Part shown: piece by piece, positions 1 to 64,000 of the stretch
Layout of the letters: every line of letters begins with the position of its first letter
How positions within the stretch are numbered: position 1 is the first letter of the stretch
From: Komagataeibacter swingsii
GTDB taxonomy: Bacteria > Pseudomonadota > Alphaproteobacteria > Acetobacterales > Acetobacteraceae
DNA length: 64,000 bases
Assembly (NCBI RefSeq): GCF_003207895.1
Contig: NZ_NKUB01000013.1
Location: 1-64,000, forward strand
Direction of reading: 5' to 3'
Notes under the pieces: model-generated
What the model saw: the letters and a program-made list of their open reading frames with translations, nothing else
The model's database searches: none
What the model was told of the DNA's origin: nothing
Made by a program: the position numbers and the translations under genes

Positions 1-1
1 G

Positions 2-94
2 CGTCAGATCTCCCTCAACCATATCCTGCACTGGTCACGCTTCAGACGAATACATCAGGCAAAAGCCTACGCCTCTCACATCAAAACACAACTG
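2..94 (+). CDS. 3' end of a probable transposase (partial)
   Basis: An open frame runs in from outside the window and stops at TAG (92-94). The visible 30 residues are basic and aromatic, with HILHWSRFRRIHQ followed by KAYASHIK. This resembles the C-terminal tail of DDE transposases, but the fragment is too short to assign a family. It ends just before the TA at which the next insertion sequence has inserted, so the two form a small nest of mobile DNA. It could also be the tail of an unrelated basic protein. Confidence 0.35.
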
Positions 95-102
95 TAGTGC
101 TA

Positions 103-945
103 GGGCCTGTTAGGTCTTGAATAACAGAACGGACTGCATAGCTGTTTATGATGAGCATGATGCAGTCTGTCTTTTCTGATGCCGCCTGGTCCGTCTGGGA
201 GCCTTTGATCGAGGAAGTCCGTCCGAAGGGCAAGACCCCACCGAAAAACCTTCGACGGACGATCTCCGCGATTTTCTGGCGCCATCAGAATGGCGCGAAA
301 TGGCGCGCCCTTCCGCCTGAGTTTGGTCCCTGGTGGATTGCCGCACAGTTGTTTATTCGCTGGTCGAAGCTTGGTGTGTGGCAGCGCCTCTTTGAAAAGG
401 TCAGAGGCTCGGAGCCGGCATTGGGCATGGTCTTTCTCGATGGCACGACGATCCGTGCCCATCACAAGGCGGCCGGGGCCGCCAAAAAAGGGGATACAGT
501 GAGCGCTGCAGAGACCGTGAGGCGCTTGGCCGCTCACGTGGAGGCTTTGGCACCAAGGTCTGTGTAGCTGCGGATGGACATGGTAAGGCATTGTCCTTCA
601 CACTGTCGCCCGGACAGGCACATGAACTGCCATCCGCTTATGCCCTGCTCGACGACCTGCCACACCCACCGACCTATGTTGTTTGTGATCGCGGATATGC
701 TTCGCATAAATTCCGTGAATATCTCTGAGACCGGGGATCTCGTCCTGTTATCCCGCCAAGGAAAAATGATCCAGAAGTCGCCTGTCCCAAATGGGCTTAC
801 AGGCACCGACACCTGGTCGAAAACCTGTGGGCAAGGCTCAAGGAGTGGCGGGCTGTCGCGACCCGATACGAAAAGACAGCCGCATCTTTCCTCTCTGTCA
901 TCCTCATCGCGGCTACAGCAGACTATATCAAGGCCTAACAGGCCC
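103..945 (+). mobile_element. IS5-family (IS427-like) insertion sequence
   Basis: The element is bounded by perfect 12-bp terminal inverted repeats, GGGCCTGTTAGG (103-114) and CCTAACAGGCCC (934-945), each flanked by TA. This fits the 2-bp TA target duplication of the IS427 group of IS5. Its 843-bp length is typical. The transposase is in two frames joined at an A6G slippery heptamer (484-490) and is interrupted by an internal stop, so this copy is probably inactive. Its ends resemble those of the IS at 16134-16953. Confidence 0.85.
148..938 (+). pseudogene. IS5-family transposase, orfA/orfB with internal stop
   Basis: orfA (148-567) encodes the N-terminal part: the helix-turn-helix-like start, WRALPPEFGPW, and the first catalytic Asp in FLDGTTIRAH. 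A -1 frameshift on AAAAAAG at 484-490 leads exactly into the second frame, which reads GRSRGGFGTK, then VVCDRGYAS (second Asp) and HLVENLWARLKEW (catalytic Glu), ending at TAA 936-938. Two-frame organisation with -1 slippage is normal for the IS427 group. An in-frame TGA at 726-728, between the second Asp and the Glu, is not normal and should abolish the protein. Confidence 0.8.
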
Positions 946-1029
946 TAAACATCTAGGGATGGAGAAAACATGGCAAGCGCCGGAAAACCAGCGCTTTGAT
1001 ACAGCATGTTGTCTATTGATGAAGGAGAA

Positions 1030-1115
1030 TGGTGGAGGGAGTTGGATTCGAACCAACGTAGGCGTACACCAGCGGATTTACAGTCCGCCCCCTTTAGCCA
1101 CTCGGGCATCCCTCC
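1030..1115 (-). tRNA. tRNA-Tyr (GTA)
   Basis: On the minus strand the acceptor stem GGAGGGA (from 1115) pairs with TCCCTCC at the 3' end. It is followed by discriminator A and an encoded CCA (1032-1030). The anticodon loop reads CTGTAAA, giving anticodon GTA (Tyr). A long variable arm, as expected for tRNA-Tyr, and a GGTTCGAATCC T-loop are visible. The length is 83 nt without CCA. Confidence 0.95.
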
Positions 1116-1232
1116 GGGTTGGCGCGGTAATTACGGGGATTGGTGGGGGGTGTCAATAGGAAGTGTGAAAAACTTCACCCATGCCCGGTTTGGGGGCATG
1201 ACGCAGGCTGCGGTTGGGCTTAAAGAACGGTC

Positions 1233-2057
1233 ATGAACATGCGCACTCCCCGTCGTCGCGGCGCGTCAGCCGCCTCATCCGCCCCGTCCGCCCGTCCCGC
1301 ATCCGACCGGGGTGGTCGGGGCGGGCGGGGTGCGGCTTCGGCCCCGCGTGGCACATGCTGGCTGTATGGGCAGCATGCGGTGCAGGCGGCACTGGAAAAT
1401 CCGGCGCGCAAGCTGCGCCAGCTTCTGGTCACGGCTGAAGCACAGGAAGCCCTTGCTGCCCGGCTGGAAGGCGGTTTCCCCATCCAGCCGGTACGCACCG
1501 AACGTGCCCGCCTTGATACGCTGTGCGGTCCTGATGCGGTGCATCAGGGCATGGCGCTGCTGGTGGATGTGCTGACCCCGCCCGACCTTGATACCGTTCT
1601 GGAACGGCCCGGCCCCGTGCTGGTGCTGGATCAGGTGACGGACCCACGTAATGTGGGGGCCATCCTGCGTTCGGCCGCGGCGTTCGGCGCGGTGGCGGTT
1701 GTCATGCAGGACCGCAATGCCCCGGACGAGACGGGCACGCTGGCGCGGGCGGCATCCGGCGCACTGGAAATCGTTCCCCTGATCCGGGTGGTCAACCTGT
1801 CGCGCGTGCTGGATGCGCTCAAGGCCCGTGGCCTGTGGGTGGTGGGACTGGACGCAGGCGGCGGCATACTGGATGGCGCGTCCTTCAGCCAGCGCCGCGT
1901 GGCCCTGGTGCTGGGGGCGGAAGGCGCGGGCCTGCGTCGCCTGACGCGGGAACATTGTGACGAGATCGCGGGTCTTGCCATGAGCAGCGACATGGAAAGC
2001 CTGAATGTATCCAACGCGGCGGCCGTGGCCTTGTATGAGATGTACCGCCATCGCTGA
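1233..2057 (+). CDS. rlmB: TrmH/SpoU-family rRNA 2'-O-methyltransferase (RlmB-like)
   Basis: This 274-residue protein probably methylates the 2'-O of a guanosine in 23S rRNA using S-adenosylmethionine. A low-complexity Arg/Ala/Gly N-terminus (1-40) precedes the substrate-binding domain, which starts at WLYGQHAV (43-50). The SPOUT knot domain contains motif 1 DPRNVGAILR (137-146), motif 2 LVLGAEGAGLRR (about 225) and motif 3 SLNVSNAAAV (about 258). Family knowledge makes RlmB (Gm2251) the best match, but other TrmH members cannot be excluded. It converges on the next gene, with a truncated copy of the intergenic repeat in between. Confidence 0.88.
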   Translation: MNMRTPRRRGASAASSAPSARPASDRGGRGGRGAASAPRGTCWLYGQHAVQAALENPARKLRQLLVTAEAQEALAARLEGGFPIQPVRTERARLDTLCGPDAVHQGMALLVDVLTPPDLDTVLERPGPVLVLDQVTDPRNVGAILRSAAAFGAVAVVMQDRNAPDETGTLARAASGALEIVPLIRVVNLSRVLDALKARGLWVVGLDAGGGILDGASFSQRRVALVLGAEGAGLRRLTREHCDEIAGLAMSSDMESLNVSNAAAVALYEMYRHR

Positions 2058-2075
2058 CGGCCGCGTAAAAAACCA

Positions 2076-2102
2076 TAAAAGCTTCACCAGAAAATTCTGT
2101 CT
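2076..2102. repeat. Truncated copy of the three-stem intergenic repeat
   Basis: The stretch AAAAGCTTCACCAGAAAA followed by TTCTGTCTT matches one end of the repeat family seen complete at 29614-29688 and 35884-35959, with a few changes. It fills most of the 45-bp gap between the convergent ends of rlmB and the phosphoethanolamine-transferase-like gene. The other half of the repeat is absent. Confidence 0.55.
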
Positions 2103-3752
2103 TCAATCCCGTGCGATATGGCACCGGCCATCATCATGGCTGTGGTCATAATCGACATTCTGGTTGGCCGTGCCGTCCCCATGCACGATCCGCGCCATGC
2201 GGGCGGGATGGGCTGACAGTACCGACAGGGCTTCATCCGCCGCCCCGTAATGCAGCCCCGCCGCATCCAGCACGCTGGGCGGCAGGGCCGCAAGCGTCAG
2301 CGGGACATGCGCGTTGTCCCGCGCGGCCTGTACCGCCTGCGGGTGGGCCGCCTGCCACGCGGCGGATGTCCACAGGTAGAACGGTATTTCATACGCGGCG
2401 CGCACATCCCCATGCACGGGAATGCCGCCTGAACATTCCGCAATCCGCACCCCATGGTCGGATACGTAGAACAGGGCGGCTTCCCCCCCATGCGCCGCCA
2501 GCGTGGCACGGACATGGGCCAGCATGTGGTCGGTATAGGCAATGCTGTTGTCATAAGCCGTGCCAAGGCTGGCAAAACCGCGTGGAAAACGATCGGCCGC
2601 GTTTTCATGGCTGCCGAACAGGTGCAGCACGATAAAGGCGCGCCCGTGCGCATCCGTAATGGCATGGTCTACGACCGGCAGCATGCGTTCGTCCAGCACC
2701 GGGCTGCTCATCAGCCCGTCATGCACGGTGGTGTAGGCGATATGGCGCGCCTGTTCCGAATACGCGCCAATCACGCTGTCATATGGCCCCAGGCGCGGGT
2801 GGTTGCTGATCCACCACGTATCGAACCCCGCCGCGTTGAATACGGATACCAGGTCACGCCCCGGCGCAGCCCCGGGCCGCAGGCGGTCATAACCGGACAG
2901 AATGACCGGTACGGCGCCCACCGTGTAATCAAAGGGGGTGACCATGTCATCAAAGCGCACCAGCCCCGGCGCCTGCTCCATTTCCGGTGTGGTTGCGGGG
3001 CCGTATCCATAAATATGGTGATGGTCCCGCCGTGCGCTTTCGCCGATCACCAGCACGATCACCTGGGGCGTGGCGGGCGGCGGGGGATTGAAATGGATCG
3101 GCTCATGGCTGATCCGCCGCGCCATGTCGGTCACGCGCCGGGTTTCACGCCGGGCGGCGACATAGCCGGTCGCCATGCTCCACGGCCATGCCCGGTCAAA
3201 ACGCGAATGGATGGGCACCATCGGGTTTTCGGTCCCATCGCGCGAAGGGGGCAGGCGCCCCCACAACTGCACGGTCGGTATAACGATCCACCCCAGCAGC
3301 ACGGCAACACAGGCCATGCGCGTGCGGACCCGCCAGCCCACGACCGCCCCACGCGGCCGCGACAGGTAGCATCCGGCCAGCACCACCCACACCAGCGTCC
3401 ATAGCCCCAGATAGGGCAGCACCGGCCACACATACCCCACCACAACGGGAAAGGAGCAGTAGAACAGGATCAGCCACAGCGGGTATCCCGGCGGCACACC
3501 ACTCATGCTGATGTAATACAGCGCCGCAGGCAGCAGCACGACCACCGGCAGCAGGCATGCCAGCAGCACCCGCCTGCTGTTGAACACCAGCGCCACCACC
3601 ACCCACAGCACGACCGACCGCACGATCCCCTGCAACGCCGTGCAGGCGGGCAGCAGCGCAAGGATGGCCATGAGGCCAAGCAGCATGTCGGGCCACAGGC
3701 GCTGGAATGCGGCCTGCCTGCGGGCCGGGCCATGGAAGAAGCGGGCGGTCAT
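2103..3752 (-). CDS. Membrane phosphoethanolamine-transferase-like protein (alkaline phosphatase/sulfatase fold)
   Basis: A 549-residue inner-membrane enzyme with about five hydrophobic segments in residues 20-165 and a periplasmic catalytic domain after about residue 225. The nucleophile loop is VIGESARRDHHHIYGYG, with Ser where EptA-family enzymes usually have Thr. HLFGSHENA, AYDNSIAYTDHML and YVSDHG supply the expected metal and phosphate ligands. By family it should move phosphoethanolamine (or a similar phospho-group) from a phospholipid to lipid A, core sugars or another envelope glycan; the acceptor is unknown. The ATG start is at 3750-3752. The tail is His/Asp-rich (DYDHSHDDGRCH). It converges with rlmB and is divergent from icd. 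Confidence 0.8.
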   Translation of the reverse strand: MTARFFHGPARRQAAFQRLWPDMLLGLMAILALLPACTALQGIVRSVVLWVVVALVFNSRRVLLACLLPVVVLLPAALYYISMSGVPPGYPLWLILFYCSFPVVVGYVWPVLPYLGLWTLVWVVLAGCYLSRPRGAVVGWRVRTRMACVAVLLGWIVIPTVQLWGRLPPSRDGTENPMVPIHSRFDRAWPWSMATGYVAARRETRRVTDMARRISHEPIHFNPPPPATPQVIVLVIGESARRDHHHIYGYGPATTPEMEQAPGLVRFDDMVTPFDYTVGAVPVILSGYDRLRPGAAPGRDLVSVFNAAGFDTWWISNHPRLGPYDSVIGAYSEQARHIAYTTVHDGLMSSPVLDERMLPVVDHAITDAHGRAFIVLHLFGSHENAADRFPRGFASLGTAYDNSIAYTDHMLAHVRATLAAHGGEAALFYVSDHGVRIAECSGGIPVHGDVRAAYEIPFYLWTSAAWQAAHPQAVQAARDNAHVPLTLAALPPSVLDAAGLHYGAADEALSVLSAHPARMARIVHGDGTANQNVDYDHSHDDGRCHIARD

Positions 3753-3971
3753 GACCGTTTCATGTCATACGCCCCCGCCCACGGGTAGCCCCACCGAGCG
3801 GGGTGGCGGCACGATGATGGCACGTTTGTGAATGAACCCACATGCGGCAATGCTTTTTATCCCCTGTCGGCACGCCTAATAATGCGACCGCCGGGAGGCC
3901 CGCGCGCGAACGGGCGCCAGAAAGAAAAAACACGCAAAAACAGTAATCATTTAAAGGCAGACAAACGTACC

Positions 3972-5192
3972 ATGGCAAAAATAAAGGTCAAAAATCCCGT
4001 TGTCGAAATGGATGGCGACGAGATGACCCGCATTATCTGGCACTTCATCCGCGAACGGCTGATCCTGCCGTATCTGGATATCGACCTGAAATATTACGAC
4101 CTGGGCATCCGCCATCGTGACGAGACCGATGACCGCGTGACGGTGGAAGCCGCCGAGGCCGTGCGCCGCTATGGCGTGGGCGTGAAATGCGCCACCATCA
4201 CCCCCGATGAGGCACGGGTGGCGGAATTCGGCCTCAAGAAGATGTGGCGTTCGCCCAACGGCACCATCCGCAACATCCTTGATGGCACGATCTTCCGCGA
4301 ACCGATCATCTGTTCCAACGTGCCGCGCCTTGTCCCGCACTGGACCCAGCCCATCGTGATCGGCCGCCATGCCTATGGTGACATCTACCGCGCCGCCGAA
4401 ACCCGCATTCCCGGCCCTGGCAAGGTCACCCTGCGCTACACCCCCGCCGATGGCGGCCCCGAACAGGTGCTGGACGTGCATGACTTCAAGGGACCGGGCG
4501 TGGCGCTGGGCATGCACAACACCCGCGCCTCGATCGAAGGGTTCGCGCGCGCGTCGCTGGCCTATGGGCGCGACCGCAAGCTGCCGGTCTACCTGTCCAC
4601 CAAGAACACCATCCTCAAGGCCTATGACGGCATGTTCAAGGATGTGTTCCAGGAAGTGTACGAACGGGAATTCAAGGCCGAGTTCGAAAAGCTTGGCCTG
4701 ACCTACGAACACCGCCTGATCGATGACATGGTGGCCTGCGCGCTGAAGTGGAAGGGGGGCTATGTCTGGGCGTGCAAGAACTATGACGGCGACGTGGAAA
4801 GCGACATCGTGGCACAGGGCTTCGGCAGCCTTGGCCTCATGACCTCGGTGCTGCTCAACCCGACAGGCGACGTGGTGGAGGCCGAGGCCGCCCATGGCAC
4901 CGTGACCCGCCATTTCCGCGAATACCAGAAGGGGCGGCCCACCAGCACCAATCCCATCGCCTCGATCTTCGCATGGACGCGGGGCCTGGCCTATCGCGGC
5001 AAGTTTGATGACACGCCCGACGTGACCCACTTCGCCCATACGCTGGAACGCGTCTGTGTGGAAACGGTCGAGGGTGGCCAGATGACCAAGGACCTTGCCC
5101 TGCTGGTCGGCAAGGACACCAAATGGCTTGATACCCAGCCCTTCCTTGACGTGCTGGATGAAAAGCTGCGCGCGGCGCTGGCTAGGGCGTAA
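3972..5192 (+). CDS. icd: NADP-dependent isocitrate dehydrogenase, eukaryote-like type
   Basis: Converts isocitrate to 2-oxoglutarate and CO2 with reduction of NADP in the cytosolic TCA cycle. The 406-residue protein starts [20 protein letters not shown]. The frame stays open upstream to 3828, but the extension has no family similarity, so ATG 3972 was chosen. Diagnostic segments are [16 protein letters not shown] (substrate binding), [14 protein letters not shown] (metal-binding Asp), [20 protein letters not shown] and [15 protein letters not shown] (NADP-binding). This is the homodimeric type of eukaryotes and many alphaproteobacteria, not the E. coli type. A rho-independent terminator follows at 5201-5229. 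Confidence 0.96.
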
Positions 5193-5200
5193 GAACGCGA

Positions 5201-5229
5201 ACGGGACGGCTTACTGGCCGTCCCGTTTT
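5201..5229 (+). terminator. Rho-independent terminator of icd
   Basis: A 10-bp perfect stem, ACGGGACGGC (5201-5210) with GCCGTCCCGT (5217-5226), encloses a 6-nt loop and is followed by a short T-run. It begins 8 bp after the icd stop codon. Confidence 0.85.
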
Positions 5230-5246
5230 GCATGGACCCCGCTGAT

Positions 5247-5265
5247 AAAAGTTTTTGGGTGCCGC
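5247..5265. repeat. Truncated copy of the three-stem intergenic repeat
   Basis: AAAAGTTTTTGGGTGCCGC is identical to one end of the repeat family (compare 29614-29630). The match then stops abruptly. It lies just downstream of the icd terminator. Only about a quarter of the element remains. Confidence 0.6.
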
Positions 5266-5419
5266 GCTGGTACCCGTCATGCATTCCATCCTGTCCCCGG
5301 TCCTGCGCCGCAGGTCCCGTCCCATGATGGCGGCAGGGTCATGCCTGAACACATAATCGTCATCACCGGCCAGAACCGGGGAAAAAGCCCGATAAAAAAA
5401 TCAGGGTATGCAATATAGA

Positions 5420-5437
5420 CCTACCCATTCGGGTAGG
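5420..5437. promoter_or_regulatory. Palindromic candidate operator upstream of the YqhA-type gene
   Basis: CCTACCC (5420-5426) and GGGTAGG (5431-5437) form a perfect 7-bp inverted repeat around ATTC. An AT-rich -10-like TTATAT (about 5444-5449) follows, and the gene starts at 5457. The position, overlapping a likely promoter, fits repressor binding. The short loop and lack of a T-run argue against a terminator. The regulator is unknown. Confidence 0.45.
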
Positions 5438-5456
5438 ATGAGATTATATAGGCCCC

Positions 5457-6044
5457 ATGCACGATCCAACGCCGCAGGCGTCGTCTCCGGTTCCCTCACA
5501 GGGAACGCCATGGCTGGAAAGCGGCCTGGAACGACTGTTCTTCCGTGCACGGTGGTTGTGCGCGCCGCTGTATCTCGGGCTGACGGCGGGGTTGCTGGTC
5601 ATACTGGTCAAATTCTTCCAGACCGTGTGGACGCTGGTCAGGCACAGCTACACGCTGGAATTCGATGATGTGTTTGTTGGCATCCTCGACATGATTGACC
5701 TGGTGCTGCTGGCGAACCTGCTGCTGATCGTGATGTTCGCGGGATATGAGAATTTTGTTTCCAAGCTGGATGTGCGCAGCCACCGGGATTTTCCCGACTG
5801 GATCGGGCACGTCACGTTCGGGGACATCAAGATAAAGCTCATGGCCTCCATCGTGGCCATGTCCGCAATCCATGTACTGGCGGATTTCATACGGGTTAAT
5901 GAAATCTCCAGCCGGACACTGGCCTGGAGCGTGGGTATCCATCTGGCCTTTGTCGTGTCGGGCCTGATGCTCGCGATGATGGACCGGATGATGGAACCCC
6001 CCGCCACCCCTACAGGGTCACAGGCGGAATCGGGCGGCCACTGA
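5457..6044 (+). CDS. UPF0114/YqhA-family inner-membrane protein
   Basis: A 195-residue protein with four hydrophobic segments (about 35-60, 77-100, 125-145 and 152-175). Its arrangement matches the YqhA/UPF0114 family, including LERLFFRARWLCAPLYLGL near the N-terminus and the cytoplasmic DWIGHVTFGDIKIKL between segments two and three. The function of the family is not established. Its promoter region carries a perfect palindrome at 5420-5437. Confidence 0.85.
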   Translation: MHDPTPQASSPVPSQGTPWLESGLERLFFRARWLCAPLYLGLTAGLLVILVKFFQTVWTLVRHSYTLEFDDVFVGILDMIDLVLLANLLLIVMFAGYENFVSKLDVRSHRDFPDWIGHVTFGDIKIKLMASIVAMSAIHVLADFIRVNEISSRTLAWSVGIHLAFVVSGLMLAMMDRMMEPPATPTGSQAESGGH

Positions 6045-6257
6045 CAGGTTGCCATGGCCGTTACGACGGCCACGAACATGGCGCCCCGGCGGGCGTTGCA
6101 GGCATGGATTGGCGCCTGAGGGCACTCGCACCCGTTGATTTGGGGCGAGGTGAAGGCGTTCATGCCCCATTACAATCACATTTACGTGATAGTATAGGAC
6201 TGTTTCCGTCGCTTTTATTTGGCATGGGCTTACTAAAACCAAGGGCCAGAGCATGTT

Positions 6258-6294
6258 TTGACATATAAACGGCATCCGGAATACCGTTTATATG
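6258..6294. promoter_or_regulatory. Promoter with a long perfect palindrome, probable operator of the Rrf2 regulator
   Basis: CATATAAACGG (6262-6272) and CCGTTTATATG (6284-6294) form an 11-bp perfect inverted repeat with an 11-bp spacer. A consensus -35 hexamer TTGACA (6258-6263) overlaps its left arm. The centre-to-centre distance of 22 bp is about two helical turns, as for a dimeric regulator. The regulator gene starts 40 bp downstream, so autoregulation is likely but inferred. Confidence 0.6.
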
Positions 6295-6333
6295 GGTCTG
6301 TTTCTGTCGATTGCCCCTATGTTAGGTAGCCAC

Positions 6334-6843
6334 ATGCGCCTGACCCTGCACACCGATTATGCCTTACGCACCCTGCTATACATGGGAATCCATGCGGACA
6401 GACGCGTGTCGATCCATGAGATCGCCAACGCGTACGACATATCCGAAAATCACCTTGTCAAGGTCATTCACCGGCTGTCGCGCCTTGGGCTGATTGATGC
6501 ACGACGAGGTCGGGGTGGGGGGCTGTTGCTGGCCCATGACCCCAGGGACATCCGGATTGGCGATGTCGTGCGCCAGACCGAGGATGACATGCGCCTTGTC
6601 CATTGCGAACCAAACGTCGATGCCGCAAACGGCACCGGCTGCATCCTGTCGGACATGTGCCGCCTGCGCGGGGTGCTGTCGCTGGCGCTGGGGGCATTCA
6701 TGAAAGTGCTGGATGACACGACACTGGCCGACCTGCTGCCGCCAGAAGAACATGCCATGCTGCGCGAACGCCTGCCTGGCCCCCACCTGCCCGCCCCGCC
6801 CGCCGGGCAGGCCACGCCCACGGACAGGCCGACGCTACAATAA
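6334..6843 (+). CDS. Rrf2-family transcriptional regulator, NsrR-like
   Basis: A 169-residue DNA-binding protein starting MRLTLHTDYALRTLLYMG, the typical Rrf2 N-terminus. The winged-helix domain includes SIHEIANAYDISENHLVKVI and RLGLIDARRGRGGGL. Cys91, Cys103 and Cys109 occupy the region that binds an iron-sulfur cluster in NsrR/IscR proteins, so it may sense nitric oxide or redox state; this specificity is inferred. An upstream in-frame ATG at 6292 lies inside the palindromic operator and was rejected in favour of 6334. It converges on the DedA gene with only 36 bp between them. Confidence 0.85.
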   Translation: MRLTLHTDYALRTLLYMGIHADRRVSIHEIANAYDISENHLVKVIHRLSRLGLIDARRGRGGGLLLAHDPRDIRIGDVVRQTEDDMRLVHCEPNVDAANGTGCILSDMCRLRGVLSLALGAFMKVLDDTTLADLLPPEEHAMLRERLPGPHLPAPPAGQATPTDRPTLQ

Positions 6844-6879
6844 ATCCTGCCCGCGCGGGGGTAGCCGATGGCGACCTGG

Positions 6880-7551
6880 TTACGCCACCGGCGCCCCGGG
6901 TGCATCCGCATCCCTGGCCTGCACGGCCGCATCCGCACGGGCTTCACGCAGGGCCTGCTGGGTCAGGCGTTCTTCATTACGACGCAGGAAAAGGGCGCTG
7001 GCCACCAGTCCGGCAGCCACTGCCAGCCCCATTGCGATACTGGCCGGGCCGGATACCTGCGTCACCTTGCGGCCAAGGTAATACGCACCCGTGGCATACC
7101 CCCCCGCCCAGCACAGGCCACCCAGCGCATTGAACACCATGAAGCGCGGCCACGGCATATGGTTCGCCCCCGCCAGCAGGGCGACGAATACCCGCAGCAG
7201 GGCGATGAACCGCCCGAAAAACACGATGCCGCTGCCATGGTGACGGAACAGGAAGCGCCCCAGCAGCAGCCGGTCCGGGGTCAGCTTGATCCGGGCACCA
7301 TATTTCTGCAGCAGTGGCAGGCCGACCCGGCGCCCGATCAGGTAGCCGATATTATCCCCGATCACGGCACCCGCCACCGCCGCAAGCGCCACCCACTGGA
7401 TATCCAGCTTATGGGTCGCGGCGCAGTAGATGGAAGCTGAAATGATCAGCGTTTCAGCCGGCAGCGGCAGCCCCATGCTTTCCAGCATGACGATGAAGGT
7501 GATCACCCCATATCCATAATGCTGGAACAGGTATTCAAAATGATGCAGCAG
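6880..7551 (-). CDS. DedA-family membrane protein, probable CTG start
   Basis: DedA/SNARE-associated proteins are inner-membrane proteins linked to membrane homeostasis and lipid transport. The sequence shows the family core ESMGLPLPAETLII, DNIGYLIGRRVG, GRFIALLRVFVALLAG and GGLCWAGGYATG with about five hydrophobic stretches. The first ordinary start is GTG at 7506. That would remove HHFEYLFQHYGYG, which is in frame upstream and is what DedA proteins normally carry. The only start-like codons upstream are ACG 7554 and two CTGs (7551, 7548), all after an in-frame TGA at 7557. GGAGG at 7564-7560 lies 8 nt before CTG 7551, so that start was chosen (223 residues). Confidence 0.78.
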   Translation of the reverse strand: MLHHFEYLFQHYGYGVITFIVMLESMGLPLPAETLIISASIYCAATHKLDIQWVALAAVAGAVIGDNIGYLIGRRVGLPLLQKYGARIKLTPDRLLLGRFLFRHHGSGIVFFGRFIALLRVFVALLAGANHMPWPRFMVFNALGGLCWAGGYATGAYYLGRKVTQVSGPASIAMGLAVAAGLVASALFLRRNEERLTQQALREARADAAVQARDADAPGAPVA

Positions 7552-7904
7552 CGTTCAGTCCTCCATCGCCGGGAAACGGGCACGGGCCATGCACCCCGCA
7601 TGCCGGCAGGACCGGCCCGGGATGCCAACAGGTGGGTGGAAGCGCATCACCTGAATATGACCGGCCTGGAACCCGGCAGGCACAATGGGTGAAACAGGAC
7701 GGCAGCAAAACCGGCTTTAGCGAATATCTGCCACCCGTTTTTTTTCCTGTCCTGTTCCCCGCCCTTTACGCCAGACCGGCATCCGGTGCCCTGACCGGGC
7801 AACGCTGGTCATGATCCGTGCCGCCCGGGGATGCAGCACCGGACATATCCCGCGCCACGGGCAACGGGCAACCGGCACGCCCGGCCGGATCGAACCCGGC
7901 GGCC
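7552..7904. other. Intergenic region without a recognised gene
   Basis: Between the DedA start and the bluB stop on the minus strand. The sequence is GC-rich apart from a T8 tract near 7739-7746. No open frame with a ribosome binding site was found. I looked for a cobalamin riboswitch because of bluB and saw no B12-box-like sequence. Confidence 0.4.
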
Positions 7905-8564
7905 CTAGCGCCTGATCCACTCCCGGCGTTCGGGCGCGCGCCGTTCCCATCCGCGCCGTTCCAGTTCCGGCGTGCTGGCAGGCCGGGCCGGGTAGCCCAC
8001 GCACAGATAGGCCACCAGCTCCAGCGCGGGGTCCACATCCAGCATGGCCTTGATCCGTTCGGGGTCGATGATGGAAACCCAGCCCACCCCGATTCCCGCC
8101 GCCGTGGCCGCCAGCCAGAACGTATGGATGGCCATGACCGTGGACCATGTGGTGGTCTGTGGCATGGTCCCCCGCCCCAGGCCACGCCCCTGTGCGGGTT
8201 CGGGGTGGGACAGGACCGCCACATGATGCGGCGCATCATCCAGTCCCGCCAGTTTCAGCCGGGCATAACGCTGGGCATCCACGCCCGCGCGGTCCGACAG
8301 GGCACGGGCGTTGCAGCGGGCAAAATCCGAGCGCACCGCCGCGCGGCGGTGCGGGTCATCCACCCTTACGAAGCGCCATGGTTCACTCAATCCCACCGAC
8401 GGGGCAAGGCAGGCGGTGCGCAGCAGGCCATCCAGCACGGGTTCGGGCAACGGGTCACGGCGGAAATGGCGCACGTCACGCCGCCAGCGGAACAGGTCGT
8501 GCAACTGCTCCCTGAAAACGGGAGAAAATTCGGGCATGGAAGTCATGCCCCCTCTTTCGTTCAT
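7905..8564 (-). CDS. bluB: 5,6-dimethylbenzimidazole synthase
   Basis: BluB fragments reduced FMN with oxygen to make 5,6-dimethylbenzimidazole, the lower ligand of vitamin B12. The 219-residue protein has the nitroreductase-like fold signature FRWRRDVRHFRRDPLPEPVL near the start and LAPSVGLSEPWRFVRV. VMAIHTFWLAATAAGIGVGW and the IDPERIKAMLDV region follow. ATG 8564 overlaps the stop of the upstream gene (ATGA), which supports this start; later ATGs at 8546 and 8537 are alternatives. No other cobalamin gene is nearby. Confidence 0.9.
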   Translation of the reverse strand: MNERGGMTSMPEFSPVFREQLHDLFRWRRDVRHFRRDPLPEPVLDGLLRTACLAPSVGLSEPWRFVRVDDPHRRAAVRSDFARCNARALSDRAGVDAQRYARLKLAGLDDAPHHVAVLSHPEPAQGRGLGRGTMPQTTTWSTVMAIHTFWLAATAAGIGVGWVSIIDPERIKAMLDVDPALELVAYLCVGYPARPASTPELERRGWERRAPERREWIRR

Positions 8565-9196
8565 TGCAGGCGGTCTGTCACGTCCTGGATGCCGTCCGGG
8601 TCTGCGGGCGCGGGTTGCGGCGCCCCCCCTTCCTCCGGTGTCAGGGGGGCGGCATAGGCCGGGTCTTCCTCGAATTTGGAGGCTACTTCGCGGATTTCAT
8701 CAAAACTGGCCTTGTACCAGTCCACCTGCGTATGGGTATGGCTGTTCACGACAAAGCTCAGGAACGCGGGGGCGGCGCTTTCCTCAATGCCATACAGCGC
8801 CTCATCCTCGCCGCCGCTGCCGCCTTTCGCATGGAAGACGAAGTGGCAGCTCACCGCATCCGTGTATCGCAGGAAGGTATGGTAAATGATGGTCGGCACG
8901 ATTTCATGCATGGCTTGCCCGATATAATAGGCAGGCTGCCTGCTGATGATCGCCGGCGTGACATTATCCAGTATCCCTTCGTTTTCCAGCGCGCTGGCAC
9001 TGTCGATAAAGCGGGACTGATTGATCGTGACCGTCACCCCGCACTGGCGCACGTGATAGGCGCTGGTGACCGTAATGCCGAATTTCTCGTAATCAGGCAG
9101 CTTGTTGAACGCGGTCGTGGCTGCATGGGCTGTTCCCATCTGCGCCAGCATGGCTGCCGCAAGCCATGCCGCACATCGTGGCATATGTTTACCCAT
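8561..9196 (-). CDS. Secreted protein of unknown function, translationally coupled to bluB
   Basis: A 211-residue protein with a signal peptide ending near GTAHAA (about 20-26). The mature part has two cysteines (QCGVT and VSCHF), a DEALYGIEESAAPAF segment and a Pro/Ala-rich C-terminus. I do not recognise the family. The start could be ATG 9196 or ATG 9184. It is upstream of bluB in the same orientation with a 4-bp stop/start overlap, so the two are co-transcribed, but no functional link to B12 is evident. Confidence 0.75.
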   Translation of the reverse strand: MGKHMPRCAAWLAAAMLAQMGTAHAATTAFNKLPDYEKFGITVTSAYHVRQCGVTVTINQSRFIDSASALENEGILDNVTPAIISRQPAYYIGQAMHEIVPTIIYHTFLRYTDAVSCHFVFHAKGGSGGEDEALYGIEESAAPAFLSFVVNSHTHTQVDWYKASFDEIREVASKFEEDPAYAAPLTPEEGGAPQPAPADPDGIQDVTDRLQ

Positions 9197-9339
9197 GTCC
9201 TTTCGCTGCTCCCCATGTGGCTGCCGGTCAGGTGTATTTTACGCTCCTGTCATGTGTCGTCCAATGAATATGGCGGCGCACCGGAATGCGCCGCCATATG
9301 ATCATGCGACAGGACCAGCCTGCCTGCGGGTCGGGACTG

Positions 9340-9567
9340 TCAGGTACGGTCCCAGCCCCGCAGCGCCTGCAGGGAGGGCGATCCCTCCATCCCCGCATGG
9401 CAGCCCGATGGCACGGCGACACTGGGCAGCGTCGCGAGCAGCATCATCCCCTGCCTGCGGTAGGCGGCCGCCACCCAGCCCACGACGCGCTGACGCATGG
9501 ACCGGATCGGAAGGGGATGGGAAGAAGGGGAAAATCCCACGGCGGGGACAGGAGAAAAACTACGCAT
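9340..9567 (-). CDS. Doubtful small ORF
   Basis: An open frame of 75 codons (or 52 from an internal ATG at 9498) containing VVGWVAAAYRRQGMMLLATLP. It has no clear Shine-Dalgarno sequence, no recognised domain and a composition close to the flanking DNA. It occupies part of the 558-bp gap between the gene ending at 8561 and the one ending at 9755. Nothing else was seen in that gap. Confidence 0.25.
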   Translation of the reverse strand: MRSFSPVPAVGFSPSSHPLPIRSMRQRVVGWVAAAYRRQGMMLLATLPSVAVPSGCHAGMEGSPSLQALRGWDRT

Positions 9568-9754
9568 CGAGGCGTTTCCCGTGAGCCTAGCGGGCGAGAC
9601 TGCCGCATGCTGCTCCTGCGCGCACGCTACGACGCAACCGGGGGGTTGGAAATACGATATTTTCGCAGTTTTTCAGGGCGATCCATGCTTTTTTCGCAAG
9701 GCTTATTCCGGCGGGTGTTGCATGGAAAAGACACCTGCCGGAAGCCTTGCCGGC

Positions 9755-10663
9755 TCAGATGCAGCCAACCTGCCACGACGCCCGCCATTCCTGTCCGGGC
9801 TGCAGGTGGAACACGCCCGGGCGCGTGGAAAAATCACCCCTGAACCCGACCGGGCTGGCCATGCCATGCCACGGTTCGATACACAGGAAACCCGCGCCGG
9901 GCTTCATCCATATGCCCAGTTGCGGGAAGCCTTCCCATGTCAGGCGCAGGCCCGGGCCACCGGGGATGCGATAGGCCAGTCCCGTGCTGGCGGGCCGGTC
10001 GAAAATCAGCGCGTCCGCCGCGAACAGGGAGTCGTCAAGATGCAGTACCCGCCCGGCAACCGGGGTGGAGAAGGATTCGGGCAGCAGCAGGCCATCCTTC
10101 AGGCGGCGCACGCCCTCAGGCTCCGGCTGGTCGAATTCAATGATATGCCGGTCCTTGGGCATATCGGCGGCCAGCGGCCATATGAAGGCGGGATGCGCCC
10201 CCAGCGACGCGGGCAGGACACGGCTCGCGTCGGGATTGGTCACGCAGTACCCGACCCGCAGCCTGCCCTGTTCGATGCGGTATTCGATGACAAGGCTGAA
10301 GGCGAAGGGATAGATCCGGCGCGTGGCGTCGGTGTCGCACAGTTCAAGGCGGCAGCCCGTCTCGTCACGTTCCAGCCAGCGGAAGGTGCAGTCCCGGGCA
10401 AACCCGTGCTGGGTCATGCGGTACGCCTGCCCGTCCACCCACGCCGTATCATCCACCAGCCGCCCCACAATGGGAAACAGCACGGGTGAATGCCGACGCC
10501 ACGGGTCCCCCCCGCCCCATAGCAGGTCACGCCCGCCCGCGCGCAGGGCGCACAGTTCCGCCCCGTGGGCACGCACGCTAGCCGCGAGTCGGCCATCGCC
10601 AAATGTATGGGTGTCTTCCGTCATGCTGGTGGCTCCATCCGTTTTCATGATGGCGCCTACCAT
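9755..10663 (-). CDS. Aldose 1-epimerase family protein (cytosolic, LacX/YeaD-like)
   Basis: A 302-residue mutarotase-fold protein without a signal peptide. Recognisable segments are LLWGGGDPWRRHSPVLFPIVGRL, GFARDCTFRW, SLGAHPAF (catalytic-region His) and CIEPWHGMASP. Members interconvert anomers of sugars or sugar phosphates; the substrate here is unknown. Starts at 10663 (GTG-like), 10648 and 10624 are possible, the last giving MTEDTHTFGDGRLAASV. A second, secreted epimerase lies at 22748-23947. Confidence 0.8.
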   Translation of the reverse strand: MVGAIMKTDGATSMTEDTHTFGDGRLAASVRAHGAELCALRAGGRDLLWGGGDPWRRHSPVLFPIVGRLVDDTAWVDGQAYRMTQHGFARDCTFRWLERDETGCRLELCDTDATRRIYPFAFSLVIEYRIEQGRLRVGYCVTNPDASRVLPASLGAHPAFIWPLAADMPKDRHIIEFDQPEPEGVRRLKDGLLLPESFSTPVAGRVLHLDDSLFAADALIFDRPASTGLAYRIPGGPGLRLTWEGFPQLGIWMKPGAGFLCIEPWHGMASPVGFRGDFSTRPGVFHLQPGQEWRASWQVGCI

Positions 10664-10685
10664 GCACGATCAGGGGGCGACCTGC

Positions 10686-11192
10686 CTATTCATGTGAAGC
10701 AGGGATGGTCGCCGGAGACGGGGGGGCGGATGCGGTCTTTGCGTCGGGCGTCAGGCTTATGGTCAGGCGTTCGACGGAAAACGCCAGTCGCGCGCCGCTG
10801 CTGCGCGACGTGAACTTGATATAGATCCCGTTGTTGTTTTCCATGACGGCGCCGCCCTTCCCCGCGCCAACCGTCGCCTCGCCCTGGACGGACCAGTATG
10901 TGCCTTCGATATCCTGGATGCGGTACAGGTTATAGACGGTGCCAGTGGCACGGGTTTTGGAAAAGCCGATGGCCGCGCCCGAGCCGCCACGGATGCGGAA
11001 AGGATAGTCGTGTCCTTCAAACGTCAGGACCCCTTTCCCCCATGACATGCCCGCCCCCAGATCGGCGGCTGACAGGGTAAAGGCGACCGTCGCCGTATGT
11101 TCACCCAGCGCATCCACCGCATGGGCACAGGTGAAAGGCACGATACCGGACAGGGACACAGCCGCCACGGCGGCCAGAGATACTAGGCGCAA
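10686..11192 (-). CDS. Secreted protein of unknown function
   Basis: A 168-residue protein with a signal peptide (about 1-25, ending CAHAVDA). The mature chain is Gly- and beta-rich, with GVLTFEGHDYPFRIRGGSG, AIGFSKTRATGTVYNLYRI and AVMENNNGIYIKF. This is the pattern of a small periplasmic beta-barrel or YSC84-like domain, but I cannot name a family. It lies 23 bp upstream of the epimerase in the same orientation and may share its transcript. Confidence 0.7.
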   Translation of the reverse strand: MRLVSLAAVAAVSLSGIVPFTCAHAVDALGEHTATVAFTLSAADLGAGMSWGKGVLTFEGHDYPFRIRGGSGAAIGFSKTRATGTVYNLYRIQDIEGTYWSVQGEATVGAGKGGAVMENNNGIYIKFTSRSSGARLAFSVERLTISLTPDAKTASAPPSPATIPASHE

Positions 11193-11335
11193 AAGCGAAC
11201 TCCATGACTTCTGGCGGGCAGGGTCGCCCCGGGTCCTTACGTAACGGACATAATTTCCATGTCACCATTGCACTGTGCCGCACAAATAGCAGCCATGCAA
11301 ACTATATCATGGACATGATCCCAATGGGTTGCGGT

Positions 11336-11773
11336 TTATTTTCCCCCGCCGGGGCGAACGGGCGCAAGCTGGGCGCGGGCCTCGCCATTGGGCTGGGCGG
11401 CAGTGTGCAGGTTGACGTAAACCTGACCATCCTGAAGGGCCTGCGCCTGTTCGGCCGACAGCAGGACGGACCCGTGCTGGCCGGATTTATAGGGGCTGGG
11501 AATGGGCACCAGCACGCCGGCTTCCTCGCCAGCCGGGGCGGGACCATGGAAATGGGCGGCGACCACCGGGCCGCTCAGCCCCGTCCAGGTCAGGGTATAT
11601 TTCACAAGGTTCGTGCGCGTATTCAGCGTCGCCTGCACGGTGCCATCGGGCTGGCTGGTCGTGCCATGTTCAGGGGTGAAATGCCCTTCCAGACGCACGG
11701 TGGCCGCAAGGGCGGGTGACGCCACCACGATGCTGGCGGCGACAAGGGCGGGCAGGGCGGGAAAACGGATCAT
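11336..11773 (-). CDS. Secreted CHRD-domain protein
   Basis: A 145-residue exported protein with a signal peptide (MIRFPALPALVAASIVVASPALA) followed by one CHRD domain. The evidence for CHRD is LNTRTNLVKYTLTWTGLSG, AAHFHGPA and GQVYVNLHTAAQPNGEARAQL. CHRD domains occur in extracellular proteins and their role in bacteria is not defined. Start ATG 11773 is preceded by GGAGGT at good spacing, so the longer frame to 11914 was rejected. Confidence 0.85.
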   Translation of the reverse strand: MIRFPALPALVAASIVVASPALAATVRLEGHFTPEHGTTSQPDGTVQATLNTRTNLVKYTLTWTGLSGPVVAAHFHGPAPAGEEAGVLVPIPSPYKSGQHGSVLLSAEQAQALQDGQVYVNLHTAAQPNGEARAQLAPVRPGGGK

Positions 11774-11979
11774 GTCGACCTCCATCACAGGCTGGGCCTG
11801 CGAAAATGTTCTGTTGCTGAAGTCATGGATAACGCAGCGAATGCCTGATTGGGTGCATGATCCCTGACAGGGCGCAACACAAAACATGATCGGGCGAAGG
11901 GGCCGGTCCCGCATCCGGTGGACGGGAAGCTGTTTGCAAGGCCAGCCGGGGAAACCGCCTGCAATCCAGGGTCGTTTCG

Positions 11980-12017
11980 GGTGAGGCTTTTTGCGAAAAG
12001 CTTCGGGGAATGCCGCC
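11980..12017. repeat. Degenerate copy of the three-stem intergenic repeat
   Basis: GGTGAGGCTTTTTGCG then AAAAGCTTCGGGGAATGCCGCC aligns to the first hairpin and linker of the repeat (compare 37074-37110). The outer stem and second hairpin are missing. It lies downstream of the small gene at 12023. Confidence 0.5.
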
Positions 12018-12022
12018 CGTGG

Positions 12023-12145
12023 CTACCAGGGATGGGAATCGGAAATGAAACGCCCGGCATCGGTAATCATGCCAAAGGCGTAATAACAGGCTGCAACCCC
12101 CAGCAGCATCAGCAGGCCGGACATAATGATACGCATCCATGCCAT
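12023..12145 (-). CDS. Possible 40-residue membrane protein
   Basis: The frame starts MAWMRIIMSGLLMLLGVAAC and ends HPW before TAG. It has one clear transmembrane segment (about 5-25) and a short polar tail. It fills the gap downstream of the SDR gene in the same orientation. The ribosome binding site is weak, so this could be chance. Confidence 0.4.
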   Translation of the reverse strand: MAWMRIIMSGLLMLLGVAACYYAFGMITDAGRFISDSHPW

Positions 12146-12183
12146 GTGCCATTGCCACGCCGGGGTTGCAAGGGCAGTACGCG

Positions 12184-13188
12184 CTAGCCCACGCCCGTCC
12201 CGCCGGCGGCGCCATAGACTTGGCCCGTGATGTAGCTGGCCTCCGACGCGGCCAGCAGGACATAGACCGGGGCCAGTTCCACCGGCTGCCCCGCGCGGCC
12301 CATCGGGGTCTCGGCGCCAAAATTGTGTATGTTTTCCTCCGTCTGGCCGCCACTCACCTGCAGCGCGGTCCAGAACGGGCCGGGGGCCACCGCATTGACG
12401 CGGATGCCACGGTGGACCATCTGCTTGGCCAGCGACTTGACGAAGGCGACGATCGCCCCCTTGGTCGCGGAATAATCCAGCAGGATTTCCGACGGGCTGA
12501 ACGCATTGACCGACGCCGTGGCGATGATCGCGCCCCCGCGCGGCATGAGCGGGATGGCCGCCTTGCTCAGGTAAAACAGCGCGTAGATATTGGTGCGGAA
12601 GGTCTCGTCAAACTGTTCGTCGCTGATATCAAGGATACTGTCCTGATGGCGCTGGCGACCGGCATTGCTGACCAGTATGTCCAGCCCGCCCAGTTCCCGG
12701 TGCGCGCGCTGCACCAGGGTATCGCAGTATTTGCGGTTCCGCAGGTCACCGGGCAGGGCCACGGCCTTGCGCCCGGCCGCGCGGATCAGGGCGATGACTT
12801 CGCGCGCGTCGGGTTCCTCGGCTGGCAGGTAGGCAATCGCGACATCCGCCCCCTCACGCGCATAGGCGATGGCGGCTGCGCGACCGATGCCAGAATCGCC
12901 GCCGGTAATCAACGCCTTGCGCCCCGCCAGCCTGCCGGAACCACGATAGCTGGTTTCCCCATGGTCGGGCCGTGGCGTCATCTTGCCTGCAAGGCCGGGC
13001 CAGGGCTGTGACTGCTGGGGAAAAGGCGGGCGGGGATAGGCGTTTTCCGGGTCCACCAGCGCGGGTGTGGGGGCCGCCATTTCCGCGGCGCGGGACCGGC
13101 TGGCGCCAGCGGCGGTGACAAGGCCGGCCGCCGCCACCCCTGTCAGGATCTGGCGGCGGGATGAAGTATGGCTGTTATCATCTGGCAT
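12184..13188 (-). CDS. Tat-targeted short-chain dehydrogenase/reductase
   Basis: A 334-residue classical/extended SDR. The N-terminus has a twin-arginine signal, SSRRQILTGVAAAGLVTAAG, ending near SRAAEMAA. The SDR core shows the cofactor motif TGGDSGIGRA, LVSNAG, the catalytic Ser in ATASVNAF, and YSATK. It resembles the YhdF/YghA group that acts on alcohols or sugars, but the substrate is unknown. Export through Tat implies folding with NAD(P) in the cytoplasm. ATG 13188 is preceded by GGGAG. It precedes RidA's gene region with a 110-bp gap. Confidence 0.85.
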   Translation of the reverse strand: MPDDNSHTSSRRQILTGVAAAGLVTAAGASRSRAAEMAAPTPALVDPENAYPRPPFPQQSQPWPGLAGKMTPRPDHGETSYRGSGRLAGRKALITGGDSGIGRAAAIAYAREGADVAIAYLPAEEPDAREVIALIRAAGRKAVALPGDLRNRKYCDTLVQRAHRELGGLDILVSNAGRQRHQDSILDISDEQFDETFRTNIYALFYLSKAAIPLMPRGGAIIATASVNAFSPSEILLDYSATKGAIVAFVKSLAKQMVHRGIRVNAVAPGPFWTALQVSGGQTEENIHNFGAETPMGRAGQPVELAPVYVLLAASEASYITGQVYGAAGGTGVG

Positions 13189-13298
13189 GGTGGTCTGCTC
13201 CCTGTCGTGGGCGGGTCCATGGGATCACGTTCACGACTCTGAACAGCCCGCCCATCCCGACGGTTGCATGAAAACCGGCCTTCTGGGCCGCCCGCAGG

Positions 13299-13649
13299 TC
13301 AGGGCAGGGCTGCAATCCCGGTGATTTCGACCTTCCAGCACGGATCGGCCAGACGGGCTTCCACCGTTGCGCGGGCGGGTTTGGCGGCCGGGTCCAGCCA
13401 TGCGTCCCATGCGCGGTTCATCGCGGCCATGTCGCCCATGTCGCTGAGGAAAACCTGCACCGACAGCAGGCGCGCCTTGCTGGTCCCCGCTTCCGCCAGC
13501 AGGGCGTCGACCTGGCGCAGGATGTCGGCTGTCTGGCCTTCGGCATCAAGGGTGGGATCATCGGCCACCTGCCCGGCCAGATACACGGTATGCCCGTGCA
13601 CGACGGCGCCGGTCAGGCGTTCCTCAGGTTGCAGGCGTTTGATGGTCAT
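13299..13649 (-). CDS. RidA-family protein
   Basis: A 116-residue YjgF/YER057c/UK114-fold protein with VVHGHTVYLAGQVADDPTLD, LLSVQVFLSD and RATVEARLADPCWKVEI. RidA members hydrolyse reactive enamine/imine intermediates from amino-acid metabolism. The usual C-terminal arginine region (around RATVEA) is present. The start ATG 13649 has AAGGAG six bases upstream. Confidence 0.88.
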   Translation of the reverse strand: MTIKRLQPEERLTGAVVHGHTVYLAGQVADDPTLDAEGQTADILRQVDALLAEAGTSKARLLSVQVFLSDMGDMAAMNRAWDAWLDPAAKPARATVEARLADPCWKVEITGIAALP

Positions 13650-13688
13650 GGATGGCTCCTTCGGGCTGGTGCTGGTGCTGGTGCGGGT

Positions 13689-15833
13689 TCATGCCCGGCC
13701 CGGTCGGGTGCGCGAATCGGGCGGGACGTGGAAACGGTGGGTAATATCAAAAAACCGGGCATGGGCCACAAGCTCGCGCACCAGTATTTCCAGATAGGCG
13801 ACACTCCACCCCAGGTCGAGGCGACGCGACAGGTTCGCTTCCGTCGCCACACGCGCCCGCACGCAGGCCAGCGCGTTTGCCGTCATGTGGGCCAGACCGG
13901 CAGGCGGCTGGCCCCGCCATGTGGCGAAGCCCGCAATCGTGCGTTCCACCGCCTGCCGGGCATCGGGCGGCAGGCTGCCACGCTCCAGCATGCGCCGCAG
14001 CCGGATCAGGTTCAGCCCCACGGTCATGGCCGCCAGCACGCCATCCAGATAGGCGTTGGTCTGGATATCCGACATGGAGGCGGAATGGCGGACCAGGCGT
14101 GCGAAACGCGCGGTCAGCACATTCACCCATGCACCAGTATCGGGAAGGGCGGGCGCGCGGGCGATGCGGCGCAGGTCAGCCACCATCTGGCGGCGCATGC
14201 GCCAGCGTTCCGTGTCCTGGTCAAACGGCAACACCAGCCGGAACACCAGCACGCTGCACCATATCCCCAGGACGACCGCGCTGTTGGTATTGAAAAAGGT
14301 CAGTTCGTCCAGCCGCGACTGGTTGCCGGGATAGACCATGAAGGGCAGGAAATTGTTATAGGGCGCGGCCGTGCCCACCGTGCGGGCATCACGCAGTGCA
14401 AGCCCGCCCACCATCATGGGCACGAACAGGGACGCAACCAGCGTTTCCCACACCGCCTGCCGGGGCAGCACGACAAAGGTCAGGACAGCCGCCACCACCA
14501 CCGCCCAGACCGCGCCGCGCAGGAAGCCGAGGCTGTCCTGCACCGGGTTTTCATTCGCGGCAAAACGGCTGCAGGTCACCACCACGAACATGGCGAAAGT
14601 CGGCCCGTCGGGCCAGCCCGTCACTTCCCACACCAACCCGCCCACCAGGACCGCGCCCGCTGAACGCACGCCGTTATGCCAGGCATCCGTCCGGTCGCGC
14701 CATGGCGGGGTGGAAAAGTGGAAATGGTCATGGGCCGGGGCCACCTGCGTCGCCGCCAGATGCGCCAGCGCCGCATCCAGCCGGACCAGCAGCACCCCGA
14801 GCGAGGCATTGAGGATATACCCGTCCAGCAGCGCCTGCGACCCGGCTTCATCCACGCGCACGGGGCCGCTGACGGCAATGATGTCATTGACCAGCTGCTG
14901 GCGGCATTCCGCCCCCAGCATGCGGATGCGCGCGCGCAGGCCCGGCACGGCGGCGACGGGATCGGGACCGTCCATCCGCGCCTGAAGATCGGCAAACAAT
15001 GTTTTTGCCGTAGCCAGCGGCGTGATGAAACCGGGCGGCACGCCACCTGCCTCGCGTATGCGCGCGGCCAGCCCCAGCCCGCGCGACATCACCACCGCGA
15101 CCGCCGCCAGCGCCGCACGCGCGTGGTCGCCGGCATGGGTGCGGTGCTGCATTTCCACCTCACTGAACTCGATCTGGTCTGAAATGGAAAAGACGGACCC
15201 CAGCAGCGTGCGCGAGCGCAGGAACCCGGAATCCCGTCCCGCCATCATGCCCGTCAGGGCCTGCGCCGCCTGTCCCACGCCAGCCGCGACGCGGCGCGTG
15301 ATCTCCCTGTGCGCGACATCGACCAGATTGGGCGCGAACACCGACGCTAGCCCGCTTTCACACAGGATGCCAAGAAAGATGTAGGTTGAACGCGACATGG
15401 CGATGGCGAACACATCACGCGGATCATCCGCCGCATTCAGGGCAATCAGGCCACTGGTGAACGCCATGAGCACCAGCGCATAGGAATGGAAATTGCGCAG
15501 GAAGGTCGCAAGCCCGCAGCATATTCCCACCCAGACCGCCAGCACCGGAAAAAACAGCCACGACGACTGTGGCAGGGCCGCGATCAGCGCCACGCCCACC
15601 ACGGCGCCACACACCGTGCCCAGCAACCGCCACCGCGCCTTGGACATGCTCTGGCCGCGCGAATTCTGCGCCACGATCCATGTGGTCATGGCCGCCCATT
15701 GCGGGTCGTCCATTTCCATCCACAGGGCAAGGACCAGCGCCAGCAGGGCCGCGATGGTGGTGCGGAGCGCAAAGCCGAAATCCGCCGCACGCGGGGCATA
15801 CAGCCACCGGAAACGACGCAGGAAGCCACCCAT
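13689..15833 (-). CDS. FUSC-family inner-membrane transporter (orphan)
   Basis: A 714-residue protein with two blocks of hydrophobic segments, each followed by a cytoplasmic domain, as in AaeB/FusC exporters of aromatic acids. The first block begins FGFALRTTIAALLALVLALW with QNSRGQSMSKARWRLLGT; the second lies around residues 370-520. No partner periplasmic adaptor is adjacent, unlike the operon at 37165-40382. The frame extends to a GTG at 15893, but ATG 15833 gives the family-typical N-terminus. Confidence 0.82.
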   Translation of the reverse strand: MGGFLRRFRWLYAPRAADFGFALRTTIAALLALVLALWMEMDDPQWAAMTTWIVAQNSRGQSMSKARWRLLGTVCGAVVGVALIAALPQSSWLFFPVLAVWVGICCGLATFLRNFHSYALVLMAFTSGLIALNAADDPRDVFAIAMSRSTYIFLGILCESGLASVFAPNLVDVAHREITRRVAAGVGQAAQALTGMMAGRDSGFLRSRTLLGSVFSISDQIEFSEVEMQHRTHAGDHARAALAAVAVVMSRGLGLAARIREAGGVPPGFITPLATAKTLFADLQARMDGPDPVAAVPGLRARIRMLGAECRQQLVNDIIAVSGPVRVDEAGSQALLDGYILNASLGVLLVRLDAALAHLAATQVAPAHDHFHFSTPPWRDRTDAWHNGVRSAGAVLVGGLVWEVTGWPDGPTFAMFVVVTCSRFAANENPVQDSLGFLRGAVWAVVVAAVLTFVVLPRQAVWETLVASLFVPMMVGGLALRDARTVGTAAPYNNFLPFMVYPGNQSRLDELTFFNTNSAVVLGIWCSVLVFRLVLPFDQDTERWRMRRQMVADLRRIARAPALPDTGAWVNVLTARFARLVRHSASMSDIQTNAYLDGVLAAMTVGLNLIRLRRMLERGSLPPDARQAVERTIAGFATWRGQPPAGLAHMTANALACVRARVATEANLSRRLDLGWSVAYLEILVRELVAHARFFDITHRFHVPPDSRTRPGRA

Positions 15834-16110
15834 GACGTCAGGCACGCAGGCAGCGGAGCATCGGGCTGCCGCCATGCGGGCGGGTGGTATCACGCGATCG
15901 TGTCATCCATCCCGAATGACAAGAATGCCGCGATAAATCCATGCGTTATAACATGAATAGTTTTTCATGATACGGCCCGGCCCTGTGGCCACGGGGCAGG
16001 CTTGCAGCCCTATCCGGAAACTGTCTGGAAAACCCGCTTATGGAACAGCCCACAAATCTTCACGGGCTGCTTTACCGGGGGCACCCATAAAATATTTTGA
16101 AAATCCATGA

Positions 16111-16133
16111 TGTCTTTGGTGAAGTTTTTTTCA
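16111..16133. repeat. Left part of a three-stem repeat split by an IS
   Basis: TTTGGTGAAGTTTTTTTCA matches the start of the repeat (compare 37071-37089). It stops exactly where the inverted repeat of the IS begins at 16134. The remainder continues on the other side of the IS (16954-17009). A short similar tract (GGCACCCA then TAAAATATTTT) at about 16079 may be a further decayed fragment. Confidence 0.7.
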
Positions 16134-16953
16134 GGGCCTGTTGGGAATTATGCTTTTCTGAGGCATCTGGATGTGATTCAAGGTCTGTATGGATCGCTTC
16201 ATACTGACGGATGCCCAATGGGCGAAAATGGAACCACTGTGCCTTGGCAAGAAGACGGATCGGGGCCGCAGCGGGAAGGATAATCGCCTTTTCATCGAGG
16301 CGGTCTTGTGGATTGCGCGGACCAGCAGTCTATGGCGGGATCTGCCGACATATTTCGGACATTGGAACTCGGTCTACTCGCGCTACAGCGACTAGATGAA
16401 AGCCGGGGTTTTCCAACGAATTTTCGAGGCCGTCTCGGACGACGCCGACATGGAATACGCGATGATCGACGGCACGGTGGTGCGGGTTCACCGTCATGGC
16501 CAAGGCGCAAAAGGGGGACCCGAAATCAGGCGATCGGACGCAGTGTGACGGGATGGTCGACCAAGATCATCGCCATGACCGACGCCTTGGGTAACCTGGT
16601 CCGCTTCACCCTTATCCCCGGCCAGCATTACGACACGGTTGGGGTTGCGCCCCTTCTTGAACCGGCCGATTTCGGGGCATTCTTGCCGACAAGGCATTTG
16701 ATGTGCACTGGATTGTGGACAGCATACGCGCGCAAGGCGCCTGTGTGGTCATTCCCCAGCGCAAAAACCGCCTCGACAGACGCCCGTTCGATAAAGCCCT
16801 GTTCAAAGCGCGCCATCTTGTCGAGAACTTCTTCTGCAAACTCAAGGAGTTCAAGCGCATCGCCATGCGCAGCGACAAGACAGACAGGTCATTCTCAGCC
16901 ATGATCTATCTCGTGGCCGCAGTCATCAATTCACGCTAATCCCCAACAGGCCC
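16134..16953 (+). mobile_element. IS5-family insertion sequence inserted in a three-stem repeat
   Basis: Perfect 12-bp inverted repeats GGGCCTGTTGGG (16134-16145) and CCCAACAGGCCC (16942-16953) bound an 820-bp element. The transposase has one nonsense mutation and two frame changes. The flanks (TTTTTTCA and TGCTAAAA) show no obvious target duplication. The ends resemble those of the IS at 103-945. Confidence 0.85.
16189..16939 (+). pseudogene. IS5-family transposase, decayed
   Basis: The frame starts MDRFILTDAQWAKMEPLCLG and reads to TAG at 16393-16395, where the family normally has Trp. It continues in the same frame (FQRIFEAVSDDADMEYAMIDGTVVR, first catalytic Asp). Near AAAAGGGGG (16509-16517) the homology shifts -1 to NQAIGRSVTGWSTKIIAMTDA. 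Near 16678 it shifts again to GILADKAFD (second Asp) and RHLVENFFCKLKEFKRIAM (Glu), ending at 16939. The first shift may be the programmed one; the nonsense codon and second shift are lesions. Confidence 0.8.
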
Positions 16954-17009
16954 TGCTAAAAGCTTCGAAGAACGCCGCCTTTTTGGAAAAAGGCGGCGCC
17001 CGAAAACTT
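16954..17009. repeat. Right part of the three-stem repeat split by an IS
   Basis: AAAAGCTTCGAAGAACGCCG continues into the second hairpin (GCCGCCTTTTT then GGAAAAAGGCGGC) and ends CCGAAAACTT (17000-17009). Together with 16111-16133 it rebuilds a nearly complete element, apart from a few bases next to the IS. Confidence 0.75.
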
Positions 17010-17048
17010 TTATTACTTTCTATCCGCGTATCGGATGGGAAAAATCCC

Positions 17049-17444
17049 TTATTTCCCGCTGGGGTGCGTCTTCAGCCATGCGTCATAGCGGCGCTTGTCC
17101 AGGCAGTAGGCCAGGTTCTTGTACAGCTGGATGTGACGGATATGCGTCACGTCCTCCTGGCAGGTGATCTTGTCGCTGTCCTGGTACTCGTCCCATGCGG
17201 GTTGCAGGACCAGCGCACGCTCCTTTTCGCGCGTGACGCAGGCATTGGTGACGTCGTCGCCGAATTCCGTCGTGCAGTCGTCAACGATCGGATAGTTGGG
17301 GAATGTCAGCGCGGGCGCGGGCAGCTTTACTTCGGGGCGGATGTAGAGCGAGTCCAGTTCCCCCTCCGGCACCTCGGCGTGTGCCATGGGGGCGGCGCCG
17401 GCTGCCAGCACGCCCAGCAGGGCACAGGTAATGATCTTTTTCAT
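17049..17444 (-). CDS. Secreted Cys-containing protein of unknown function
   Basis: A 131-residue protein with signal peptide MKKIITCALLGVLAAGAAPMAHA. The mature part has four cysteines (DDCTTE, NACVTR, ITCQED and AYCLDK) that could form two disulfides in the periplasm, and a basic C-terminus. No family is recognised. ATG 17444 gives the signal peptide, so the longer frame to 17576 was rejected. Confidence 0.75.
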   Translation of the reverse strand: MKKIITCALLGVLAAGAAPMAHAEVPEGELDSLYIRPEVKLPAPALTFPNYPIVDDCTTEFGDDVTNACVTREKERALVLQPAWDEYQDSDKITCQEDVTHIRHIQLYKNLAYCLDKRRYDAWLKTHPSGK

Positions 17445-17545
17445 GTCTGTATGCCTTTGTTCAGAACGGGATATGGCGGTCATGTGGCGAATGTGGCCCT
17501 GCCGTCGCGCCATGCCAAGGGAAACGGATAAACCGGCATGTGGAT

Positions 17546-18145
17546 TTAGGGTAGTGGCCCCATCCATTCCCGCCACGCTGTCCAGCCATGGACAATCCGC
17601 GCCAGTGCGGCATAGCCGCCACCGGCCGGGTGGGCGCCATCGCCGCGCGCGATTTCAGCGCACCACGCGGGATGGGCCAGCAGCGGTTCCCATACCGGCA
17701 GGAAGGGCACGGACAACCGTGCGCATAATGCCGCCATGGCGTGCGAGAGCGCCCGCGTGCGCCCATCGGGGCAGGCCCGGCCGACCGGCGGCGGGCCGAT
17801 CATCATCACCGGCCATGCCTGCCGGGCCTGCTGCACGATCCGTTGGGTCGTGGCGATGGTTTCATCGTGCGGCACGCGGGGCTGCCCATGCGTGGTGGCC
17901 GTGCAGTCATTGACGCCAAAGGACAGCACGATGCCCCCGTCGTGGCGTCCCGCCAGCCGGGGCCGGGTTTCGGCATGCCACCGCATGGCGATGTCACGGC
18001 TGGTCTGCCCGCGGACGCCCAGATTGTAGGGCGTGATGTCATGGCCTGCCTGCCGTTCCGTGGCGGACAGGCGTCCCACCCATCCCTGACAGGTTTCATC
18101 GCCGGTTCCCGTTACGTAGCTGTCGCCGATAAAACAGATTCGCAT
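17546..18145 (-). CDS. SGNH/GDSL hydrolase
   Basis: A 199-residue esterase-type protein without a signal peptide. Block I FIGDSYVTGTGD carries the nucleophile Ser. Block II Gly is in NLGVRGQTSRD, block III is SFGVNDC, and block V DGAHPAGGGYAAL carries the catalytic Asp and His. The family hydrolyses acyl esters of lipids or sugars; the substrate is unknown. It lies upstream of the secreted protein at 17049 in the same orientation, with a gap of about 100 bp. Confidence 0.85.
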   Translation of the reverse strand: MRICFIGDSYVTGTGDETCQGWVGRLSATERQAGHDITPYNLGVRGQTSRDIAMRWHAETRPRLAGRHDGGIVLSFGVNDCTATTHGQPRVPHDETIATTQRIVQQARQAWPVMMIGPPPVGRACPDGRTRALSHAMAALCARLSVPFLPVWEPLLAHPAWCAEIARGDGAHPAGGGYAALARIVHGWTAWREWMGPLP

Positions 18146-18274
18146 CCCCGCATGATAGGCATGGCAGACGGGAAAAACCATGGTGGAAAGGATTGGGGTT
18201 TCTCCACTTTCCTATTTTGTTCTCATGCTTTAGGGTTGTGGAACAGGTTATGAACACGGGGTGGGAACACGGGG

Positions 18275-19342
18275 ATGCGCGCAGGGATCATGCCGTGGTT
18301 GGGATGCGGGCTGCTGCTGGCCCCCCTGGCCGCCATGGCGGGAGAGATGACCCGTCACGTGCCCCCCGCAACCGTGGGCTGCACGCAGCCGGGCGCGCTG
18401 CACAGGGTGGCGGGCCTGTCATCCACGGTCGTGCCGGAACACATGCTGGCCCAACTGCATTGCAGGCGGGTGGACGGGACGGGAAACTGGCAGATGCTGG
18501 GCCACCATGGCGATGCGGTGCTGCTGCGGCGCCTGCCGGTCCGCAAGGGGGAGGGCGCGCTGTATTTCCCTGCTGCCGTTCCGCAGCCAGTGCCGGGCTG
18601 GGGGTCGTCGCGGCCATCCGGCCTGCTGCGCCTTGTCATGGCGGCAATCGGGGCGATGATGCTGTGGCCGCTGGTACGGTATGGCTGGCGGTCTGCGCGC
18701 AGGCGGCAGGCATGGCGCGTGTGCAGGCGGCTGGTGGCCCGCCATGCCGATGCCCTGCGTATCCGGCGCAGGCAACTGGTGCAGCAGAACAGCTATGGCG
18801 TCGAACGCACGACCAGGTGGCGACGGGAACAGGCGGAATTCATCAGGACCATCGTGCAGCCCGCGCTGCGCAAGGCCCGCCTGCAGTGGGCGTGGCCCAT
18901 CATCGCGGATCGCGTGCAGGCGCGGATCGAACATGTGGCCAGCCAGAAGCTGTCGGGCGAGGCAGGGCAGGCCGGCAGCGGCTATGCGCCGGACATGGAC
19001 CCGATTGCCTATGAACGGTATTGCGCCGGACGCCTGCGCGCATGTGGCTGGGATGCGCAGGCCACCCCACCCGGCGGGGACCAGGGCGCGGATGTCATCG
19101 CCACACGGGGCGGGATACGCCTGGTGGTGCAGTGCAAGCTGTACCGCAATGCGGTGGGCAATGAAGCCGTGCAGCAGGTTTCAGCGGCCCGGATGCATTA
19201 CCATGCCGATATCGCGGCCGTGGTCTCCAACGCGGATTACACGAACCCGGCCCGGCAACTGGCGCGGTCCAATAACGTGTTCCTGCTGCATCATGACGAA
19301 CTGCCCGCCTTTGCCACCCGCCTGACGCGGAAAAAGGCATGA
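18275..19342 (+). CDS. Membrane-anchored Mrr-like restriction endonuclease domain protein
   Basis: A 355-residue protein. The N-terminus is hydrophobic (about 4-22, ending AAMAG), followed by a polar stretch (23-108) and a second transmembrane segment (about 113-133, LLRLVMAAIGAMMLWPLV). A basic helical linker leads to a Mrr_cat domain (about 235-340). Its PD-(D/E)xK core reads GGDQGADVIATRGG then LVVQCKLYRN, with catalytic Asp and Lys present. The topology suggests a periplasmic loop and a cytoplasmic nuclease. No methylase is nearby, so the substrate (modified DNA, phage DNA or damaged DNA) is unknown. Confidence 0.82.
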   Translation: MRAGIMPWLGCGLLLAPLAAMAGEMTRHVPPATVGCTQPGALHRVAGLSSTVVPEHMLAQLHCRRVDGTGNWQMLGHHGDAVLLRRLPVRKGEGALYFPAAVPQPVPGWGSSRPSGLLRLVMAAIGAMMLWPLVRYGWRSARRRQAWRVCRRLVARHADALRIRRRQLVQQNSYGVERTTRWRREQAEFIRTIVQPALRKARLQWAWPIIADRVQARIEHVASQKLSGEAGQAGSGYAPDMDPIAYERYCAGRLRACGWDAQATPPGGDQGADVIATRGGIRLVVQCKLYRNAVGNEAVQQVSAARMHYHADIAAVVSNADYTNPARQLARSNNVFLLHHDELPAFATRLTRKKA

Positions 19343-19414
19343 TCCTTCGTCATGTCATAACATGACAAAACATGTCTGGCAGGCTGCGCGGCGGGCTGTC
19401 CCGGCGTGGCGGGT

Positions 19415-19516
19415 TCAATCGCGCGATGCCGCGGGAACAGGAGCGGAAGGACGATTGCGCGTGCTCAACCGGACCGTGATCAGCAGATGGGCGATCATAC
19501 GTGCAGAGTTGCTCAT
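19415..19516 (-). CDS. Possible 33-residue small protein
   Basis: The frame MSNSARMIAHLLITVRLSTR then NRPSAPVPAASRD is preceded by AGGAG nine bases before ATG 19516. The N-terminal half is amphipathic or hydrophobic and basic. No family is recognised. The good ribosome binding site is the main support. Confidence 0.4.
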   Translation of the reverse strand: MSNSARMIAHLLITVRLSTRNRPSAPVPAASRD

Positions 19517-19682
19517 GTGTCATATCTCCTATCCTTCCTATACATGAATCGTTTCACGAAAGCGAAGGTTTCCTGTCGGGATGAGACAATTTTTCCATGC
19601 CGTTGCGTTTCCTGTCCGCCGTCCCCATCTTTATGGTCAGATAGGGATGGGATGAGGGACAGGTTTGAGACGACATCGTGTC

Positions 19683-19871
19683 ATGCTGGACGGCCGTGAA
19701 CTGTATGCGGGTGCGCAATGGACCCATGTCCAGCGATTCGCGGATGCGCTGCGTGCCCGTGGGCATGATGCCGTGGCGATTCGCGACGAAACGCCGCTTC
19801 CGGCCCGTGCGCCCCGTCCCCGGCTGACGGGCTTGCCCCCGCGTGGCGGGGCGGCCCGTCGGCGCGGATAG
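19683..19871 (+). CDS. Possible 62-residue protein upstream of the SMR transporter
   Basis: The frame begins MLDGRELYAGAQWTHVQRFA and ends in an Arg/Pro/Gly-rich tail. It stops at TAG 19869-19871, five bases before the SMR start, which suggests coupling. No ribosome binding site is obvious and no family is recognised. Confidence 0.35.
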   Translation: MLDGRELYAGAQWTHVQRFADALRARGHDAVAIRDETPLPARAPRPRLTGLPPRGGAARRRG

Positions 19872-19875
19872 GAGC

Positions 19876-20208
19876 GTGGCCTATGTCTGCCTGCTGGTTG
19901 CGATCGTGGCGGAGGTCACCGCGACTTTCTGCCTGACATTGTCCAACGGCTTCACGCGGCTGGGGCCGTCATGCGTAACCGTGGCCGGATATGGCGTGGC
20001 GTTCTATGCGCTGTCGCTGGCGTTGCGCGCCATTCCCACCGGCGTGGCCTATGCCATCTGGTCGGGTATCGGCACGGTGCTTATCACGCTGGTCTGCCGC
20101 GTGGTGCTGGGGCAGAAGCTGGACCTGGCGGCGATTGCGGGCATGACGCTTATCATATGTGGCGTACTGGTCATGAACCTGCTGTCCAGCACGGGCCAGC
20201 ACGGATAA
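19876..20208 (+). CDS. Small multidrug resistance (SMR) family transporter
   Basis: A 110-residue protein with four transmembrane helices. The essential proton/drug-binding Glu is at position 13 in VAIVAEVTATFCL. FYALSLALRAIPTGVAYAIW and GIGTVLITLV are characteristic. It should work as an antiparallel dimer exporting cationic compounds, or guanidinium if of the Gdx type. GTG 19876 matches the family start, but AGGAG directly abuts it, so a longer start at 19843 is possible. Confidence 0.85.
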   Translation: MAYVCLLVAIVAEVTATFCLTLSNGFTRLGPSCVTVAGYGVAFYALSLALRAIPTGVAYAIWSGIGTVLITLVCRVVLGQKLDLAAIAGMTLIICGVLVMNLLSSTGQHG

Positions 20209-20237
20209 AAAAGGCCGGTCCGTAAACAGGACCGGCC
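20207..20237 (-). terminator. Terminator for the Gly-rich lipoprotein gene, overlapping the SMR stop
   Basis: GGCCGGTCC (20213-20221) and GGACCGGCC (20229-20237) form a 9-bp stem with a 7-nt loop. On the minus strand it is followed by six T (A-run 20207-20212). It lies between two convergent genes and could act on both. Confidence 0.75.
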
Positions 20238-20244
20238 ACACACA

Positions 20245-20640
20245 TCAATGCCGGCCCGGGCCGCCACCGTGCCCACCACCGCCACCGTGGCCGCCGCCGC
20301 CACCGCCCGGCCCGCGTCCACCCCCGCCGCCATGGTCACCACCACCATGGAAACCGCCATCCGGCCTGCCACCACCGTGAAAGTCACCGCCGGGCCTGTC
20401 GCCACCCGGCCTGTCGTGATGGCCGCCATCGCGGCCCCAGTTGCCGCCGCGGTCCCAGCCCCCGCCGCGCCCCATATACTCGGGCACGCCGCCGTAATAA
20501 TCGCCGTATCCACTATAATAGCCCCCCGTGGGGCCATAATCGTACCCGCCATAATAGCCGCCATATCCGGGGCCATCCACGCAGGCGACAAGCGGACTGG
20601 CCAATACCAGTACCGACAGTGACCGGGTCAGTCGTTTCAT
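20245..20640 (-). CDS. Glycine- and histidine-rich lipoprotein
   Basis: A 131-residue protein with a lipoprotein signal (lipobox LVAC, Cys20). The N-terminal mature part is Tyr/Gly-rich (GGYYGG and GGYYSG repeats). It grades into Asp/Arg/Gly-rich and finally His/Gly-rich repeats (GGGHGGGGGHGGG). Low-complexity repeats may bind metal ions or anchor to envelope polymers, but this is inference. ATG 20640 is chosen over 20676 because it gives a proper signal peptide. Confidence 0.75.
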   Translation of the reverse strand: MKRLTRSLSVLVLASPLVACVDGPGYGGYYGGYDYGPTGGYYSGYGDYYGGVPEYMGRGGGWDRGGNWGRDGGHHDRPGGDRPGGDFHGGGRPDGGFHGGGDHGGGGGRGPGGGGGGHGGGGGHGGGPGRH

Positions 20641-20810
20641 GGGAAAGAATATCCTTTTTTCCATATACAGCCTCACGTCCTGATCCTGTCAGGTTTCCAA
20701 CTGTATAAAGAAAAAAGGTATAAAGACGACCATTCCTGGCCGCCATCGCCACAGGTAACGGAGGCGGCAATAGCGCACGCCCTCCGTCGCCTGCGGTTTC
20801 AGGGAATGAT

Positions 20811-20993
20811 TCAGGCCGTCTTCAGGTTGTCGGCCTTGGCCAGTTCCTTGACGCGGCGCAGCAGGGAAACGCCATAATCCTCGGCTTCCATGGCGGAGGA
20901 AAAGCCGCTCAGCGTGCCGGTCAGGCCACCGATGTTGACTTCCAGGCTGTACTTGCCCTGTGCATCGGGACCACTGGTTGCCACTTTGCTCAT
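20811..20993 (-). CDS. Small cytosolic protein of unknown function
   Basis: A 60-residue protein beginning MSKVATSGPDAQGKYSLEVN, with an AEDYGVSLLRRVKELAKA helix near the C-terminus. It has no signal peptide or membrane segment. AGGA precedes ATG 20993 at suitable distance. The size and sequence suggest a real conserved small protein, but I do not know the family. Confidence 0.6.
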   Translation of the reverse strand: MSKVATSGPDAQGKYSLEVNIGGLTGTLSGFSSAMEAEDYGVSLLRRVKELAKADNLKTA

Positions 20994-21184
20994 GATAGCA
21001 TCCTAATTCTTGTTCTGTAGGGGCACACGGCGTGCCCGTTCCTGTTTACATGGGATGGGACCGCGCCACGATCCATGCCCGCCGCCGCATGGCAGCCTGT
21101 CATGCGGTTATCTTGACAAGGGGACAGGCGATACCGTGCCCCTGCCGGGGCCGGATGTGCCGCCCCCCGATCCGTCCGGCCTGG

Positions 21185-21346
21185 TTATTTCTGGCGTGCG
21201 AGTTCGGCTTCCAGCTTTCTGGCGCGCTGTTCAAGCGCACGGGCGTGTTCGGGCCGGTCCTTCAGCGCAATGGCGTAATCGCGACGGACCTGTTCGAGTT
21301 CACGTTGCAGGTCCGTGGCGGATGGTAGGTGATGTTCAGATGACAT
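21185..21346 (-). CDS. Small coiled-coil protein
   Basis: A 53-residue, highly charged protein (MSSEHHLPSATDLQRELEQV then ALEQRARKLEAELARQK) that is almost entirely predicted helix with heptad-like spacing. ATG 21346 is preceded by AGGAA. The function is unknown; it could mediate oligomerisation or be a small regulator. Confidence 0.6.
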   Translation of the reverse strand: MSSEHHLPSATDLQRELEQVRRDYAIALKDRPEHARALEQRARKLEAELARQK

Positions 21347-21565
21347 TGGGCATTCCTGTGTCTTGTATCGGCTTGCCTTTTCATGTCGGGTCATCTTTCC
21401 CCTGCCGCAACCTGCCCTTTGTGCGGATGTGGTATGACATTGCCGGACAACGGTTTGTGATACCTGCCATCGCTGGCATGATTGGCGCCTACGGGTGGGA
21501 CATGGGCCACGGTGGCCCGGTACCCCCGGACAGGACCACCGTAATGGGGAAAGGGAGAACCGGAC

Positions 21566-21742
21566 GTGGATTTCAAGGCAGGCGATATTGTGGTGGTCAG
21601 GGACGATGCGGCGGTCAGGCCGGAACTGCGCGGCATGAAGGGCACCGTTGTCGAAATTATTGAAAACGGCCAGATCCGCGTGCGCAGTGACAGCACGGGC
21701 AATGACGAATGGTTTGCCGCATCCGAGCTGCGGCATGAATGA
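21566..21742 (+). CDS. Small KOW-like beta protein
   Basis: A 58-residue protein from GTG 21566 (AGGGAG about nine bases upstream). It reads VDFKAGDIVVVRDDAAVRPE, then GMKGTVVEIIENGQIRVRSD and EWFAASELRHE. The GDIVVV...G.KGTV pattern is that of a small SH3-like/KOW barrel, often involved in nucleic-acid or protein binding. No closer assignment is possible. It converges with the next small gene, 12 bp away. Confidence 0.6.
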   Translation: MDFKAGDIVVVRDDAAVRPELRGMKGTVVEIIENGQIRVRSDSTGNDEWFAASELRHE

Positions 21743-21754
21743 ACCGCGTCGCGG

Positions 21755-21874
21755 TCAGTCCCCATCCCACAGGTGCACGAAGGCGTATGGATAGGCGGTG
21801 CATGCCCGGACAAGGTGCCGCATCCGCGCGGACCAGTCGCGTGGCGGGACGGAAGGGGTGCGGACTGCCTGCAT
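21755..21874 (-). CDS. Possible 39-residue protein with strong ribosome binding site
   Basis: The frame MQAVRTPSVPPRDWSARMRH then LVRACTAYPYAFVHLWDGD starts at ATG 21874. AAGGAG is seven bases upstream. It is basic and aromatic with no membrane segment. No family is known. Confidence 0.45.
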   Translation of the reverse strand: MQAVRTPSVPPRDWSARMRHLVRACTAYPYAFVHLWDGD

Positions 21875-22134
21875 GACCTTGCTCCTTGCCGGTGTGGGAC
21901 GCCCCCCGTCGTGGGCACACGCGGTGCATACGCCATGGGGTCCATGAATTCAGCAACGTCATGGCGTTATGAAAGATGCACCGGCGCGGATCACATCCGC
22001 ATGAATGGCCCCTGATACGCGGCAGGCGCATTGCGGCTGCGCATGCTGTGTTTGGACGATTGCCCGTTCAGGGTGTTAGAAGGACAGGGTGCCGGGCCTG
22101 CCGGTGACCGGATCGACAGACAGCGAAGAGATTG

Positions 22135-22326
22135 ATGAATCGCGGCAAGATTGTAAAATGGGTTACCATTGTGTCCCTGCTCCTGATGATTGGCAGCGTG
22201 GGCGTTCTGGTGCGCGGCATGACGGCTGAGGGGATCGGCCCGATATCATGGATGGTGGCTGAAGGGCTGGCCGGCCTTGGCCTGCTGGGGCTTGGTGTCA
22301 TCAACCTCAGCGGCGGGCGCGACTGA
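22135..22326 (+). CDS. Small two-helix membrane protein
   Basis: A 63-residue protein with two hydrophobic helices (about 8-28 and 38-58), IVKWVTIVSLLLMIGSVGVL and EGLAGLGLLGLGVINL. An upstream in-frame TTG (22132) was rejected in favour of ATG 22135, which follows AAGAG. The function is unknown. Confidence 0.6.
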   Translation: MNRGKIVKWVTIVSLLLMIGSVGVLVRGMTAEGIGPISWMVAEGLAGLGLLGLGVINLSGGRD

Positions 22327-22352
22327 ATACCCCCACGCCCGCGCCGTACGGG

Positions 22353-22526
22353 CTAGTTGCCCATGCCCGGCCCGCCCGTTCCGCCGGGGCCATCGCTGGG
22401 CGCATCCTGTCCCGGTGATCCGGTCATGCCACCGACACCACCGCTTTCGCTTGGATCACTGGGCGAACGATTGGACTGGCATGCCGCCAGCCCGGCGAGC
22501 AGAAGCAGAACGGCAATCTTTTTCAT
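22353..22526 (-). CDS. Small Gly/Pro/Ser-rich lipoprotein
   Basis: A 57-residue lipoprotein with MKKIAVLLLLAGLAACQSN (lipobox LAAC, Cys16). A short disordered tail ends GGTGGPGMGN. It resembles entericidin-sized lipoproteins only in size. ATG 22526 is preferred to the longer frame from 22550 because it directly starts the signal peptide. Confidence 0.65.
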   Translation of the reverse strand: MKKIAVLLLLAGLAACQSNRSPSDPSESGGVGGMTGSPGQDAPSDGPGGTGGPGMGN

Positions 22527-22642
22527 CTGGCTCTTATGTCCTTCAATCACGCTATGGTGATGTATTTAAGGATATTCCCCCGGGAATCAACGGTATTTCC
22601 CGTCCCCGCCCGGGAACGCCATGCATCCATGGCGACGTTTCT

Positions 22643-22708
22643 GATGAAACGTTTTTCAGAAAGCCTGGGGAGGTGCCCCCTTCGCGGAAAAAGGCGGTGC
22701 CCGAAGAT
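22643..22708. repeat. Degenerate copy of the three-stem intergenic repeat
   Basis: GATGAAACGTTTTTCAGAAA then GCCTGGGGAGGTGCC and GGAAAAAGGCGGTGCCCGAA preserve the order of the two hairpins with many substitutions. It lies just downstream of the galM stop. This is the most diverged copy recognised. Confidence 0.45.
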
Positions 22709-22747
22709 GCCTGTTTTTCCATCAGGTATCCATTTCCTGGCAGTTCC

Positions 22748-23947
22748 TTAATGGTGCTGGCGTGACGTGGGTTGCACGCCCATGCGGTAAAGGGTGGTTT
22801 CATCATATGTCTGCCCCGGTCTCAGCGTGATACTGGGAAAACCGGGATGGTTGGGGCTGTCGGGGTAGTGTTGGGTCTCCAGCGCCACGGCGTCCGTCTG
22901 CCGGTAGGCCCGGCCCGACGGCCCGGCGTAACGCCCATCAAGCGAATTGGATGTATAGACCTGCAGCCCCGGCTGCGTGGTCAGCACATCCAGCACCCGT
23001 CCCGATGCCGGGTCCCACAGATGGGCGGCGGGCACCGGCGCGCGCGATAGCCGGGCGTTGACGATCCAGTTCTGGTCATAACCACGCGGGTACATCATCT
23101 GCGGGTCCGTATCGCGCAGGCGGTCCCCGATGCGGCGGGGCGTGCGGAAGTCCAGCGGCGTGCCCGCAACGGGTGCGACCGTGCCCAGCGGCAGGGATTT
23201 CGCATCGACCGGGGTGAAGGCTTCGGCATTGACCTGCAGGACTTCGTTTTCGATCGACCCGCTGCCTTCCCCATTCAGGTTGAAGTAGCTGTGGTTCGTC
23301 AGGTTGACCACCGTGGGCCGGTCCGTTGTCGCGGTGTAGTGCAGGGACAGTTCATTGCCATCGTTCAGGCTGAAGGTGACATGCGTGGTCAGCGTGCCGG
23401 GGAATCCTTCATCCCCGTCCGGGCTGACAAGCTTCAGGGTCACGCTGGCGCTGCCGGCGGCAATGCTGGTGTTTTCCACCGTCCATACATGCTTGTCGAA
23501 CCCCCTGCGGCCGCCATGCAGGGCATTGGTCCCCTCGGTCCGGGGGATGTGGTAGGTATGCCCGTCCAGCACGAAGGCGCCATTGGCGATGCGGTTGGCT
23601 ACGCGCCCGACCGTCGCCCCGAAAAACAGGCCGCCCCGGGCGCTGTCACGCGTGTATCCCTCCAGCGTCGGGAAACCCAGCACGATATCGGCGATATGGC
23701 CGCTATCATCCGGTGCATCAATGGCGGTGATGGTCGCGCCATAGGTCATGACCTGCACGCGCATGCCGTGCCTGTTGGCCAAGGTGAAGCGTTCGACCTC
23801 CCGCCCGTCCGGCGTGGTGCCAAACGGCGCGCGGTCCAATGTCACCGGGCCGGCGGGGTCCGCATGCGCCACGGTGGCAACCGCCATCGCCAGCAGCAGC
23901 CCGGCTGCGGGAAAACGGCAGCCCGCGCGCGAAAAAAAAGCGTGCAT
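22748..23947 (-). CDS. galM: Secreted aldose 1-epimerase (mutarotase)
   Basis: A 399-residue GalM-family enzyme that interconverts alpha and beta anomers of hexoses such as glucose and galactose. A signal peptide (about 1-29) sends it to the periplasm. The sequence shows GATVGRVANRIANG, LHGGRRGFDKHVW, NHSYFNLNG (catalytic His) and GVQVYTSN-like LQVYTSNSLDG, with a catalytic Glu in VALETQHYPDSPNH. A periplasmic mutarotase fits the periplasmic sugar oxidation of acetic acid bacteria, but a direct link is inference. AGGAA precedes ATG 23947. Confidence 0.9.
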   Translation of the reverse strand: MHAFFSRAGCRFPAAGLLLAMAVATVAHADPAGPVTLDRAPFGTTPDGREVERFTLANRHGMRVQVMTYGATITAIDAPDDSGHIADIVLGFPTLEGYTRDSARGGLFFGATVGRVANRIANGAFVLDGHTYHIPRTEGTNALHGGRRGFDKHVWTVENTSIAAGSASVTLKLVSPDGDEGFPGTLTTHVTFSLNDGNELSLHYTATTDRPTVVNLTNHSYFNLNGEGSGSIENEVLQVNAEAFTPVDAKSLPLGTVAPVAGTPLDFRTPRRIGDRLRDTDPQMMYPRGYDQNWIVNARLSRAPVPAAHLWDPASGRVLDVLTTQPGLQVYTSNSLDGRYAGPSGRAYRQTDAVALETQHYPDSPNHPGFPSITLRPGQTYDETTLYRMGVQPTSRQHH

Positions 23948-24091
23948 GGAGCATTCCTGTCATTATGGGTTCGATATGAAACCCTGTTATCTGCTGTTTA
24001 TCTTGCCGCTATGGGTCCGATCCTGCAAAACAGGGCAGTGAATCCGGGTCTGGTGCATATGCGCGCGTTTCGTGCGCCTGAAAGGGAGAAG

Positions 24092-24565
24092 ATGCGATAC
24101 AGGGTTGTGGCGGCGCTTGTGGCTGCGGGTATTGCCCGGGGCGGGGTGGCAAACGGTGCATGGGCGACACAGGCGCAGGACCTGCCTGCATCCCCGGTCC
24201 CGCATGGCGAGGCGGAACTTCAGAAGCTGCCGCCGTACCAGAACAAGGTGAATGAATATATCGACCTTGCATCCATCCAGGTCCATGGCACGCATTCCTC
24301 CGCCACCTTCATCCAGGATTTTGACGAGGACATGATCCGCCACGGGCTGCCCTTTGCCTCGGTCCGGTTTGCCGTCATGTACAACTGCGCGGCGGATACG
24401 TACCGCACGCTGTCCTATGCCACATGGTCGGGCCACATGGGCACGGGCCGCCGGATTGCCGATGGCCCGGTGCCGCGTGGGGAGATGACGGTCGATCCTT
24501 CCCTGCGCGATGGCAGGCGTATCGCATGCGCCCGTGTGGGCCATAATCATGCCGGTGGGCAATAA
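24092..24565 (+). CDS. Secreted protein resembling the surface-adhesin E domain
   Basis: A 157-residue protein with a signal peptide (about 1-26). The mature part contains NEYIDLASIQVHGTHSSATF, VMYNCAADTYRTLSYATWSG and ACARVGH. This DLxSI...YxC..DxYR layout is reminiscent of the small surface-adhesin E domain found in many proteobacterial periplasmic proteins. The resemblance is from pattern only. GGGAGAAG directly precedes ATG 24092. Confidence 0.6.
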   Translation: MRYRVVAALVAAGIARGGVANGAWATQAQDLPASPVPHGEAELQKLPPYQNKVNEYIDLASIQVHGTHSSATFIQDFDEDMIRHGLPFASVRFAVMYNCAADTYRTLSYATWSGHMGTGRRIADGPVPRGEMTVDPSLRDGRRIACARVGHNHAGGQ

Positions 24566-24658
24566 TCCCCCTTTTGGGGATAAACCAGTAAGTTATGTGG
24601 ATAACAGCGTGGATGGCCCGGCGCGCCACACGCTGCATGGCTGGGGGAACTGCTAAAA

Positions 24659-25036
24659 ATGAACGATCAGGTTTCTGTGGATAGTCATGTCGTTGATGTC
24701 GTGGCGGCCTGCCTGCCGGCCGTTGTGGACCATGATGCGGCACCCACCCCGGCACAGGACCAGGCGCGTGTTTTCCTGCGGCGGCTGGAACAGCGGGGGC
24801 TGGTGGTCGCCCCGCGCGAAGGCACGGATGGCGCATCGGCCCTGCACCAGATTTCGGAAGGGTTGATCGACCTGTTTTCCAGTGAGGACCGCAAGCTGAA
24901 ATACAGCGCCCTGCTGGTGCTGTTCCTTGTGCTGGTGGTGCTCTACATCCAGCCGCTGGTCATCCTGTTCGGGCTGCTGCTCAGTGGCGTGGCCTTTTTC
25001 ATGTTCGCGCTGACACGCCGTAATTCCACCGGCTGA
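24659..25036 (+). CDS. Protein of unknown function with a C-terminal membrane hairpin
   Basis: A 125-residue protein with a polar N-terminal domain (1-80) rich in His/Val/Asp and containing QARVFLRRLEQRGLVVAPRE. Two adjacent transmembrane segments follow (about 82-118, ALLVLFLVLVVLYIQPLVIL and LLLSGVAFFMFAL). No family is recognised. It converges with the next gene with only 3 bp between the stops. Confidence 0.6.
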   Translation: MNDQVSVDSHVVDVVAACLPAVVDHDAAPTPAQDQARVFLRRLEQRGLVVAPREGTDGASALHQISEGLIDLFSSEDRKLKYSALLVLFLVLVVLYIQPLVILFGLLLSGVAFFMFALTRRNSTG

Positions 25037-25039
25037 TTT

Positions 25040-25963
25040 TCAGGGCCTGGCGGCGGGTGCGGGGGATGCATCGCCCGTCTGCGCCGGGTTCTTGGCGGGC
25101 ATGATGTCGTCGCTGCCGCTGGAGCCGGAGACAAGCTGCCACTGCCGCCGGTCATCCTGGTAACGCGACAGGCACATGAGCAGCGCCTGGTATTTCTCCA
25201 GCCGCCCCGGATCGCTGACCAGCGACAGGCAGGCGGCGCGCAGGTCGCTGTCGTATCCGGTCCAGTGCGCGGTCAGGGCCGCCTGGCTTTTCTGTTCGGC
25301 GCCAATGCATTCCCCATCCGTATCCTGCATCTCGATATGGGCGCGGTCGCAGTTGGCCGCGATATCATATTGCGGCAGCACCAGCCTGCGACCGTGCTGG
25401 GTATCGTACGGGTGATGGGCCAGCTTCTCGATATCCACCGCCGGGGCCGCCGCATGGGGGGGCGGGGCGGGTTGCAGTGGCGGCGGCAGGCTTTCCCCAT
25501 GGCGGGCGGCATATTGCGCCAGGTCATCAAGGGCGGCCATCGCCCCCTTTACCGAAAACGGCACCGGTTCGCGCCCGAACGGGATCAGCGCCCCCGTTGC
25601 GGCCTCCTTCAGGGCGCCGACCAGGTTGGGCACGGTGTCGGGCTGCAGGTCGCCACCGGCGGTATCCCACTTCCGCGTATCGCCGAAGACCTGTAGCGCA
25701 AGGGTGAATTTGCCGATCATCACCATCGCCGTCTCCACCCCTTTGGGGTTGCGGTAACGGCCGTGGCGCTGGTGGACGGCAATGCCCACCGTACCGCTGG
25801 CCGCACGGTAGAACATGATATCCAGCGTGCCCTGATGGGACATGATCATGGGCTGGCCGCCCGGCCCGTTATTGGCGAATATCCAGTCCGGGTCGGCGGC
25901 GCGCGCATATGATGTGGCGCAGAGGGTCCCGATTGCCAGGATGGCAGCAGGTAGCAGGCGCAT
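25040..25963 (-). CDS. Secreted protein of unknown function
   Basis: A 307-residue protein with signal peptide MRLLPAAILAIGTLCATSYARA. The N-terminal domain includes WIFANNGPGGQPMIMSHQGT and FTLALQVFGDTRKWDTAGGD. A Pro-rich linker (LPPPLQPAPPPHAA) separates it from a domain with four cysteines (NCDRAHI, GECIG, AACLSL and LMCLSRYQ) resembling the small cysteine-containing lysozyme-inhibitor-like modules by size only. ATG 25963 gives the signal peptide; the frame is open to 26227. Confidence 0.65.
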   Translation of the reverse strand: MRLLPAAILAIGTLCATSYARAADPDWIFANNGPGGQPMIMSHQGTLDIMFYRAASGTVGIAVHQRHGRYRNPKGVETAMVMIGKFTLALQVFGDTRKWDTAGGDLQPDTVPNLVGALKEAATGALIPFGREPVPFSVKGAMAALDDLAQYAARHGESLPPPLQPAPPPHAAAPAVDIEKLAHHPYDTQHGRRLVLPQYDIAANCDRAHIEMQDTDGECIGAEQKSQAALTAHWTGYDSDLRAACLSLVSDPGRLEKYQALLMCLSRYQDDRRQWQLVSGSSGSDDIMPAKNPAQTGDASPAPAARP

Positions 25964-26329
25964 CCCGGCTATTTCCTTCCAGTGTGCATAAAACGTCATC
26001 AACGGCCACCATGATAACGGCGTGATCCCCAACTGGCCAATGCCGACCACACAGGTCGCCCCTGTGGCGGGTAAAATGAAAATCTTCTTTAGTATTATTT
26101 CTGCCGCCGGCATGGCACGCATCGCGTTGAGGGGCGGACACATTTTGTCGCAGACCGGCCACGATCCGGCGACATGGCGTCCATGCTTTCCCGTCATGGA
26201 AACAGGCATGTGGAAATATCTTTCCATGGCCTGAATTATGACAATATATGTCTATATCACGTCACAGTGATGCTGAGTTTGTCCACCACCCCGATTCGTC
26301 GGTCTTTGTTGCAATGGGATTGTCGCAAG

Positions 26330-26941
26330 GTGAACAGGAAACTGAACTTTCTTCTGGGCTGCATGGCGCTGGTCTCCCTGCCGGGCATGGCGGTGGCGCA
26401 GTCCTACGATGACCGGCCCCGCGCCATGCCCGTGGCCATGCAGCCGGAAGATGAAAACAGCAGCCCCAGCCCGTCGCAGATGCTGGTGGATGAACGCGCC
26501 GGTGGCTGGGTCGCCATTCATCATACGCCCGATGCGGGCGTGCATACCGACCTGTGCATCGCCGGGTCGGAAAGCGAGATCCTGATGTTCCGCGCCGATG
26601 CCGATTCGCTACAGGTGCGCAGCGCGGATGACCACTGGACGCTGGCCAATGGGGAAAAGGGCGACATGACGGTAAGCGTGGGGACCTATACCCGCGTGTT
26701 CCACATGCAGGCCAATGACGCCACGACCCTTGCCGCTGACATCCGTGCCGATGACCTGGCCCACCTGCTGGACGCCATGGCGACGTCGCACATGGCGGTG
26801 GTGAAATTTGGCAACCGCACGACGCTGAGCGTCAACCTGGCGGGCAGCATTCCCGTTCTGGACCGTTTCCGTGGCTGTGCCGAAACCCAGCATTTCGCCA
26901 ATCTGGGCCAGGGCGCGGGGCAGAAGGCGTCTCCGTTCTAG
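26330..26941 (+). CDS. Secreted protein of unknown function
   Basis: A 203-residue protein from GTG 26330, with signal peptide VNRKLNFLLGCMALVSLPGM then AVAQS. The mature domain includes GWVAIHHTPDAGVHTDLCIA and RAVKFGNRTTLSVNL-like VVKFGNRTTLSVNLAGS, with two cysteines (DLCIA and RGCAET). No family is recognised. The upstream TTG/GTG-started longer frame to 26174 lacks a signal peptide. Confidence 0.65.
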   Translation: MNRKLNFLLGCMALVSLPGMAVAQSYDDRPRAMPVAMQPEDENSSPSPSQMLVDERAGGWVAIHHTPDAGVHTDLCIAGSESEILMFRADADSLQVRSADDHWTLANGEKGDMTVSVGTYTRVFHMQANDATTLAADIRADDLAHLLDAMATSHMAVVKFGNRTTLSVNLAGSIPVLDRFRGCAETQHFANLGQGAGQKASPF

Positions 26942-27160
26942 GCGCGCGTGACCCGCCAGACCTTATGGGGGCGGGAAACGGGTCAGCAGTAATCACCCCC
27001 AGTGGCACAAGCCTGCGCATGGCAGGGGGATGCAAGCCGGTCGTGCATGCATGGCAGCCCGCACGCCGTGCCGTGGTGACAATGGCGGTGTGTATGGCAG
27101 ACACTCTATCCTTTTCGGATCGTCAGCACGGGCTGACCCACATGAAAAGGAAAACAGGAC

Positions 27161-27700
27161 GTGAGGCGACGTTTTCATCTTGGCGTGCTGGCGGGCGGGC
27201 TGGCCATTATCGCGGCAGCAACGGCCCCCGGCCCCGCCACGGCACGGGATGCGAAGGCACGCCATGAAGCCGCCCCGGCCCCGGTGGCGACACTGGACGT
27301 GGCGGCGTTCCAGACGCAGGCGGCCCAGTATGTGGGCAAGCTGGTGCGGGTCGAGGGGTGTTACATCACCTCCGCCAATTCAGGCGGGGCGGATTGCGCG
27401 GCCTTCCGTATTGCCGACCTGCCAGGGCAGGTGGACTGGAACGGCGCGGTGCCGCTTGACGGCCCGACGATGGAGGAGTCCTCGTTCCACAAGGCCCAGC
27501 AGATCTGTGGCGATACCGGCAAGAACGCGCAGTGCCAGGCCGAGGTCAGTGGCGTGGTCTATGACCCGTTCGGGGATATGGGGGTGCAGGGACAGCGCAA
27601 TTTCGAACTGCGCAACGCCCGTATCCACTGGCTGGCGGAACCCGCGCCGCACAAGGCCGAACGCCACCGCGCGGGCAGCGGACATCCGGCTTCCCGCTAG
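27161..27700 (+). CDS. Secreted protein of unknown function
   Basis: A 179-residue protein from GTG 27161 (AGGAC upstream), with an Arg-rich signal peptide (about 1-28, ending ATAR). The mature part has VAAFQTQAAQYVGKLVRVEG then CYITSANSGGADCAAF and GNAQCQAEVSGVVYD-like KNAQCQAEVSG. The VGKLVRVEGCY...V.GVVYD pattern suggests an OB-fold of the tRNA_anti/YgiW type, inferred from pattern only. The C-terminus is His/Arg-rich. Confidence 0.65.
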   Translation: MRRRFHLGVLAGGLAIIAAATAPGPATARDAKARHEAAPAPVATLDVAAFQTQAAQYVGKLVRVEGCYITSANSGGADCAAFRIADLPGQVDWNGAVPLDGPTMEESSFHKAQQICGDTGKNAQCQAEVSGVVYDPFGDMGVQGQRNFELRNARIHWLAEPAPHKAERHRAGSGHPASR

Positions 27701-27752
27701 CGTTCGCCTGGACCCGGCCCCTGAACCTGTGTTCCGGGGCGGGCATGCCCTG

Positions 27753-27926
27753 TCAGTGTCCCGTCAAGTGCGACAGCAGGGTACCCACCCCGCCGCACAG
27801 GACACTGCCCATGACGACCATGGGCACGATCCACATCTCGCGCATGATGCTTTTCGTATGGTCCATGGCACGACGCGCGTGAACGCTGCGTGCGGAGGGC
27901 AACGGCGTATTGATCATGATTGTCAT
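27753..27926 (-). CDS. Possible small membrane protein
   Basis: A 57-residue frame, MTIMINTPLPSARSVHARRA followed by a hydrophobic segment MWIVPMVVMGSVLCGGVGTL. It would be a single-span membrane protein. The ribosome binding site is weak. It occupies the otherwise empty 497-bp stretch before the GntP permease gene. Confidence 0.4.
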   Translation of the reverse strand: MTIMINTPLPSARSVHARRAMDHTKSIMREMWIVPMVVMGSVLCGGVGTLLSHLTGH

Positions 27927-28197
27927 GGCATGCGTCCCGGGGCGGCCTGGCCCCAAAAAAGCGACTGCGGTTCGTGACCGGTGGGGCGTAATGCAGACAG
28001 GATCGGGACCTGTCAAGCATGAAAATTCCCCCAGTCTGGCAGGGGCATGGCAATTACCTGAAAAATTCCGGTTTCCTGCCATTTTTGCCGCAGGATATGC
28101 TTTTCGTGCGTGGCGGCGTTGCGGGCCGTGTCGCGATGCCCGATAAGATCCGTCTGGCCACCCGAGACTGGCCGCCCTTACGCCCGGGATTCCCTGC

Positions 28198-29598
28198 ATG
28201 ACTTCGCTTGCGCTGATTCTGGTCGGCATTGGTTCCATTGCCGTCCTGCTGTTGCTGATCCTGTGGCTGAGGCTGCATCCGTTCATAGCCCTGCTGGTCG
28301 TCGCGGTGGGGGTGGCGTTGCTGACCGGCATGCCGGTGGCGAAGCTGGCCGACGCGGTTCAGGGCAGCATGGGCCGCACCATGGGCCATATCGCCATTAT
28401 CGTGGCCCTCGGGGCCATGATCGGGCGCATGATCGACCTGTCTGGCGGGGCCGCCGTGGTGGCGCGGGGGCTGGTGCGCCGGGTGGGGGTGGCCCATGTG
28501 CCACTGGCGCTGGTCATTTCCGCCTTCGGGGTTGGCATTCCGGTGTTTTTCGAGGTCGGCGTCATCATGCTCATGCCGCTGGTCTATGGCATGGCGCGGC
28601 AGACGGGGCGGCCGCCTGCGGTGTTTGGCATTCCCATGGCGGTGACCATGCTGACGGTGCATGCGCTGCTGCCGCCCCATCCCGGTGCCGTGGCGGTGGC
28701 GGCGGCCCTTGGCGTGGGGGCGGGGCACATGCTGCTGCTTGGCCTGCCGCTGGCGGCGGTGGTGACGGGGCTGACCTATGTGCTGACGCGCCCGATCATG
28801 GCGCAGCCCTTCGGCTGCGCGCCCGATATCCGCGCCGTGGTGGATGAGGCGCGTGACGCGGCGCAGGGGCATGGCGCGGCGGATGGACCCGCCCGCCTGT
28901 TCATGCAGGCTGGCCAGAAACGTCCGGTCGGCATGGGCGAAATCGTCGCGGTCATTGCCGTGCCGGTCGTGCTGATGGTGGCTGGCACGCTGGCGGGGGA
29001 ACTCATGGCGCCGGGCCGCCTGCGCGCGGTGCTGGTCTTTGCGGGCATTCCCTTTGTGGCGCTGGGGCTGGATGTCATGCTGTGCGCGTGGCTGCTGGGA
29101 CTGCGACGCGGGCTGGCGCTGGCCACCGTGTCCGAAGTGGTGGCCGCCGCCCTGCCGGGTACGGCCATCATCATCCTGATTACCGGGGCGGGCGGCGCGT
29201 TCGCGCAGGTGCTGGTGGGCAGCGGCGTGGGTGATGCGCTGGGCAGCCTGCTGGCGGCAAGCGGCCTGCCGCTGCTGGTGCTGGCCTTTGTCCTGACCAT
29301 GATCCTGCGCGTGGCGCAGGGGCCGACCACGGTGGCGCTGATGACCACGGCGGGCATCCTTGGCCCCATGATCGGGCGGCTGCACCTGGACCAGACGCAT
29401 CTGGCGCTTGTGGCGCTGGCCATGGGGGCGGGCGGCATGGCGCTGTCGCATGTCAATGACGCGGGGTTCTGGATCGTGACCCGCATGTGCGGCGTGAGCG
29501 TGCGCGAAGGACTGCGGAGCTGGAGCCTCATGACGCTGGTGGCAGCCGTGCTGGTTTTCGCCGGTGTCGCCGCAATGTGGGCAGCGCTGCCAGCCTGA
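28198..29598 (+). CDS. GntP-family gluconate-type permease
   Basis: A 466-residue inner-membrane protein with about 12-14 hydrophobic segments. Family features are HPFIALLVVAVGVALLTGMP, AIIVALGAMIGRMIDLSGGA, FGVGIPVFFEVGVIMLMPL, HALLPPHPGAVA and LSHVNDAGFWIV. GntP proteins import gluconate or related hydroxy acids with protons, which fits an acetic acid bacterium that produces gluconate. No gluconate kinase or GntR-type regulator is adjacent. A three-stem repeat separates its 3' end from that of uvrA2. Confidence 0.9.
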   Translation: MTSLALILVGIGSIAVLLLLILWLRLHPFIALLVVAVGVALLTGMPVAKLADAVQGSMGRTMGHIAIIVALGAMIGRMIDLSGGAAVVARGLVRRVGVAHVPLALVISAFGVGIPVFFEVGVIMLMPLVYGMARQTGRPPAVFGIPMAVTMLTVHALLPPHPGAVAVAAALGVGAGHMLLLGLPLAAVVTGLTYVLTRPIMAQPFGCAPDIRAVVDEARDAAQGHGAADGPARLFMQAGQKRPVGMGEIVAVIAVPVVLMVAGTLAGELMAPGRLRAVLVFAGIPFVALGLDVMLCAWLLGLRRGLALATVSEVVAAALPGTAIIILITGAGGAFAQVLVGSGVGDALGSLLAASGLPLLVLAFVLTMILRVAQGPTTVALMTTAGILGPMIGRLHLDQTHLALVALAMGAGGMALSHVNDAGFWIVTRMCGVSVREGLRSWSLMTLVAAVLVFAGVAAMWAALPA

Positions 29599-29613
29599 AA
29601 GATGAAGTCATGA

Positions 29614-29688
29614 AAGTTTTTGGGCGCCGCCTTTTTTCAAAAAGGCGGCGTTCTTCGAAGCTTTTGAAAAAAGCTTCACCAAAAACGT
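29614..29688. repeat. Three-stem intergenic repeat, complete copy
   Basis: Outer arms AAGTTTTTGG (29614-29623) and CCAAAAACGT (29679-29688) pair with one mismatch. They enclose GCCGCCTTTTT/AAAAAGGCGGC and AAGCTTTT/AAAAGCTT hairpins. It lies between the convergent stops of the GntP gene (29598) and uvrA2 (29699). Relative to the copies at 37066 and 57203 it is inverted. Confidence 0.85.
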
Positions 29689-29698
29689 CTGTCTGTTT

Positions 29699-32239
29699 TC
29701 AGCCGGTCAGCGGCAGCAGGAACGGCGCGGTCGGGCTGCCGGGCATGCGCGCGACAGCGCGGGGCGTGCCAGCCGCGACGATCCGGCCCCCCGCATCCCC
29801 TGCGCCCGGTCCCATGTCGATCACCCAGTCCCCGCGCGCCGCGACCCGCATGTCATGTTCGGCCACCACCACGGTATGCCCGGCATCGACCAGTGATTGC
29901 AGGTGGGTCTGCAGCCGGTCCACATCCGCCGGGTGCAGGCCGGTTGTCGGTTCATCAAGGATATACAGCGTGTGGCCCCGACGCTGCTTCTGCAGTTCGG
30001 TCGCCAGCTTGATGCGCTGCGCCTCGCCCCCCGAAAGCTCGGTCGCGGGTTGCCCCAGCCGCAGGTAGCCAAGGCCGCCCTGTTGCAACGTGCCCAGCGC
30101 GTTGGCCAGTGATGGCGTGTCGGCAAAGAATGTGGCCGCGTCATCCACCGTCATGTTCAGGACATCGGCAATGGACTTGCCCCGTATCGTGACTTCCAGC
30201 ACATCCGGCTGGTAGCGCGTGCCGTGGCAGGTGGGGCAGGGGGAATAGACACTGGGCAGGAACAATAGTTCCACCATGACCGACCCGGCCCCCTCGCAGG
30301 TGGGGCAGCGGCCCTTGGGCAGGTTGAAGGAAAAGCGGCCCGCATCGTAACCGCGTGATTTCGCAAGGTCGGTTGCGGCATACATCTGCCGTATCGTGTC
30401 GAACAGGCCGGTATAGGTCGCAAGGTTGGAACGCGGCGTGCGGCCGATCGGCTTCTGGTCGATCATCACCAGCCGTCTGATCTGGCTGGCCCCCGTGGTG
30501 ACATGTCCCTGCGGTATGCCGATGGGCATGTCCTCGATGCTTTCGCCATCCATATCCTGTGCCAGCGTCTGTCCCAGTGCGTGCGCCACAATCGTGGGCA
30601 GGGCCTGGCTGACCAGGCTGGACTTGCCCGACCCGGACAGGCCGGTGACGGTCACGAACGTGCCCAGCGGGATCTCGACATTCAGGTCATGCAGGTTGTT
30701 CCACGTAATCCCAGCCAGCTTCAGCCATCCTTTCGGCGCACGCGGCGTGCCCGCGATGGGTGCGTCACTGGCGAACAGGTAGGGTGCGGTGCGCGACAGC
30801 TTCACGTCGCGCAGCCCGTCTGGCGGGCCGCTGTACAGCACCTCGCCCCCGCGCGTGCCCGCGTCGGGGCCGACATCGACAATCCAGTCCGCGCGGCGGA
30901 TCAGGTACAGGTTGTGTTCAACGATGAACAGCGAATTTCCCGCCGCCTTCAGCCCTTCCAGCGCATCCAGCAGGTTATGGGCATCCGCCGGGTGCAGCCC
31001 GCTGGAGGGTTCGTCGAGCACATAGACCACGCCAAACAGGTTGGAGCGGATCTGTGTCCCCAGCCGCAGCCGCTGGTATTCCCCCGGTGACAGGGTGGTC
31101 ACCGAACGATCGGCCTGCAGGTAGCCCAGCCCCAGATGTTCCAGCACGCCAATGCGGCCGATCAGGTCGGCGGCCATGCGGCGGGCGGCAATGGCGGTGG
31201 CGTCGCCCGCCTGTGGCGTGTCATCGGGCACCTGCGTGCCGGCGGCCAGTGGGGCGAGGGTATGGGCGATGGTGGACAGGGTCTGCCGCGTCATCTGCGC
31301 GATGTTCAGCCCGGCCAGCGTGACACGCAGCGCATCGGGGTTGAGGCGCTGCCCGTGGCAGGTAGGGCAGGGGGCCGCGGTCAGGAAGCGCTCGGCCCGC
31401 CTGCGCATGTTGGCACTCTGTGATGTTGCGAAGGTATGCAGCACGTAGCGCCGCGCGCCGGTGAACGTACCGTTATAGGACGGCGGCACATGGTCACGGA
31501 TCGCGCGCTGCACGGCGGCATGGTCCAGGCCGGGATAGACGGGGTAGGTCGGCGTTTCCTCGGTATAGAGGATCCAGTCGCGTGTTTCCTGCGGCAGGTC
31601 GCGCCACGGGCAGTCCACGTCCACGCCCTTGGTAATCAGGATGTCGCGCAGGTTCTGCCCCTGCCATGCGGTGGGCCACGCAGCCACGGCGCGCTGGCGG
31701 ATGGACAGGCTGTCGTCCGGCACCAGCAATGCGGTTGTGGTGTCCATGATCCGGCCCTGCCCATGGCATTGCGGGCAGGCCCCCATGGGGGTGTTGACGG
31801 AAAAGGATTCCGCCTCCAGCCGTTTCATGCCTGCCGGGTAATGCCCCGCGCGGGAATACAGCATGCGCAGCAGGTTCGACAGCGTGGTGATGCTGCCGAC
31901 CGAAGACCGCCCGGTGCCGGTGCCGCGCTGCTGCTGCAGGGCGATGGCGGGGGGCAGCCCCTCGATCGCGGTCACGTCGGGCACCGGCATCTGCCGGAAC
32001 AGGCGGCGTGCGTAGGGGGAGACGGATTCCAGGTACCGCCGCTGCGCTTCCGCATACAGCGTCCCGAAGGCGAGGGATGACTTCCCCGATCCCGAAACCC
32101 CGGTGAACACCACCAGCCGGTCGCGCGGCATGTCCACGCTCACATCCTTCAGGTTATGTTCGCGCGCCCCCCGGACATGCACGAAATCCGCGCGGTTGCG
32201 TGGATCGGGGCCTGAGGGGAAAAGGGGGCGCTGCGACAT
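29699..32239 (-). CDS. Class II UvrA-like excinuclease ATPase
   Basis: An 846-residue UvrA homologue shorter than canonical UvrA (about 940-960). Two ABC modules are present: Walker [10 protein letters not shown] (47-55) and [14 protein letters not shown], with signatures LSPGEYQRL and LSGGEAQR and Walker [14 protein letters not shown] and [13 protein letters not shown]. Zinc-finger pairs [16 protein letters not shown] and CPTCEGAG are visible. The region that binds UvrB appears reduced, as in class II UvrA linked to DNA-damage or drug tolerance. ATG 32239 is preferred to the TTG at 32257. Confidence 0.88.
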
Positions 32240-32458
32240 GGAAGGGCCTTCGTGCAATGTGCCGGTTACGGCGGTGCGTCTGGTGACCCTTCGTTATAAC
32301 GTGTCCGCCAGGTTTTGTCTGGCGCGCGATTTTGGTATTATCGAACGTTATATAATTACATGTGATCCGGTCACAGGCCGCCCGCTTGACCGATGGAACG
32401 GGGCAGCGCATCAGAAAGACTGGATCATGACAGAACGAACGATCAGGCAGGCGGAAGC

Positions 32459-32923
32459 ATGAAAAGGTTCATCATACTGGGCATATCCCTATGCGTGCTT
32501 TCCGGGGCGGCCCATGCGGCGGGCACCGGCCGGCATGGGGCTGCGGCTTCCGTCATTGCCGAGGCGGAGCGCCATGTCGCGGCCACCCTGCCTGACCCCC
32601 ACGGGGCGACATTCCGCAATGTCTCGGTGCATTCCATGGATGCGACATCGGTCGTATGTGGTGAAATGGCCCCGCATGACACGCCCGCGGGCGGGACGTT
32701 CATGAAGTTCGGTTATGTGCAGGGGCAGGATGATCCGGTGGTCTTCAGCGGTCGCGAAGTGCCGCAGAAAGTCGAGTTCAATGAGGTCAATTCATGGCTG
32801 AATGACAGCATCAAGCTGGAGGATCTGGAGGAAATGGGTTGCGTGCCCCGTGGCACCTACCATAGCTATAACGAACGGCTGAATAAGGTCATGTCCCAGC
32901 GCAAGCAGTTTGGCGTGAACTGA
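32459..32923 (+). CDS. Secreted protein of unknown function
   Basis: A 154-residue protein with signal peptide [20 protein letters not shown]. The mature part has two cysteines ([11 protein letters not shown] and [12 protein letters not shown]), with [15 protein letters not shown] and [19 protein letters not shown]. The LPDPxxxxFRNV...CGEVN-like pattern is shared by a group of small proteobacterial periplasmic proteins of unknown role. It is divergent from uvrA2. Confidence 0.7.
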
Positions 32924-33122
32924 GGGCAGGGCAACTTGTGTCCCCGGTGTGTGTTATGCGGGGCATGAATCCGGTAGCGCCATGTTCATGGCGGCATCAA
33001 TCGCAACCTGTTGCCGACCCGCGTTGCCGGGGCGGCCCCGTAACCGGATAATCCTATAATGATGGCGGGGTTCAGGCCGACAGGGTAGCGCGGCTTTCAT
33101 GTCGCGCAGGGAAGGGAAATTC

Positions 33123-33353
33123 ATGACAGATGTAACGCAGTCCATGCTGGGCCAGGATGTGTTCGCGACAGGTTCGGGCCGCATGGGCACGCTGACGGCG
33201 GTCAACACGGATGCAACCATCCAGATCACGGTTGATGGCCCGGCGGAAAGTACCTTCACCATTCCCGTGTCATGGGTGCAGTCCACTGATGGCGGCAAGA
33301 TCCTGCTCAGCCATACGCTGGAAGATGTGCAGTCCTATACCCCACCCGCCTGA
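33123..33353 (+). CDS. Small DUF2171-like protein
   Basis: A 76-residue protein with GQDVFATGSGRMGTLTAVN, FTIPVSWVQSTDGGKILLSH and a short C-terminal tail. The IPVSWV...D..I.L motif matches the small beta domain described as DUF2171 (PRC-barrel-like), whose role is unknown. ATG 33123 follows an AGGGAAGGG ribosome binding site. Confidence 0.6.
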   Translation: MTDVTQSMLGQDVFATGSGRMGTLTAVNTDATIQITVDGPAESTFTIPVSWVQSTDGGKILLSHTLEDVQSYTPPA

Positions 33354-33396
33354 AAGGCGCCATGCAGCCCCGGTGACGTAATGGAAGGCGCCAGTC

Positions 33397-34119
33397 ATGC
33401 CGCATGAACACCAGTGGCATTCCAGGCCGGTTGCCGGTGCGCCGCCGGATGACGATACGTTCCGCGTGCCGTTGCAGTACCCACCCGATGTGCTGCTGGC
33501 CCATGCGCGGGCGGCGCGCATGCCGGTGTTCGCACCCACGCCCCGGGCCGCCGACCTGGTTGACATGACGCAGGTCGATCCGGCGATCGCGCTGGATATC
33601 CGTTACGCCACGGCGCGGAATTTCCTGGGCTTTCCCGTCTATCCCGCGCCACGGGCGTTTTTGCAGCGCCCGGCGGCGCAGGCCCTGTCTCATGCACGCA
33701 CGCTCGCCGCGCGGCATGGTTACGGGTTGCTGGTTTATGATGCCTATCGCCCATGGCATGTCAGCTACCTGTTCCGGCAGGCGGTGCCGCGGGACCTGTA
33801 CGAATTCGTCGGTGATCCCGCCATCGGTTCCCGCCATAATCGCGGATGCGCCGTGGACCTGACCCTGTGGGACCTGGCGACGGGGCGGGTTGTCTCCATG
33901 CCGTCGGGTTTTGATGAAATGACACCACGTGCCCATGTGGCCTATGCCGGTGGGGATGAGGGCGCGCGCGCCCTGCGTGACCTGCTGGCCCGTATCATGG
34001 CGGCAAGCGGCTTCCTGCCGCTGGCCGAGGAATGGTGGCATTTCGATTATGCGGACTGGCAGGACTATCCGGTGCTGGACCTGCCGTTTGACGCGATCGG
34101 GCGCGATACCATGCCCTGA
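33397..34119 (+). CDS. D-alanyl-D-alanine dipeptidase (VanX/DdpX family)
   Basis: A 240-residue zinc metallopeptidase. It carries the catalytic Arg in YDAYRP (118) and the zinc motif SRHNRGCAVD (His147, Asp154). EWWHFDY supplies the general base Glu212 and the third ligand His215. It hydrolyses D-Ala-D-Ala released from peptidoglycan turnover, allowing reuse of D-Ala. No signal peptide is seen, so it is probably cytosolic. No vancomycin-resistance genes accompany it, so a role in cell-wall recycling is more likely. Confidence 0.9.
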   Translation: MPHEHQWHSRPVAGAPPDDDTFRVPLQYPPDVLLAHARAARMPVFAPTPRAADLVDMTQVDPAIALDIRYATARNFLGFPVYPAPRAFLQRPAAQALSHARTLAARHGYGLLVYDAYRPWHVSYLFRQAVPRDLYEFVGDPAIGSRHNRGCAVDLTLWDLATGRVVSMPSGFDEMTPRAHVAYAGGDEGARALRDLLARIMAASGFLPLAEEWWHFDYADWQDYPVLDLPFDAIGRDTMP

Positions 34120-34131
34120 CCGGATCAGGAT

Positions 34132-34443
34132 TCAGTCGTTGTGGATGGTGCGGTCAATCGAGCGCCCGGCCCTTTCCGCCGGTCCCTTGGGCGGGTCGAG
34201 CGTGTCCTGCATCTTGTCCCCGAAATGATCTATTTTCTCGCCCATGGTTTCATGATGCCGCTTGCACGCGCCTAGTCCCGTGCTGGCAAGGACCAGCGCC
34301 AGGCCGAGTGCGGCCAGCGAACGCATGCGGTGCCGGGACGGGCGCGCGGCACGGTCATGATGCAGGGACAGGCGGAACTGGATACGGGCCGAGGCATGGG
34401 GTGCATTCGGTGCTGTCGGGGGTGAGGACATGTGCGTATCCAT
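34132..34443 (-). CDS. Small probable lipoprotein with N-terminal extension
   Basis: A 103-residue frame. A hydrophobic segment ALGLALVLASTGLGAC with a lipobox-like GAC lies about 45 residues in. A charged tail MGEKIDHFGDKMQDTLDPPK then AERAGRSIDRTI follows, similar in character to entericidin/apolipoprotein-like helices. ATG 34443 follows AAGGCAGGGA, but starting at ATG 34326 would give a standard lipoprotein of 64 residues. The true start is undecided. Confidence 0.55.
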   Translation of the reverse strand: MDTHMSSPPTAPNAPHASARIQFRLSLHHDRAARPSRHRMRSLAALGLALVLASTGLGACKRHHETMGEKIDHFGDKMQDTLDPPKGPAERAGRSIDRTIHND

Positions 34444-34528
34444 GTGTGGGTCCCTGCCTTGGTTTGATGTCTCACCAAGTGTGAAAGCGGTGGCCGGGTT
34501 CCGGTTGCACATAAATGTGAGTCGCGCC

Positions 34529-34855
34529 CTAGCTGAACATGGCCCGGCATTCCGGGCACAGGCGCAGGAAGCGGCCATCCGCGACAAAGGCGGTATCGCA
34601 GTTCAGGCAGGTGCGGCGGACCTGGTCGGGGCGGTCCATGGGTATGGCGTGGCGGATGCGGTGGCGGCGCAGGTGGGCTTCCAGTGTCTTGATGTTCACG
34701 CCCAGCCTGCGCGCGGTTTCGCGGGTGGAGCAGCCCTGCCCGCGTAGCTGTGCGATGGTCGGGGCAATGGCGGTCCAGTCCAGCCGTGGTGGGCGTGTGC
34801 GACGGGGTGCGGGCGGGGTCTGTGCGCTCTGTGCGACTTCGTGTGCATGTTTCAT
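34529..34855 (-). CDS. Small DNA-binding protein: HTH plus zinc ribbon
   Basis: A 108-residue protein with a helix-turn-helix (about 25-65) LDWTAIAPTIAQLRGQGCST then RETARRLGVNIKTLEAHLRR. A C-terminal zinc-ribbon-like module has Cys pairs CLNC and CPEC. The layout recalls GcrA-type or recombinase-like HTH proteins with an added metal-binding motif. It is probably a transcription factor, but the targets are unknown. Confidence 0.65.
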   Translation of the reverse strand: MKHAHEVAQSAQTPPAPRRTRPPRLDWTAIAPTIAQLRGQGCSTRETARRLGVNIKTLEAHLRRHRIRHAIPMDRPDQVRRTCLNCDTAFVADGRFLRLCPECRAMFS

Positions 34856-34972
34856 ACGATATTTGTGTTAAAAAAACATACATACAGCAAGGAAATAATG
34901 CGGGAATAAAGAAATCAAAGCGTGCCTGCGGGATATTTGTGTATTTTATTCATACACATACCAGGAACCCTC

Positions 34973-35227
34973 ATGCACGATCCCTATCTGCCTGCCGGCT
35001 GTACCCAAGCTGACATCGATGCCCGATTCGAACCCGAGGAACCGGGCTGGGTCGCGTCTTATGTCATGCAACTCCAGCATCGCCTGCACCGCCTTGTGGC
35101 GATCCGGGCCGAATTTGCAGCCGACCGTTTTGATGGCGCCTATGACGGGGTGGATATCCTTGCCTATCTGGATGACGAGATGGCAACGGTCCGCATGGCA
35201 ATGGCGCATCCACAGGACAGGGATTGA
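34973..35227 (+). CDS. Small cytosolic protein of unknown function
   Basis: An 84-residue acidic, helical protein with GWVASYVMQLQHRLHRLVAI and DGVDILAYLDDEMATVRMAM. It is preceded by AT-rich promoter-like DNA (34862-34970). ATG 34973 was chosen because the longer frame from 34922 starts within that AT-rich region. No family is recognised. Confidence 0.5.
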   Translation: MHDPYLPAGCTQADIDARFEPEEPGWVASYVMQLQHRLHRLVAIRAEFAADRFDGAYDGVDILAYLDDEMATVRMAMAHPQDRD

Positions 35228-35337
35228 TCCCATCCATGGGGGGCGTAGCAGCAGCCGGATTACGGGCAACGATGCAGGATATTTCCATTTGAAAATGAAA
35301 TCGGGAACCGGCACAAGCAGGGGGACGCCTTTAATTC

Positions 35338-35868
35338 ATGGATTATGGAATGACCAAGCCTGCCTGCCTGCCCGATCTGGATCACGAATATTTCCTGCGG
35401 CAGTCCTTTGCCGTGGCGGAGCGTGCGCGCCAGGCGGGCGACCATCCTTTCGGCTGCGTGCTGGTTGATGCGCAGGGCGATGTGGTGATGGAACAGGGCA
35501 ATGGATACACGGCGGAAGGCGGTGACATGACCGCCCATGCCGAACGCCTGCTGGCCACGCGGGCATCAAAAGCCCATGCGCCGGACGTACTGGCGTCGTA
35601 CACAATGTACACATCCGCCGAACCCTGTGCGATGTGTGCGGGTGCGGTGTACTGGAGCGGGATCGGCCGCGTGGTCTATGGCCAGGGCGAGGCCAGCCTG
35701 AAGGCGATAACCGGCAACCACCCCGAAAACCCGACGCTCGACCTGCCGTGTCGTGTGGTATTCGCGGCGGGCCAGCGGCCGGTTGCGGTCATTGGCCCGC
35801 TGCTGGAAGACGAAGCGGCTGAATTGCAGCGCACGTTCTGGCGTGAAAAGGACGGACCAGCCGCCTGA
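35338..35868 (+). CDS. Nucleoside deaminase (TadA/guanine deaminase-like)
   Basis: A 176-residue zinc-dependent cytidine-deaminase-fold protein. The ligand and catalytic motifs are HAE (67-69) and PCAMC (96-100, Cys97 and Cys100). HPFGCVLVD in the first strand and IGRVVYGQGEASL are typical. A length of 176 and the C-terminal helix ELQRTFWRE fit guanine/nucleoside deaminases better than the tRNA-editing TadA, but this is not certain. ATG 35338 or 35350 may be the start. A three-stem repeat follows at its 3' end. Confidence 0.85.
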   Translation: MDYGMTKPACLPDLDHEYFLRQSFAVAERARQAGDHPFGCVLVDAQGDVVMEQGNGYTAEGGDMTAHAERLLATRASKAHAPDVLASYTMYTSAEPCAMCAGAVYWSGIGRVVYGQGEASLKAITGNHPENPTLDLPCRVVFAAGQRPVAVIGPLLEDEAAELQRTFWREKDGPAA

Positions 35869-35883
35869 AAACTTGAAAGGTAA

Positions 35884-35959
35884 AAGCTTTTGGGTGCCGC
35901 CTTTTTGAAAAAAGGCGGCGTTTTCCGAAGCTTTTTGCAAAAAGCTTCACCAAAAACTT
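35884..35959. repeat. Three-stem intergenic repeat, complete copy
   Basis: Arms AAGCTTTTGG (35884-35893) and CCAAAAACTT (35950-35959) pair with one mismatch. They enclose GCCGCCTTTTT/AAAAAGGCGGC and GAAGCTTTTT/AAAAAGCTTC hairpins. It lies between the convergent stops of the deaminase gene (35868) and the gene ending at 35976. Its orientation is as in the 29614 copy. Confidence 0.85.
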
Positions 35960-35975
35960 CTTTATGATTTAGCGA

Positions 35976-36485
35976 TCAGAATCCGTTGGTCGTGGTCTGT
36001 CCGTTGGCCATGGAATAGGAACAGGCCCGATCCCCGTCAGTCACCACCAGCCAGATGATATTGCGCAGCCCGATATAGAACTGCCCCGCATCCCGGAGCG
36101 AGGTATAGCCATGGTGGCGGAACCACGACGCCACGATGGTCGTGGGCTGGGTGCCAAAGGATTTCTTGACCGTTTCCAGCAGCCTGTCGCACTGCCCGCG
36201 ATTGAAGGTATCATGGTCCTGGTACCATATGCCCACCAGTATGGTGTTACGCCGGGGGTCGAAATCGGCCACGGGCATCATCGTGCTGTCATAGCTGTCG
36301 GGCAGGCTGTCGATTTCATGCTGCATGGCGCGTTCGGCGCGGATCAGGCCCAGGTCCATCATGGTCAGCTTGTCGGCAAACAGCGTGCTGATGACCTGTG
36401 ACGGGGCGGTCTGGGCGGCGGCAGTGCCGCAATATCCGCACATAAGGGCAAGGAACAGGAACAGGTAACGCAAGATATCCCCCAT
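35976..36485 (-). CDS. Secreted protein of unknown function
   Basis: A 169-residue protein with signal peptide MGDILRYLFLFLALMCGYCG then TAAAQ. The mature chain has TILVGIWYQDHDTFNRGQCD, KKSFGTQPTTIVASWF and LRNIIWLVVTDGDRACSYS, with one cysteine pair. No family is recognised. ATG 36515 is an alternative start, ten codons upstream. Confidence 0.65.
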   Translation of the reverse strand: MGDILRYLFLFLALMCGYCGTAAAQTAPSQVISTLFADKLTMMDLGLIRAERAMQHEIDSLPDSYDSTMMPVADFDPRRNTILVGIWYQDHDTFNRGQCDRLLETVKKSFGTQPTTIVASWFRHHGYTSLRDAGQFYIGLRNIIWLVVTDGDRACSYSMANGQTTTNGF

Positions 36486-36630
36486 GGCAGGACTGGTTCG
36501 GGCCATCCTTGTCATGGATGGGGCCGGTGCGGGCGGCCATGCATGTCATGTCATGACATGGATTAAATAAAAATAACCTTTTAGGCCATCTGGCTTACCT
36601 TGAAAGTTATGCGGATAACTCTTATCTGCC

Positions 36631-36897
36631 ATGATAATAATGACTGACATGGCGGTGAACGGGAGTGCGCGCGATATGACACGGATGAAACTTGCCCTGC
36701 GTGGCTGGTTGCAGGTGCTGCGTGGTCAGATCGTGCGCGAAATCGGATATGCCATAAGCCATGACCGCATGCAGCGCCGTGGCATCCTGATTGAAAAACT
36801 GGGCCACGGCCTGCTGTACCGTGCGCACCGCATGGGTCATGTCCCGGTGCCGGATATGGGGAAGACGGACCCCTATGCGCGGCCGCCGCGCGCCTGA
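36631..36897 (+). CDS. Small basic protein of unknown function
   Basis: An 88-residue protein. Its core KLALRGWLQVLRGQIVREIG then YAISHDRMQRRGILIEKLGH is amphipathic helical, with regularly spaced Gly and Arg. The spacing is vaguely like CsbD stress proteins but too basic to assign. Starts at 36631, 36640 or 36676 are possible. Confidence 0.5.
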   Translation: MIIMTDMAVNGSARDMTRMKLALRGWLQVLRGQIVREIGYAISHDRMQRRGILIEKLGHGLLYRAHRMGHVPVPDMGKTDPYARPPRA

Positions 36898-37065
36898 TGG
36901 GGCTGCGCGGTATCGAACGGGCGGGATATCAGAAAAAATTCATACGACTCTCCACGAGTCGTGGAAAACACACACCTTATCCCCGGTTCCCGACGGTTCT
37001 ATCCACAGGGTTGCCCGGATATTCGTCCCCCGAATCTGTGGATAAGGCGAAGGGGAACTAGACAG

Positions 37066-37141
37066 AAGTTTTTGGTGAAGCTTTTTTCAAAAAGCTTCCG
37101 GGAACGTCGCCTTTTTGAAAAAAGGCGACACCCAAAAACTT
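37066..37141. repeat. Three-stem intergenic repeat, complete copy with a compensated stem
   Basis: Perfect 10-bp outer arms AAGTTTTTGG (37066-37075) and CCAAAAACTT (37132-37141). The inner hairpins are AAGCTTTTT/AAAAAGCTT (perfect) and GTCGCCTTTTT/AAAAAGGCGAC. The second differs from the other copies (GCCGCC/GGCGGC) at both paired positions, so pairing is conserved. It lies between the gene ending 36897 and the adaptor gene ending 37165. Confidence 0.9.
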
Positions 37142-37164
37142 TTATTCTTTTTAAAAACAATCCT

Positions 37165-38115
37165 TTAACGATGCCCCGCAAGGTGCTGCATGTCATCCCC
37201 CACATGCCGCAGCGCATCACGCACTGACATATGGCGGCGGTTGCCCGCTTCCGACACTACGGTCACCGTGGCCGTCATGCCTGCGGCCAGCACAAGGTCT
37301 GGCGGGATGCTATCGATCTTCACGCGCACCGGGATACGCTGCGCCAGTCGCACCCATGTATAGACCGGGTCCACTGCCGGCAGGCCCTGTATGGATGTGG
37401 CGGCGTTGTTGCTGGCGATCCCGCGCGTGATGCTTTCCACATGGCCGAACAGCGGTTCATGGAACCCCATCAGGTCCAGCCGCACGGGTTCGCCTACCTT
37501 GATGGAATGGATTTTGGTTTCCTCGAAATACCCGTCCACCCAGTATGAATCCGCATCAATGACCTGGATGTTCACCTGCCCCGCATTGGCATAGTCGCCC
37601 GCGCGCATGGTCAGGTTGGTGACATAGCCGTTGATCGAACTGCGCACCTCGGTGCGTTCAAGGTTGATGCGCGCCTGTTTCAGGTCCGCAAGGGCCGCTG
37701 CATACTGGGCTTCCGCCTGCTGGGCCACGGCCTCGAACTGCTGCTTTTCCTCGCCCGATACCGCAACGCCCGAGATCTTCTGGCGGCGTTCGTACTGCGA
37801 TGTCTTGAATTCAAGGTCCGCGCGGCGTTCGTTCACGGCGGCATCGGCGATATCAAGCTTTACCCGGAAATCGAATGGGTCGATGACATACAGCACGTCG
37901 CCCTTGTGCACGAACTGGTTGTCATGCACGCGCACTTCGTTGATCTGGCCGGAAATGCGCGGCGCGATATTGGCGACCTGCGCACGGACCTGGCCGTTCC
38001 GTGTCCAGGGTGACGCCGTGTAGTAATCCCACAGCACGATGGCCACGATGGCCGCGACAGACAGGATGACAGCGGTAACGGCCAGACGCACAAGGCGGTT
38101 TGCATATGCGAACAC
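37165..38115 (-). CDS. HlyD/AaeA-type periplasmic adaptor protein
   Basis: A 316-residue membrane-fusion protein with an N-terminal anchor (about 10-30, VTAVILSVAAIVAIVLWDYY). The barrel-sandwich hybrid domain shows ISGQINEVRVHDNQFVHKGD and VRSSINGYVTNLTMRAGDYA around a helical hairpin. It links the inner-membrane FUSC pump to an outer-membrane channel. It is the last gene of a three-gene operon, 12 bp after the DUF1656 gene. The start is GTG 38115. Confidence 0.88.
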   Translation of the reverse strand: MFAYANRLVRLAVTAVILSVAAIVAIVLWDYYTASPWTRNGQVRAQVANIAPRISGQINEVRVHDNQFVHKGDVLYVIDPFDFRVKLDIADAAVNERRADLEFKTSQYERRQKISGVAVSGEEKQQFEAVAQQAEAQYAAALADLKQARINLERTEVRSSINGYVTNLTMRAGDYANAGQVNIQVIDADSYWVDGYFEETKIHSIKVGEPVRLDLMGFHEPLFGHVESITRGIASNNAATSIQGLPAVDPVYTWVRLAQRIPVRVKIDSIPPDLVLAAGMTATVTVVSEAGNRRHMSVRDALRHVGDDMQHLAGHR

Positions 38116-38127
38116 GTCAGGATTCTT

Positions 38128-38322
38128 TCACAAGATCAGGGTATACAGGCCAACAAGGCAGATCAGCAGGCCGAACTGCGCCAGCGGCGGGTTCCAGACA
38201 AACCGCCACAGGTTGAACCATGACAGCACGATGCGCAGCACCAGCAGCGTGCACAGCGCCAGGCCAAGGTTCATGACAAAGGCCGAGATCAGCACGCCTT
38301 CCAGATCAACAACCTGCCGCAT
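38128..38322 (-). CDS. DUF1656 (AaeX-like) small membrane protein
   Basis: A 64-residue protein with two hydrophobic helices. LEGVLISAFVMNLGLALCTL and QFGLLICLVGLYTLIL are typical of DUF1656. In AaeX-AaeA-AaeB operons this small protein sits beside the pump; its role is unclear. Its ATG overlaps the FUSC stop by one base (TGATG), indicating coupled translation. Confidence 0.85.
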   Translation of the reverse strand: MRQVVDLEGVLISAFVMNLGLALCTLLVLRIVLSWFNLWRFVWNPPLAQFGLLICLVGLYTLIL

Positions 38323-40382
38323 CAGCCTGCCTTCCTCGTCTTGATGATGCCGTAATGCCGCAATCGTGGCGCCGCCGCCTGCCACGCTCGCATCACGCCA
38401 TCCAGCCCCGCCAGCAGGTTGATGGCCGCGATCTGTGTCTGGACTGGCAACTGGGCCTGCGGGGCGGGGATGGCGGCCATCGCCTCGCGCATGCGGGGCA
38501 CCACGTCCCACGGCGCGTGCAGCAGCAGTTCGCGTAGCGCCCGTTCGGCGGCGGGGCGCAGCAGGGTGATCGCCTGCGCCTGCCGGGCATAGGTCCGCGC
38601 CCGCGCCAGCGCGCCATCAAGCTCGGCAAAGGTGGTGAAGCTTTCCATCTGGCGTGCGCTGCTGGAACTGCCGGGCAGGCGGTCGGTCCAGAACTGCATC
38701 TGGGCCAGCCGGTCATAGGCGCGGGTCAGGCGGGCCGGGCTGTCGGCTTTGCCATGGCCGGCCATCTGGCGTTCCAGCGCGCGTACGATGGTGGACGCCA
38801 TCCAGAACCGCTGCCGCCGGGGTGAGGGCGGAAACAGCAGCACAAGGATGATGAAGGCCAATAGGGCCGCCAGCAGGTAGAAGATGTTGCGGTTGAGGAA
38901 TTCCGTCGGATTATAGCTCTGGTGATTGTCCAGCCCCAGTATGGCGAAGAAGAACACGCCATAGTTGAAGCCTATGGCCGCCGTGGACGGACGCATGAGC
39001 AAAAGGCAGGCCAGGAATGTCTGGGGCAGCAGCGCCAGCGCCAGGAACGGCATGTCCGCCCCGTGCAGCAGCACGAAGAAGTTCAGCAGCGCCGCCGCCA
39101 GCACGCTGCAGGGCAGGCCGATGATCGCCCCCATGCCAAAGCGCGCCGTATCCACATTGGTTGCGGCAAGAGTCAGGGTCAGCGCGGTCTGGGCCAGCGC
39201 CACGGTCGATCCCGGCAGGCCGGTCATCACGCACACCCCGGCGGCGAACGAAAACCCGACCAGAACCCGCAATGCCCCGATCAGGGCCAGCAGGTAGTTG
39301 GGCTGCACCGCGATATTGATGGTCCTGTCATGGGCGTTGCCCGTACCTTCGGTCAGTACCGCCTGTCCGGCATGCATGCGGGTGCGTGCACTCAGCATGC
39401 GGGCGGCGCGTTCAATGGCGAAGGCTTCATCCGCGTTGGGCGCATGACCCGGCAGGGCGGCGCGCACGGCATCCAGTATATGCGTGGTGAAACCGCCCTG
39501 GTCGGTGCGCAGGTCGGTCTGCCGGGCGACGCGGGCAATGGCGTCCTCCACGGCCGGGTCGATGTTGCCATGCCCGGTATGCCGCCCCAGCCCGCGCGCG
39601 CAGTCCAGTATGGTCAGCATGGACACCATGGCCAGCCGTGCGCCGTTGGCGCGCGTGCCGCCGCGTTCCAGCTCCGTGCGGGCATAGGACAGGGGTGTGG
39701 TCAGGGCGAGTATGCGCGCGCCCAGCCGGATGTCGGCCTGTGCGCCCCGGTCGTACATGTGCTGCAGGGCGGCGCGCGCGGTTTCGCTCAGCGGACGGAT
39801 AAGCTGTTTCAGCCCGGTTGCCAGTCCTCGCCATGCCTCGGGCGAGCCGGACAGGATATTGACCACGGCGACGGCGAATACCCCAAGCGTAATGGCTGAG
39901 GCGCGGGACACCGCGATGTTGAATATGTTCTGGGGCGTATCAATGCAGTTCACGGCCACAAGGGCGACCGTATAACCTGACAGCAGGGCAGCGTAGGAGC
40001 GGAAGTCGCGTTCCAGCGACCCCACGAAGGCGCAGGCCGCAAGCCACAGCGCAACACCCCCCAGAAAGGGGCCGCGCTGCTGGTTCCACACCGCCACCAG
40101 CACAATGGACACCCCCATGCCCACCATAGTGCCCAGCAGCCGGTAAAAGGCCTTGGACAGCGCCTGCCCGCGCAGGGGTTGCGCCAGGATCATGACCGTG
40201 ACGCCAACCAGCAGCGGATTATCCAGTTGCAGCCAGAAGGCCGTGGCCAGTCCCAGCACCAGCGAACACCATGTGCGCAGGCTGAATCCTACCCAGCCCG
40301 CGGGCAGGTGGTCGGTCCGGGGAAGGAAGGTACGCATGATGTCGTGAATACGCCGCGCGCTGTGTGCCTGTAGGTCTGGCAT
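38322..40382 (-). CDS. FUSC/AaeB-type inner-membrane exporter
   Basis: A 686-residue protein with two sets of about five to six transmembrane segments (around 30-180 and 355-500) and two cytoplasmic domains. Motifs include SLRTWCSLVLGLATAFWLQL with PLRGQALSKAFYRLLGT, and the second-half counterpart near FSFAAGVCVMTGLPGS. AaeB-type pumps export aromatic carboxylic acids and related metabolites. It is the first gene of the operon with DUF1656 and an HlyD protein. A second, orphan FUSC is at 13689. Confidence 0.86.
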   Translation of the reverse strand: MPDLQAHSARRIHDIMRTFLPRTDHLPAGWVGFSLRTWCSLVLGLATAFWLQLDNPLLVGVTVMILAQPLRGQALSKAFYRLLGTMVGMGVSIVLVAVWNQQRGPFLGGVALWLAACAFVGSLERDFRSYAALLSGYTVALVAVNCIDTPQNIFNIAVSRASAITLGVFAVAVVNILSGSPEAWRGLATGLKQLIRPLSETARAALQHMYDRGAQADIRLGARILALTTPLSYARTELERGGTRANGARLAMVSMLTILDCARGLGRHTGHGNIDPAVEDAIARVARQTDLRTDQGGFTTHILDAVRAALPGHAPNADEAFAIERAARMLSARTRMHAGQAVLTEGTGNAHDRTINIAVQPNYLLALIGALRVLVGFSFAAGVCVMTGLPGSTVALAQTALTLTLAATNVDTARFGMGAIIGLPCSVLAAALLNFFVLLHGADMPFLALALLPQTFLACLLLMRPSTAAIGFNYGVFFFAILGLDNHQSYNPTEFLNRNIFYLLAALLAFIILVLLFPPSPRRQRFWMASTIVRALERQMAGHGKADSPARLTRAYDRLAQMQFWTDRLPGSSSSARQMESFTTFAELDGALARARTYARQAQAITLLRPAAERALRELLLHAPWDVVPRMREAMAAIPAPQAQLPVQTQIAAINLLAGLDGVMRAWQAAAPRLRHYGIIKTRKAG

Positions 40383-40483
40383 GGCCTCCCTGACCGTTCA
40401 GTGGCCTCATGGCGCTTGATACAATGGAAATGGCCGGGAATTCATAACAAAGGATGTACAGGCATAAAGTGCATGCCTGTTAT

Positions 40484-41881
40484 TCACTCCGGGGATATCA
40501 CCCGGTGCCGGACCACTTCCCCCACAATGATCAGCGCGGGGCTGCCCACCCCTGCTTCCGCCGCCTGCCGCGCAAGCGCCCCCAGCGTGCCGGTCAGCAC
40601 GCGCTGGTCCACGCGCGTGCCGCGTTCGACAATGGCTGCGGGCCAGTCCGCCGGCAGGCCGTGCGCCATAAGCTGCGCGCACAGGGCGGGCAGGGCGGAA
40701 ACCCCCATATAGATCACCACCGTCTGCCCCGGTCGCGCCATGCTGTCCCATGGCAGGTGCAGCGTACCGTCCGCGCGGGCGTGTCCGGTCACGAACATGC
40801 AGGCCTGCGCGCAGTCGCGGTGGGTCAGCGGGATACCGGCATAGGCGGCGCAGCCATTGGCCGCCGTGATGCCGGGTACCACCTGAAACGGGATGGCGGA
40901 GTCCATCAAGGCCTCGATTTCCTCGCCCCCGCGCCCGAACACGAACGGGTCGCCGCCCTTCAGCCGCAGCACGCGCTGGCCCATGCGCGCGCGGCGGACC
41001 AGTTCGGCATTGATCTCCTCCTGCGGCATGGTGTGTTTGTTCCGCCGCTTGCCCACGAACACCAGTTCCGCATCGCGCCGCACCCGGTCCAGCAGGGCAG
41101 GGGACAGCAACTGGTCATACAGCACGCAATCCGCATTCTGCATGAGGTGCAGCGCGCGCAGCGTCAGCAGGTCCGGGTCACCCGGTCCCGCGCCGACCAG
41201 CCAGACCTCGCCCCGCGTGCCGGTGACGGCGATGATGTCATCCAGTATGGCGCGCGCGCGCGCGCCATCTCCCCGCCGGGCGGCCTGCGCGCCCGCGCCG
41301 TCAAGGAAGGTTTCCCAGACCTGCCGGCGGCGGGAAATGTCGGGGCAGGCCGCCCCTACATGCTCGCGCTGCTGCTGCATGAACACGGCCAGTTCCCCCG
41401 TGCCATCGGGTATGGTGCTTTCCACCTGTTCGCGCAGGCGGCGGGCCAGCACGGGGGCCGCGCCGCCGGTGGAAATGGCGATGCGTACCAGCCCGCGATG
41501 GATCTGGGCCGGGGTGATGAAGGTGGAGGGCTGCGGGTCATCCACCGCGCAGACGGGAATGTTCATCTCCTGCGCCAACGCTGCGGCCGTGCGGTTGACC
41601 GCGCGGTCATCGGTCGCGGCATAGACCAGCCGGCAGCCGGGCATGGCGGCGCGCAGGGTGGTGGCATCAGCCGTGCTGGCGACGTGGGTGATGGTGCCGT
41701 CTTCCGCCCATGCCTGCATTTCCGCATCGAGGCGGCCCGCCACGACCGCGACCTTCGCGCGGTGGGCCAGCAGCAGGCGCACCTTGTTGGCCGCGATCAT
41801 GCCGCCGCCAATCACCAGCACCCGGACATCGTCCAGCCGCAGCGCAATGGGAAACCATGCGGGTTCGGGAATATGGGTCAT
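40484..41881 (-). CDS. cysG: Siroheme synthase (multifunctional)
   Basis: A 465-residue CysG that makes siroheme from uroporphyrinogen III. The N-terminal precorrin-2 dehydrogenase/ferrochelatase domain has the NAD motif VLVIGGGMIAANK. A dimerisation region lies around 115-210. The C-terminal methyltransferase domain has VWLVGAGPGDPDLLTLRAL, LKGGDPFVFGRGGEE and VVPGITAANGCAAYAGIPLT. Siroheme is the cofactor of sulfite and nitrite reductases; no cysI/nirB is in the window. Confidence 0.93.
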   Translation of the reverse strand: MTHIPEPAWFPIALRLDDVRVLVIGGGMIAANKVRLLLAHRAKVAVVAGRLDAEMQAWAEDGTITHVASTADATTLRAAMPGCRLVYAATDDRAVNRTAAALAQEMNIPVCAVDDPQPSTFITPAQIHRGLVRIAISTGGAAPVLARRLREQVESTIPDGTGELAVFMQQQREHVGAACPDISRRRQVWETFLDGAGAQAARRGDGARARAILDDIIAVTGTRGEVWLVGAGPGDPDLLTLRALHLMQNADCVLYDQLLSPALLDRVRRDAELVFVGKRRNKHTMPQEEINAELVRRARMGQRVLRLKGGDPFVFGRGGEEIEALMDSAIPFQVVPGITAANGCAAYAGIPLTHRDCAQACMFVTGHARADGTLHLPWDSMARPGQTVVIYMGVSALPALCAQLMAHGLPADWPAAIVERGTRVDQRVLTGTLGALARQAAEAGVGSPALIIVGEVVRHRVISPE

Positions 41882-41968
41882 GCAGTCAAACAGCCGGTCG
41901 CGCCGGCATCCTGTAGCTGGGGAATATCAGGTCTGTACGGGAACGCGCGGGGTGGGGAGGCGGTGGCG

Positions 41969-42118
41969 TCAGTGGGAGGCGACGTTCTTCACCCCTTCGG
42001 CATAACCCCAGCGTGCCCATGTCGAACGGTCGTTGACCGATCCCGGTGTGTTGGTGGCGCATGCGGCCAGTGACAGCACGATGGCACAGAGACCAAGAAC
42101 GGGAAGAAAACGGGCCAA
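41969..42118 (-). CDS. Small lipoprotein, probable TTG start
   Basis: From TTG 42118 the frame encodes MARFLPVLGLCAIVLSLAAC then ATNTPGSV, a perfect lipoprotein signal (Cys20), and a 29-residue tail ending NVASH. AGGAGG lies five bases before the TTG, within codons of a longer ATG-started frame (42133) that would lack a ribosome binding site. The function is unknown. Confidence 0.65.
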   Translation of the reverse strand: MARFLPVLGLCAIVLSLAACATNTPGSVNDRSTWARWGYAEGVKNVASH

Positions 42119-42293
42119 AAAAACCTCCTGCATGACGCAATGGCCGACATAGCAGAAAACCCATGCCTGCACCACGTCCATACATGAATTGGCGCGCGGT
42201 CTCACGCCCCATCGTGTCTGCGGGCGGAATGATGTTATGTAACCCGTCCCGTCACCGCATCAGTGACGGATAGGGGAGAGGAAAAGGCAGCGC

Positions 42294-43148
42294 ATGGAAA
42301 CCATCAGTACCGTCGCCGGATTGCGTGCATATGTCAGGAAATGGAAGCAGGCGGGTGAGCGCGTGGGCGTGGTGCCGACCATGGGCGCGCTGCATGAAGG
42401 TCACCTGTCACTGGTCCATGCGGCGCGGGCGCGGGCGGACCGGGTGATTGCGACGGTTTTCGTCAACCCGATCCAGTTTGACAACGCGACCGACCTTGAA
42501 ACCTATCCCCGCACGCTGGAAGCGGATGCGCGCCTGCTGGAAAATGCAGGGGTGGATGTGCTGTACGCCCCCACCGTATCGCAGATGTACCCGCCCGGTT
42601 TCGCCACCCGCATCAGCGTGTCAGGCGTATCGGAGGGGCTGTGTGGCGGCACACGCGCGGGTCATTTCGATGGCGTCGCGACGGTGGTGTGCAAGCTGCT
42701 TATGCAGACGCTGGCGGATTGCGCGTTTTTTGGCGAGAAGGATTTCCAGCAGGTTCAGGTGGTCCGCCGCATGGTCACCGATCTTGACCTGCCGGTTGAG
42801 ATCGTGGCCTGCCCCACGCAGCGCGAGGCCGACGGCCTGGCCCTGTCATCGCGCAACCGGCGCCTGCCCCCCCGGCAGCGCCAGATTGCCGCGGCCCTGC
42901 CACGCATCATGCGGGCCTGTGCCGCTGATATCGCAGCGGGCGCGGATGTACCCGTGGCGTTGGCACAGGCGGCGGACCAACTGGCGGATGCAGGTTTTGA
43001 CCCGGTGGAATATGTGGAATTGCGCTCGGAACTGGACCTGCAGCCGCTTGCCACTGTGAGCGAAGGCACCCCCGCACGCCTGCTGGCGGCGGCATGGCTG
43101 GATGATGTGCGGCTGATCGACGGCATGGCGGTGCCATCGCCGGAATAA
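42294..43148 (+). CDS. panC: Pantothenate synthetase
   Basis: Condenses pantoate with beta-alanine using ATP to make pantothenate (vitamin B5, coenzyme A precursor). The 284-residue protein has the nucleotide-binding motif [53 protein letters not shown] and [23 protein letters not shown] precedes ATG 42294. panB is not adjacent. A three-stem repeat follows immediately after the stop. Confidence 0.95.
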
Positions 43149-43150
43149 AG

Positions 43151-43226
43151 AAGTTTTTGGTGAAGCTGTTTTCAAAAATCTTCGAAGAACGCCGCCTTTT
43201 TTAAAAAAGGCGGCACCCGAAAATTT
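43151..43226. repeat. Three-stem intergenic repeat, complete copy
   Basis: Outer arms AAGTTTTTGG (43151-43160) and CCGAAAATTT (43217-43226) pair throughout if two G-U wobbles are allowed. The second hairpin is perfect (GCCGCCTTTTTT/AAAAAAGGCGGC). The first hairpin is damaged by substitutions. It lies between panC (stop 43148) and the Trm112 gene (stop 43245). Confidence 0.85.
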
Positions 43227-43244
43227 TTGTTTTCTGTCAGTATT

Positions 43245-43439
43245 TCAGGCGTCGATCTTGCGGGCTTCATCGGGCAGCATGATGGGAATGCCGTCACGCA
43301 CCGGGAACGCCAGGCCCGCGCGCTTGCTGATCAGTTCACCGGCCTCACGGTCATAGACCAGCGGCCCCTTGGTCACCGGGCAGACAAGGATGGACAGCAG
43401 CCGGGGGTCCAGCGGTGGGGCGGGCGGCTTTTCGGTCAT
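43245..43439 (-). CDS. Trm112-family small zinc-ribbon-like protein
   Basis: A 64-residue protein with [35 protein letters not shown] and EARKI. Bacterial Trm112-like proteins are small partners, possibly of methyltransferases. Only one of the usual zinc cysteines remains (CPVTK, where CP.CKG is more usual). It may start instead at ATG 43454. It is the last gene of the three-gene operon with the Lon-domain protein and YbbN. Confidence 0.85.
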
Positions 43440-43483
43440 GGCGGCAGATCCCATGCAGGTTGCGGTTATTCAGGCGTTGGTGG

Positions 43484-44251
43484 TCACGATGGGGATGCAC
43501 CCTCATCGGGTTCATGTCCAGCCCCGTCCAGCAGATTGCGCAGGATCTGCGCCCGTGCGGCGGGCGTGGGGGCTTCCAGCATCATCTGGCGGGGTTCGGT
43601 GCCAAACGGGCAGATCATGGGCAGCGTGACCAGCAGGGCGGCATCATCCATCTGGCGCAGCGCGTCCCACTGCGTACTCACGCCCTGGGCTTCGCAGAAA
43701 TCATGCAGGGCGTTGAGCAGACCTTCACGGTCGAAGGGAATGTCATCGCCGCCGTCCGTCAGGTCGGACACGAAGGAAGAGGCATCAACGCGCGCCACGC
43801 GGTAGCCCCGGCGCATTTCCGTCTCGCGCAGCAGGCGGAAGCGGGCAATCCCGGTCAGCGTGATGGCGTATGTGCCGTCCGCCCGCTCGGTCATGGCGGT
43901 GATACGGCCGATGCACCCTATGTTATACAGCGGCGGGGTCGTGCTGTACCCATCATCCATGTCGGCATCCCCGGCATCATCAAGGGGACTGCCATCCATG
44001 CCGTCCAGCGGGCGGGGCTGGATCATGCCGATCAGCCGGTTGCCCGCCAGCGCGTCTTCCACCAGCGCGATATAGCGCGGCTCGAACACGTTCAGTGGCA
44101 GCCGGCCCTGTGGCAGCAGCAGGGCCTCGTCCAGCGGAAACAGCCCCAGCTCCGCCGGTAAGTCCGCCAGCGTCATGTCCCCGATCTGCGGGATGCGGCG
44201 GGGGATGTCATCATGGATGATGATGGTCCCCCGTGGGTCATGCCGCGTCAC
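43484..44251 (-). CDS. LON substrate-binding-domain protein
   Basis: A 255-residue protein that consists only of the N-terminal domain of Lon protease. GLFPLDEALLLPQGRLPLNV, FEPRYIALVEDAL and GRITAMTERADGTYAITLTG are visible; there is no ATPase or protease part. Such proteins are widespread in alphaproteobacteria downstream of a thioredoxin-TPR gene; their role is probably in protein quality control. ATG 44251 overlaps the upstream stop (ATGA). ATG 44176 is an alternative. Confidence 0.88.
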   Translation of the reverse strand: MTRHDPRGTIIIHDDIPRRIPQIGDMTLADLPAELGLFPLDEALLLPQGRLPLNVFEPRYIALVEDALAGNRLIGMIQPRPLDGMDGSPLDDAGDADMDDGYSTTPPLYNIGCIGRITAMTERADGTYAITLTGIARFRLLRETEMRRGYRVARVDASSFVSDLTDGGDDIPFDREGLLNALHDFCEAQGVSTQWDALRQMDDAALLVTLPMICPFGTEPRQMMLEAPTPAARAQILRNLLDGAGHEPDEGASPS

Positions 44252-45216
44252 GAAAACAGCAACGATGACATGCGCCGACGCGCCGCGACCGTGTCAGGGT
44301 CGGTCTGGCCCCAGGCTTCGAACAGGCGGATCAGCTGCTTGCGCGCGGCGTCGTCATTCCACGTCCGGTCCGCCTTCATGATGGTCAGCAGTTCATCGGC
44401 GGCCTCCGCCCGCTTGCCCGCGGCGTTCAGGGCCGCGGACAGTTCGAAGCGGGCGGCGTAGTCTTTCGGGTTGGCGGCGATGCGGGCGCGGATTTCCTCG
44501 GCTTCCTCGGCCGCCTTGCGCCCTTCGCGCTTGAGTTCAAGCGCGGCCTTCGCCCCCGTGATCTCGGCATTGCCGGCAAGGGACGCAGGCGCATCGTTCA
44601 GGGCGGTTTCGGCGCCTTCCTCGTCCCCCATTTCAATCAGGGCACGGGCAAGGCCGCCCCATGCGGCGGGATTTTCAGGTTCGATTTCCAGCACCTGTGA
44701 AAAAAGACCGGCAGCGGTTTCGGCGCGGCCTTCCTCCATTTCCTTGCGGGCCGTTTCCACAAGGTCGGCGGCCGGCAGGGCGCCGCCTGCGGATTTCAGC
44801 ACGTTTTCCACGAAGCGGCGGACTTCGCTTTCCGGCTTGGCACCCTGGAACAGATCAAGGATCTGCCCCTGCCAGAAGGCCGCGACCAGCGGGATGGACT
44901 GCAGCGGCAGGCCAATCTGGGTCAGTTGCTGGGCCAGCGCGCGGTTGGCGTCCACATCCACCTTGACCAGGCGCACGCGGCCACCGGCGGCGCGCACAAC
45001 TTTTTCCAGCACCGGGGTCAACTGCGTGCAGGGCTTGCACCATGTCGCCCAGAAATCGACCAGCACCGGCATGTCGCGACTGGCTTCCACCACGTCATGC
45101 ATGAATGTGTTCTGCGTGCCTTCCATCACCGGATCGGGCCTGCCGCTTGCGATTGGCGGGCTGCCCGCGGGGGCGGAACCGGCGGGGCGGGGTGTCTGGC
45201 CGATAATGTAGTCCAT
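44248..45216 (-). CDS. YbbN/CnoX-type thioredoxin-TPR co-chaperone
   Basis: A 322-residue protein. The thioredoxin fold (about 30-140) has an active site-like WATWCKPC (Cys60, Cys63). A C-terminal TPR-like domain (about 165-315) includes AAGLFSQVLEIEPENPAAW. CnoX proteins hold oxidised substrates and hand them to GroEL/DnaK. Alphaproteobacterial members often keep both cysteines, as here. It is the first gene of the operon with the Lon-domain and Trm112 genes. Confidence 0.88.
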   Translation of the reverse strand: MDYIIGQTPRPAGSAPAGSPPIASGRPDPVMEGTQNTFMHDVVEASRDMPVLVDFWATWCKPCTQLTPVLEKVVRAAGGRVRLVKVDVDANRALAQQLTQIGLPLQSIPLVAAFWQGQILDLFQGAKPESEVRRFVENVLKSAGGALPAADLVETARKEMEEGRAETAAGLFSQVLEIEPENPAAWGGLARALIEMGDEEGAETALNDAPASLAGNAEITGAKAALELKREGRKAAEEAEEIRARIAANPKDYAARFELSAALNAAGKRAEAADELLTIMKADRTWNDDAARKQLIRLFEAWGQTDPDTVAARRRMSSLLFS

Positions 45217-45438
45217 CTGGTCGTGTTCCTGTTTGGTCTGGCGGCCGGCAGGGGGACGGGGGCACTGCCTGCCCTTATGCCCATGCCGGTCGGTTCATAT
45301 GCTGTGAGGATAGATTGGCATTCCCGGCAATCCCCGCAACCGCATTATGGGGGGATGAAAAAAAACTTCGACAAAAGCATTTTAGCCCCTTGCGCGCCCA
45401 TCGGGTTTGCCGTAAACACCGCTTCACCGACACGGAGC

Positions 45439-45513
45439 GCGGGCGTAGCTCAGGGGTAGAGCACAACCTTGCCAAGGTTGGGGTCGTGGGTTCGAATCCC
45501 ATCGCCCGCTCCA
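45439..45513 (+). tRNA. tRNA-Gly (GCC)
   Basis: Acceptor GCGGGCG (45439-45445) pairs with CGCCCGC, followed by T and an encoded CCA (45511-45513). The anticodon loop TTGCCAA gives GCC (Gly). D-arm GCTC/GAGC and T-arm GTGGG TTCGAAT CCCAT are intact. It precedes a terminator and the accessory region. Confidence 0.96.
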
Positions 45514-45543
45514 GGTTTTTTAAGGAAAATCAATCGGATACGA

Positions 45544-45576
45544 GAAAGCTGCCGCAAGGCGGCTTTCGTCGTTTTT
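45544..45576 (+). terminator. Rho-independent terminator downstream of tRNA-Gly
   Basis: GAAAGCTGCC (45544-45553) pairs with GGCGGCTTTC (45558-45567) around a GCAA tetraloop, with one G-U pair. It is followed by GTCG and T5 (45572-45576). Confidence 0.75.
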
Positions 45577-45584
45577 GGCTGTGG

Positions 45585-46082
45585 CTACCATCCAATTGGG
45601 AAGCAGGAAATTGGAGGGTATGCCGCACTTAGATGGGCTGCCCAAACCGAGAGCGTCGAAGCCGCGTGGTCCAACACTTCGTAGAGGCCGTGTGGATCAG
45701 AGACAATTTTTGCACCAGCGACCGTGCCCGCGCTGTAGAAAAGCCCCTTCACAAACCGATGCGCGGGGTCCTTGGTCCAACGGGGGATCTTTGCAGCGAG
45801 CCTGCGGAAGGCCCCTGCGGCTCTTTCGATGATTGCCGGGTCAGCGGTTACCGCGCGATCCGGTTTGGCCAACTCAGCACGAACCTTCGCCACGCTTCTC
45901 TCGACCGCGACAAGATCAGCGTCACTCGGTTCAAGGCGGAATGCATCCGGCGACCCATTGTGTCCGACCCGGTGATCTTGCCCGCGCCAATAGGTGACTT
46001 GCGCCTCGATACGATCGAGTTGCCGAACAAGCGCTCCGAGGTGTTCTTTCAGTGAAGGCGACACTATCTCATCGTCCCCCAC
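45585..46082 (-). CDS. Hypothetical protein near the tRNA-Gly gene
   Basis: A 165-residue protein, mainly helical and charged, with LGALVRQLDRIEAQVTYWRG, DADLVAVERSVAKVRAELAK and AAHLSAAYPPI. The codon choice is less GC3-biased than in core genes nearby. It is separated by over 600 bp from galE. No family is recognised. Its position between a tRNA and the polysaccharide block suggests accessory DNA. Confidence 0.6.
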   Translation of the reverse strand: MGDDEIVSPSLKEHLGALVRQLDRIEAQVTYWRGQDHRVGHNGSPDAFRLEPSDADLVAVERSVAKVRAELAKPDRAVTADPAIIERAAGAFRRLAAKIPRWTKDPAHRFVKGLFYSAGTVAGAKIVSDPHGLYEVLDHAASTLSVWAAHLSAAYPPISCFPIGW

Positions 46083-46289
46083 TTTCCATGCCCTGCCTAT
46101 ATTTTATCGATGGACGAACATGCGCAAGCAAACAGAAATTCATCGCGCCATCTTCTGAAGTTTTGAGTGACCGCAATTTGAATAGAAAATAATGAGGCGG
46201 ATTATGCTATATTTATATTTACGACTTGGGTTCGTATATTTATTGCTATTTTATAGTTAAATTCGTTGATGGTGTTGTTTTTTCTATTA

Positions 46290-46451
46290 GAGACTGTTTG
46301 AAAAGTCAGCTCATGATAGCGCTTTAAAATTAAAGGAAGTTTTTGGTGAAGCTTTTTGCAAAAGCTTCGAAAGAACGCCCCTTTTTGAAAAAAAGGCAGC
46401 ACCCAAAAACTTTTATTGTTTTTTATCAATTGGTTGTTTTCAAACAGTCTC
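46290..46451. mobile_element. MITE-like element carrying a three-stem repeat (copy 1)
   Basis: A 162-bp element with terminal inverted repeats GAGACTGTTTGAAAA (46290-46304) and TTTTCAAACAGTCTC (46437-46451). It is flanked by direct TTA (46287-46289 and 46452-46454). It carries a three-stem repeat (46337-46412) and no coding capacity. TNA-type 3-bp duplications are typical of several IS5 relatives. The copy at 57156-57318 is nearly identical and in the same orientation. Confidence 0.82.
46337..46412. repeat. Three-stem repeat inside MITE copy 1
   Basis: Perfect outer arms AAGTTTTTGG (46337-46346) and CCAAAAACTT (46403-46412) and a perfect first hairpin. The second hairpin has lost one base (GCCCC for GCCGCC) and has a GGCAGC right arm, so it is weakened. 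This copy is not at a convergent gene junction. Confidence 0.85.
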
Positions 46452-46698
46452 TTAGACAATGAGAGCATTTTTTCAAATCTCTCATTGCCTTGTCGTGAGC
46501 GGAAAAGACACTATTTCCATCAGGCGCAGTTTTGTCCTGCGGCCGTGCCGACGGGGTGTGGAACGGTCTTTCGCATGTTTCATGCCCAGAAACGCTGCTA
46601 TACTCGCTCACAGTGCATGGCACTCTCTACATTAATATTGATTTTAATTAGTAAAAATAATATGTTCCCCGTATCTTTATGTTTTAGGTGGGTTGGAA

Positions 46699-47730
46699 AT
46701 GAAATGTCTTGTCACAGGAGGGGCCGGTTATGTGGGAAGTCACGTTGTAGCTGGTTTATTGGACGCAGGGCATGAGGTTGCTGTCATTGATAATCTCAGC
46801 ACGGGCTATCGTGCGGCCATACCGAATGACATACGTTTTTTCCAATTCGATCTTCTGGATGCTGAAGCCATAAATCAGATTCTCGCAAACGAGAAATGGG
46901 ATGTCGTCCTTCACTTTGCCGCCTTATCCCTTGTTAACGAATCAATGTGTAAGCCGTTTTATTATCTTCGTCAAAATTATATTACAGCCCTTAACCTTAT
47001 AGAAGCATGTGCCATAAATGGCGTAAAGCGATTTGTTTTTTCGTCTACCGCGGCCTTGTTCGGTGGCAAGGAGCGATTTTCACTGATTCCGGATGATGCA
47101 AGGGTTGAAGCCAGTTCCCCTTATGGAGAAAGTAAATTCCTGATTGAACGTGCGCTGGTCTGGGCTGACCAGATATACGGCATGCGAAGTGCATCCTTGC
47201 GTTATTTCAACGCCGCTGGCGCCGACCCACTTGGGCGCCTGGGGGAAGAACATACACCTGAAACGCACCTTATCCCGTTGGCGGTTGATACTGTTCTGGG
47301 TCTTCGTCGGAATCTGAAGATTTTCGGGAATGATTATCCGACACGGGACGGTACGTGCATTCGCGACTATATCCATGTCACGGATCTGGCAGAGGCCCAT
47401 ATACGCGTCATCGAACTGCTCGATCATCGGTCCGTTACTTACAATCTTGGTAACGGTCTTGGTTTTACCAATATGGAAGTCGTTCAGGCTGTTGAACGTG
47501 TAAGCGGCAGGAAGTTACCATGGGATTGGGCACCGCGGCGGAAGGGTGATCCCAGTATGCTCGTGGCTGATTCTACCCTTATACGTTGGGAAACGGGTTG
47601 GTCTCCCCGTTATTCGTCCATTGATGTCATTGTGGAAACGGCGCTTCAGTGGCGAAAAAAGCACCCTCATGGATATGAAAAATTAGTCAATGAGTGCGAC
47701 CTATATAATAGTATCCTTATCAAGGATTAA
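46699..47730 (+). CDS. galE: UDP-glucose 4-epimerase
   Basis: Interconverts UDP-glucose and UDP-galactose with bound NAD, supplying galactose for surface glycans. The 343-residue SDR has the Rossmann motif TGGAGYVGSH at the start. Catalytic Ser lies in FSSTAALFG, YGESK carries Tyr/Lys, and RYFNAAGADP and CIRDYIHVTDLAEAH follow. GC content is lower than in the core genome. AGGTGGG precedes ATG 46699; an in-frame TTG at 46693 is less likely. A remnant of a second galE-like gene is at about 57480-57545. Confidence 0.92.
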   Translation: MKCLVTGGAGYVGSHVVAGLLDAGHEVAVIDNLSTGYRAAIPNDIRFFQFDLLDAEAINQILANEKWDVVLHFAALSLVNESMCKPFYYLRQNYITALNLIEACAINGVKRFVFSSTAALFGGKERFSLIPDDARVEASSPYGESKFLIERALVWADQIYGMRSASLRYFNAAGADPLGRLGEEHTPETHLIPLAVDTVLGLRRNLKIFGNDYPTRDGTCIRDYIHVTDLAEAHIRVIELLDHRSVTYNLGNGLGFTNMEVVQAVERVSGRKLPWDWAPRRKGDPSMLVADSTLIRWETGWSPRYSSIDVIVETALQWRKKHPHGYEKLVNECDLYNSILIKD

Positions 47731-48424
47731 GAGCGCGCTCTTGGGTTCTGCTGGCAAAAAAACGTGATGTCCGGTTTGCGGTGGGAAACCCTGATCCGGG
47801 CAATGGCGGAGCGGGATTGCGCACGGCAGCGGGGTTGCCCGTCCATGCCTCACGCTGCCCATCTGCCGTAGTGCGCGCGATCTCTGGCGGCTGGGGGGCA
47901 ACCCTATTCTGTTTATTCGTCAGGGGAACTTGGAAGCGCAGATGGATCATATCGTAAGTGTCCTGCATATCTGGACCCGGGTATGGATTTTCTGTTTCTA
48001 AAATATCTTTATGTTTTTTCGTCAATGCAGTGACGTACGGTCTATATTTATCCCGTGGTATGGTCTACATATAGGCGACAAGGTCTATAAATTTTCTTGC
48101 ATGACAGCGATTAATTTTTCGTATCTGAAATATATCTATATGAAAACATTATGATTTATTTCGGATTGCAACGATGGTGCATTTTTTTTGCCATTATTCA
48201 GGGCAATATGGCTTGCTGGGCTGTGGGAAAAGAGATGGCGGTCCGCGCCGGACATGGTCGTGCATATCTGCGGAGGCTATGTATGGCCAGACGAAATGTG
48301 ATCTGATAAAAGGTGCCCGGATCAATCCATCTTCTTCATAATTTTAATGGCATGCTGAAAATGTGCGGGTTTCATGACACTTTGATTACCTTTATTCGCC
48401 ATAACCTCTAGTCACGGTGTTACA
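47731..48424. other. Intergenic region, 694 bp, upstream of kpsD
   Basis: The first part (47731-47960) is GC-rich and holds a 101-codon minus-strand frame with no ribosome binding site or family, which I do not accept as a gene. The second part (about 47995-48424) is AT-rich and probably contains the capsule promoter. It includes three GGTCTA direct repeats. The last 80 bp resemble the region upstream of the second kpsD. Confidence 0.5.
48039..48087. promoter_or_regulatory. Three direct GGTCTA repeats upstream of kpsD
   Basis: GGTCTA occurs at 48039-48044, 48062-48067 and 48082-48087 (spacing 23 and 20 bp), each followed by an AT-rich TATA/CATA tract. Spacing near two helical turns could place a regulator on one face. 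No known binding motif is recognised. Confidence 0.3.
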
Positions 48425-49690
48425 TTGACCATTTCCTGTTTTCTGAAAGATTCGGGCCGGCTTCGACGCCGCGTTCGCACAGGGCAGCGTTTTGCTGCGA
48501 TTGGTGGGGCGCTGCTGCTGCTGGCCGGGTGCAATACCCTGCCGGATAGCGGTCCTACGGAAGCACAGGTCAATCATGCCCAGCGCGATCCAAAAAAAAA
48601 TACCGTTGGGTATGGAATTGTTCAGGTTACGCCGGAACTGGTTTCCCAACTGGCGCAGGAAGTGCCACCTGCGCTAGACAGCCTGGATACGGGCAACGTA
48701 CCTACGATCCAAACCAATAACGATACGGTCGGACCGGGCGACGTCCTGCAGGTTTCGATATATGAAATCGGCAGCGCGCTTTTCAGTCCCAGCAGCGCCG
48801 CCATGACGGCGTCCAGCGTCAGTGGGACCAATACACTGCCCAGCCCATCGACCGCATCCAATCTTCCACCCTTGCCCATTGACGGCAACGGCGACCTTGA
48901 TGTTCCTTTTGCCGGACTGATTCACGTGACCGGCATGACCACGGATCAGGTGGCCGAGACGATCCAGGCCCGTCTCAAGACCAAATCCCAGTCGCCTCAG
49001 GTTCTGGTCCGCATATCTTCCGACATTGCCAATTCCGTCATGGTGTACGGGGGAGTACAGCGCCCCAGCCGCATACCCCTTACCCCGAACCGTGAGCGTA
49101 TTCTTGATGTGATCGCCCTTGCGGGTGGGGAGGAACGTCCCAGCGGGGATGAACGCCAGCCCCAGACGGATGAGGATTACGTCGTCCGGTTGACCCGTAA
49201 TGGCCGGATTGCGGAAATGCCACTCAAGGTCATTGAAAACGAACCGACCCAGAATATCCTCATGCAGGCGGGGGACCGGGTGCAACTGACGTTCCAGCCC
49301 CGTACCTACACGGTCTTCGGCGCCAGTGACCACGTGACCCAAACGCATTTCAAGACGCCTACGCTGACAATGGCGGAGGCAATTTCCCGTGTGGGCGGGC
49401 CGGTTGATTCGCGTTCGGACCCCAATGCCGTCTACCTTTTCCGTTTTGAAAATACGGATGTCCTGCGCCGTATGGGCCTGCCGGTCGAGGGGAACGCGCC
49501 AACGGCGCCGATTGTCTATCAACTCGACATGATGAATCCCGCCAATTACTTTCTTGCACAGAAATTTATGATGCGTGACAGAGATCTGATCTATATCGCC
49601 AATTCGTCCAGTAACAAGTTCTACAAATTCTTCGGGCTGATTAGTACCATTATTGCGCCCGGGATTACCGCGGCATGGATGGCCAAATAA
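48425..49690 (+). CDS. kpsD: Outer-membrane polysaccharide export lipoprotein, KpsD/Wza-like (copy 1)
   Basis: A 421-residue protein from TTG 48425. The lipoprotein signal ends LLLLAGC. A polysaccharide-export (PES) domain begins near DTVGPGDVLQVSIYE and includes VPFAGLIHVTGMTTDQVAE. One or two SLBB-type domains follow (around 200-380, GVQRPSRIPLTPNRERILDV). It forms the outer-membrane channel for capsule export with KpsE. It is the first gene of the kpsD-E-T set. A highly similar inverted paralogue lies at 62312-63568. Confidence 0.88.
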   Translation: MTISCFLKDSGRLRRRVRTGQRFAAIGGALLLLAGCNTLPDSGPTEAQVNHAQRDPKKNTVGYGIVQVTPELVSQLAQEVPPALDSLDTGNVPTIQTNNDTVGPGDVLQVSIYEIGSALFSPSSAAMTASSVSGTNTLPSPSTASNLPPLPIDGNGDLDVPFAGLIHVTGMTTDQVAETIQARLKTKSQSPQVLVRISSDIANSVMVYGGVQRPSRIPLTPNRERILDVIALAGGEERPSGDERQPQTDEDYVVRLTRNGRIAEMPLKVIENEPTQNILMQAGDRVQLTFQPRTYTVFGASDHVTQTHFKTPTLTMAEAISRVGGPVDSRSDPNAVYLFRFENTDVLRRMGLPVEGNAPTAPIVYQLDMMNPANYFLAQKFMMRDRDLIYIANSSSNKFYKFFGLISTIIAPGITAAWMAK

Positions 49691-49784
49691 TGGTCAGACT
49701 GAGACGTAGAATGGTATCTGGTGATATGTCTGTTGCCTTCTGTCCTGCCGCCGTTCCTTTCATTTTTTTCTGGAAGCACACTTC

Positions 49785-50957
49785 ATGAGCACCGATGTGC
49801 ATGCCCTTGACGATGGCCAGTACCGTCCTGAAGACGTATCGGTGTTGACGCGCCTGTTCAACTGGGGGCGTGACCATTTTCCCTTTATGATCTGTGTCGC
49901 GGTGCCAACTTTCCTGACGGTACTGTATCTGATTTTCATCGCGACGCCACAATATGTGTCCGAAGCACATTTTGTCGTACGTGGACGATCCGCGCAGTCC
50001 GGCATTTCGCTAAGCAACATCCTGCAGTCAAGCGGCGGAGGAGGTGGTGCGACGTCCGAAAATACGTACGTGGTGCAGGATTACATGCAGTCACGCGACG
50101 CGGCGGAACTGCTGATCAAGCAGAATCATCTGCTGGATGTCTATTCGCGACCGGAGGCAGATTTCCTTGCCCGTTATACACTGTTCGGGATGGGGGAAAA
50201 ATTCGAACATTTTTACAAATATTATAAACGGCACATTATTGTCGAACAGGATTCCGAGACCAGTATTTCCATTCTGACCGTCCGCACATTTCGTGCACAG
50301 GATTCCCAGCAGATTGCCCGTGCGCTTCTGGATGCGGGCGAGAATCTGGTCAATGAAATCAATCGACGCCAGCGTGAAAACCTGATCCATGCGACCTATC
50401 AGGAAGTGCAGTCAGCCGAAACCAAGCTGCGTGACATCAACCAGAAGCTGGCCGACTACCGGAATGCTGTGGCGCTGATTGACCCCATGCGCCAGTCTGT
50501 TCCGATGGTCGGGTATGTGACCAGTTTGGAGAACATGCTGACGTCGACCAACATGCAGCTCAGTCAGTTGCAGATTTCTGCGCCGAATAGCCCGCTGATC
50601 GCCGCCTATCAGCGGCAGGCCGCGATCCTGTCTGAGCAGATCAAGAAGTCATCAGGTCAGATTACCGGTTCCGATGAATCCCTTGTGCCAAAGATTACAG
50701 GATACGAGGACCTGATGCTGCAGCGTGATATTGAGCAGCGCGTGCTGGCAAGTGATGTCGCATCGCTTGAATCCGCGAAGCAGCAGGCGAACCAGCAGAT
50801 GATCTACGTGGATGAAGTGGCGCAGCCCAACATCGCCGACTGGCCGGAATATCCACGTGATACCGTTGTTCTTGCAGTCGTGTTCCTGTCGTGCCTGGGC
50901 CTTTATGTCATGGGCAGGCTGCTTATCGCCAGTGCGCGTGAACGTAATCTTCGTTAA
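49785..50957 (+). CDS. kpsE: Capsule export inner-membrane adaptor, KpsE-like
   Basis: A 390-residue polysaccharide co-polymerase/export protein. There are two transmembrane segments (about 32-54 and 360-380) and a long periplasmic coiled-coil domain between them. EAHFVVRGRSAQSGISL, SILTVRTFRAQDSQQIARAL and NEINRRQRENLIH are typical of KpsE/CtrB/BexC. It bridges the KpsMT transporter to the outer-membrane channel. It lies 94 bp after kpsD. Confidence 0.88.
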   Translation: MSTDVHALDDGQYRPEDVSVLTRLFNWGRDHFPFMICVAVPTFLTVLYLIFIATPQYVSEAHFVVRGRSAQSGISLSNILQSSGGGGGATSENTYVVQDYMQSRDAAELLIKQNHLLDVYSRPEADFLARYTLFGMGEKFEHFYKYYKRHIIVEQDSETSISILTVRTFRAQDSQQIARALLDAGENLVNEINRRQRENLIHATYQEVQSAETKLRDINQKLADYRNAVALIDPMRQSVPMVGYVTSLENMLTSTNMQLSQLQISAPNSPLIAAYQRQAAILSEQIKKSSGQITGSDESLVPKITGYEDLMLQRDIEQRVLASDVASLESAKQQANQQMIYVDEVAQPNIADWPEYPRDTVVLAVVFLSCLGLYVMGRLLIASARERNLR

Positions 50958-51001
50958 TTCTGTCGGTCCGGTGACATGAAGCGTGGGAAAAAAGATCCGT
51001 C

Positions 51002-51649
51002 ATGCTGCGTTGTATAGATATCGTTAAGGACTACCATATTGACAAGGGAACGCGTCGTATCCTGGACCGTGTCAGTTTCCAGATAGAACGGGGGGAAAAG
51101 CTGGGCATTCTGGGGCGCAACGGTGCCGGCAAATCAACGCTTATCAAGATTATCGGGGGGGTGGAGCTTGCAACCTCCGGTCGTATTGAAATGGATATGT
51201 CGGTGTCGTGGCCCCTGGCGTTTGGCGGCGCGTTCCAGGGCAGCCTGAGTGGGTTGGACAACTTACGGTTTATCTGCCGGATCTATAACCTGGACTACAA
51301 GAAAACGCGTAAGTACGTGGATGATTTTTCGGAACTGGGAAAACAGCTTCTGGATCCGGTCAAGACATATTCATCCGGTATGCGCGCGCGCCTGGCTTTT
51401 GCCCTGTCCGTTGTGATCGAGTTTGACTGTTATCTTATCGACGAAGTCATCATGGTCGGTGATGCCCGTTTTTATCAACGTTGCCGGGAGGAACTTTTTG
51501 TGAAGCGGGCGGATCGCGCGTTGATAATTGTTTCCCATGACATGAACTTCATTAAGGAAATATGTGATAGAAGCGCCATCATTCATGATAGGAAATTGAT
51601 CGAATGCAATAACGTGCAAGAGGGGATTGATTTATACTATAGTCTGTAA
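51002..51649 (+). CDS. kpsT: Capsule ABC transporter ATPase, KpsT-like
   Basis: A 215-residue ABC ATPase that powers export of lipid-linked capsule polysaccharide. Walker A GRNGAGKST (about 38-46), an LSGLDNLRFICR region and signature YSSGMRARLAFALS are present. Walker B is CYLIDEVIMVGD and the switch His is in IVSHDMN. The YSSGM signature marks the polysaccharide-export subfamily. Its permease partner kpsM is 9.4 kb away rather than adjacent. Confidence 0.92.
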   Translation: MLRCIDIVKDYHIDKGTRRILDRVSFQIERGEKLGILGRNGAGKSTLIKIIGGVELATSGRIEMDMSVSWPLAFGGAFQGSLSGLDNLRFICRIYNLDYKKTRKYVDDFSELGKQLLDPVKTYSSGMRARLAFALSVVIEFDCYLIDEVIMVGDARFYQRCREELFVKRADRALIIVSHDMNFIKEICDRSAIIHDRKLIECNNVQEGIDLYYSL

Positions 51650-51987
51650 TTGATTTAATTCTGCATGTGGTTGTCTGGTAATGAATGGTCGGATGGTGGT
51701 TGTCGAAACAACCAGGCCCGGCCTTTACACTTTATGTGCATATATTTTATTTTCATTCATGGTGATTTATACAAAATGAACAAAAACAAGCCATAAAAGG
51801 CATCATGCTGGAAATGAGGTACTGTTCTGCTGATGGATGGGGACATTGCCATATGATTTGTCCGTCATTCTCTCTATGATTATACGCTTCTGTAAACTCC
51901 CAGCCCACGTACGCAGGATGTTCCTGATGACTTCGTTGCTCCAAGAGGAATTGGCATGTATGTCAAGCCCGAACAGACTGATGTGTG
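51650..51987. other. Intergenic region between kpsT and kpsS
   Basis: 338 bp, AT-rich in its first half, probably with a promoter for the kpsS group. A small hairpin, GGTTGT-CGA-AACAACC, at about 51696-51711 lacks a T-run. No open frame with support was found. Confidence 0.4.
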
Positions 51988-53286
51988 ATGCCTGATACGT
52001 TCACGCAAAGCGATGTTTCTTCTTCCCGCCGCTTTCTGCTGCTTCAGGGGTTGATGGGTCCTTTTTTCCATGAAATTGGAAAAGCGTTCCGCAAGACGGG
52101 CTATGCAGTTTATAAAATAAATTTCAATGGCGGGGACCAGCTGTTCTGGCGTCTGCCAAACGGCATTGACTTTACCGGCGGCATGGATGAATGGCCGAAA
52201 TTCCTGGTCGATGTCCTGACCCGGTATGGCATTACCGATGTGATGCTGTTTGGTGACTGTCGCCCATTGCATCGCAAGGCGACGGAACTGTGTATCGAAC
52301 GCAACATTCGCGTCTACGTGTTCGAGGAAGGATATATCCGTCCCGACTGGGTCACGCTGGAACTGGATGGGGTCAACGGGCATTCTTCCCTGCCCCGCAA
52401 TCCCGAATGGTACCGGCAGCAGGCGTGCCTGCTGCCCCCGTTGCCCCCGCATGGTCAGGTGCCGTCGTCTTTCCGGCGGCGCGCGCTGGAAGCGGTGGCC
52501 TATAATGCCGCTGATCTGCTGACGCGATGGTATTTCAGGAACTGGCACGATTATCGTCCCTGGCATCCATGGAAGGAAGGTGTCGGCTGGCTCAAGCGTC
52601 TGTACCGGCGCGATGCGGCACAGGTGCGGACCGAACGCATCCTGAAGGAAATCGAGGATGACGGCATTTCCTACATGCTGTTTCCCCTGCAACTGGACGC
52701 GGATGCCCAGATTCGCCTGCATTCGGGTTTTGACGGCATGGAAGGGGCAATCCGGGTTGTGCTCGGTTCCTTTGCCCGGCATGCGCCGAAAGACCTTTTC
52801 CTGCTGGTCAAGGAACATCCCCTGGATAACGGGGTCAAGGACTGGCGGAAGCTGGTCTCGACCATGGCCCGGCAACTTGGTATCGGCAATCGGGTGCGTT
52901 ATCTGGAAACGGGTGACATCGCGCAACTGGTGCGTGTGGCAAAGGGTGTCGTGACCATCAACAGTACCACGGGAACGCTGGCGTTGATCCACAATGTTCC
53001 GGTCATCACGTTGGGACAGGCGATTTACGACATTCCTGATATCACGGATCAGGGATCACTGGATCATTTCTGGGACGCGCCGACCCCTCCTGATCCCGCG
53101 ACATTTGAAGCTTTCCGTCGTGTCCTGATTGATCGTTGTCTGATCGAGGGTGGTTTCTTTTCCCGTCAGGGACTGGCGCTTCTGGTGCAGGGGACGCTCC
53201 GGCGTATCCGGCGCACCTCGCCCGCGCAGGATGGGAAAGTATTTACGATATCGCATCTTGATGTCCCGCTACCGTCCTCCCATTAA
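51988..53286 (+). CDS. kpsS: Capsule Kdo transferase, KpsS-like
   Basis: A 432-residue protein of the capsule polysaccharide biosynthesis family. It shows LLQGLMGPFFHEIGKAFRKT, MLFGDCRPLHRKA, YVFEEGYIRPDWVTLELDG, LLVKEHPLDNG and TINSTTGTLALIHNVPVI. In ABC-dependent capsules KpsS starts the beta-Kdo linker on (lyso)phosphatidylglycerol. ATG 51988 is chosen over GTG 51985. The two glycosyltransferase genes follow closely. Confidence 0.9.
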   Translation: MPDTFTQSDVSSSRRFLLLQGLMGPFFHEIGKAFRKTGYAVYKINFNGGDQLFWRLPNGIDFTGGMDEWPKFLVDVLTRYGITDVMLFGDCRPLHRKATELCIERNIRVYVFEEGYIRPDWVTLELDGVNGHSSLPRNPEWYRQQACLLPPLPPHGQVPSSFRRRALEAVAYNAADLLTRWYFRNWHDYRPWHPWKEGVGWLKRLYRRDAAQVRTERILKEIEDDGISYMLFPLQLDADAQIRLHSGFDGMEGAIRVVLGSFARHAPKDLFLLVKEHPLDNGVKDWRKLVSTMARQLGIGNRVRYLETGDIAQLVRVAKGVVTINSTTGTLALIHNVPVITLGQAIYDIPDITDQGSLDHFWDAPTPPDPATFEAFRRVLIDRCLIEGGFFSRQGLALLVQGTLRRIRRTSPAQDGKVFTISHLDVPLPSSH

Positions 53287-53292
53287 GCCGAT

Positions 53293-54552
53293 ATGCACGC
53301 AATGTCAGGTCAGCCCCATATTTTCATGGACATTTCACGCCTGCTGTCACGGGCGCGGAATCCGATCCCGACGGGGATTGACCGGGTGGAATATGAATAT
53401 GCCCGGTATCTTCTGGCGCATGAAGGGCATCGCCTGACATTCGTGGCCTTTCATCCTGCCGGTCTTATCGCGCAGGTCGGTACGTCGGCCGTCCGTGATT
53501 TTCTGGATGTCATGGGACCCGTGTGGGATGGCGACACGGGACTGCGCGCGCGTCTGCCCCACATGGCGCAGCGCCTGGTGCAGACCGTCCTGCTGTCATG
53601 CTGGACCATGCCGGCGTACAGGGGGGACAGTATCTACCTGCTCGTATCCCACCATCACCTGACCCGACCGCGTGCCATTGCACAGTTTCTGTCCCGTCAC
53701 GGCAGCCTGTTCATGCCGATGGTGCATGACCTCATTCCCATTGAATTTCCGGAATATGCCCGTCCCGGTGAACCGGAGCGGCATGAACGACGCATGGCGA
53801 CTGTTGCCCGGCTTGCCGCGGGCGTTATCGTTCCCGCCCGGGCCGTGGCGCAATCGTTGGCGCCTTATATGCAGGGGCGTCCGGCACAGAAACATGTACA
53901 CGTCGTACCCCATGGATTGCATGTAAGGCTTTCCGGTCAGGGGGCGGGCACCATGCGTTTTCCCGCTGACGGTCGGCCCTATCTTGTATGCCTTGGAACG
54001 ATCGAGCCACGTAAGAACCACCTGCTGTTATTGAATTTATGGCGACAGATGGTGAAGGAAACAGGTTCGCGCAGCAACACGCCGCGCCTGATTCTGGTCG
54101 GGCGGCGCGGCTGGGAAAACGAGAATGTTCTGGACATGCTGGAACGCTGTCCGGCGCTTCGGGACAATGTCCTTGAATATAACGACCTGTCCGACCCCGA
54201 GGTTGTCACCCTGTTGCAGGGATCGGCAGGGCTGCTGTTCCCGTCCTTTGCGGAAGGATTTGGCCTGCCGCTTGCCGAAGCACTCGTGCTTGGTGTGCCG
54301 GTGGCATGCAGCGATATTCCCGTTTTCCACGAAGTGGCAGGCGAGAACGCCATCTATCTCGACCCGACCGATGGTCCGGCATGGCGCGCGGCTATTGAAC
54401 GGCTGTTGAAACAGGAACGCGGCGGCGACACGTCTGCGAAACGTGGCCTGCATCTGAACCTGTTCAACTGGCCGCGCCAGGTGGCGCTGGGGGTGCAGGC
54501 AGCAGACCAGACCGCAGCCTTTTTTCATTCCCGATCTTCCCATGGCCTGTGA
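53293..54552 (+). CDS. Glycosyltransferase, GT4-type (first)
   Basis: A 419-residue GT-B enzyme starting six bases after kpsS. The C-terminal domain has CLGTIEPRKNHLLLLNLWRQ (donor binding), VGRRGW, EYNDLSDPEVVTLLQGSAGL and the E-x7-E motif region FPSFAEGFGLPLAEAL. The N-terminal MDISRLLSRARNPIPTGIDR suggests an acceptor pocket. It should add a sugar, probably to the capsule glycan, from a nucleotide-sugar; donor and linkage are unknown. Confidence 0.86.
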   Translation: MHAMSGQPHIFMDISRLLSRARNPIPTGIDRVEYEYARYLLAHEGHRLTFVAFHPAGLIAQVGTSAVRDFLDVMGPVWDGDTGLRARLPHMAQRLVQTVLLSCWTMPAYRGDSIYLLVSHHHLTRPRAIAQFLSRHGSLFMPMVHDLIPIEFPEYARPGEPERHERRMATVARLAAGVIVPARAVAQSLAPYMQGRPAQKHVHVVPHGLHVRLSGQGAGTMRFPADGRPYLVCLGTIEPRKNHLLLLNLWRQMVKETGSRSNTPRLILVGRRGWENENVLDMLERCPALRDNVLEYNDLSDPEVVTLLQGSAGLLFPSFAEGFGLPLAEALVLGVPVACSDIPVFHEVAGENAIYLDPTDGPAWRAAIERLLKQERGGDTSAKRGLHLNLFNWPRQVALGVQAADQTAAFFHSRSSHGL

Positions 54553-54573
54553 GGATTTTTTGCGGTTTCAGCC

Positions 54574-55866
54574 GTGCATGACGATGTTCATGTCGGGTCA
54601 TGGCCGGTCTGTTTCTTCATGAGGTTTTTCAAGTTCGGACAGGAAAATGGTTCCTCCGCCGGGGCCGCGTCCGCTCCGATGGTCTGGCTGGATAGCAGGA
54701 ATGTTGGCAGGGCCGGGGGAACGGGGGTTGCAACCTATGCGCGTGGGTTGCAGGAATGCCTGGTTGCCATGGGGTTCCAGACCCGGTTCCTGTGGGATCA
54801 TAATCCTGACCAGGCGGAAATGCGCGCAGGGGGCGCTGCACAACGTATCCTGAGATTCCTCAGGGCACTGGTGCCCGTGCGGCGGATCGGTAGCGGTTAT
54901 CGGCAGTCAGGGGAAGCATATCCCCTTGTTCCTGATCTGTACAGGATTGCCCATGTACATTTCCGGATATGCAGGCACCTGTTGCGGCTGCGTGCGCCGA
55001 TGCCGCCTGCCATCATGTTCTGGACATATCCACTGGCGGCCATTGTTGAAAATACGGTTAATGTGGTGACGATCCATGACCTGATTCCCCTGACCCACCC
55101 GGACCTGACCGGCATCCGTCCGGATTTTTTGCGTCGGCTTCTTACGGAACTAGTCAGGCGTGCGGATGTTGTTGTCACAGTTTCGGAAACGGTGCGGCAG
55201 CAGATCATGGACAGGTTGGGTGTACCGGCGGACAGGGTCTTCAATCTCTACCAGCTTGCGGGCGTGTCCCGGCACGAGCGTGAGCAGATGGTGGATGCGC
55301 CGCAGGTTGCACCCCAGGGCTGTTTTGTCTGTATCGGCCGTGTGGAAAAGCGCAAGAACATAGAGCGTCTGGTGGATGCCCATGCCCGCAGCGCAACACG
55401 GCGCCCGTTGGTCCTGTTGGGGCCGGATGGGGATGACATGCCTGATTTTACACCACGCACCCCGCAACAGCGGATCATTCGCGTGCCGTGGTGCAGCCGC
55501 CTGTCCCTGCTGCGCACCCTTGCGGATGCCCATGCCCTGCTGTTTCCATCCATGGCGGAAGGTTTTGGCCTGCCTATAATCGAGGCAATGGCCCTGGGCG
55601 TGCCGGTACTGACGTCACGGGGTGGGGCCACGGAAGAAATCGCGGGACAGGCGGCCGTGCTGGTTGATGCCCATGATATACAGGATATCACACGCGGCAT
55701 CCGGGTGCTTGATGGCCTGTGCGCGGGCATGCCGGCATGGGAAACGTTGCGGGCTGCCGGTCTGCGGCAGGCGGAAAAATTTTCGCCTGCCGCCCAGAAG
55801 GCCCGTCTGGCGGCGTTCTATGCGCAGCTCCGCTTCCGGTTTCCTGATCTGCCTTTGCCGTCATGA
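54574..55866 (+). CDS. Glycosyltransferase, GT4-type (second)
   Basis: A 430-residue GT-B enzyme. It shows WLDSRNVGRAGGTGVATYAR (acceptor loop), VTIHDLIPLTHPDL, CIGRVEKRKNIERLVDAHAR and FPSMAEGFGLPIIEAM. No start has a clear ribosome binding site; ATG 54619 and 54679 are alternatives to 54574. It lies 21 bp after the first glycosyltransferase and is probably co-transcribed. Specificity is unknown. Confidence 0.84.
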   Translation: MHDDVHVGSWPVCFFMRFFKFGQENGSSAGAASAPMVWLDSRNVGRAGGTGVATYARGLQECLVAMGFQTRFLWDHNPDQAEMRAGGAAQRILRFLRALVPVRRIGSGYRQSGEAYPLVPDLYRIAHVHFRICRHLLRLRAPMPPAIMFWTYPLAAIVENTVNVVTIHDLIPLTHPDLTGIRPDFLRRLLTELVRRADVVVTVSETVRQQIMDRLGVPADRVFNLYQLAGVSRHEREQMVDAPQVAPQGCFVCIGRVEKRKNIERLVDAHARSATRRPLVLLGPDGDDMPDFTPRTPQQRIIRVPWCSRLSLLRTLADAHALLFPSMAEGFGLPIIEAMALGVPVLTSRGGATEEIAGQAAVLVDAHDIQDITRGIRVLDGLCAGMPAWETLRAAGLRQAEKFSPAAQKARLAAFYAQLRFRFPDLPLPS

Positions 55867-56158
55867 TGTCATATTGCGTTGTTAAACATCTGGATTAAGG
55901 GTTTTTTGCCGGTTTGGAAAAAATTTCTCTCTATTGCGTAGTGAATAGGATTCAGCGTAAATCGGACAGACCCAATCATTATGATAAAATGCCAGAAGTC
56001 AGATGTTCGCGGGATATCAACGGCGGTGAGCAAGAATAAAAAAGATATCATATCTGGCAAAATGGCAATACGATGTGCCGAAATATGTTGTCTGTAAAGG
56101 GCTGTTCAGGCAGGGAAGCTGAATTCATGCCGAATATGATTTTTCAAAGGTACCTATT

Positions 56159-56794
56159 ATGCAGCAAAAGTGTAGGATAAAGGAAGAGGCGCCCGTTCGC
56201 CTGTTCAAGAATCCTGTCATGGAATCCCTGACGCTGCTGTCCTTTGGTGTATTCGCGGCGGTATGGACCGTTGTACTCTCTGTCGCCCTGATCGTAGCAT
56301 GGTACATGTCGTCATCGGTAGGCAATCTGCTGTGGCACTGTCTGATCGGGTTTGTCGCCTGGTTCCCGTTCGAATATCTGATGCACCGGTTTCTGTTTCA
56401 TTTTAACGGCCAGTCTGCATTCATGAAATCCATGATCTACCTCCTGCATGGCAACCATCATGATCAGCCCAATCATCCCCTGCGGAACCTGATGCCGCTC
56501 AGTGCATCGCTACCCCTTGCCCTGCTGATCTGGGTGGGGTGCGTATGCAGCATGGGATATGATGCGGGCAGCGCAGTGGCCGCAGGGTTCCTGTGCGGGT
56601 ATGTCGCCTATGACATCGTGCATTATTCCTGCCACCAGTTCCCGATGCGTATGAGCCTGCTGCGCAAGATCAAGATTCACCATATCAACCACCATTATCG
56701 CCAGAGTAACGCCAACTATGCGATTACGGCGGTTTTCCTTGACCGGATATGCCACACGGATGTCAATCGTCCGGGCAGCAAGAAAATTTCCTAG
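56159..56794 (+). CDS. Fatty acid hydroxylase/sterol desaturase superfamily protein
   Basis: A 211-residue membrane di-iron enzyme. It has about four hydrophobic segments and the His-box series HRFLFHF, HGNHHDQPNH, HYSCHQ and IHHINHHYRQSNANY. This is the pattern of fatty-acid 2-hydroxylases and related enzymes that hydroxylate membrane lipids. In this locus it may tailor the lipid anchor or membrane, but that is inference. A 290-bp gap separates it from the glycosyltransferases, so it may have its own promoter. Confidence 0.85.
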   Translation: MQQKCRIKEEAPVRLFKNPVMESLTLLSFGVFAAVWTVVLSVALIVAWYMSSSVGNLLWHCLIGFVAWFPFEYLMHRFLFHFNGQSAFMKSMIYLLHGNHHDQPNHPLRNLMPLSASLPLALLIWVGCVCSMGYDAGSAVAAGFLCGYVAYDIVHYSCHQFPMRMSLLRKIKIHHINHHYRQSNANYAITAVFLDRICHTDVNRPGSKKIS

Positions 56795-57155
56795 CATCAG
56801 TATCCAACAGGTGATCTGGTGCATGGCTTTTTGCCGTGGCGCCATTTCCCTTCCGGTTCATGCATACGATCAAGCCGTGTGTGGCGTCTCCCCCACGCCC
56901 TGCCGGGGCGCCGGGATAGGGTGTCCTGTCATATTCCGGGTATCTTGCCGCACCGGCTCCAGCATTACGGCGTGGTTCTGCCGTCTATACGGTGGCCTGA
57001 TGCTGTCCGCATGGTTTGATTTCAGTAAACGGATACTGCTTCGGCTCTCAGGCATTTCAGAAGATGGCCCCAGGTTACTTACTTTTTTCATGTTACTTTC
57101 AATAAAAAATCGTAAATCAAGCATGCGGCAGCCTGTTTCCTGCTGGAATATCTTA

Positions 57156-57318
57156 GAGACTGTTTGAAAAGTCAGATCATGATAGCGTTTTAAAATTAAA
57201 GAAAGTTTTTGGTGAAGCTTTTTGCAAAAGCTTCGAAAGAACGCCGCCTTTTTGAGAAAAAGGCGGCACCCAAAAACTTTTATTGTTTTTTATCAACGAT
57301 TTGTTTTCAAACAGCCTC
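57156..57318. mobile_element. MITE-like element carrying a three-stem repeat (copy 2)
   Basis: A 163-bp element with inverted ends GAGACTGTTTGAAAA (57156-57170) and TTTTCAAACAGCCTC (57304-57318, one mismatch). It is flanked by TTA on both sides (57153-57155 and 57319-57321). It is nearly identical to the element at 46290-46451 and in the same orientation. Confidence 0.82.
57203..57279. repeat. Three-stem repeat inside MITE copy 2
   Basis: Outer arms AAGTTTTTGG (57203-57212) and CCAAAAACTT (57270-57279) are perfect. Both inner hairpins are intact, with GCCGCC/GGCGGC in the second. This is one of the best-preserved copies. Confidence 0.88.
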
Positions 57319-57365
57319 TTAAAGAATGTTTTTTTATTCACCGGGAAGGTGCGTAGGCAGCCCCA

Positions 57366-57546
57366 TTGTCAGCATCCTGCCGGATGGTGGCAGGGGGCGT
57401 AATCGACTACATCGGCACTGGTCATGGTGCTGCATGCGGCCATCCGGATAATAAAGGATTGCTGCCAGTTCTTCCTGTGCGAAACTGCATTCGCGATTAT
57501 GTTCATGTCACGGATTGGGCGGATGCGCAGATCCGGGTGATTGAAC
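57366..57546 (+). pseudogene. Remnant of a galE-like epimerase gene
   Basis: A short frame contains RNCIRDYVHVTDWADAQIRV then IE, which aligns with CIRDYIHVTDLAEAHIRVIE of galE (about 47356-47415). Similarity ends on both sides and no start or catalytic motif remains. It lies directly after MITE copy 2. Confidence 0.65.
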
Positions 57547-57560
57547 AAGCGGCCCTGGTG

Positions 57561-59027
57561 TCAGGGTGTCGTGGGAATGGGCGTGGCGTCTGCCGGATGC
57601 TGGGTGGCCAAAGCCGCGATCAGCGCGTTCAGTTGTGCCGGTGTCCGGCCAATGGGGGCAGGGGGATGGCCATTTTCCGCCAATGGAAAGGAAATGACGA
57701 CATATGGGACATCGCGAACGGGGCCTGGCGTAATGATGCCGGGGATCGAGGGACGATGATCCCCGAAGAAAACAAGCAATGTCCGGCGTTTCTGTCCTGA
57801 CAGGTCATTAATCAGGTTCAGGAGCATCTGGTCGCTGTTCGCGACATGCCTCAGATAATGCCGTAGCGGCGCGTCTGTGTCCGCATCCGTAGGCCACGGT
57901 CCGTGATTTTCCATGGTGACGGCATAAAACAGGGACGGTGTGCTGGCTGCCTGCACCATCCCGGTCAGTGTCCGTCCCAGCGCGATATCACCAAAATAGG
58001 GCATTCCCGGTGTCGGGACATGGGGACCGGGACTGACAACATGGGCAAATCCCATGACGGGCATCAGGGTTTCACGATCATAAAACCGCAGGTCATGCGG
58101 GTGGACGAATGTACTCTCATACCCGATGCTTTTCAGCCGCAGGGGAAGGGCATGGGCGCATTCACGCCGTACGGTCAGGAACGGATCATATTGCCGGAAG
58201 CCCAGCGTCCCTTCGTCCTGCCCAAACAGCACGCCATATTCGGAACGCATGGTATAGGCCCCGAACCCGCTGACATATAAAGGCCCCTGCTGCAACGCCA
58301 GTTGCCGGGCGCGGGCCAGGCCAGGCATGGGGGGCGCCTTGATGCCCGCTGGCAGACCCAGCGTTGCGGGATCGGCGAAGGATTCACATTGTATGATGAG
58401 GATCTGGTCATAGGCCGCCCTGCCCCGCAGGGGCGCAGGCGGCGGCAGGTCCGGACTGGCCCGCCACTGGCGCCAGTACATCAGCATGCTGCCGGGCAGC
58501 CCCAGTCTGGACAGGTCGCGTTTCATGTCAGGCAGGGGCGCCCATGATCGCGCGGGGCAGAGCCATAGCCCCATGCAGGCTGCCAGCACCATGCCTGCGC
58601 CCAGCAGGTGGGGAAGCAGGGCGGCTGATGCATATATCCATAACAGCAAGGGCGGAACCGTCGCCAGTATGATAAGGGCAATCCGGGCCATGGCGGGAAT
58701 GGAAAAAAGATAGAATTTGGGATGCTGCAGGAAACTGCGTGCAACCACAAGGTCACTGAACAGCAGCGGCTCCCCCAGCACCCGATGCTTTATGTTGGAT
58801 GCCACGACCGTGATGATCATAAGCACCGGGGTCATGAGGGTCGCGACAGGTACGCTGCCTGTTACCGCCAGCCATCCGCCATATCCGGCCAGGCTGCATA
58901 ACATGTCCAGCATCCAGCGGCGGAGGGACGGGGGAAAGGTCGCGCGGGGGACCACGCCAGTACATTCAATGGCAGGCGTCACCAGAACAATGGTCATGAA
59001 GGCAGCCAGAGCCAGTGACGGTTGCAT
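57561..59027 (-). CDS. LtaS/MdoB-like membrane phosphotransferase (sulfatase fold)
   Basis: A 488-residue protein with several transmembrane segments in residues 1-165 and a periplasmic alkaline-phosphatase-fold domain. The domain shows ILIIQCESFADP, GFGAYTMRSEYGVLFG (candidate nucleophile Thr), VTMENHGPWP and LVFFGDHRPS. Related enzymes transfer phosphoglycerol or phosphoethanolamine to glycans. Here it may decorate the capsule or another envelope glycan. It is transcribed opposite to its neighbours. Confidence 0.83.
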   Translation of the reverse strand: MQPSLALAAFMTIVLVTPAIECTGVVPRATFPPSLRRWMLDMLCSLAGYGGWLAVTGSVPVATLMTPVLMIITVVASNIKHRVLGEPLLFSDLVVARSFLQHPKFYLFSIPAMARIALIILATVPPLLLWIYASAALLPHLLGAGMVLAACMGLWLCPARSWAPLPDMKRDLSRLGLPGSMLMYWRQWRASPDLPPPAPLRGRAAYDQILIIQCESFADPATLGLPAGIKAPPMPGLARARQLALQQGPLYVSGFGAYTMRSEYGVLFGQDEGTLGFRQYDPFLTVRRECAHALPLRLKSIGYESTFVHPHDLRFYDRETLMPVMGFAHVVSPGPHVPTPGMPYFGDIALGRTLTGMVQAASTPSLFYAVTMENHGPWPTDADTDAPLRHYLRHVANSDQMLLNLINDLSGQKRRTLLVFFGDHRPSIPGIITPGPVRDVPYVVISFPLAENGHPPAPIGRTPAQLNALIAALATQHPADATPIPTTP

Positions 59028-59207
59028 GAAAGTCCTGTCGTACGAGCGGGGCAGCAGGGCGCTGCAGGATAGGCGTCATCAATTGTGGCCCCTTGTATAA
59101 GCTATCCACAAATGGTTAAACACCCGGGTCATTGCTGATGGCTGTGAATCCATGAATGGCTGCATAAGGATTTCCGCAAGGGCCATCACCGGTCGGGAGC
59201 ACCAACC

Positions 59208-60893
59208 ATGACATTGGCATCGCGTTCCTGTCTGCTGCGGATGCCCCCTTTCCATCGGAAATTGCCTGTCATCGCCGTTCCGGCGTCCGGAACCGCCCCG
59301 GCCACGATCACGGACATGGATGATCTGACGCGACGTATCGTTGCCGACAGGACGGGTGGCCGGTTCTGGGCTGCTCCCCCGTCATGTACGCGTCCTGTCC
59401 TGATTTGTGCCGGTTCCGGTCTTGACCGGGACAGGACACGGGTCCTGGCCCGTCTGCTGGAACGGCTTGTTGCGTCCCGACCGGCGGCAGATCTCATGCT
59501 GGTTGCCGCCGGTCCCTATGGTGCTGCCGCCCGTGTCGCGCGCCGTCATGGCATTGTCCATCTTCATGAACCGGTCGATCCCCATGGCCTGCTGGACAGC
59601 GCGCATGAAATCCATGAAGTGGGACAGGGTGAGATAGGTGACCTGGCGGCCCTGCGTGGTCTGCCCGTCACGCGTTATGCCCGCCCGGATCAGGGTACCC
59701 GGATCGAAGGCCGGCAGGTTGCGCGCGGGCTGATCGAAGACTGGCGGTATCACGATCCCTATACCGGGCGGATTGCCACATTCGGTCATATCCTTGCCTG
59801 TCAGGCCCTGTGGCGGCGCATTATCGACACCAATCGCCAGATCGGGGCCTGCGTCGGGATGGCGTTGTGGAAACGTGGGCGGATGGCGGAATTTTTTTCC
59901 GTGCCGCCGACCCATCCCCCGTTCATGCGCAGCGCCCGCGCGGCGGCGCGGCGATGCGCGGCGCGTGGGCGGGCGATCGTGACATGGGCTACGCGGATGC
60001 CTGCGGGACTGATGACGGAGGCCGGTAAGGCCCGGGTGCCTGTCTGGCGCGTGGAAGACGGGTTTGTCCGTTCGGTCGGGCTGGGGAGCGGGTTGCAGGT
60101 CCCGGCCTCCATTTTCGTGGATCAACGGGGCATCTATTACGATCCGTCGGAACCGAGTGACCTGGAACATATTCTGGCCACCACCCCGTTTGATGACCGT
60201 TTGCGCGCGCGTGCGCATGCCTTGGCCAATCATCTGGTTCAAAGGGGGATCTCGAAATATGGCCGCTCTGAAGCTGGTCATCTTCGTGACTGGCATGCGC
60301 AGGGGCGGAGGACCCTGTTGGTGCCGGGACAGGTGAGTGATGATCTGTCCGTGCTGAAGGGCGGCGGCGGGATACGCGGTAACCTGGAACTGCTACAGGC
60401 GGTGCGGCAGTATAATCCCGATGCATTCATCATCTATCGTCCGCATCCGGATGTGACGGCAGGCCACAGGGCCGGGCATCTGTCGGAAGATGCCATACTG
60501 GCTTATGCTGACCATGTCAGTACGGGTGGATCCATTACGGATATGATGGCTCAGGTCGATGAAATTCATACCCTGACGTCACTCGCCGGTTTTGAGGGCC
60601 TCATGCGGCAACGCAAGGTCGTGACCTATGGCTGTCCCTTTTATGCCGGCTGGGGACTGACAACGGATATGGGAAAAATTCCAGCCGGGCGGCGAGGACG
60701 GGTTCTGGCGCTGGAAGAACTTGTGGCGGGCGCCCTGATCCTCTATCCCCGCTACATTGATCCCCTGACCCGCATCCCCTGTGAGGTGGAAGTCGTCATC
60801 GAGCGTTTCGGGGATCTACGTGTCTGGCGCCCGACGATACTCATGCGCATCAGGGCAGCGCAGGGACGCATGAAGGCCATGATGCCATCCTGA
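59208..60893 (+). CDS. kpsC: Capsule Kdo transferase, KpsC-like, with shortened N-terminal module
   Basis: A 561-residue protein, shorter than E. coli KpsC (about 675). The C-terminal module is complete: VPVWRVEDGFVRSVGLGSGL, GIYYDPSEPSDLE, IYRPHPDV, DEIHTLTSLAGFEGLMRQRK and CPFYAGWGL. The N-terminal part (about 45-225) matches only the second half of such a module (AHEIHEVGQGEIGDLAALRG then DPYTGR). KpsC normally uses two modules to build the alternating Kdo linker with KpsS; this form may make a different or shorter linker. Confidence 0.87.
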   Translation: MTLASRSCLLRMPPFHRKLPVIAVPASGTAPATITDMDDLTRRIVADRTGGRFWAAPPSCTRPVLICAGSGLDRDRTRVLARLLERLVASRPAADLMLVAAGPYGAAARVARRHGIVHLHEPVDPHGLLDSAHEIHEVGQGEIGDLAALRGLPVTRYARPDQGTRIEGRQVARGLIEDWRYHDPYTGRIATFGHILACQALWRRIIDTNRQIGACVGMALWKRGRMAEFFSVPPTHPPFMRSARAAARRCAARGRAIVTWATRMPAGLMTEAGKARVPVWRVEDGFVRSVGLGSGLQVPASIFVDQRGIYYDPSEPSDLEHILATTPFDDRLRARAHALANHLVQRGISKYGRSEAGHLRDWHAQGRRTLLVPGQVSDDLSVLKGGGGIRGNLELLQAVRQYNPDAFIIYRPHPDVTAGHRAGHLSEDAILAYADHVSTGGSITDMMAQVDEIHTLTSLAGFEGLMRQRKVVTYGCPFYAGWGLTTDMGKIPAGRRGRVLALEELVAGALILYPRYIDPLTRIPCEVEVVIERFGDLRVWRPTILMRIRAAQGRMKAMMPS

Positions 60894-61097
60894 AGACCGG
60901 GTCTGTGTAATCCGGGACGGGCATATGGCCACGCATGGATGCCGGAGATCGGGGGAAAACATGACGGAGCATCACGGTTTCTGTAAACTGCTGTCGCCCT
61001 ATCGGTCCGATTAGTCGATTTGTAATGCCCTTTCAGGATATAGCGGCTATGAAGGAGGAGATATGAGGATGAGACGCAGACGAGAGTGCATCATTAA

Positions 61098-61910
61098 ATG
61101 AGAACGGTTAGCACCTTTGGCAGTACCCTTAAGGGGCTTGCAGTCGACTTTGGTTGTTTGTTTCGTGTCATTTACGCCCTGATGATGCGTGAGATCCATA
61201 CGCGATATGGCCGTGAAAATATTGGATTTCTATGGGTTTTGGGGGAACCTATCCTGTTCTGCGCAGGTGTTGCGATCCTCTGGACAATGATACGGCCTTC
61301 CCATGAACATGGCCTGCCCATGACGGCCATCGTGGTGACGGGTTATGTGCCGCTAACGATGTGGCGGCACTGTTTGGGCCAGTCAGTCAAGGCGTTTGAA
61401 GCCAATGGTAGCCTATTGTTTCATCGTCAGGTCACGCCGATTACGATTATTGTTGCGCGATCGAGCCTTGAAATAATAGGCACGATCATGGCTGGAATTT
61501 TTGTTGTATGCGGTGCTGTTTTCTTGGGATTTATGAAGCCACCACAGTATTATGGAATTCTGTATCTGGGGTTGCTTTTTCAGACAATATTCTGCACGTC
61601 AATGTCCATGATTTTCGCTTCCCTGAGTGAGATGTCGGAGATTGTTGAAAAATTAATGAGTGTTTTTAGTTATCTAAGTTTGCCATTTACAGGCGCATTT
61701 ACAATGGTCGACTGGATACCGCAAAAATATCGCTGGTATATGATGCTCTCCCCAAGCGTGGATAACATCGAAATGATACGCGAGGGGCAGTTTGGGATAA
61801 ATGCGCATGCACATTATGATATACTCTATTGTTGTGGGATAAATGTTTTCCTTCTTGTTGTGGGACTCTATTTGACGCTTAATGTCAGAAAATATATACT
61901 TGTCCAGTAA
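61098..61910 (+). CDS. kpsM: Capsule ABC transporter permease, KpsM-like
   Basis: A 270-residue ABC-2 permease with six hydrophobic segments. It shows MREIHTRYGRENIGFLWVLG, EPILFCAGVAILWTMI and LSLPFTGAFTMVDWIP, and it ends KYILVQ. It pairs with KpsT to flip lipid-linked capsule polymer across the inner membrane. GC is lower than in core genes. It is separated from kpsT, and its 3' end faces the second kpsD. Confidence 0.9.
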   Translation: MRTVSTFGSTLKGLAVDFGCLFRVIYALMMREIHTRYGRENIGFLWVLGEPILFCAGVAILWTMIRPSHEHGLPMTAIVVTGYVPLTMWRHCLGQSVKAFEANGSLLFHRQVTPITIIVARSSLEIIGTIMAGIFVVCGAVFLGFMKPPQYYGILYLGLLFQTIFCTSMSMIFASLSEMSEIVEKLMSVFSYLSLPFTGAFTMVDWIPQKYRWYMMLSPSVDNIEMIREGQFGINAHAHYDILYCCGINVFLLVVGLYLTLNVRKYILVQ

Positions 61911-62311
61911 TATAATTAATATTAGGAAATTGACCCGTATTTATTTGTAATATCCTGAGCAAGATTTAGGAATTCAGGAGTAAATTATTAGGCGCTTCAT
62001 GAGGTTCCCCATGGCCCCGATCCTTTGCATGGGGAACCCTGGTGCTTTGGCTATCGATACAGCCGCCTGTGGGATTAACCTCTCATGCATCTGGTCTTTT
62101 GAACCGGCATCGGGCGGGTCTTATGAATGGCCCGGAATGGAAAATGGCTCGTATGCCTGTGGTTCCATCAGAAAGCCGCCGGTTACGGATCGGAATGAAC
62201 CGGAAGCCACTGGCTTCCGGTTGCGGCCTGAAGCGGGTAATGGGCCACCCTGAAACATCATCAATGCGATTTTCAAGACAGAATCATGAAGTGAATGAAA
62301 ATCCCGTCTGT
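61911..62311. other. Convergent intergenic region with two long hairpins
   Basis: The 401-bp gap between kpsM and kpsD2 holds two perfect 11-bp stems: GGTTCCCCATG (62003-62013) with CATGGGGAACC (62028-62038), and AACCGGAAGCC (62198-62208) with GGCTTCCGGTT (62212-62222). Neither has a T-run. No gene is seen. Confidence 0.6.
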
Positions 62312-63568
62312 TTACTTGGCGATCCCACCCATGGATGTGCCAGGAGACAAAATCGTCGTGATCAGGTTCATGAACTTATAAAATTTATTACTGCTGGAAT
62401 TGGCGATATAAATAAGATCGCCATTTCGCATCATGAATTTCTCAGCAAGGAAATAGCCGTTTGGATTCATCATATCCAATTGATAAACAACAGGTCCTGT
62501 TGTCGCATTTTCGTCAATGGGCATGCCAAGACGACGAAGGATATCGGCATTTTCGTAGCGGAAAAGATATACGGCATTGGGGTCCGCGCGTGAATCCAGT
62601 GGGCCGCCTACGCGGGAAATGGCCTCGGCCAGTGTCAGCGTCGGTGTCGTGAACTGGGTTTCGGTGACCTGGCCACTTGCGCCCAGCACCGAAAAATTGC
62701 GTGGCTGGAACGTGAGCTGTACCCGGTCGCCCGGTTGCATGACGATATTCTGGGCCGGTTCGTTTTCGATGACCTTGAGTGGCATTTCCGCAATCCGGTC
62801 ATTGCGCGTCAGGCGAACGATGTAGTCCTCGTCCGACTCATTCGAATGTTCTTCCCCGCCCGCCAGGGCGATGACATCCAGAATGTGTTCCCGATTGGGG
62901 GTCAGGGGAATGCGGCTTGGGTGTCTGACGCCGCCATAGACCATAACGGAATTGGCGATGTCGGATACGATCCGGACTACGACCTGCGGTGATTGGGATT
63001 TCTGCTTCAACTGGGTCCGAATGGCCTGTGCGACCTGGGTCGTCGTCATGCCGGTGACATGCATGGACCCGACGAAAGGCATACGGATATTGCCGGCGCC
63101 ATCCACATTCAGGGGTGGGAGGGTGCTGGCTGTGGATGCGCCGGGAATATTCACGCCGCCACTGGCCGCGGCCATGCCGGCGTTTGTGGGACTGAACAGG
63201 GCGCTCCCGACTTCATATATGGAAACCTGCAGGATATCCCCGGGGCCGACCGTATCATTCTTGCCTGGATTGCGGGGCGTGTTATCCGCATCCAGACTGG
63301 TGAACAATGCGGGGGATTCGCTCTCCAGCAACGTAATCAGGTCAAGACTGATCTGCACAATTCCATAGCCGACGGTATTCTTTTTCGGATCACGCTGGGT
63401 ATGATTGACTTGCGCTTCCGTGGGGCCGCTATCTGGCAGGGCGTTGCATCCGGTCAGCAGCATGAGCATTCCCCCGATCGCAACCAGACACTGTCCCCTG
63501 CCCACGCGACGTTGCATCGGGGTCAAATCTTTCGGGCGATAGGAAATTGTCAATGTAACACCGTACAT
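62312..63568 (-). CDS. kpsD: Outer-membrane polysaccharide export lipoprotein, KpsD/Wza-like (copy 2)
   Basis: A 418-residue paralogue of the protein at 48425, colinear throughout. It has lipobox LLTGC then NALPDSGPTEAQVNH, DTVGPGDILQVSIYEVG, MPFVGSMHVTGMTTTQVAQ and GVRHPSRIPLTPNREHILDV. It may start at ATG 63568 or, as its paralogue apparently does, at the equivalent TTG 63553. The DNA upstream is also similar between the two copies. It could serve as an alternative exit channel or be a duplication in progress. Confidence 0.87.
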   Translation of the reverse strand: MYGVTLTISYRPKDLTPMQRRVGRGQCLVAIGGMLMLLTGCNALPDSGPTEAQVNHTQRDPKKNTVGYGIVQISLDLITLLESESPALFTSLDADNTPRNPGKNDTVGPGDILQVSIYEVGSALFSPTNAGMAAASGGVNIPGASTASTLPPLNVDGAGNIRMPFVGSMHVTGMTTTQVAQAIRTQLKQKSQSPQVVVRIVSDIANSVMVYGGVRHPSRIPLTPNREHILDVIALAGGEEHSNESDEDYIVRLTRNDRIAEMPLKVIENEPAQNIVMQPGDRVQLTFQPRNFSVLGASGQVTETQFTTPTLTLAEAISRVGGPLDSRADPNAVYLFRYENADILRRLGMPIDENATTGPVVYQLDMMNPNGYFLAEKFMMRNGDLIYIANSSSNKFYKFMNLITTILSPGTSMGGIAK

Positions 63569-63763
63569 GGAAGTTATGGGGGAAAGCAGAGAGCAAAAAG
63601 GGGGAAATTCTAAACGCAGGCATCCAGCATGCCGTCAATATGGAAGATGGGAATAGCGTGCTGCTTCATTTATCAGTTTGCATTTTGGCTGACCATATAC
63701 ATATTGATCCGATCATCAGAATCCATACAGTTTGACTCAGTGCGCAACAGGAAAACGGTTCTA

Positions 63764-64000
63764 GAGGGTGTTATGCACTTTGTGCAAGCCATGGCGGCGT
63801 TTCCGGGCATGAAGCATGTGAACGCAATGACATGGAGATTTTCGGGCGTTGAAGCATAACGCCCGTAATCCTTGACAAGCCTGCGGCAACGTATGGCCCA
63901 TGCGAAAGATCGCTCGACATCCCATCGGCGCGGCGGCAGGACGAAGCCAGGTCTGGCTTCGGGCAATCTGACGACCTCAAGGCAATTCCCTGTGCCCATG
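63764..64000 (-). mobile_element. End of an IS5-like insertion sequence (partial)
   Basis: A terminal sequence starting GAGGGTGTTATGC (63764), preceded by CTA, bounds a transposase fragment that runs out of the window. The other end is not visible. Confidence 0.6.
63771..64000 (-). pseudogene. C-terminal part of an IS5-family transposase (partial)
   Basis: The minus strand encodes GFVLPPRRWDVERSFAWAIR then CRRLVKDYGRYASTPENLHV and IAFTCFM. This is the C-terminal catalytic-Glu region (RRWDVERSFAW) of IS5/IS1031-type transposases. That frame has no stop before the inverted repeat; the stop TAA at 63773-63771 is in another frame. The copy is probably frameshifted near its end, and it is cut by the window boundary. 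Confidence 0.65.

Follow-up and report, generated by a model that had tools for sequence, protein, structure and literature searches.

The window, by which we mean the whole 64,000-nucleotide stretch of Komagataeibacter swingsii DNA that was analysed, carries copies of a repeat unit of 76-86 bp with a three-way junction plan, in which an outer stem, P1, encloses two inner hairpins, P2 and P3. The first-pass annotation had listed seven near-complete copies of one architecture, and the repeat is confirmed as real, with six copies complete where they had been placed and the seventh split in two. The complete cores at 29608-29692 and 35878-35963 are on the minus strand and both are flanked by convergent genes. 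The remaining four are on the plus strand: at 37062-37147, where P3 is a compensated variant, GTCGCC/GGCGAC; at 43147-43232, the left edge of which holds the stop codon of the ORF at 42294-43148; and at 46333-46418 and 57199-57285, each nested in a longer element described below. The split copy, also on the plus strand, has its left part at 16109-16133 and its right part at 16954-17014, on the two sides of an insertion that breaks it within P2.

Four degenerate copies had also been listed, and here the outcome is mixed. A degenerate core at 22634-22707 (30 bits) and a partial core at 11973-12017 (24.5 bits), both on the plus strand, are significant, whereas the possible remnants on the minus strand at 2077-2101 (E 0.21) and 5245-5265 (E 0.08) lack significance when taken alone. 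The proposed density of about one copy per 6 kb is reached only if these weak remnants are counted. With a cut-off of at least 28 bits there are 8 copies in the window, or one per 8 kb, and 27 in a further 354 kb from elsewhere in the genome, or one per 13 kb. The 35 copies in this 418-kb sample scale to about 310 genome-wide, and a search of the whole genome found at least 150 core copies. Comparison with chance had been put forward as the test of the repeat, and both counts are far above it.

Fold and distribution of the core

The three-stem plan that had been read from the pairing is also the minimum-energy fold of the consensus on both strands (z of -6.9 and -6.6 against dinucleotide shuffles), and the consensus folded as DNA is likewise strong (z of -6.2 and -7.2). 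A first consensus fold, which paired the 5' arm of P2 with the 3' arm of P3, gave way to a manually specified three-way structure.

Covariation was weak in the 27 seed copies, as 265 of 500 shuffles equalled the observed number of pair types and 105 the score, with both-sided pairs and both-sided cells reached in 25 and 17 of 500 respectively. In a structure-fitted alignment of 118 copies there were 43 further pair types, equalled by none of 500 shuffles; the score was also reached by none, both-sided pairs by 24 and both-sided cells by 12. It is P3 that has the compensated changes in this alignment, pairing being kept through double changes. The P1 pair 11-74 has no covariation, and alignments slid by -3, +2 and +3 match or beat the 10 both-sided changed pairs of the structure, with 11, 15 and 11 respectively. 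A test of G.U against A.C pairs on the core favoured no consistent strand. The suggestion that the core acts as RNA or DNA structure is supported by core conservation and in part by covariation, and we infer that it probably does so.

The repeat had been expected in acetic acid bacteria and their relatives, and it is present in all 19 same-genus genomes searched (Komagataeibacter, as judged from named matches), with related elements of the same make-up but other inner stems in eight further genera of Acetobacteraceae. In those other genera 11 of 27 loci have the three-way junction as their fold of lowest energy, and in most of the others the two inner repeats pair as one long hairpin. Rfam at gathering thresholds gave only two tRNAs in the window and no match to the repeat, and the literature searched (titles and the starts of abstracts) has no description of this repeat, so that the view that it belongs to no named family stands for these sources. 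The acetic-acid-bacterial genus names searched gave no match in PMC2267715 or PMC4666352, and in the text of PMC4686929 available to us REPs and MITEs are treated only in general terms.

Inverted ends and the interrupted copy

The cores at 46333 and 57199 are nested in MITEs of 162-163 bp, which have inverted ends of 15 bp, GAGRCTGTTTGAAAA, and are bordered by a duplicated 3-bp TTA. The first MITE, at 46290-46451 on the plus strand, is 162 bp with perfect inverted ends GAGACTGTTTGAAAA, and lies between TTA copies at 46287-46289 and 46452-46454. The second, at 57156-57318 on the same strand, is 163 bp with one mismatch between its ends, and has TTA at 57153-57155 and 57319-57321. In the genome there are 63 exact matches to the end motif, against none for the reversed control motif, and 32 elements with paired ends, one of 126 bp and 31 of 160-164 bp, all non-coding and too short for a transposase. 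The 3-bp duplication is perfect at 21 of the 32 (TTA 10, TAA 6, TGA 3, TCA 1 and TTG 1), so that TNA accounts for 20 of the 21. In the case of locus C58:80570, six genomes are bare with a single TGA, the stop codon, and in K. swingsii the element is flanked by TGA at either end.

Among 53 sampled copies, a set that includes intact MITEs, 18 have the end motif on at least one side, with 0.7 expected (up to 4 mismatches in 15), and 35 have no end motif by the same rule. The earlier description of a free intergenic repeat is therefore incomplete. The paired and single ends indicate that the repeat, in some of its copies at least, represents a MITE-family core, apparently retained after the ends decay, and we regard the mobility of the element as well supported by its sequence.

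The insertion in the split core, at 16134-16953 on the plus strand, has GGGCCTGTTGGGAATTATGC-like ends. The two of its reading frames that were tried had no Pfam match, but a six-frame search matched PF13340 at 16204-16425, and the insertion holds the remnant of an IS5-type transposase with one in-frame stop. A possible driver of the MITE is an 883-bp IS in genome G012. It has a reading frame of 274 aa, and its ends agree with those of the MITE at 14 of 15 and 13 of 15 positions, although it is without a clean duplication; its relative in genome G018 matches PF13340 and DDE_Tnp_1. No close relative of the G012 transposase was found in the sampled K. swingsii DNA, where the best match was 29% over 131 residues, with 44% for a piece of 55 residues. 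The first 30 PF13340 loci had no paired ends of the MITE kind and one single end (L272). End-like motifs 600-2500 bp apart occur at 11 of the 50 loci scanned, but nearly all of these pairs include a match with 3 mismatches, which the core itself can give. We infer that the element was mobilised by an IS5-type transposase, and that copies without recognisable ends descended from such insertions.

Placement and orthologous sites

By the gene calls made in the present analysis, 21 of 34 assigned copies are between convergent genes, with 3.95 expected from the number of bases (p 5e-12). Counted by intergenic region, a copy is present in 21 of 60 convergent, 13 of 259 tandem and none of 59 divergent regions. 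The copies are placed at the 3' ends of genes, with a stop codon within 35 nt of 27 of the 35 sampled copies (35 of 56 distances) and at a median distance of 18 nt for 19 further top-scoring copies. The 29 intact MITEs that were classed are already skewed, with 16 convergent, 12 tandem and 1 divergent, and the bias therefore arises early. Insertions into stop codons do occur, the stop codon ending 0 nt from the element in 6 of the 32 paired MITEs, but no preference for stop codons beyond chance was seen, as they account for 327 of 2577 non-coding TNA sites.

The core is better conserved than its surroundings, with a mean identity at 14 orthologous sites of 0.84 against 0.66 and 0.62 for the flanks, and it exceeds the left flank in 12 of the 14 clusters and the right flank also in 12. 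Copies are kept at the same site between genomes that are about 80% identical. Both orientations were found in 10 of 20 orthologous clusters. The core at 43147-43232 is reversed in 7 related genomes (at least 45 bits), the P3 variant of the core at 37062-37147 is also present, reversed, at an orthologous site, and between Ga. entanii and N. maltaceti the element is reversed within flanks that are 98.7% identical over 397 bp. Over 9 loci, the similarity of reversed orthologues to their own locus did not exceed that to paralogues (a value as high arose in 949 of 2000 null draws), and replacement by another copy may thus apply at most loci. We keep the individual loci as apparent cases of descent of a reversed copy from its own locus, for which the general test gave no support, and think in-place inversion the probable cause of most orientation changes.

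Of 35 orthologous sites without the element, 17 have a fold with z of -2 or below and 18 do not, with 12 more shorter than 15 nt. The picture for ordinary hairpins as substitutes is therefore mixed, and such sites can do without one. Two such sites are in fact remnants of the element, that in G004 (among the 17) and K. xylinus 21569 at C58:79655 (among the 18).

Explanations and related elements

We think it somewhat more probable than the contrary that the repeat is a MITE of IS5 type, with a core that is kept as a putative bidirectional 3'-end or terminator element between convergent genes. In Komagataeibacter the core would travel between its 15-bp ends, which insert at TNA with duplication of the target. 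This target covers TAA, TGA, TTA and TCA, that is the stops TAA and TGA on either strand, and it is thus possible for an insertion to hit a stop codon and duplicate it, leaving the protein unaltered and the core directly behind the gene. Thereafter the ends would erode and the core stay, serving as a two-way terminator or 3'-end barrier by means of the three-way junction and U-rich tails past the outer stem on both strands. There is CTTTTATT after the outer stem on one strand and a CTTCTTT-like sequence on the other. As the P1 arms are short inverted repeats the interior could flip without leaving its site, a change compatible with termination in both directions. The core is thus predicted, and probably serves, as a two-way transcription terminator, although a simple terminator scan of 28000-47999 of the window gives no support, with 17 sites against 15.7 in shuffles and only 1 of the 5 copies there flagged.

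A bolder form of this proposal, which we hold tentatively and at rather less than even chances, is that of a portable two-way terminator. The three-way junction would be an ancient one of the Acetobacteraceae, older than its vehicle, captured by IS5-type ends whose TNA rule coincides with the stops of both strands. The genome would have been re-terminated hundreds of times, with orientation switching without loss of function.

The alternative that we take most seriously, while thinking it unlikely, is a purely selfish MITE, with the convergent copies being the survivors of purging and the similarity of cores due to youth or gene conversion and not to function. The early convergent skew of intact MITEs and the near-random frequency of stop-codon insertions fit with this, as does the finding that at several loci orthologous interiors resemble one another scarcely more than they resemble paralogues. 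It does not readily account for a core that stays while flanks and ends diverge, for the maintenance of P3 pairing via double changes, for persistence at the same site between such divergent genomes, or for the recurrence of the same make-up in other genera with different stems.

We consider it improbable that the repeat is a topological or protein-binding DNA element, such as a gyrase or nucleoid-protein site, relieving supercoils between converging transcription units. BIMEs and gyrase provide a precedent, and the convergent placement, the lack of transcribed-strand preference in the pair test and the strong DNA fold are all compatible with it. However the tight placement behind stops exceeds what topology needs, and P2 and P3 differ in sequence between genera, so that no fixed protein site is apparent. 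Identity as a REP or REPIN moved by RAYT, a Y1 transposase, was rejected as exceedingly improbable, for although the repeat is short and palindromic with hundreds of intergenic copies, PF01797 is matched in none of the 19 same-genus genomes, against 5 of 14 control genomes, and the inverted ends and TNA duplications of young copies indicate a DDE transposase.

With regard to known elements, the GTAG and CGTC families of REPs and REPINs are likewise high-copy intergenic palindromes, but the present repeat is longer and has three stems, transposon ends and no RAYT. Correia elements have a TA target and IS1031 belongs to the IS5 family. In the text of PMC3733652 available to us, CGTC REP repeats are given as missing in Acetobacteraceae. 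The Correia repeat-enclosed elements of Neisseria, compared by description only from an excerpt of PMC10969869, are likewise gene-adjacent MITEs that can affect expression and have reported inversion, but they lie upstream of genes with promoter activity, whereas the present repeat is at 3' ends. The same excerpt includes a terminator-like small dispersed repeat of another phylum that resembles ours, also compared by description only, for which it mentions no core with a three-way junction enclosed by IS5-type ends. ISWpi1 of Wolbachia, as excerpted from PMC3004938, has a T(T/A)A target and, at 2 of 22 loci, has inverted in place through recombination of its terminal inverted repeats, but is a full insertion sequence with 23-bp ends, whereas the present repeat would invert via P1 arms of 10-12 bp around a structured core. 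Komagataeibacter genomes contain IS1031 and further elements of the IS5 family (PMC6528568, in part), and one IS5-type transposase of the genomes studied here has ends almost identical to those of the MITE; IS1031, compared by description only, and its relatives are autonomous, and a MITE with a structured core is unmentioned in the part of PMC6528568 available. Hairpin-cluster intrinsic terminators resemble the core in having at least two adjacent hairpins, in most cases no more than 80 bases from the stop codon, but are not presented as a repeated mobile family in the portion of PMC8355165 used.

The repeat provides a natural experiment, as there are orthologous sites with and without the element, stages in the loss of the vehicle around a core that is kept, and sites with both orientations, in hosts that are industrially used cellulose and vinegar bacteria. 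To our knowledge the origin of transcription ends between convergent genes in bacteria has been little studied. If the core does terminate, then a transposon with a target matching stop codons can distribute terminators genome-wide, and the cores may provide compact two-way terminators for Komagataeibacter engineering.

Repeat core and MITE vehicle

The core of the repeat has an outer stem, P1, and two inner hairpins, P2 and P3. In the P2-then-P3 orientation the consensus of 27 copies is AAAGAAGTTTTTGG TGAAGCTTTTTTCAAAAAGCTTC linker GCCGCCTTTTTGAAAAAAGGCGGC ACCCAAAAACTTTTATT, and when folded as a single strand either strand of it takes up this three-stem plan, with z for the two strands of -6.9 and -6.6 as RNA and of -6.2 and -7.2 as DNA. 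The positions that the first-pass annotation gave for six complete copies in the window, and for a seventh that is interrupted, are correct; of the four degenerate copies that it also listed, two are significant matches and two are not.

The copies at 46333 and 57199 are alike beyond the core, over a unit of 162-163 bp that has GAGACTGTTTGAAAA at one end and the complement at the other; the 57199 copy has a single mismatch in its ends, and TTA stands on either side of both. Across the genome there are 63 occurrences of the motif GAGNCTGTTTGAAAA and 0 of a reversed control. Among the fetched loci there are 32 such paired elements (33 rows, with one locus present twice). Their length is 160-164 bp in 31 cases and 126 bp in the other, and 21 have a perfect duplication, TNA in 20 cases and TTG in one. 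P2 has been lost, with P1 and P3 kept, in L217 (1501-1626) and in K. xylinus K2G30 at the C58:79655 site (L124).

The TNA sites are TAA, TGA, TTA and TCA, each of which reads as a TAA or TGA stop on one of the two strands. A stop codon ends 0 nt from the element in 6/32 cases, four of them with a perfect duplication, a proportion not clearly above the stop share of non-coding TNA sites (327/2577). Such insertions are harmless, and the core ends up directly behind the gene. The site C58:80570, on a further contig of the window's genome, is bare in six Komagataeibacter genomes, whose two convergent genes adjoin there at a single TGA; in the window's genome the element there is flanked by two TGAs, and in K. 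oboediens it follows the same TGA and has a decayed end, GAGACGGTTGGAAAAG.

With regard to the remaining copies, we looked for the end motif in 53, the 35 of our genome sample and 18 further loci of the same genome. It is present on at least one side, with up to 4 mismatches in 15, in 18 copies (0.7 expected from shuffles), and on both sides in 7 of these, including the intact MITEs of the sample. By the 4-mismatch rule the other 35 have no end; we infer that they likewise arose by MITE-type insertion.

A possible driver of the MITE is an 883-bp IS5-type element in genome G012 (L281, 1261-2143), a candidate on sequence grounds. It is apparently intact, with a single 274-aa frame, and its ends, GAGCCTGTTTGGAAAA and GAGCCTGTTTGAAAA, differ little from the MITE ends. 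In G018 there is a disrupted relative, which matches PF13340 and DDE_Tnp_1 and has TAA on both sides; the G012 copy is without a clean duplication. In the examined part of the window's genome (113 contigs in total) the G012 transposase has distant matches only, 29% over 131 residues for two insertions and, at the right edge of the window, 44% over 55 residues. Near its left edge (175-393) the window has a PF13340 match to an IS5-type transposase, and at 63820-63984 a short transposase-like match. Insertion sequences of one IS5-family type (ends GGGCCTGTTGGG..) lie in P2 of two copies, at 16134-16953 of the window and near 127396 of C58 (L015), and this type may insert preferentially into the core.

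Copy number and related elements

Our sample of the window's genome was the window, the first 220 kb of C58 and the whole of contig C113, 418 kb in all, and has 35 copies at 28 bits or more, which scales to about 310 in 3.73 Mb; a genome-wide search gave at least 150 matches. The repeat is in all 19 genomes of the genus searched, with from 36 to at least 112 matches each. A wider draw, in which search filters drop weak matches, gave matches in 22 of 150 genomes and 15 of 102 genera of the family; two genomes of one other genus (G106 and G174) match as strongly as the home genus and the remaining genera more weakly. The named matches are six plasmids, five from Komagataeibacter and one from Novacetimonas. 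In named genomes the element is in 16 of 17 scanned loci of Komagataeibacter, Novacetimonas and Gluconacetobacter entanii, and in the same scan in none of six Gluconacetobacter loci. Judged from these named matches, the window would belong to the genus Komagataeibacter in the family Acetobacteraceae.

What the matches share in eight other genera (g5, g36, g37, g50, g51, g72, g84 and g96) is AAAGTTTTTTGG..CCAAAAACTTT as the outer motif and, inside it, a pair of inverted repeats that have T-run/A-run cores. The inner stems vary, and include GGTTC/GAACC, GCTTC/GAAGC, CTCCC/GGGAG and GTGGCCCC/GGGGCCAC. There are up to 141 matches per genome, though many sites match on both strands and copies are fewer. 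Minimum-energy folding gives the three-way junction in 11 of the 27 loci folded (in G022, G101, G152, G172 and G177); in most of the others, judged by eye, the inner repeats are mutually complementary and one long hairpin is predicted. Three copies in G113 (L061, L071 and L081) are near-perfect 76-77-bp palindromes whose inner repeats can pair mutually. Transposon ends, with up to 4 mismatches, are present in one of the 27 loci (0.2 expected). Because they are essentially missing in these genera, the core looks older than its present vehicle in Komagataeibacter.

Retention and orientation of the core

Identity was compared within 14 orthologous clusters, each made up of copies in one orientation drawn from three genomes or more; one further cluster was omitted as its ends could not be parsed. 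Mean identity is 0.837 for the core and 0.663 and 0.624 for the left and right flanks (8-22 nt out), and the core is the higher in 12/14 clusters on each side. Gene conversion among copies could also explain this likeness.

In a model alignment of 118 copies, which is biased to structure and in which kinship of copies inflates counts of pair changes, 94.4% of cells are paired. In 9 copies P3 pair 56-87 goes from C-G to U-A. There are 43 further pair types, a number reached in 0/500 shuffles, and 10 pairs changed on both sides, with as many in 24/500 shuffles and 9 to 15 in slid controls. P1 pair 11-74 shows no covariation, with 8 double changes against about 8 expected from column counts. That double changes preserve the inner stems is argued more strongly by the comparison across genera, with the three-way fold predicted there in those 11 loci and one long hairpin in most of the rest.

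The element is kept at orthologous sites while the order of P2 and P3 varies between species. Both orientations occur in 6/9 followed loci (at least 45 bits) and, when both flanks were anchored and the score cut was lowered (174 copies, 580 orthologous pairs), in 10 of 20 clusters, one of the 20 being two MITE copies of the window's genome; the pairs are not independent and a few low scorers look misanchored. At flank identity of at least 90%, 31/167 pairs are reversed. The clearest example comes from Ga. entanii and N. maltaceti, whose flanks are 98.7% identical over 397 bp and in which the element runs the opposite way between its outer arms. A compensated P3 variant, GTCGCC/GGCGAC, is present in both orientations at window 37061, and at 29610 the linker GAAAAGAACACC is common to G014 and G015 in opposite orientation. 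Over the nine loci reversed copies generally show no greater likeness to those of their own locus than to paralogues (949/2000 null draws), so that elsewhere replacement by another copy fits equally well. Terminal-repeat inversion is documented for ISWpi1 of Wolbachia at 2/22 loci (PMC3004938), and a review cites inversion of Correia elements (PMC10969869).

Placement behind genes and probable function

Genes were called with a hexamer method of our own and are not a curated annotation. Of the 34 copies assigned on this basis, 21 sit in convergent gaps, where 3.95 would be expected by bases (p 5e-12); tandem gaps hold the other 13, and divergent gaps hold none. By region a copy is present in 21/60 convergent, 13/259 tandem and 0/59 divergent; a stricter gene threshold gave 23, 11 and 1 (n=35). 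A stop codon is within 35 nt in 27/35 copies, and for 35/56 of such distances. The 29 classed paired elements are 16 convergent (about 3.4 expected from base share), 12 tandem and 1 divergent. Nineteen loci outside the sample, classed among the best 30 of the genome search (ten being in the sample and L032 omitted), are 13 convergent, 5 tandem and 1 divergent, with a median stop distance of 18 nt. In other genera the 27 loci are 6 convergent, 19 tandem and 2 divergent, with 23/31 stop distances within 35 nt. The convergent excess is thus shown for the window's genome only, while the stop distances in other genera, with the placement in the home genome, make the link to 3' ends general.

Two other observations concern gene gaps and the window itself. 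A different GC-rich hairpin composite, CAAGGGC..GCCCTTG adjoining CCAAAGG..CCTTTGG, lies at orthologous gene gaps in Gluconacetobacter and N. maltaceti (L131, L137, L138 and L139) and looks like another dispersed repeat. Long alignments of the close relatives G006, G010 and G016 to the window stop at about 45518, just past tRNA-Gly (45439-45513), and the DNA beyond may be an integrated island.

The core is probably a bidirectional terminator or 3'-end barrier, because of its two-way placement behind stops, its retained structure, its occurrence in both orientations and the U-rich tails that, on either strand, come after the outer stem. In other bacteria clustered hairpins close to stop codons act as intrinsic terminators (PMC8355165). 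A simple terminator scan and a strand test gave no support for this reading, nor did element-less orthologous sites, where the outcome was mixed. The rival readings are a selfish element that survives where it is harmless, and an element that acts on topology at the DNA level.

Rfam has no match to the repeat within the window, and we found no description of it in the open-licence papers searched. According to a comparative genomics paper on Komagataeibacter (PMC6528568), which itself predicts additional IS families, IS1031 and its derivatives are the only mobile elements previously reported for the genus. MITEs, terminator-like repeats and inverting elements are individually known. As far as we have searched, what is new is to find a three-way-junction core together with TNA insertion at stops and with inner stems that are renewed from genus to genus.
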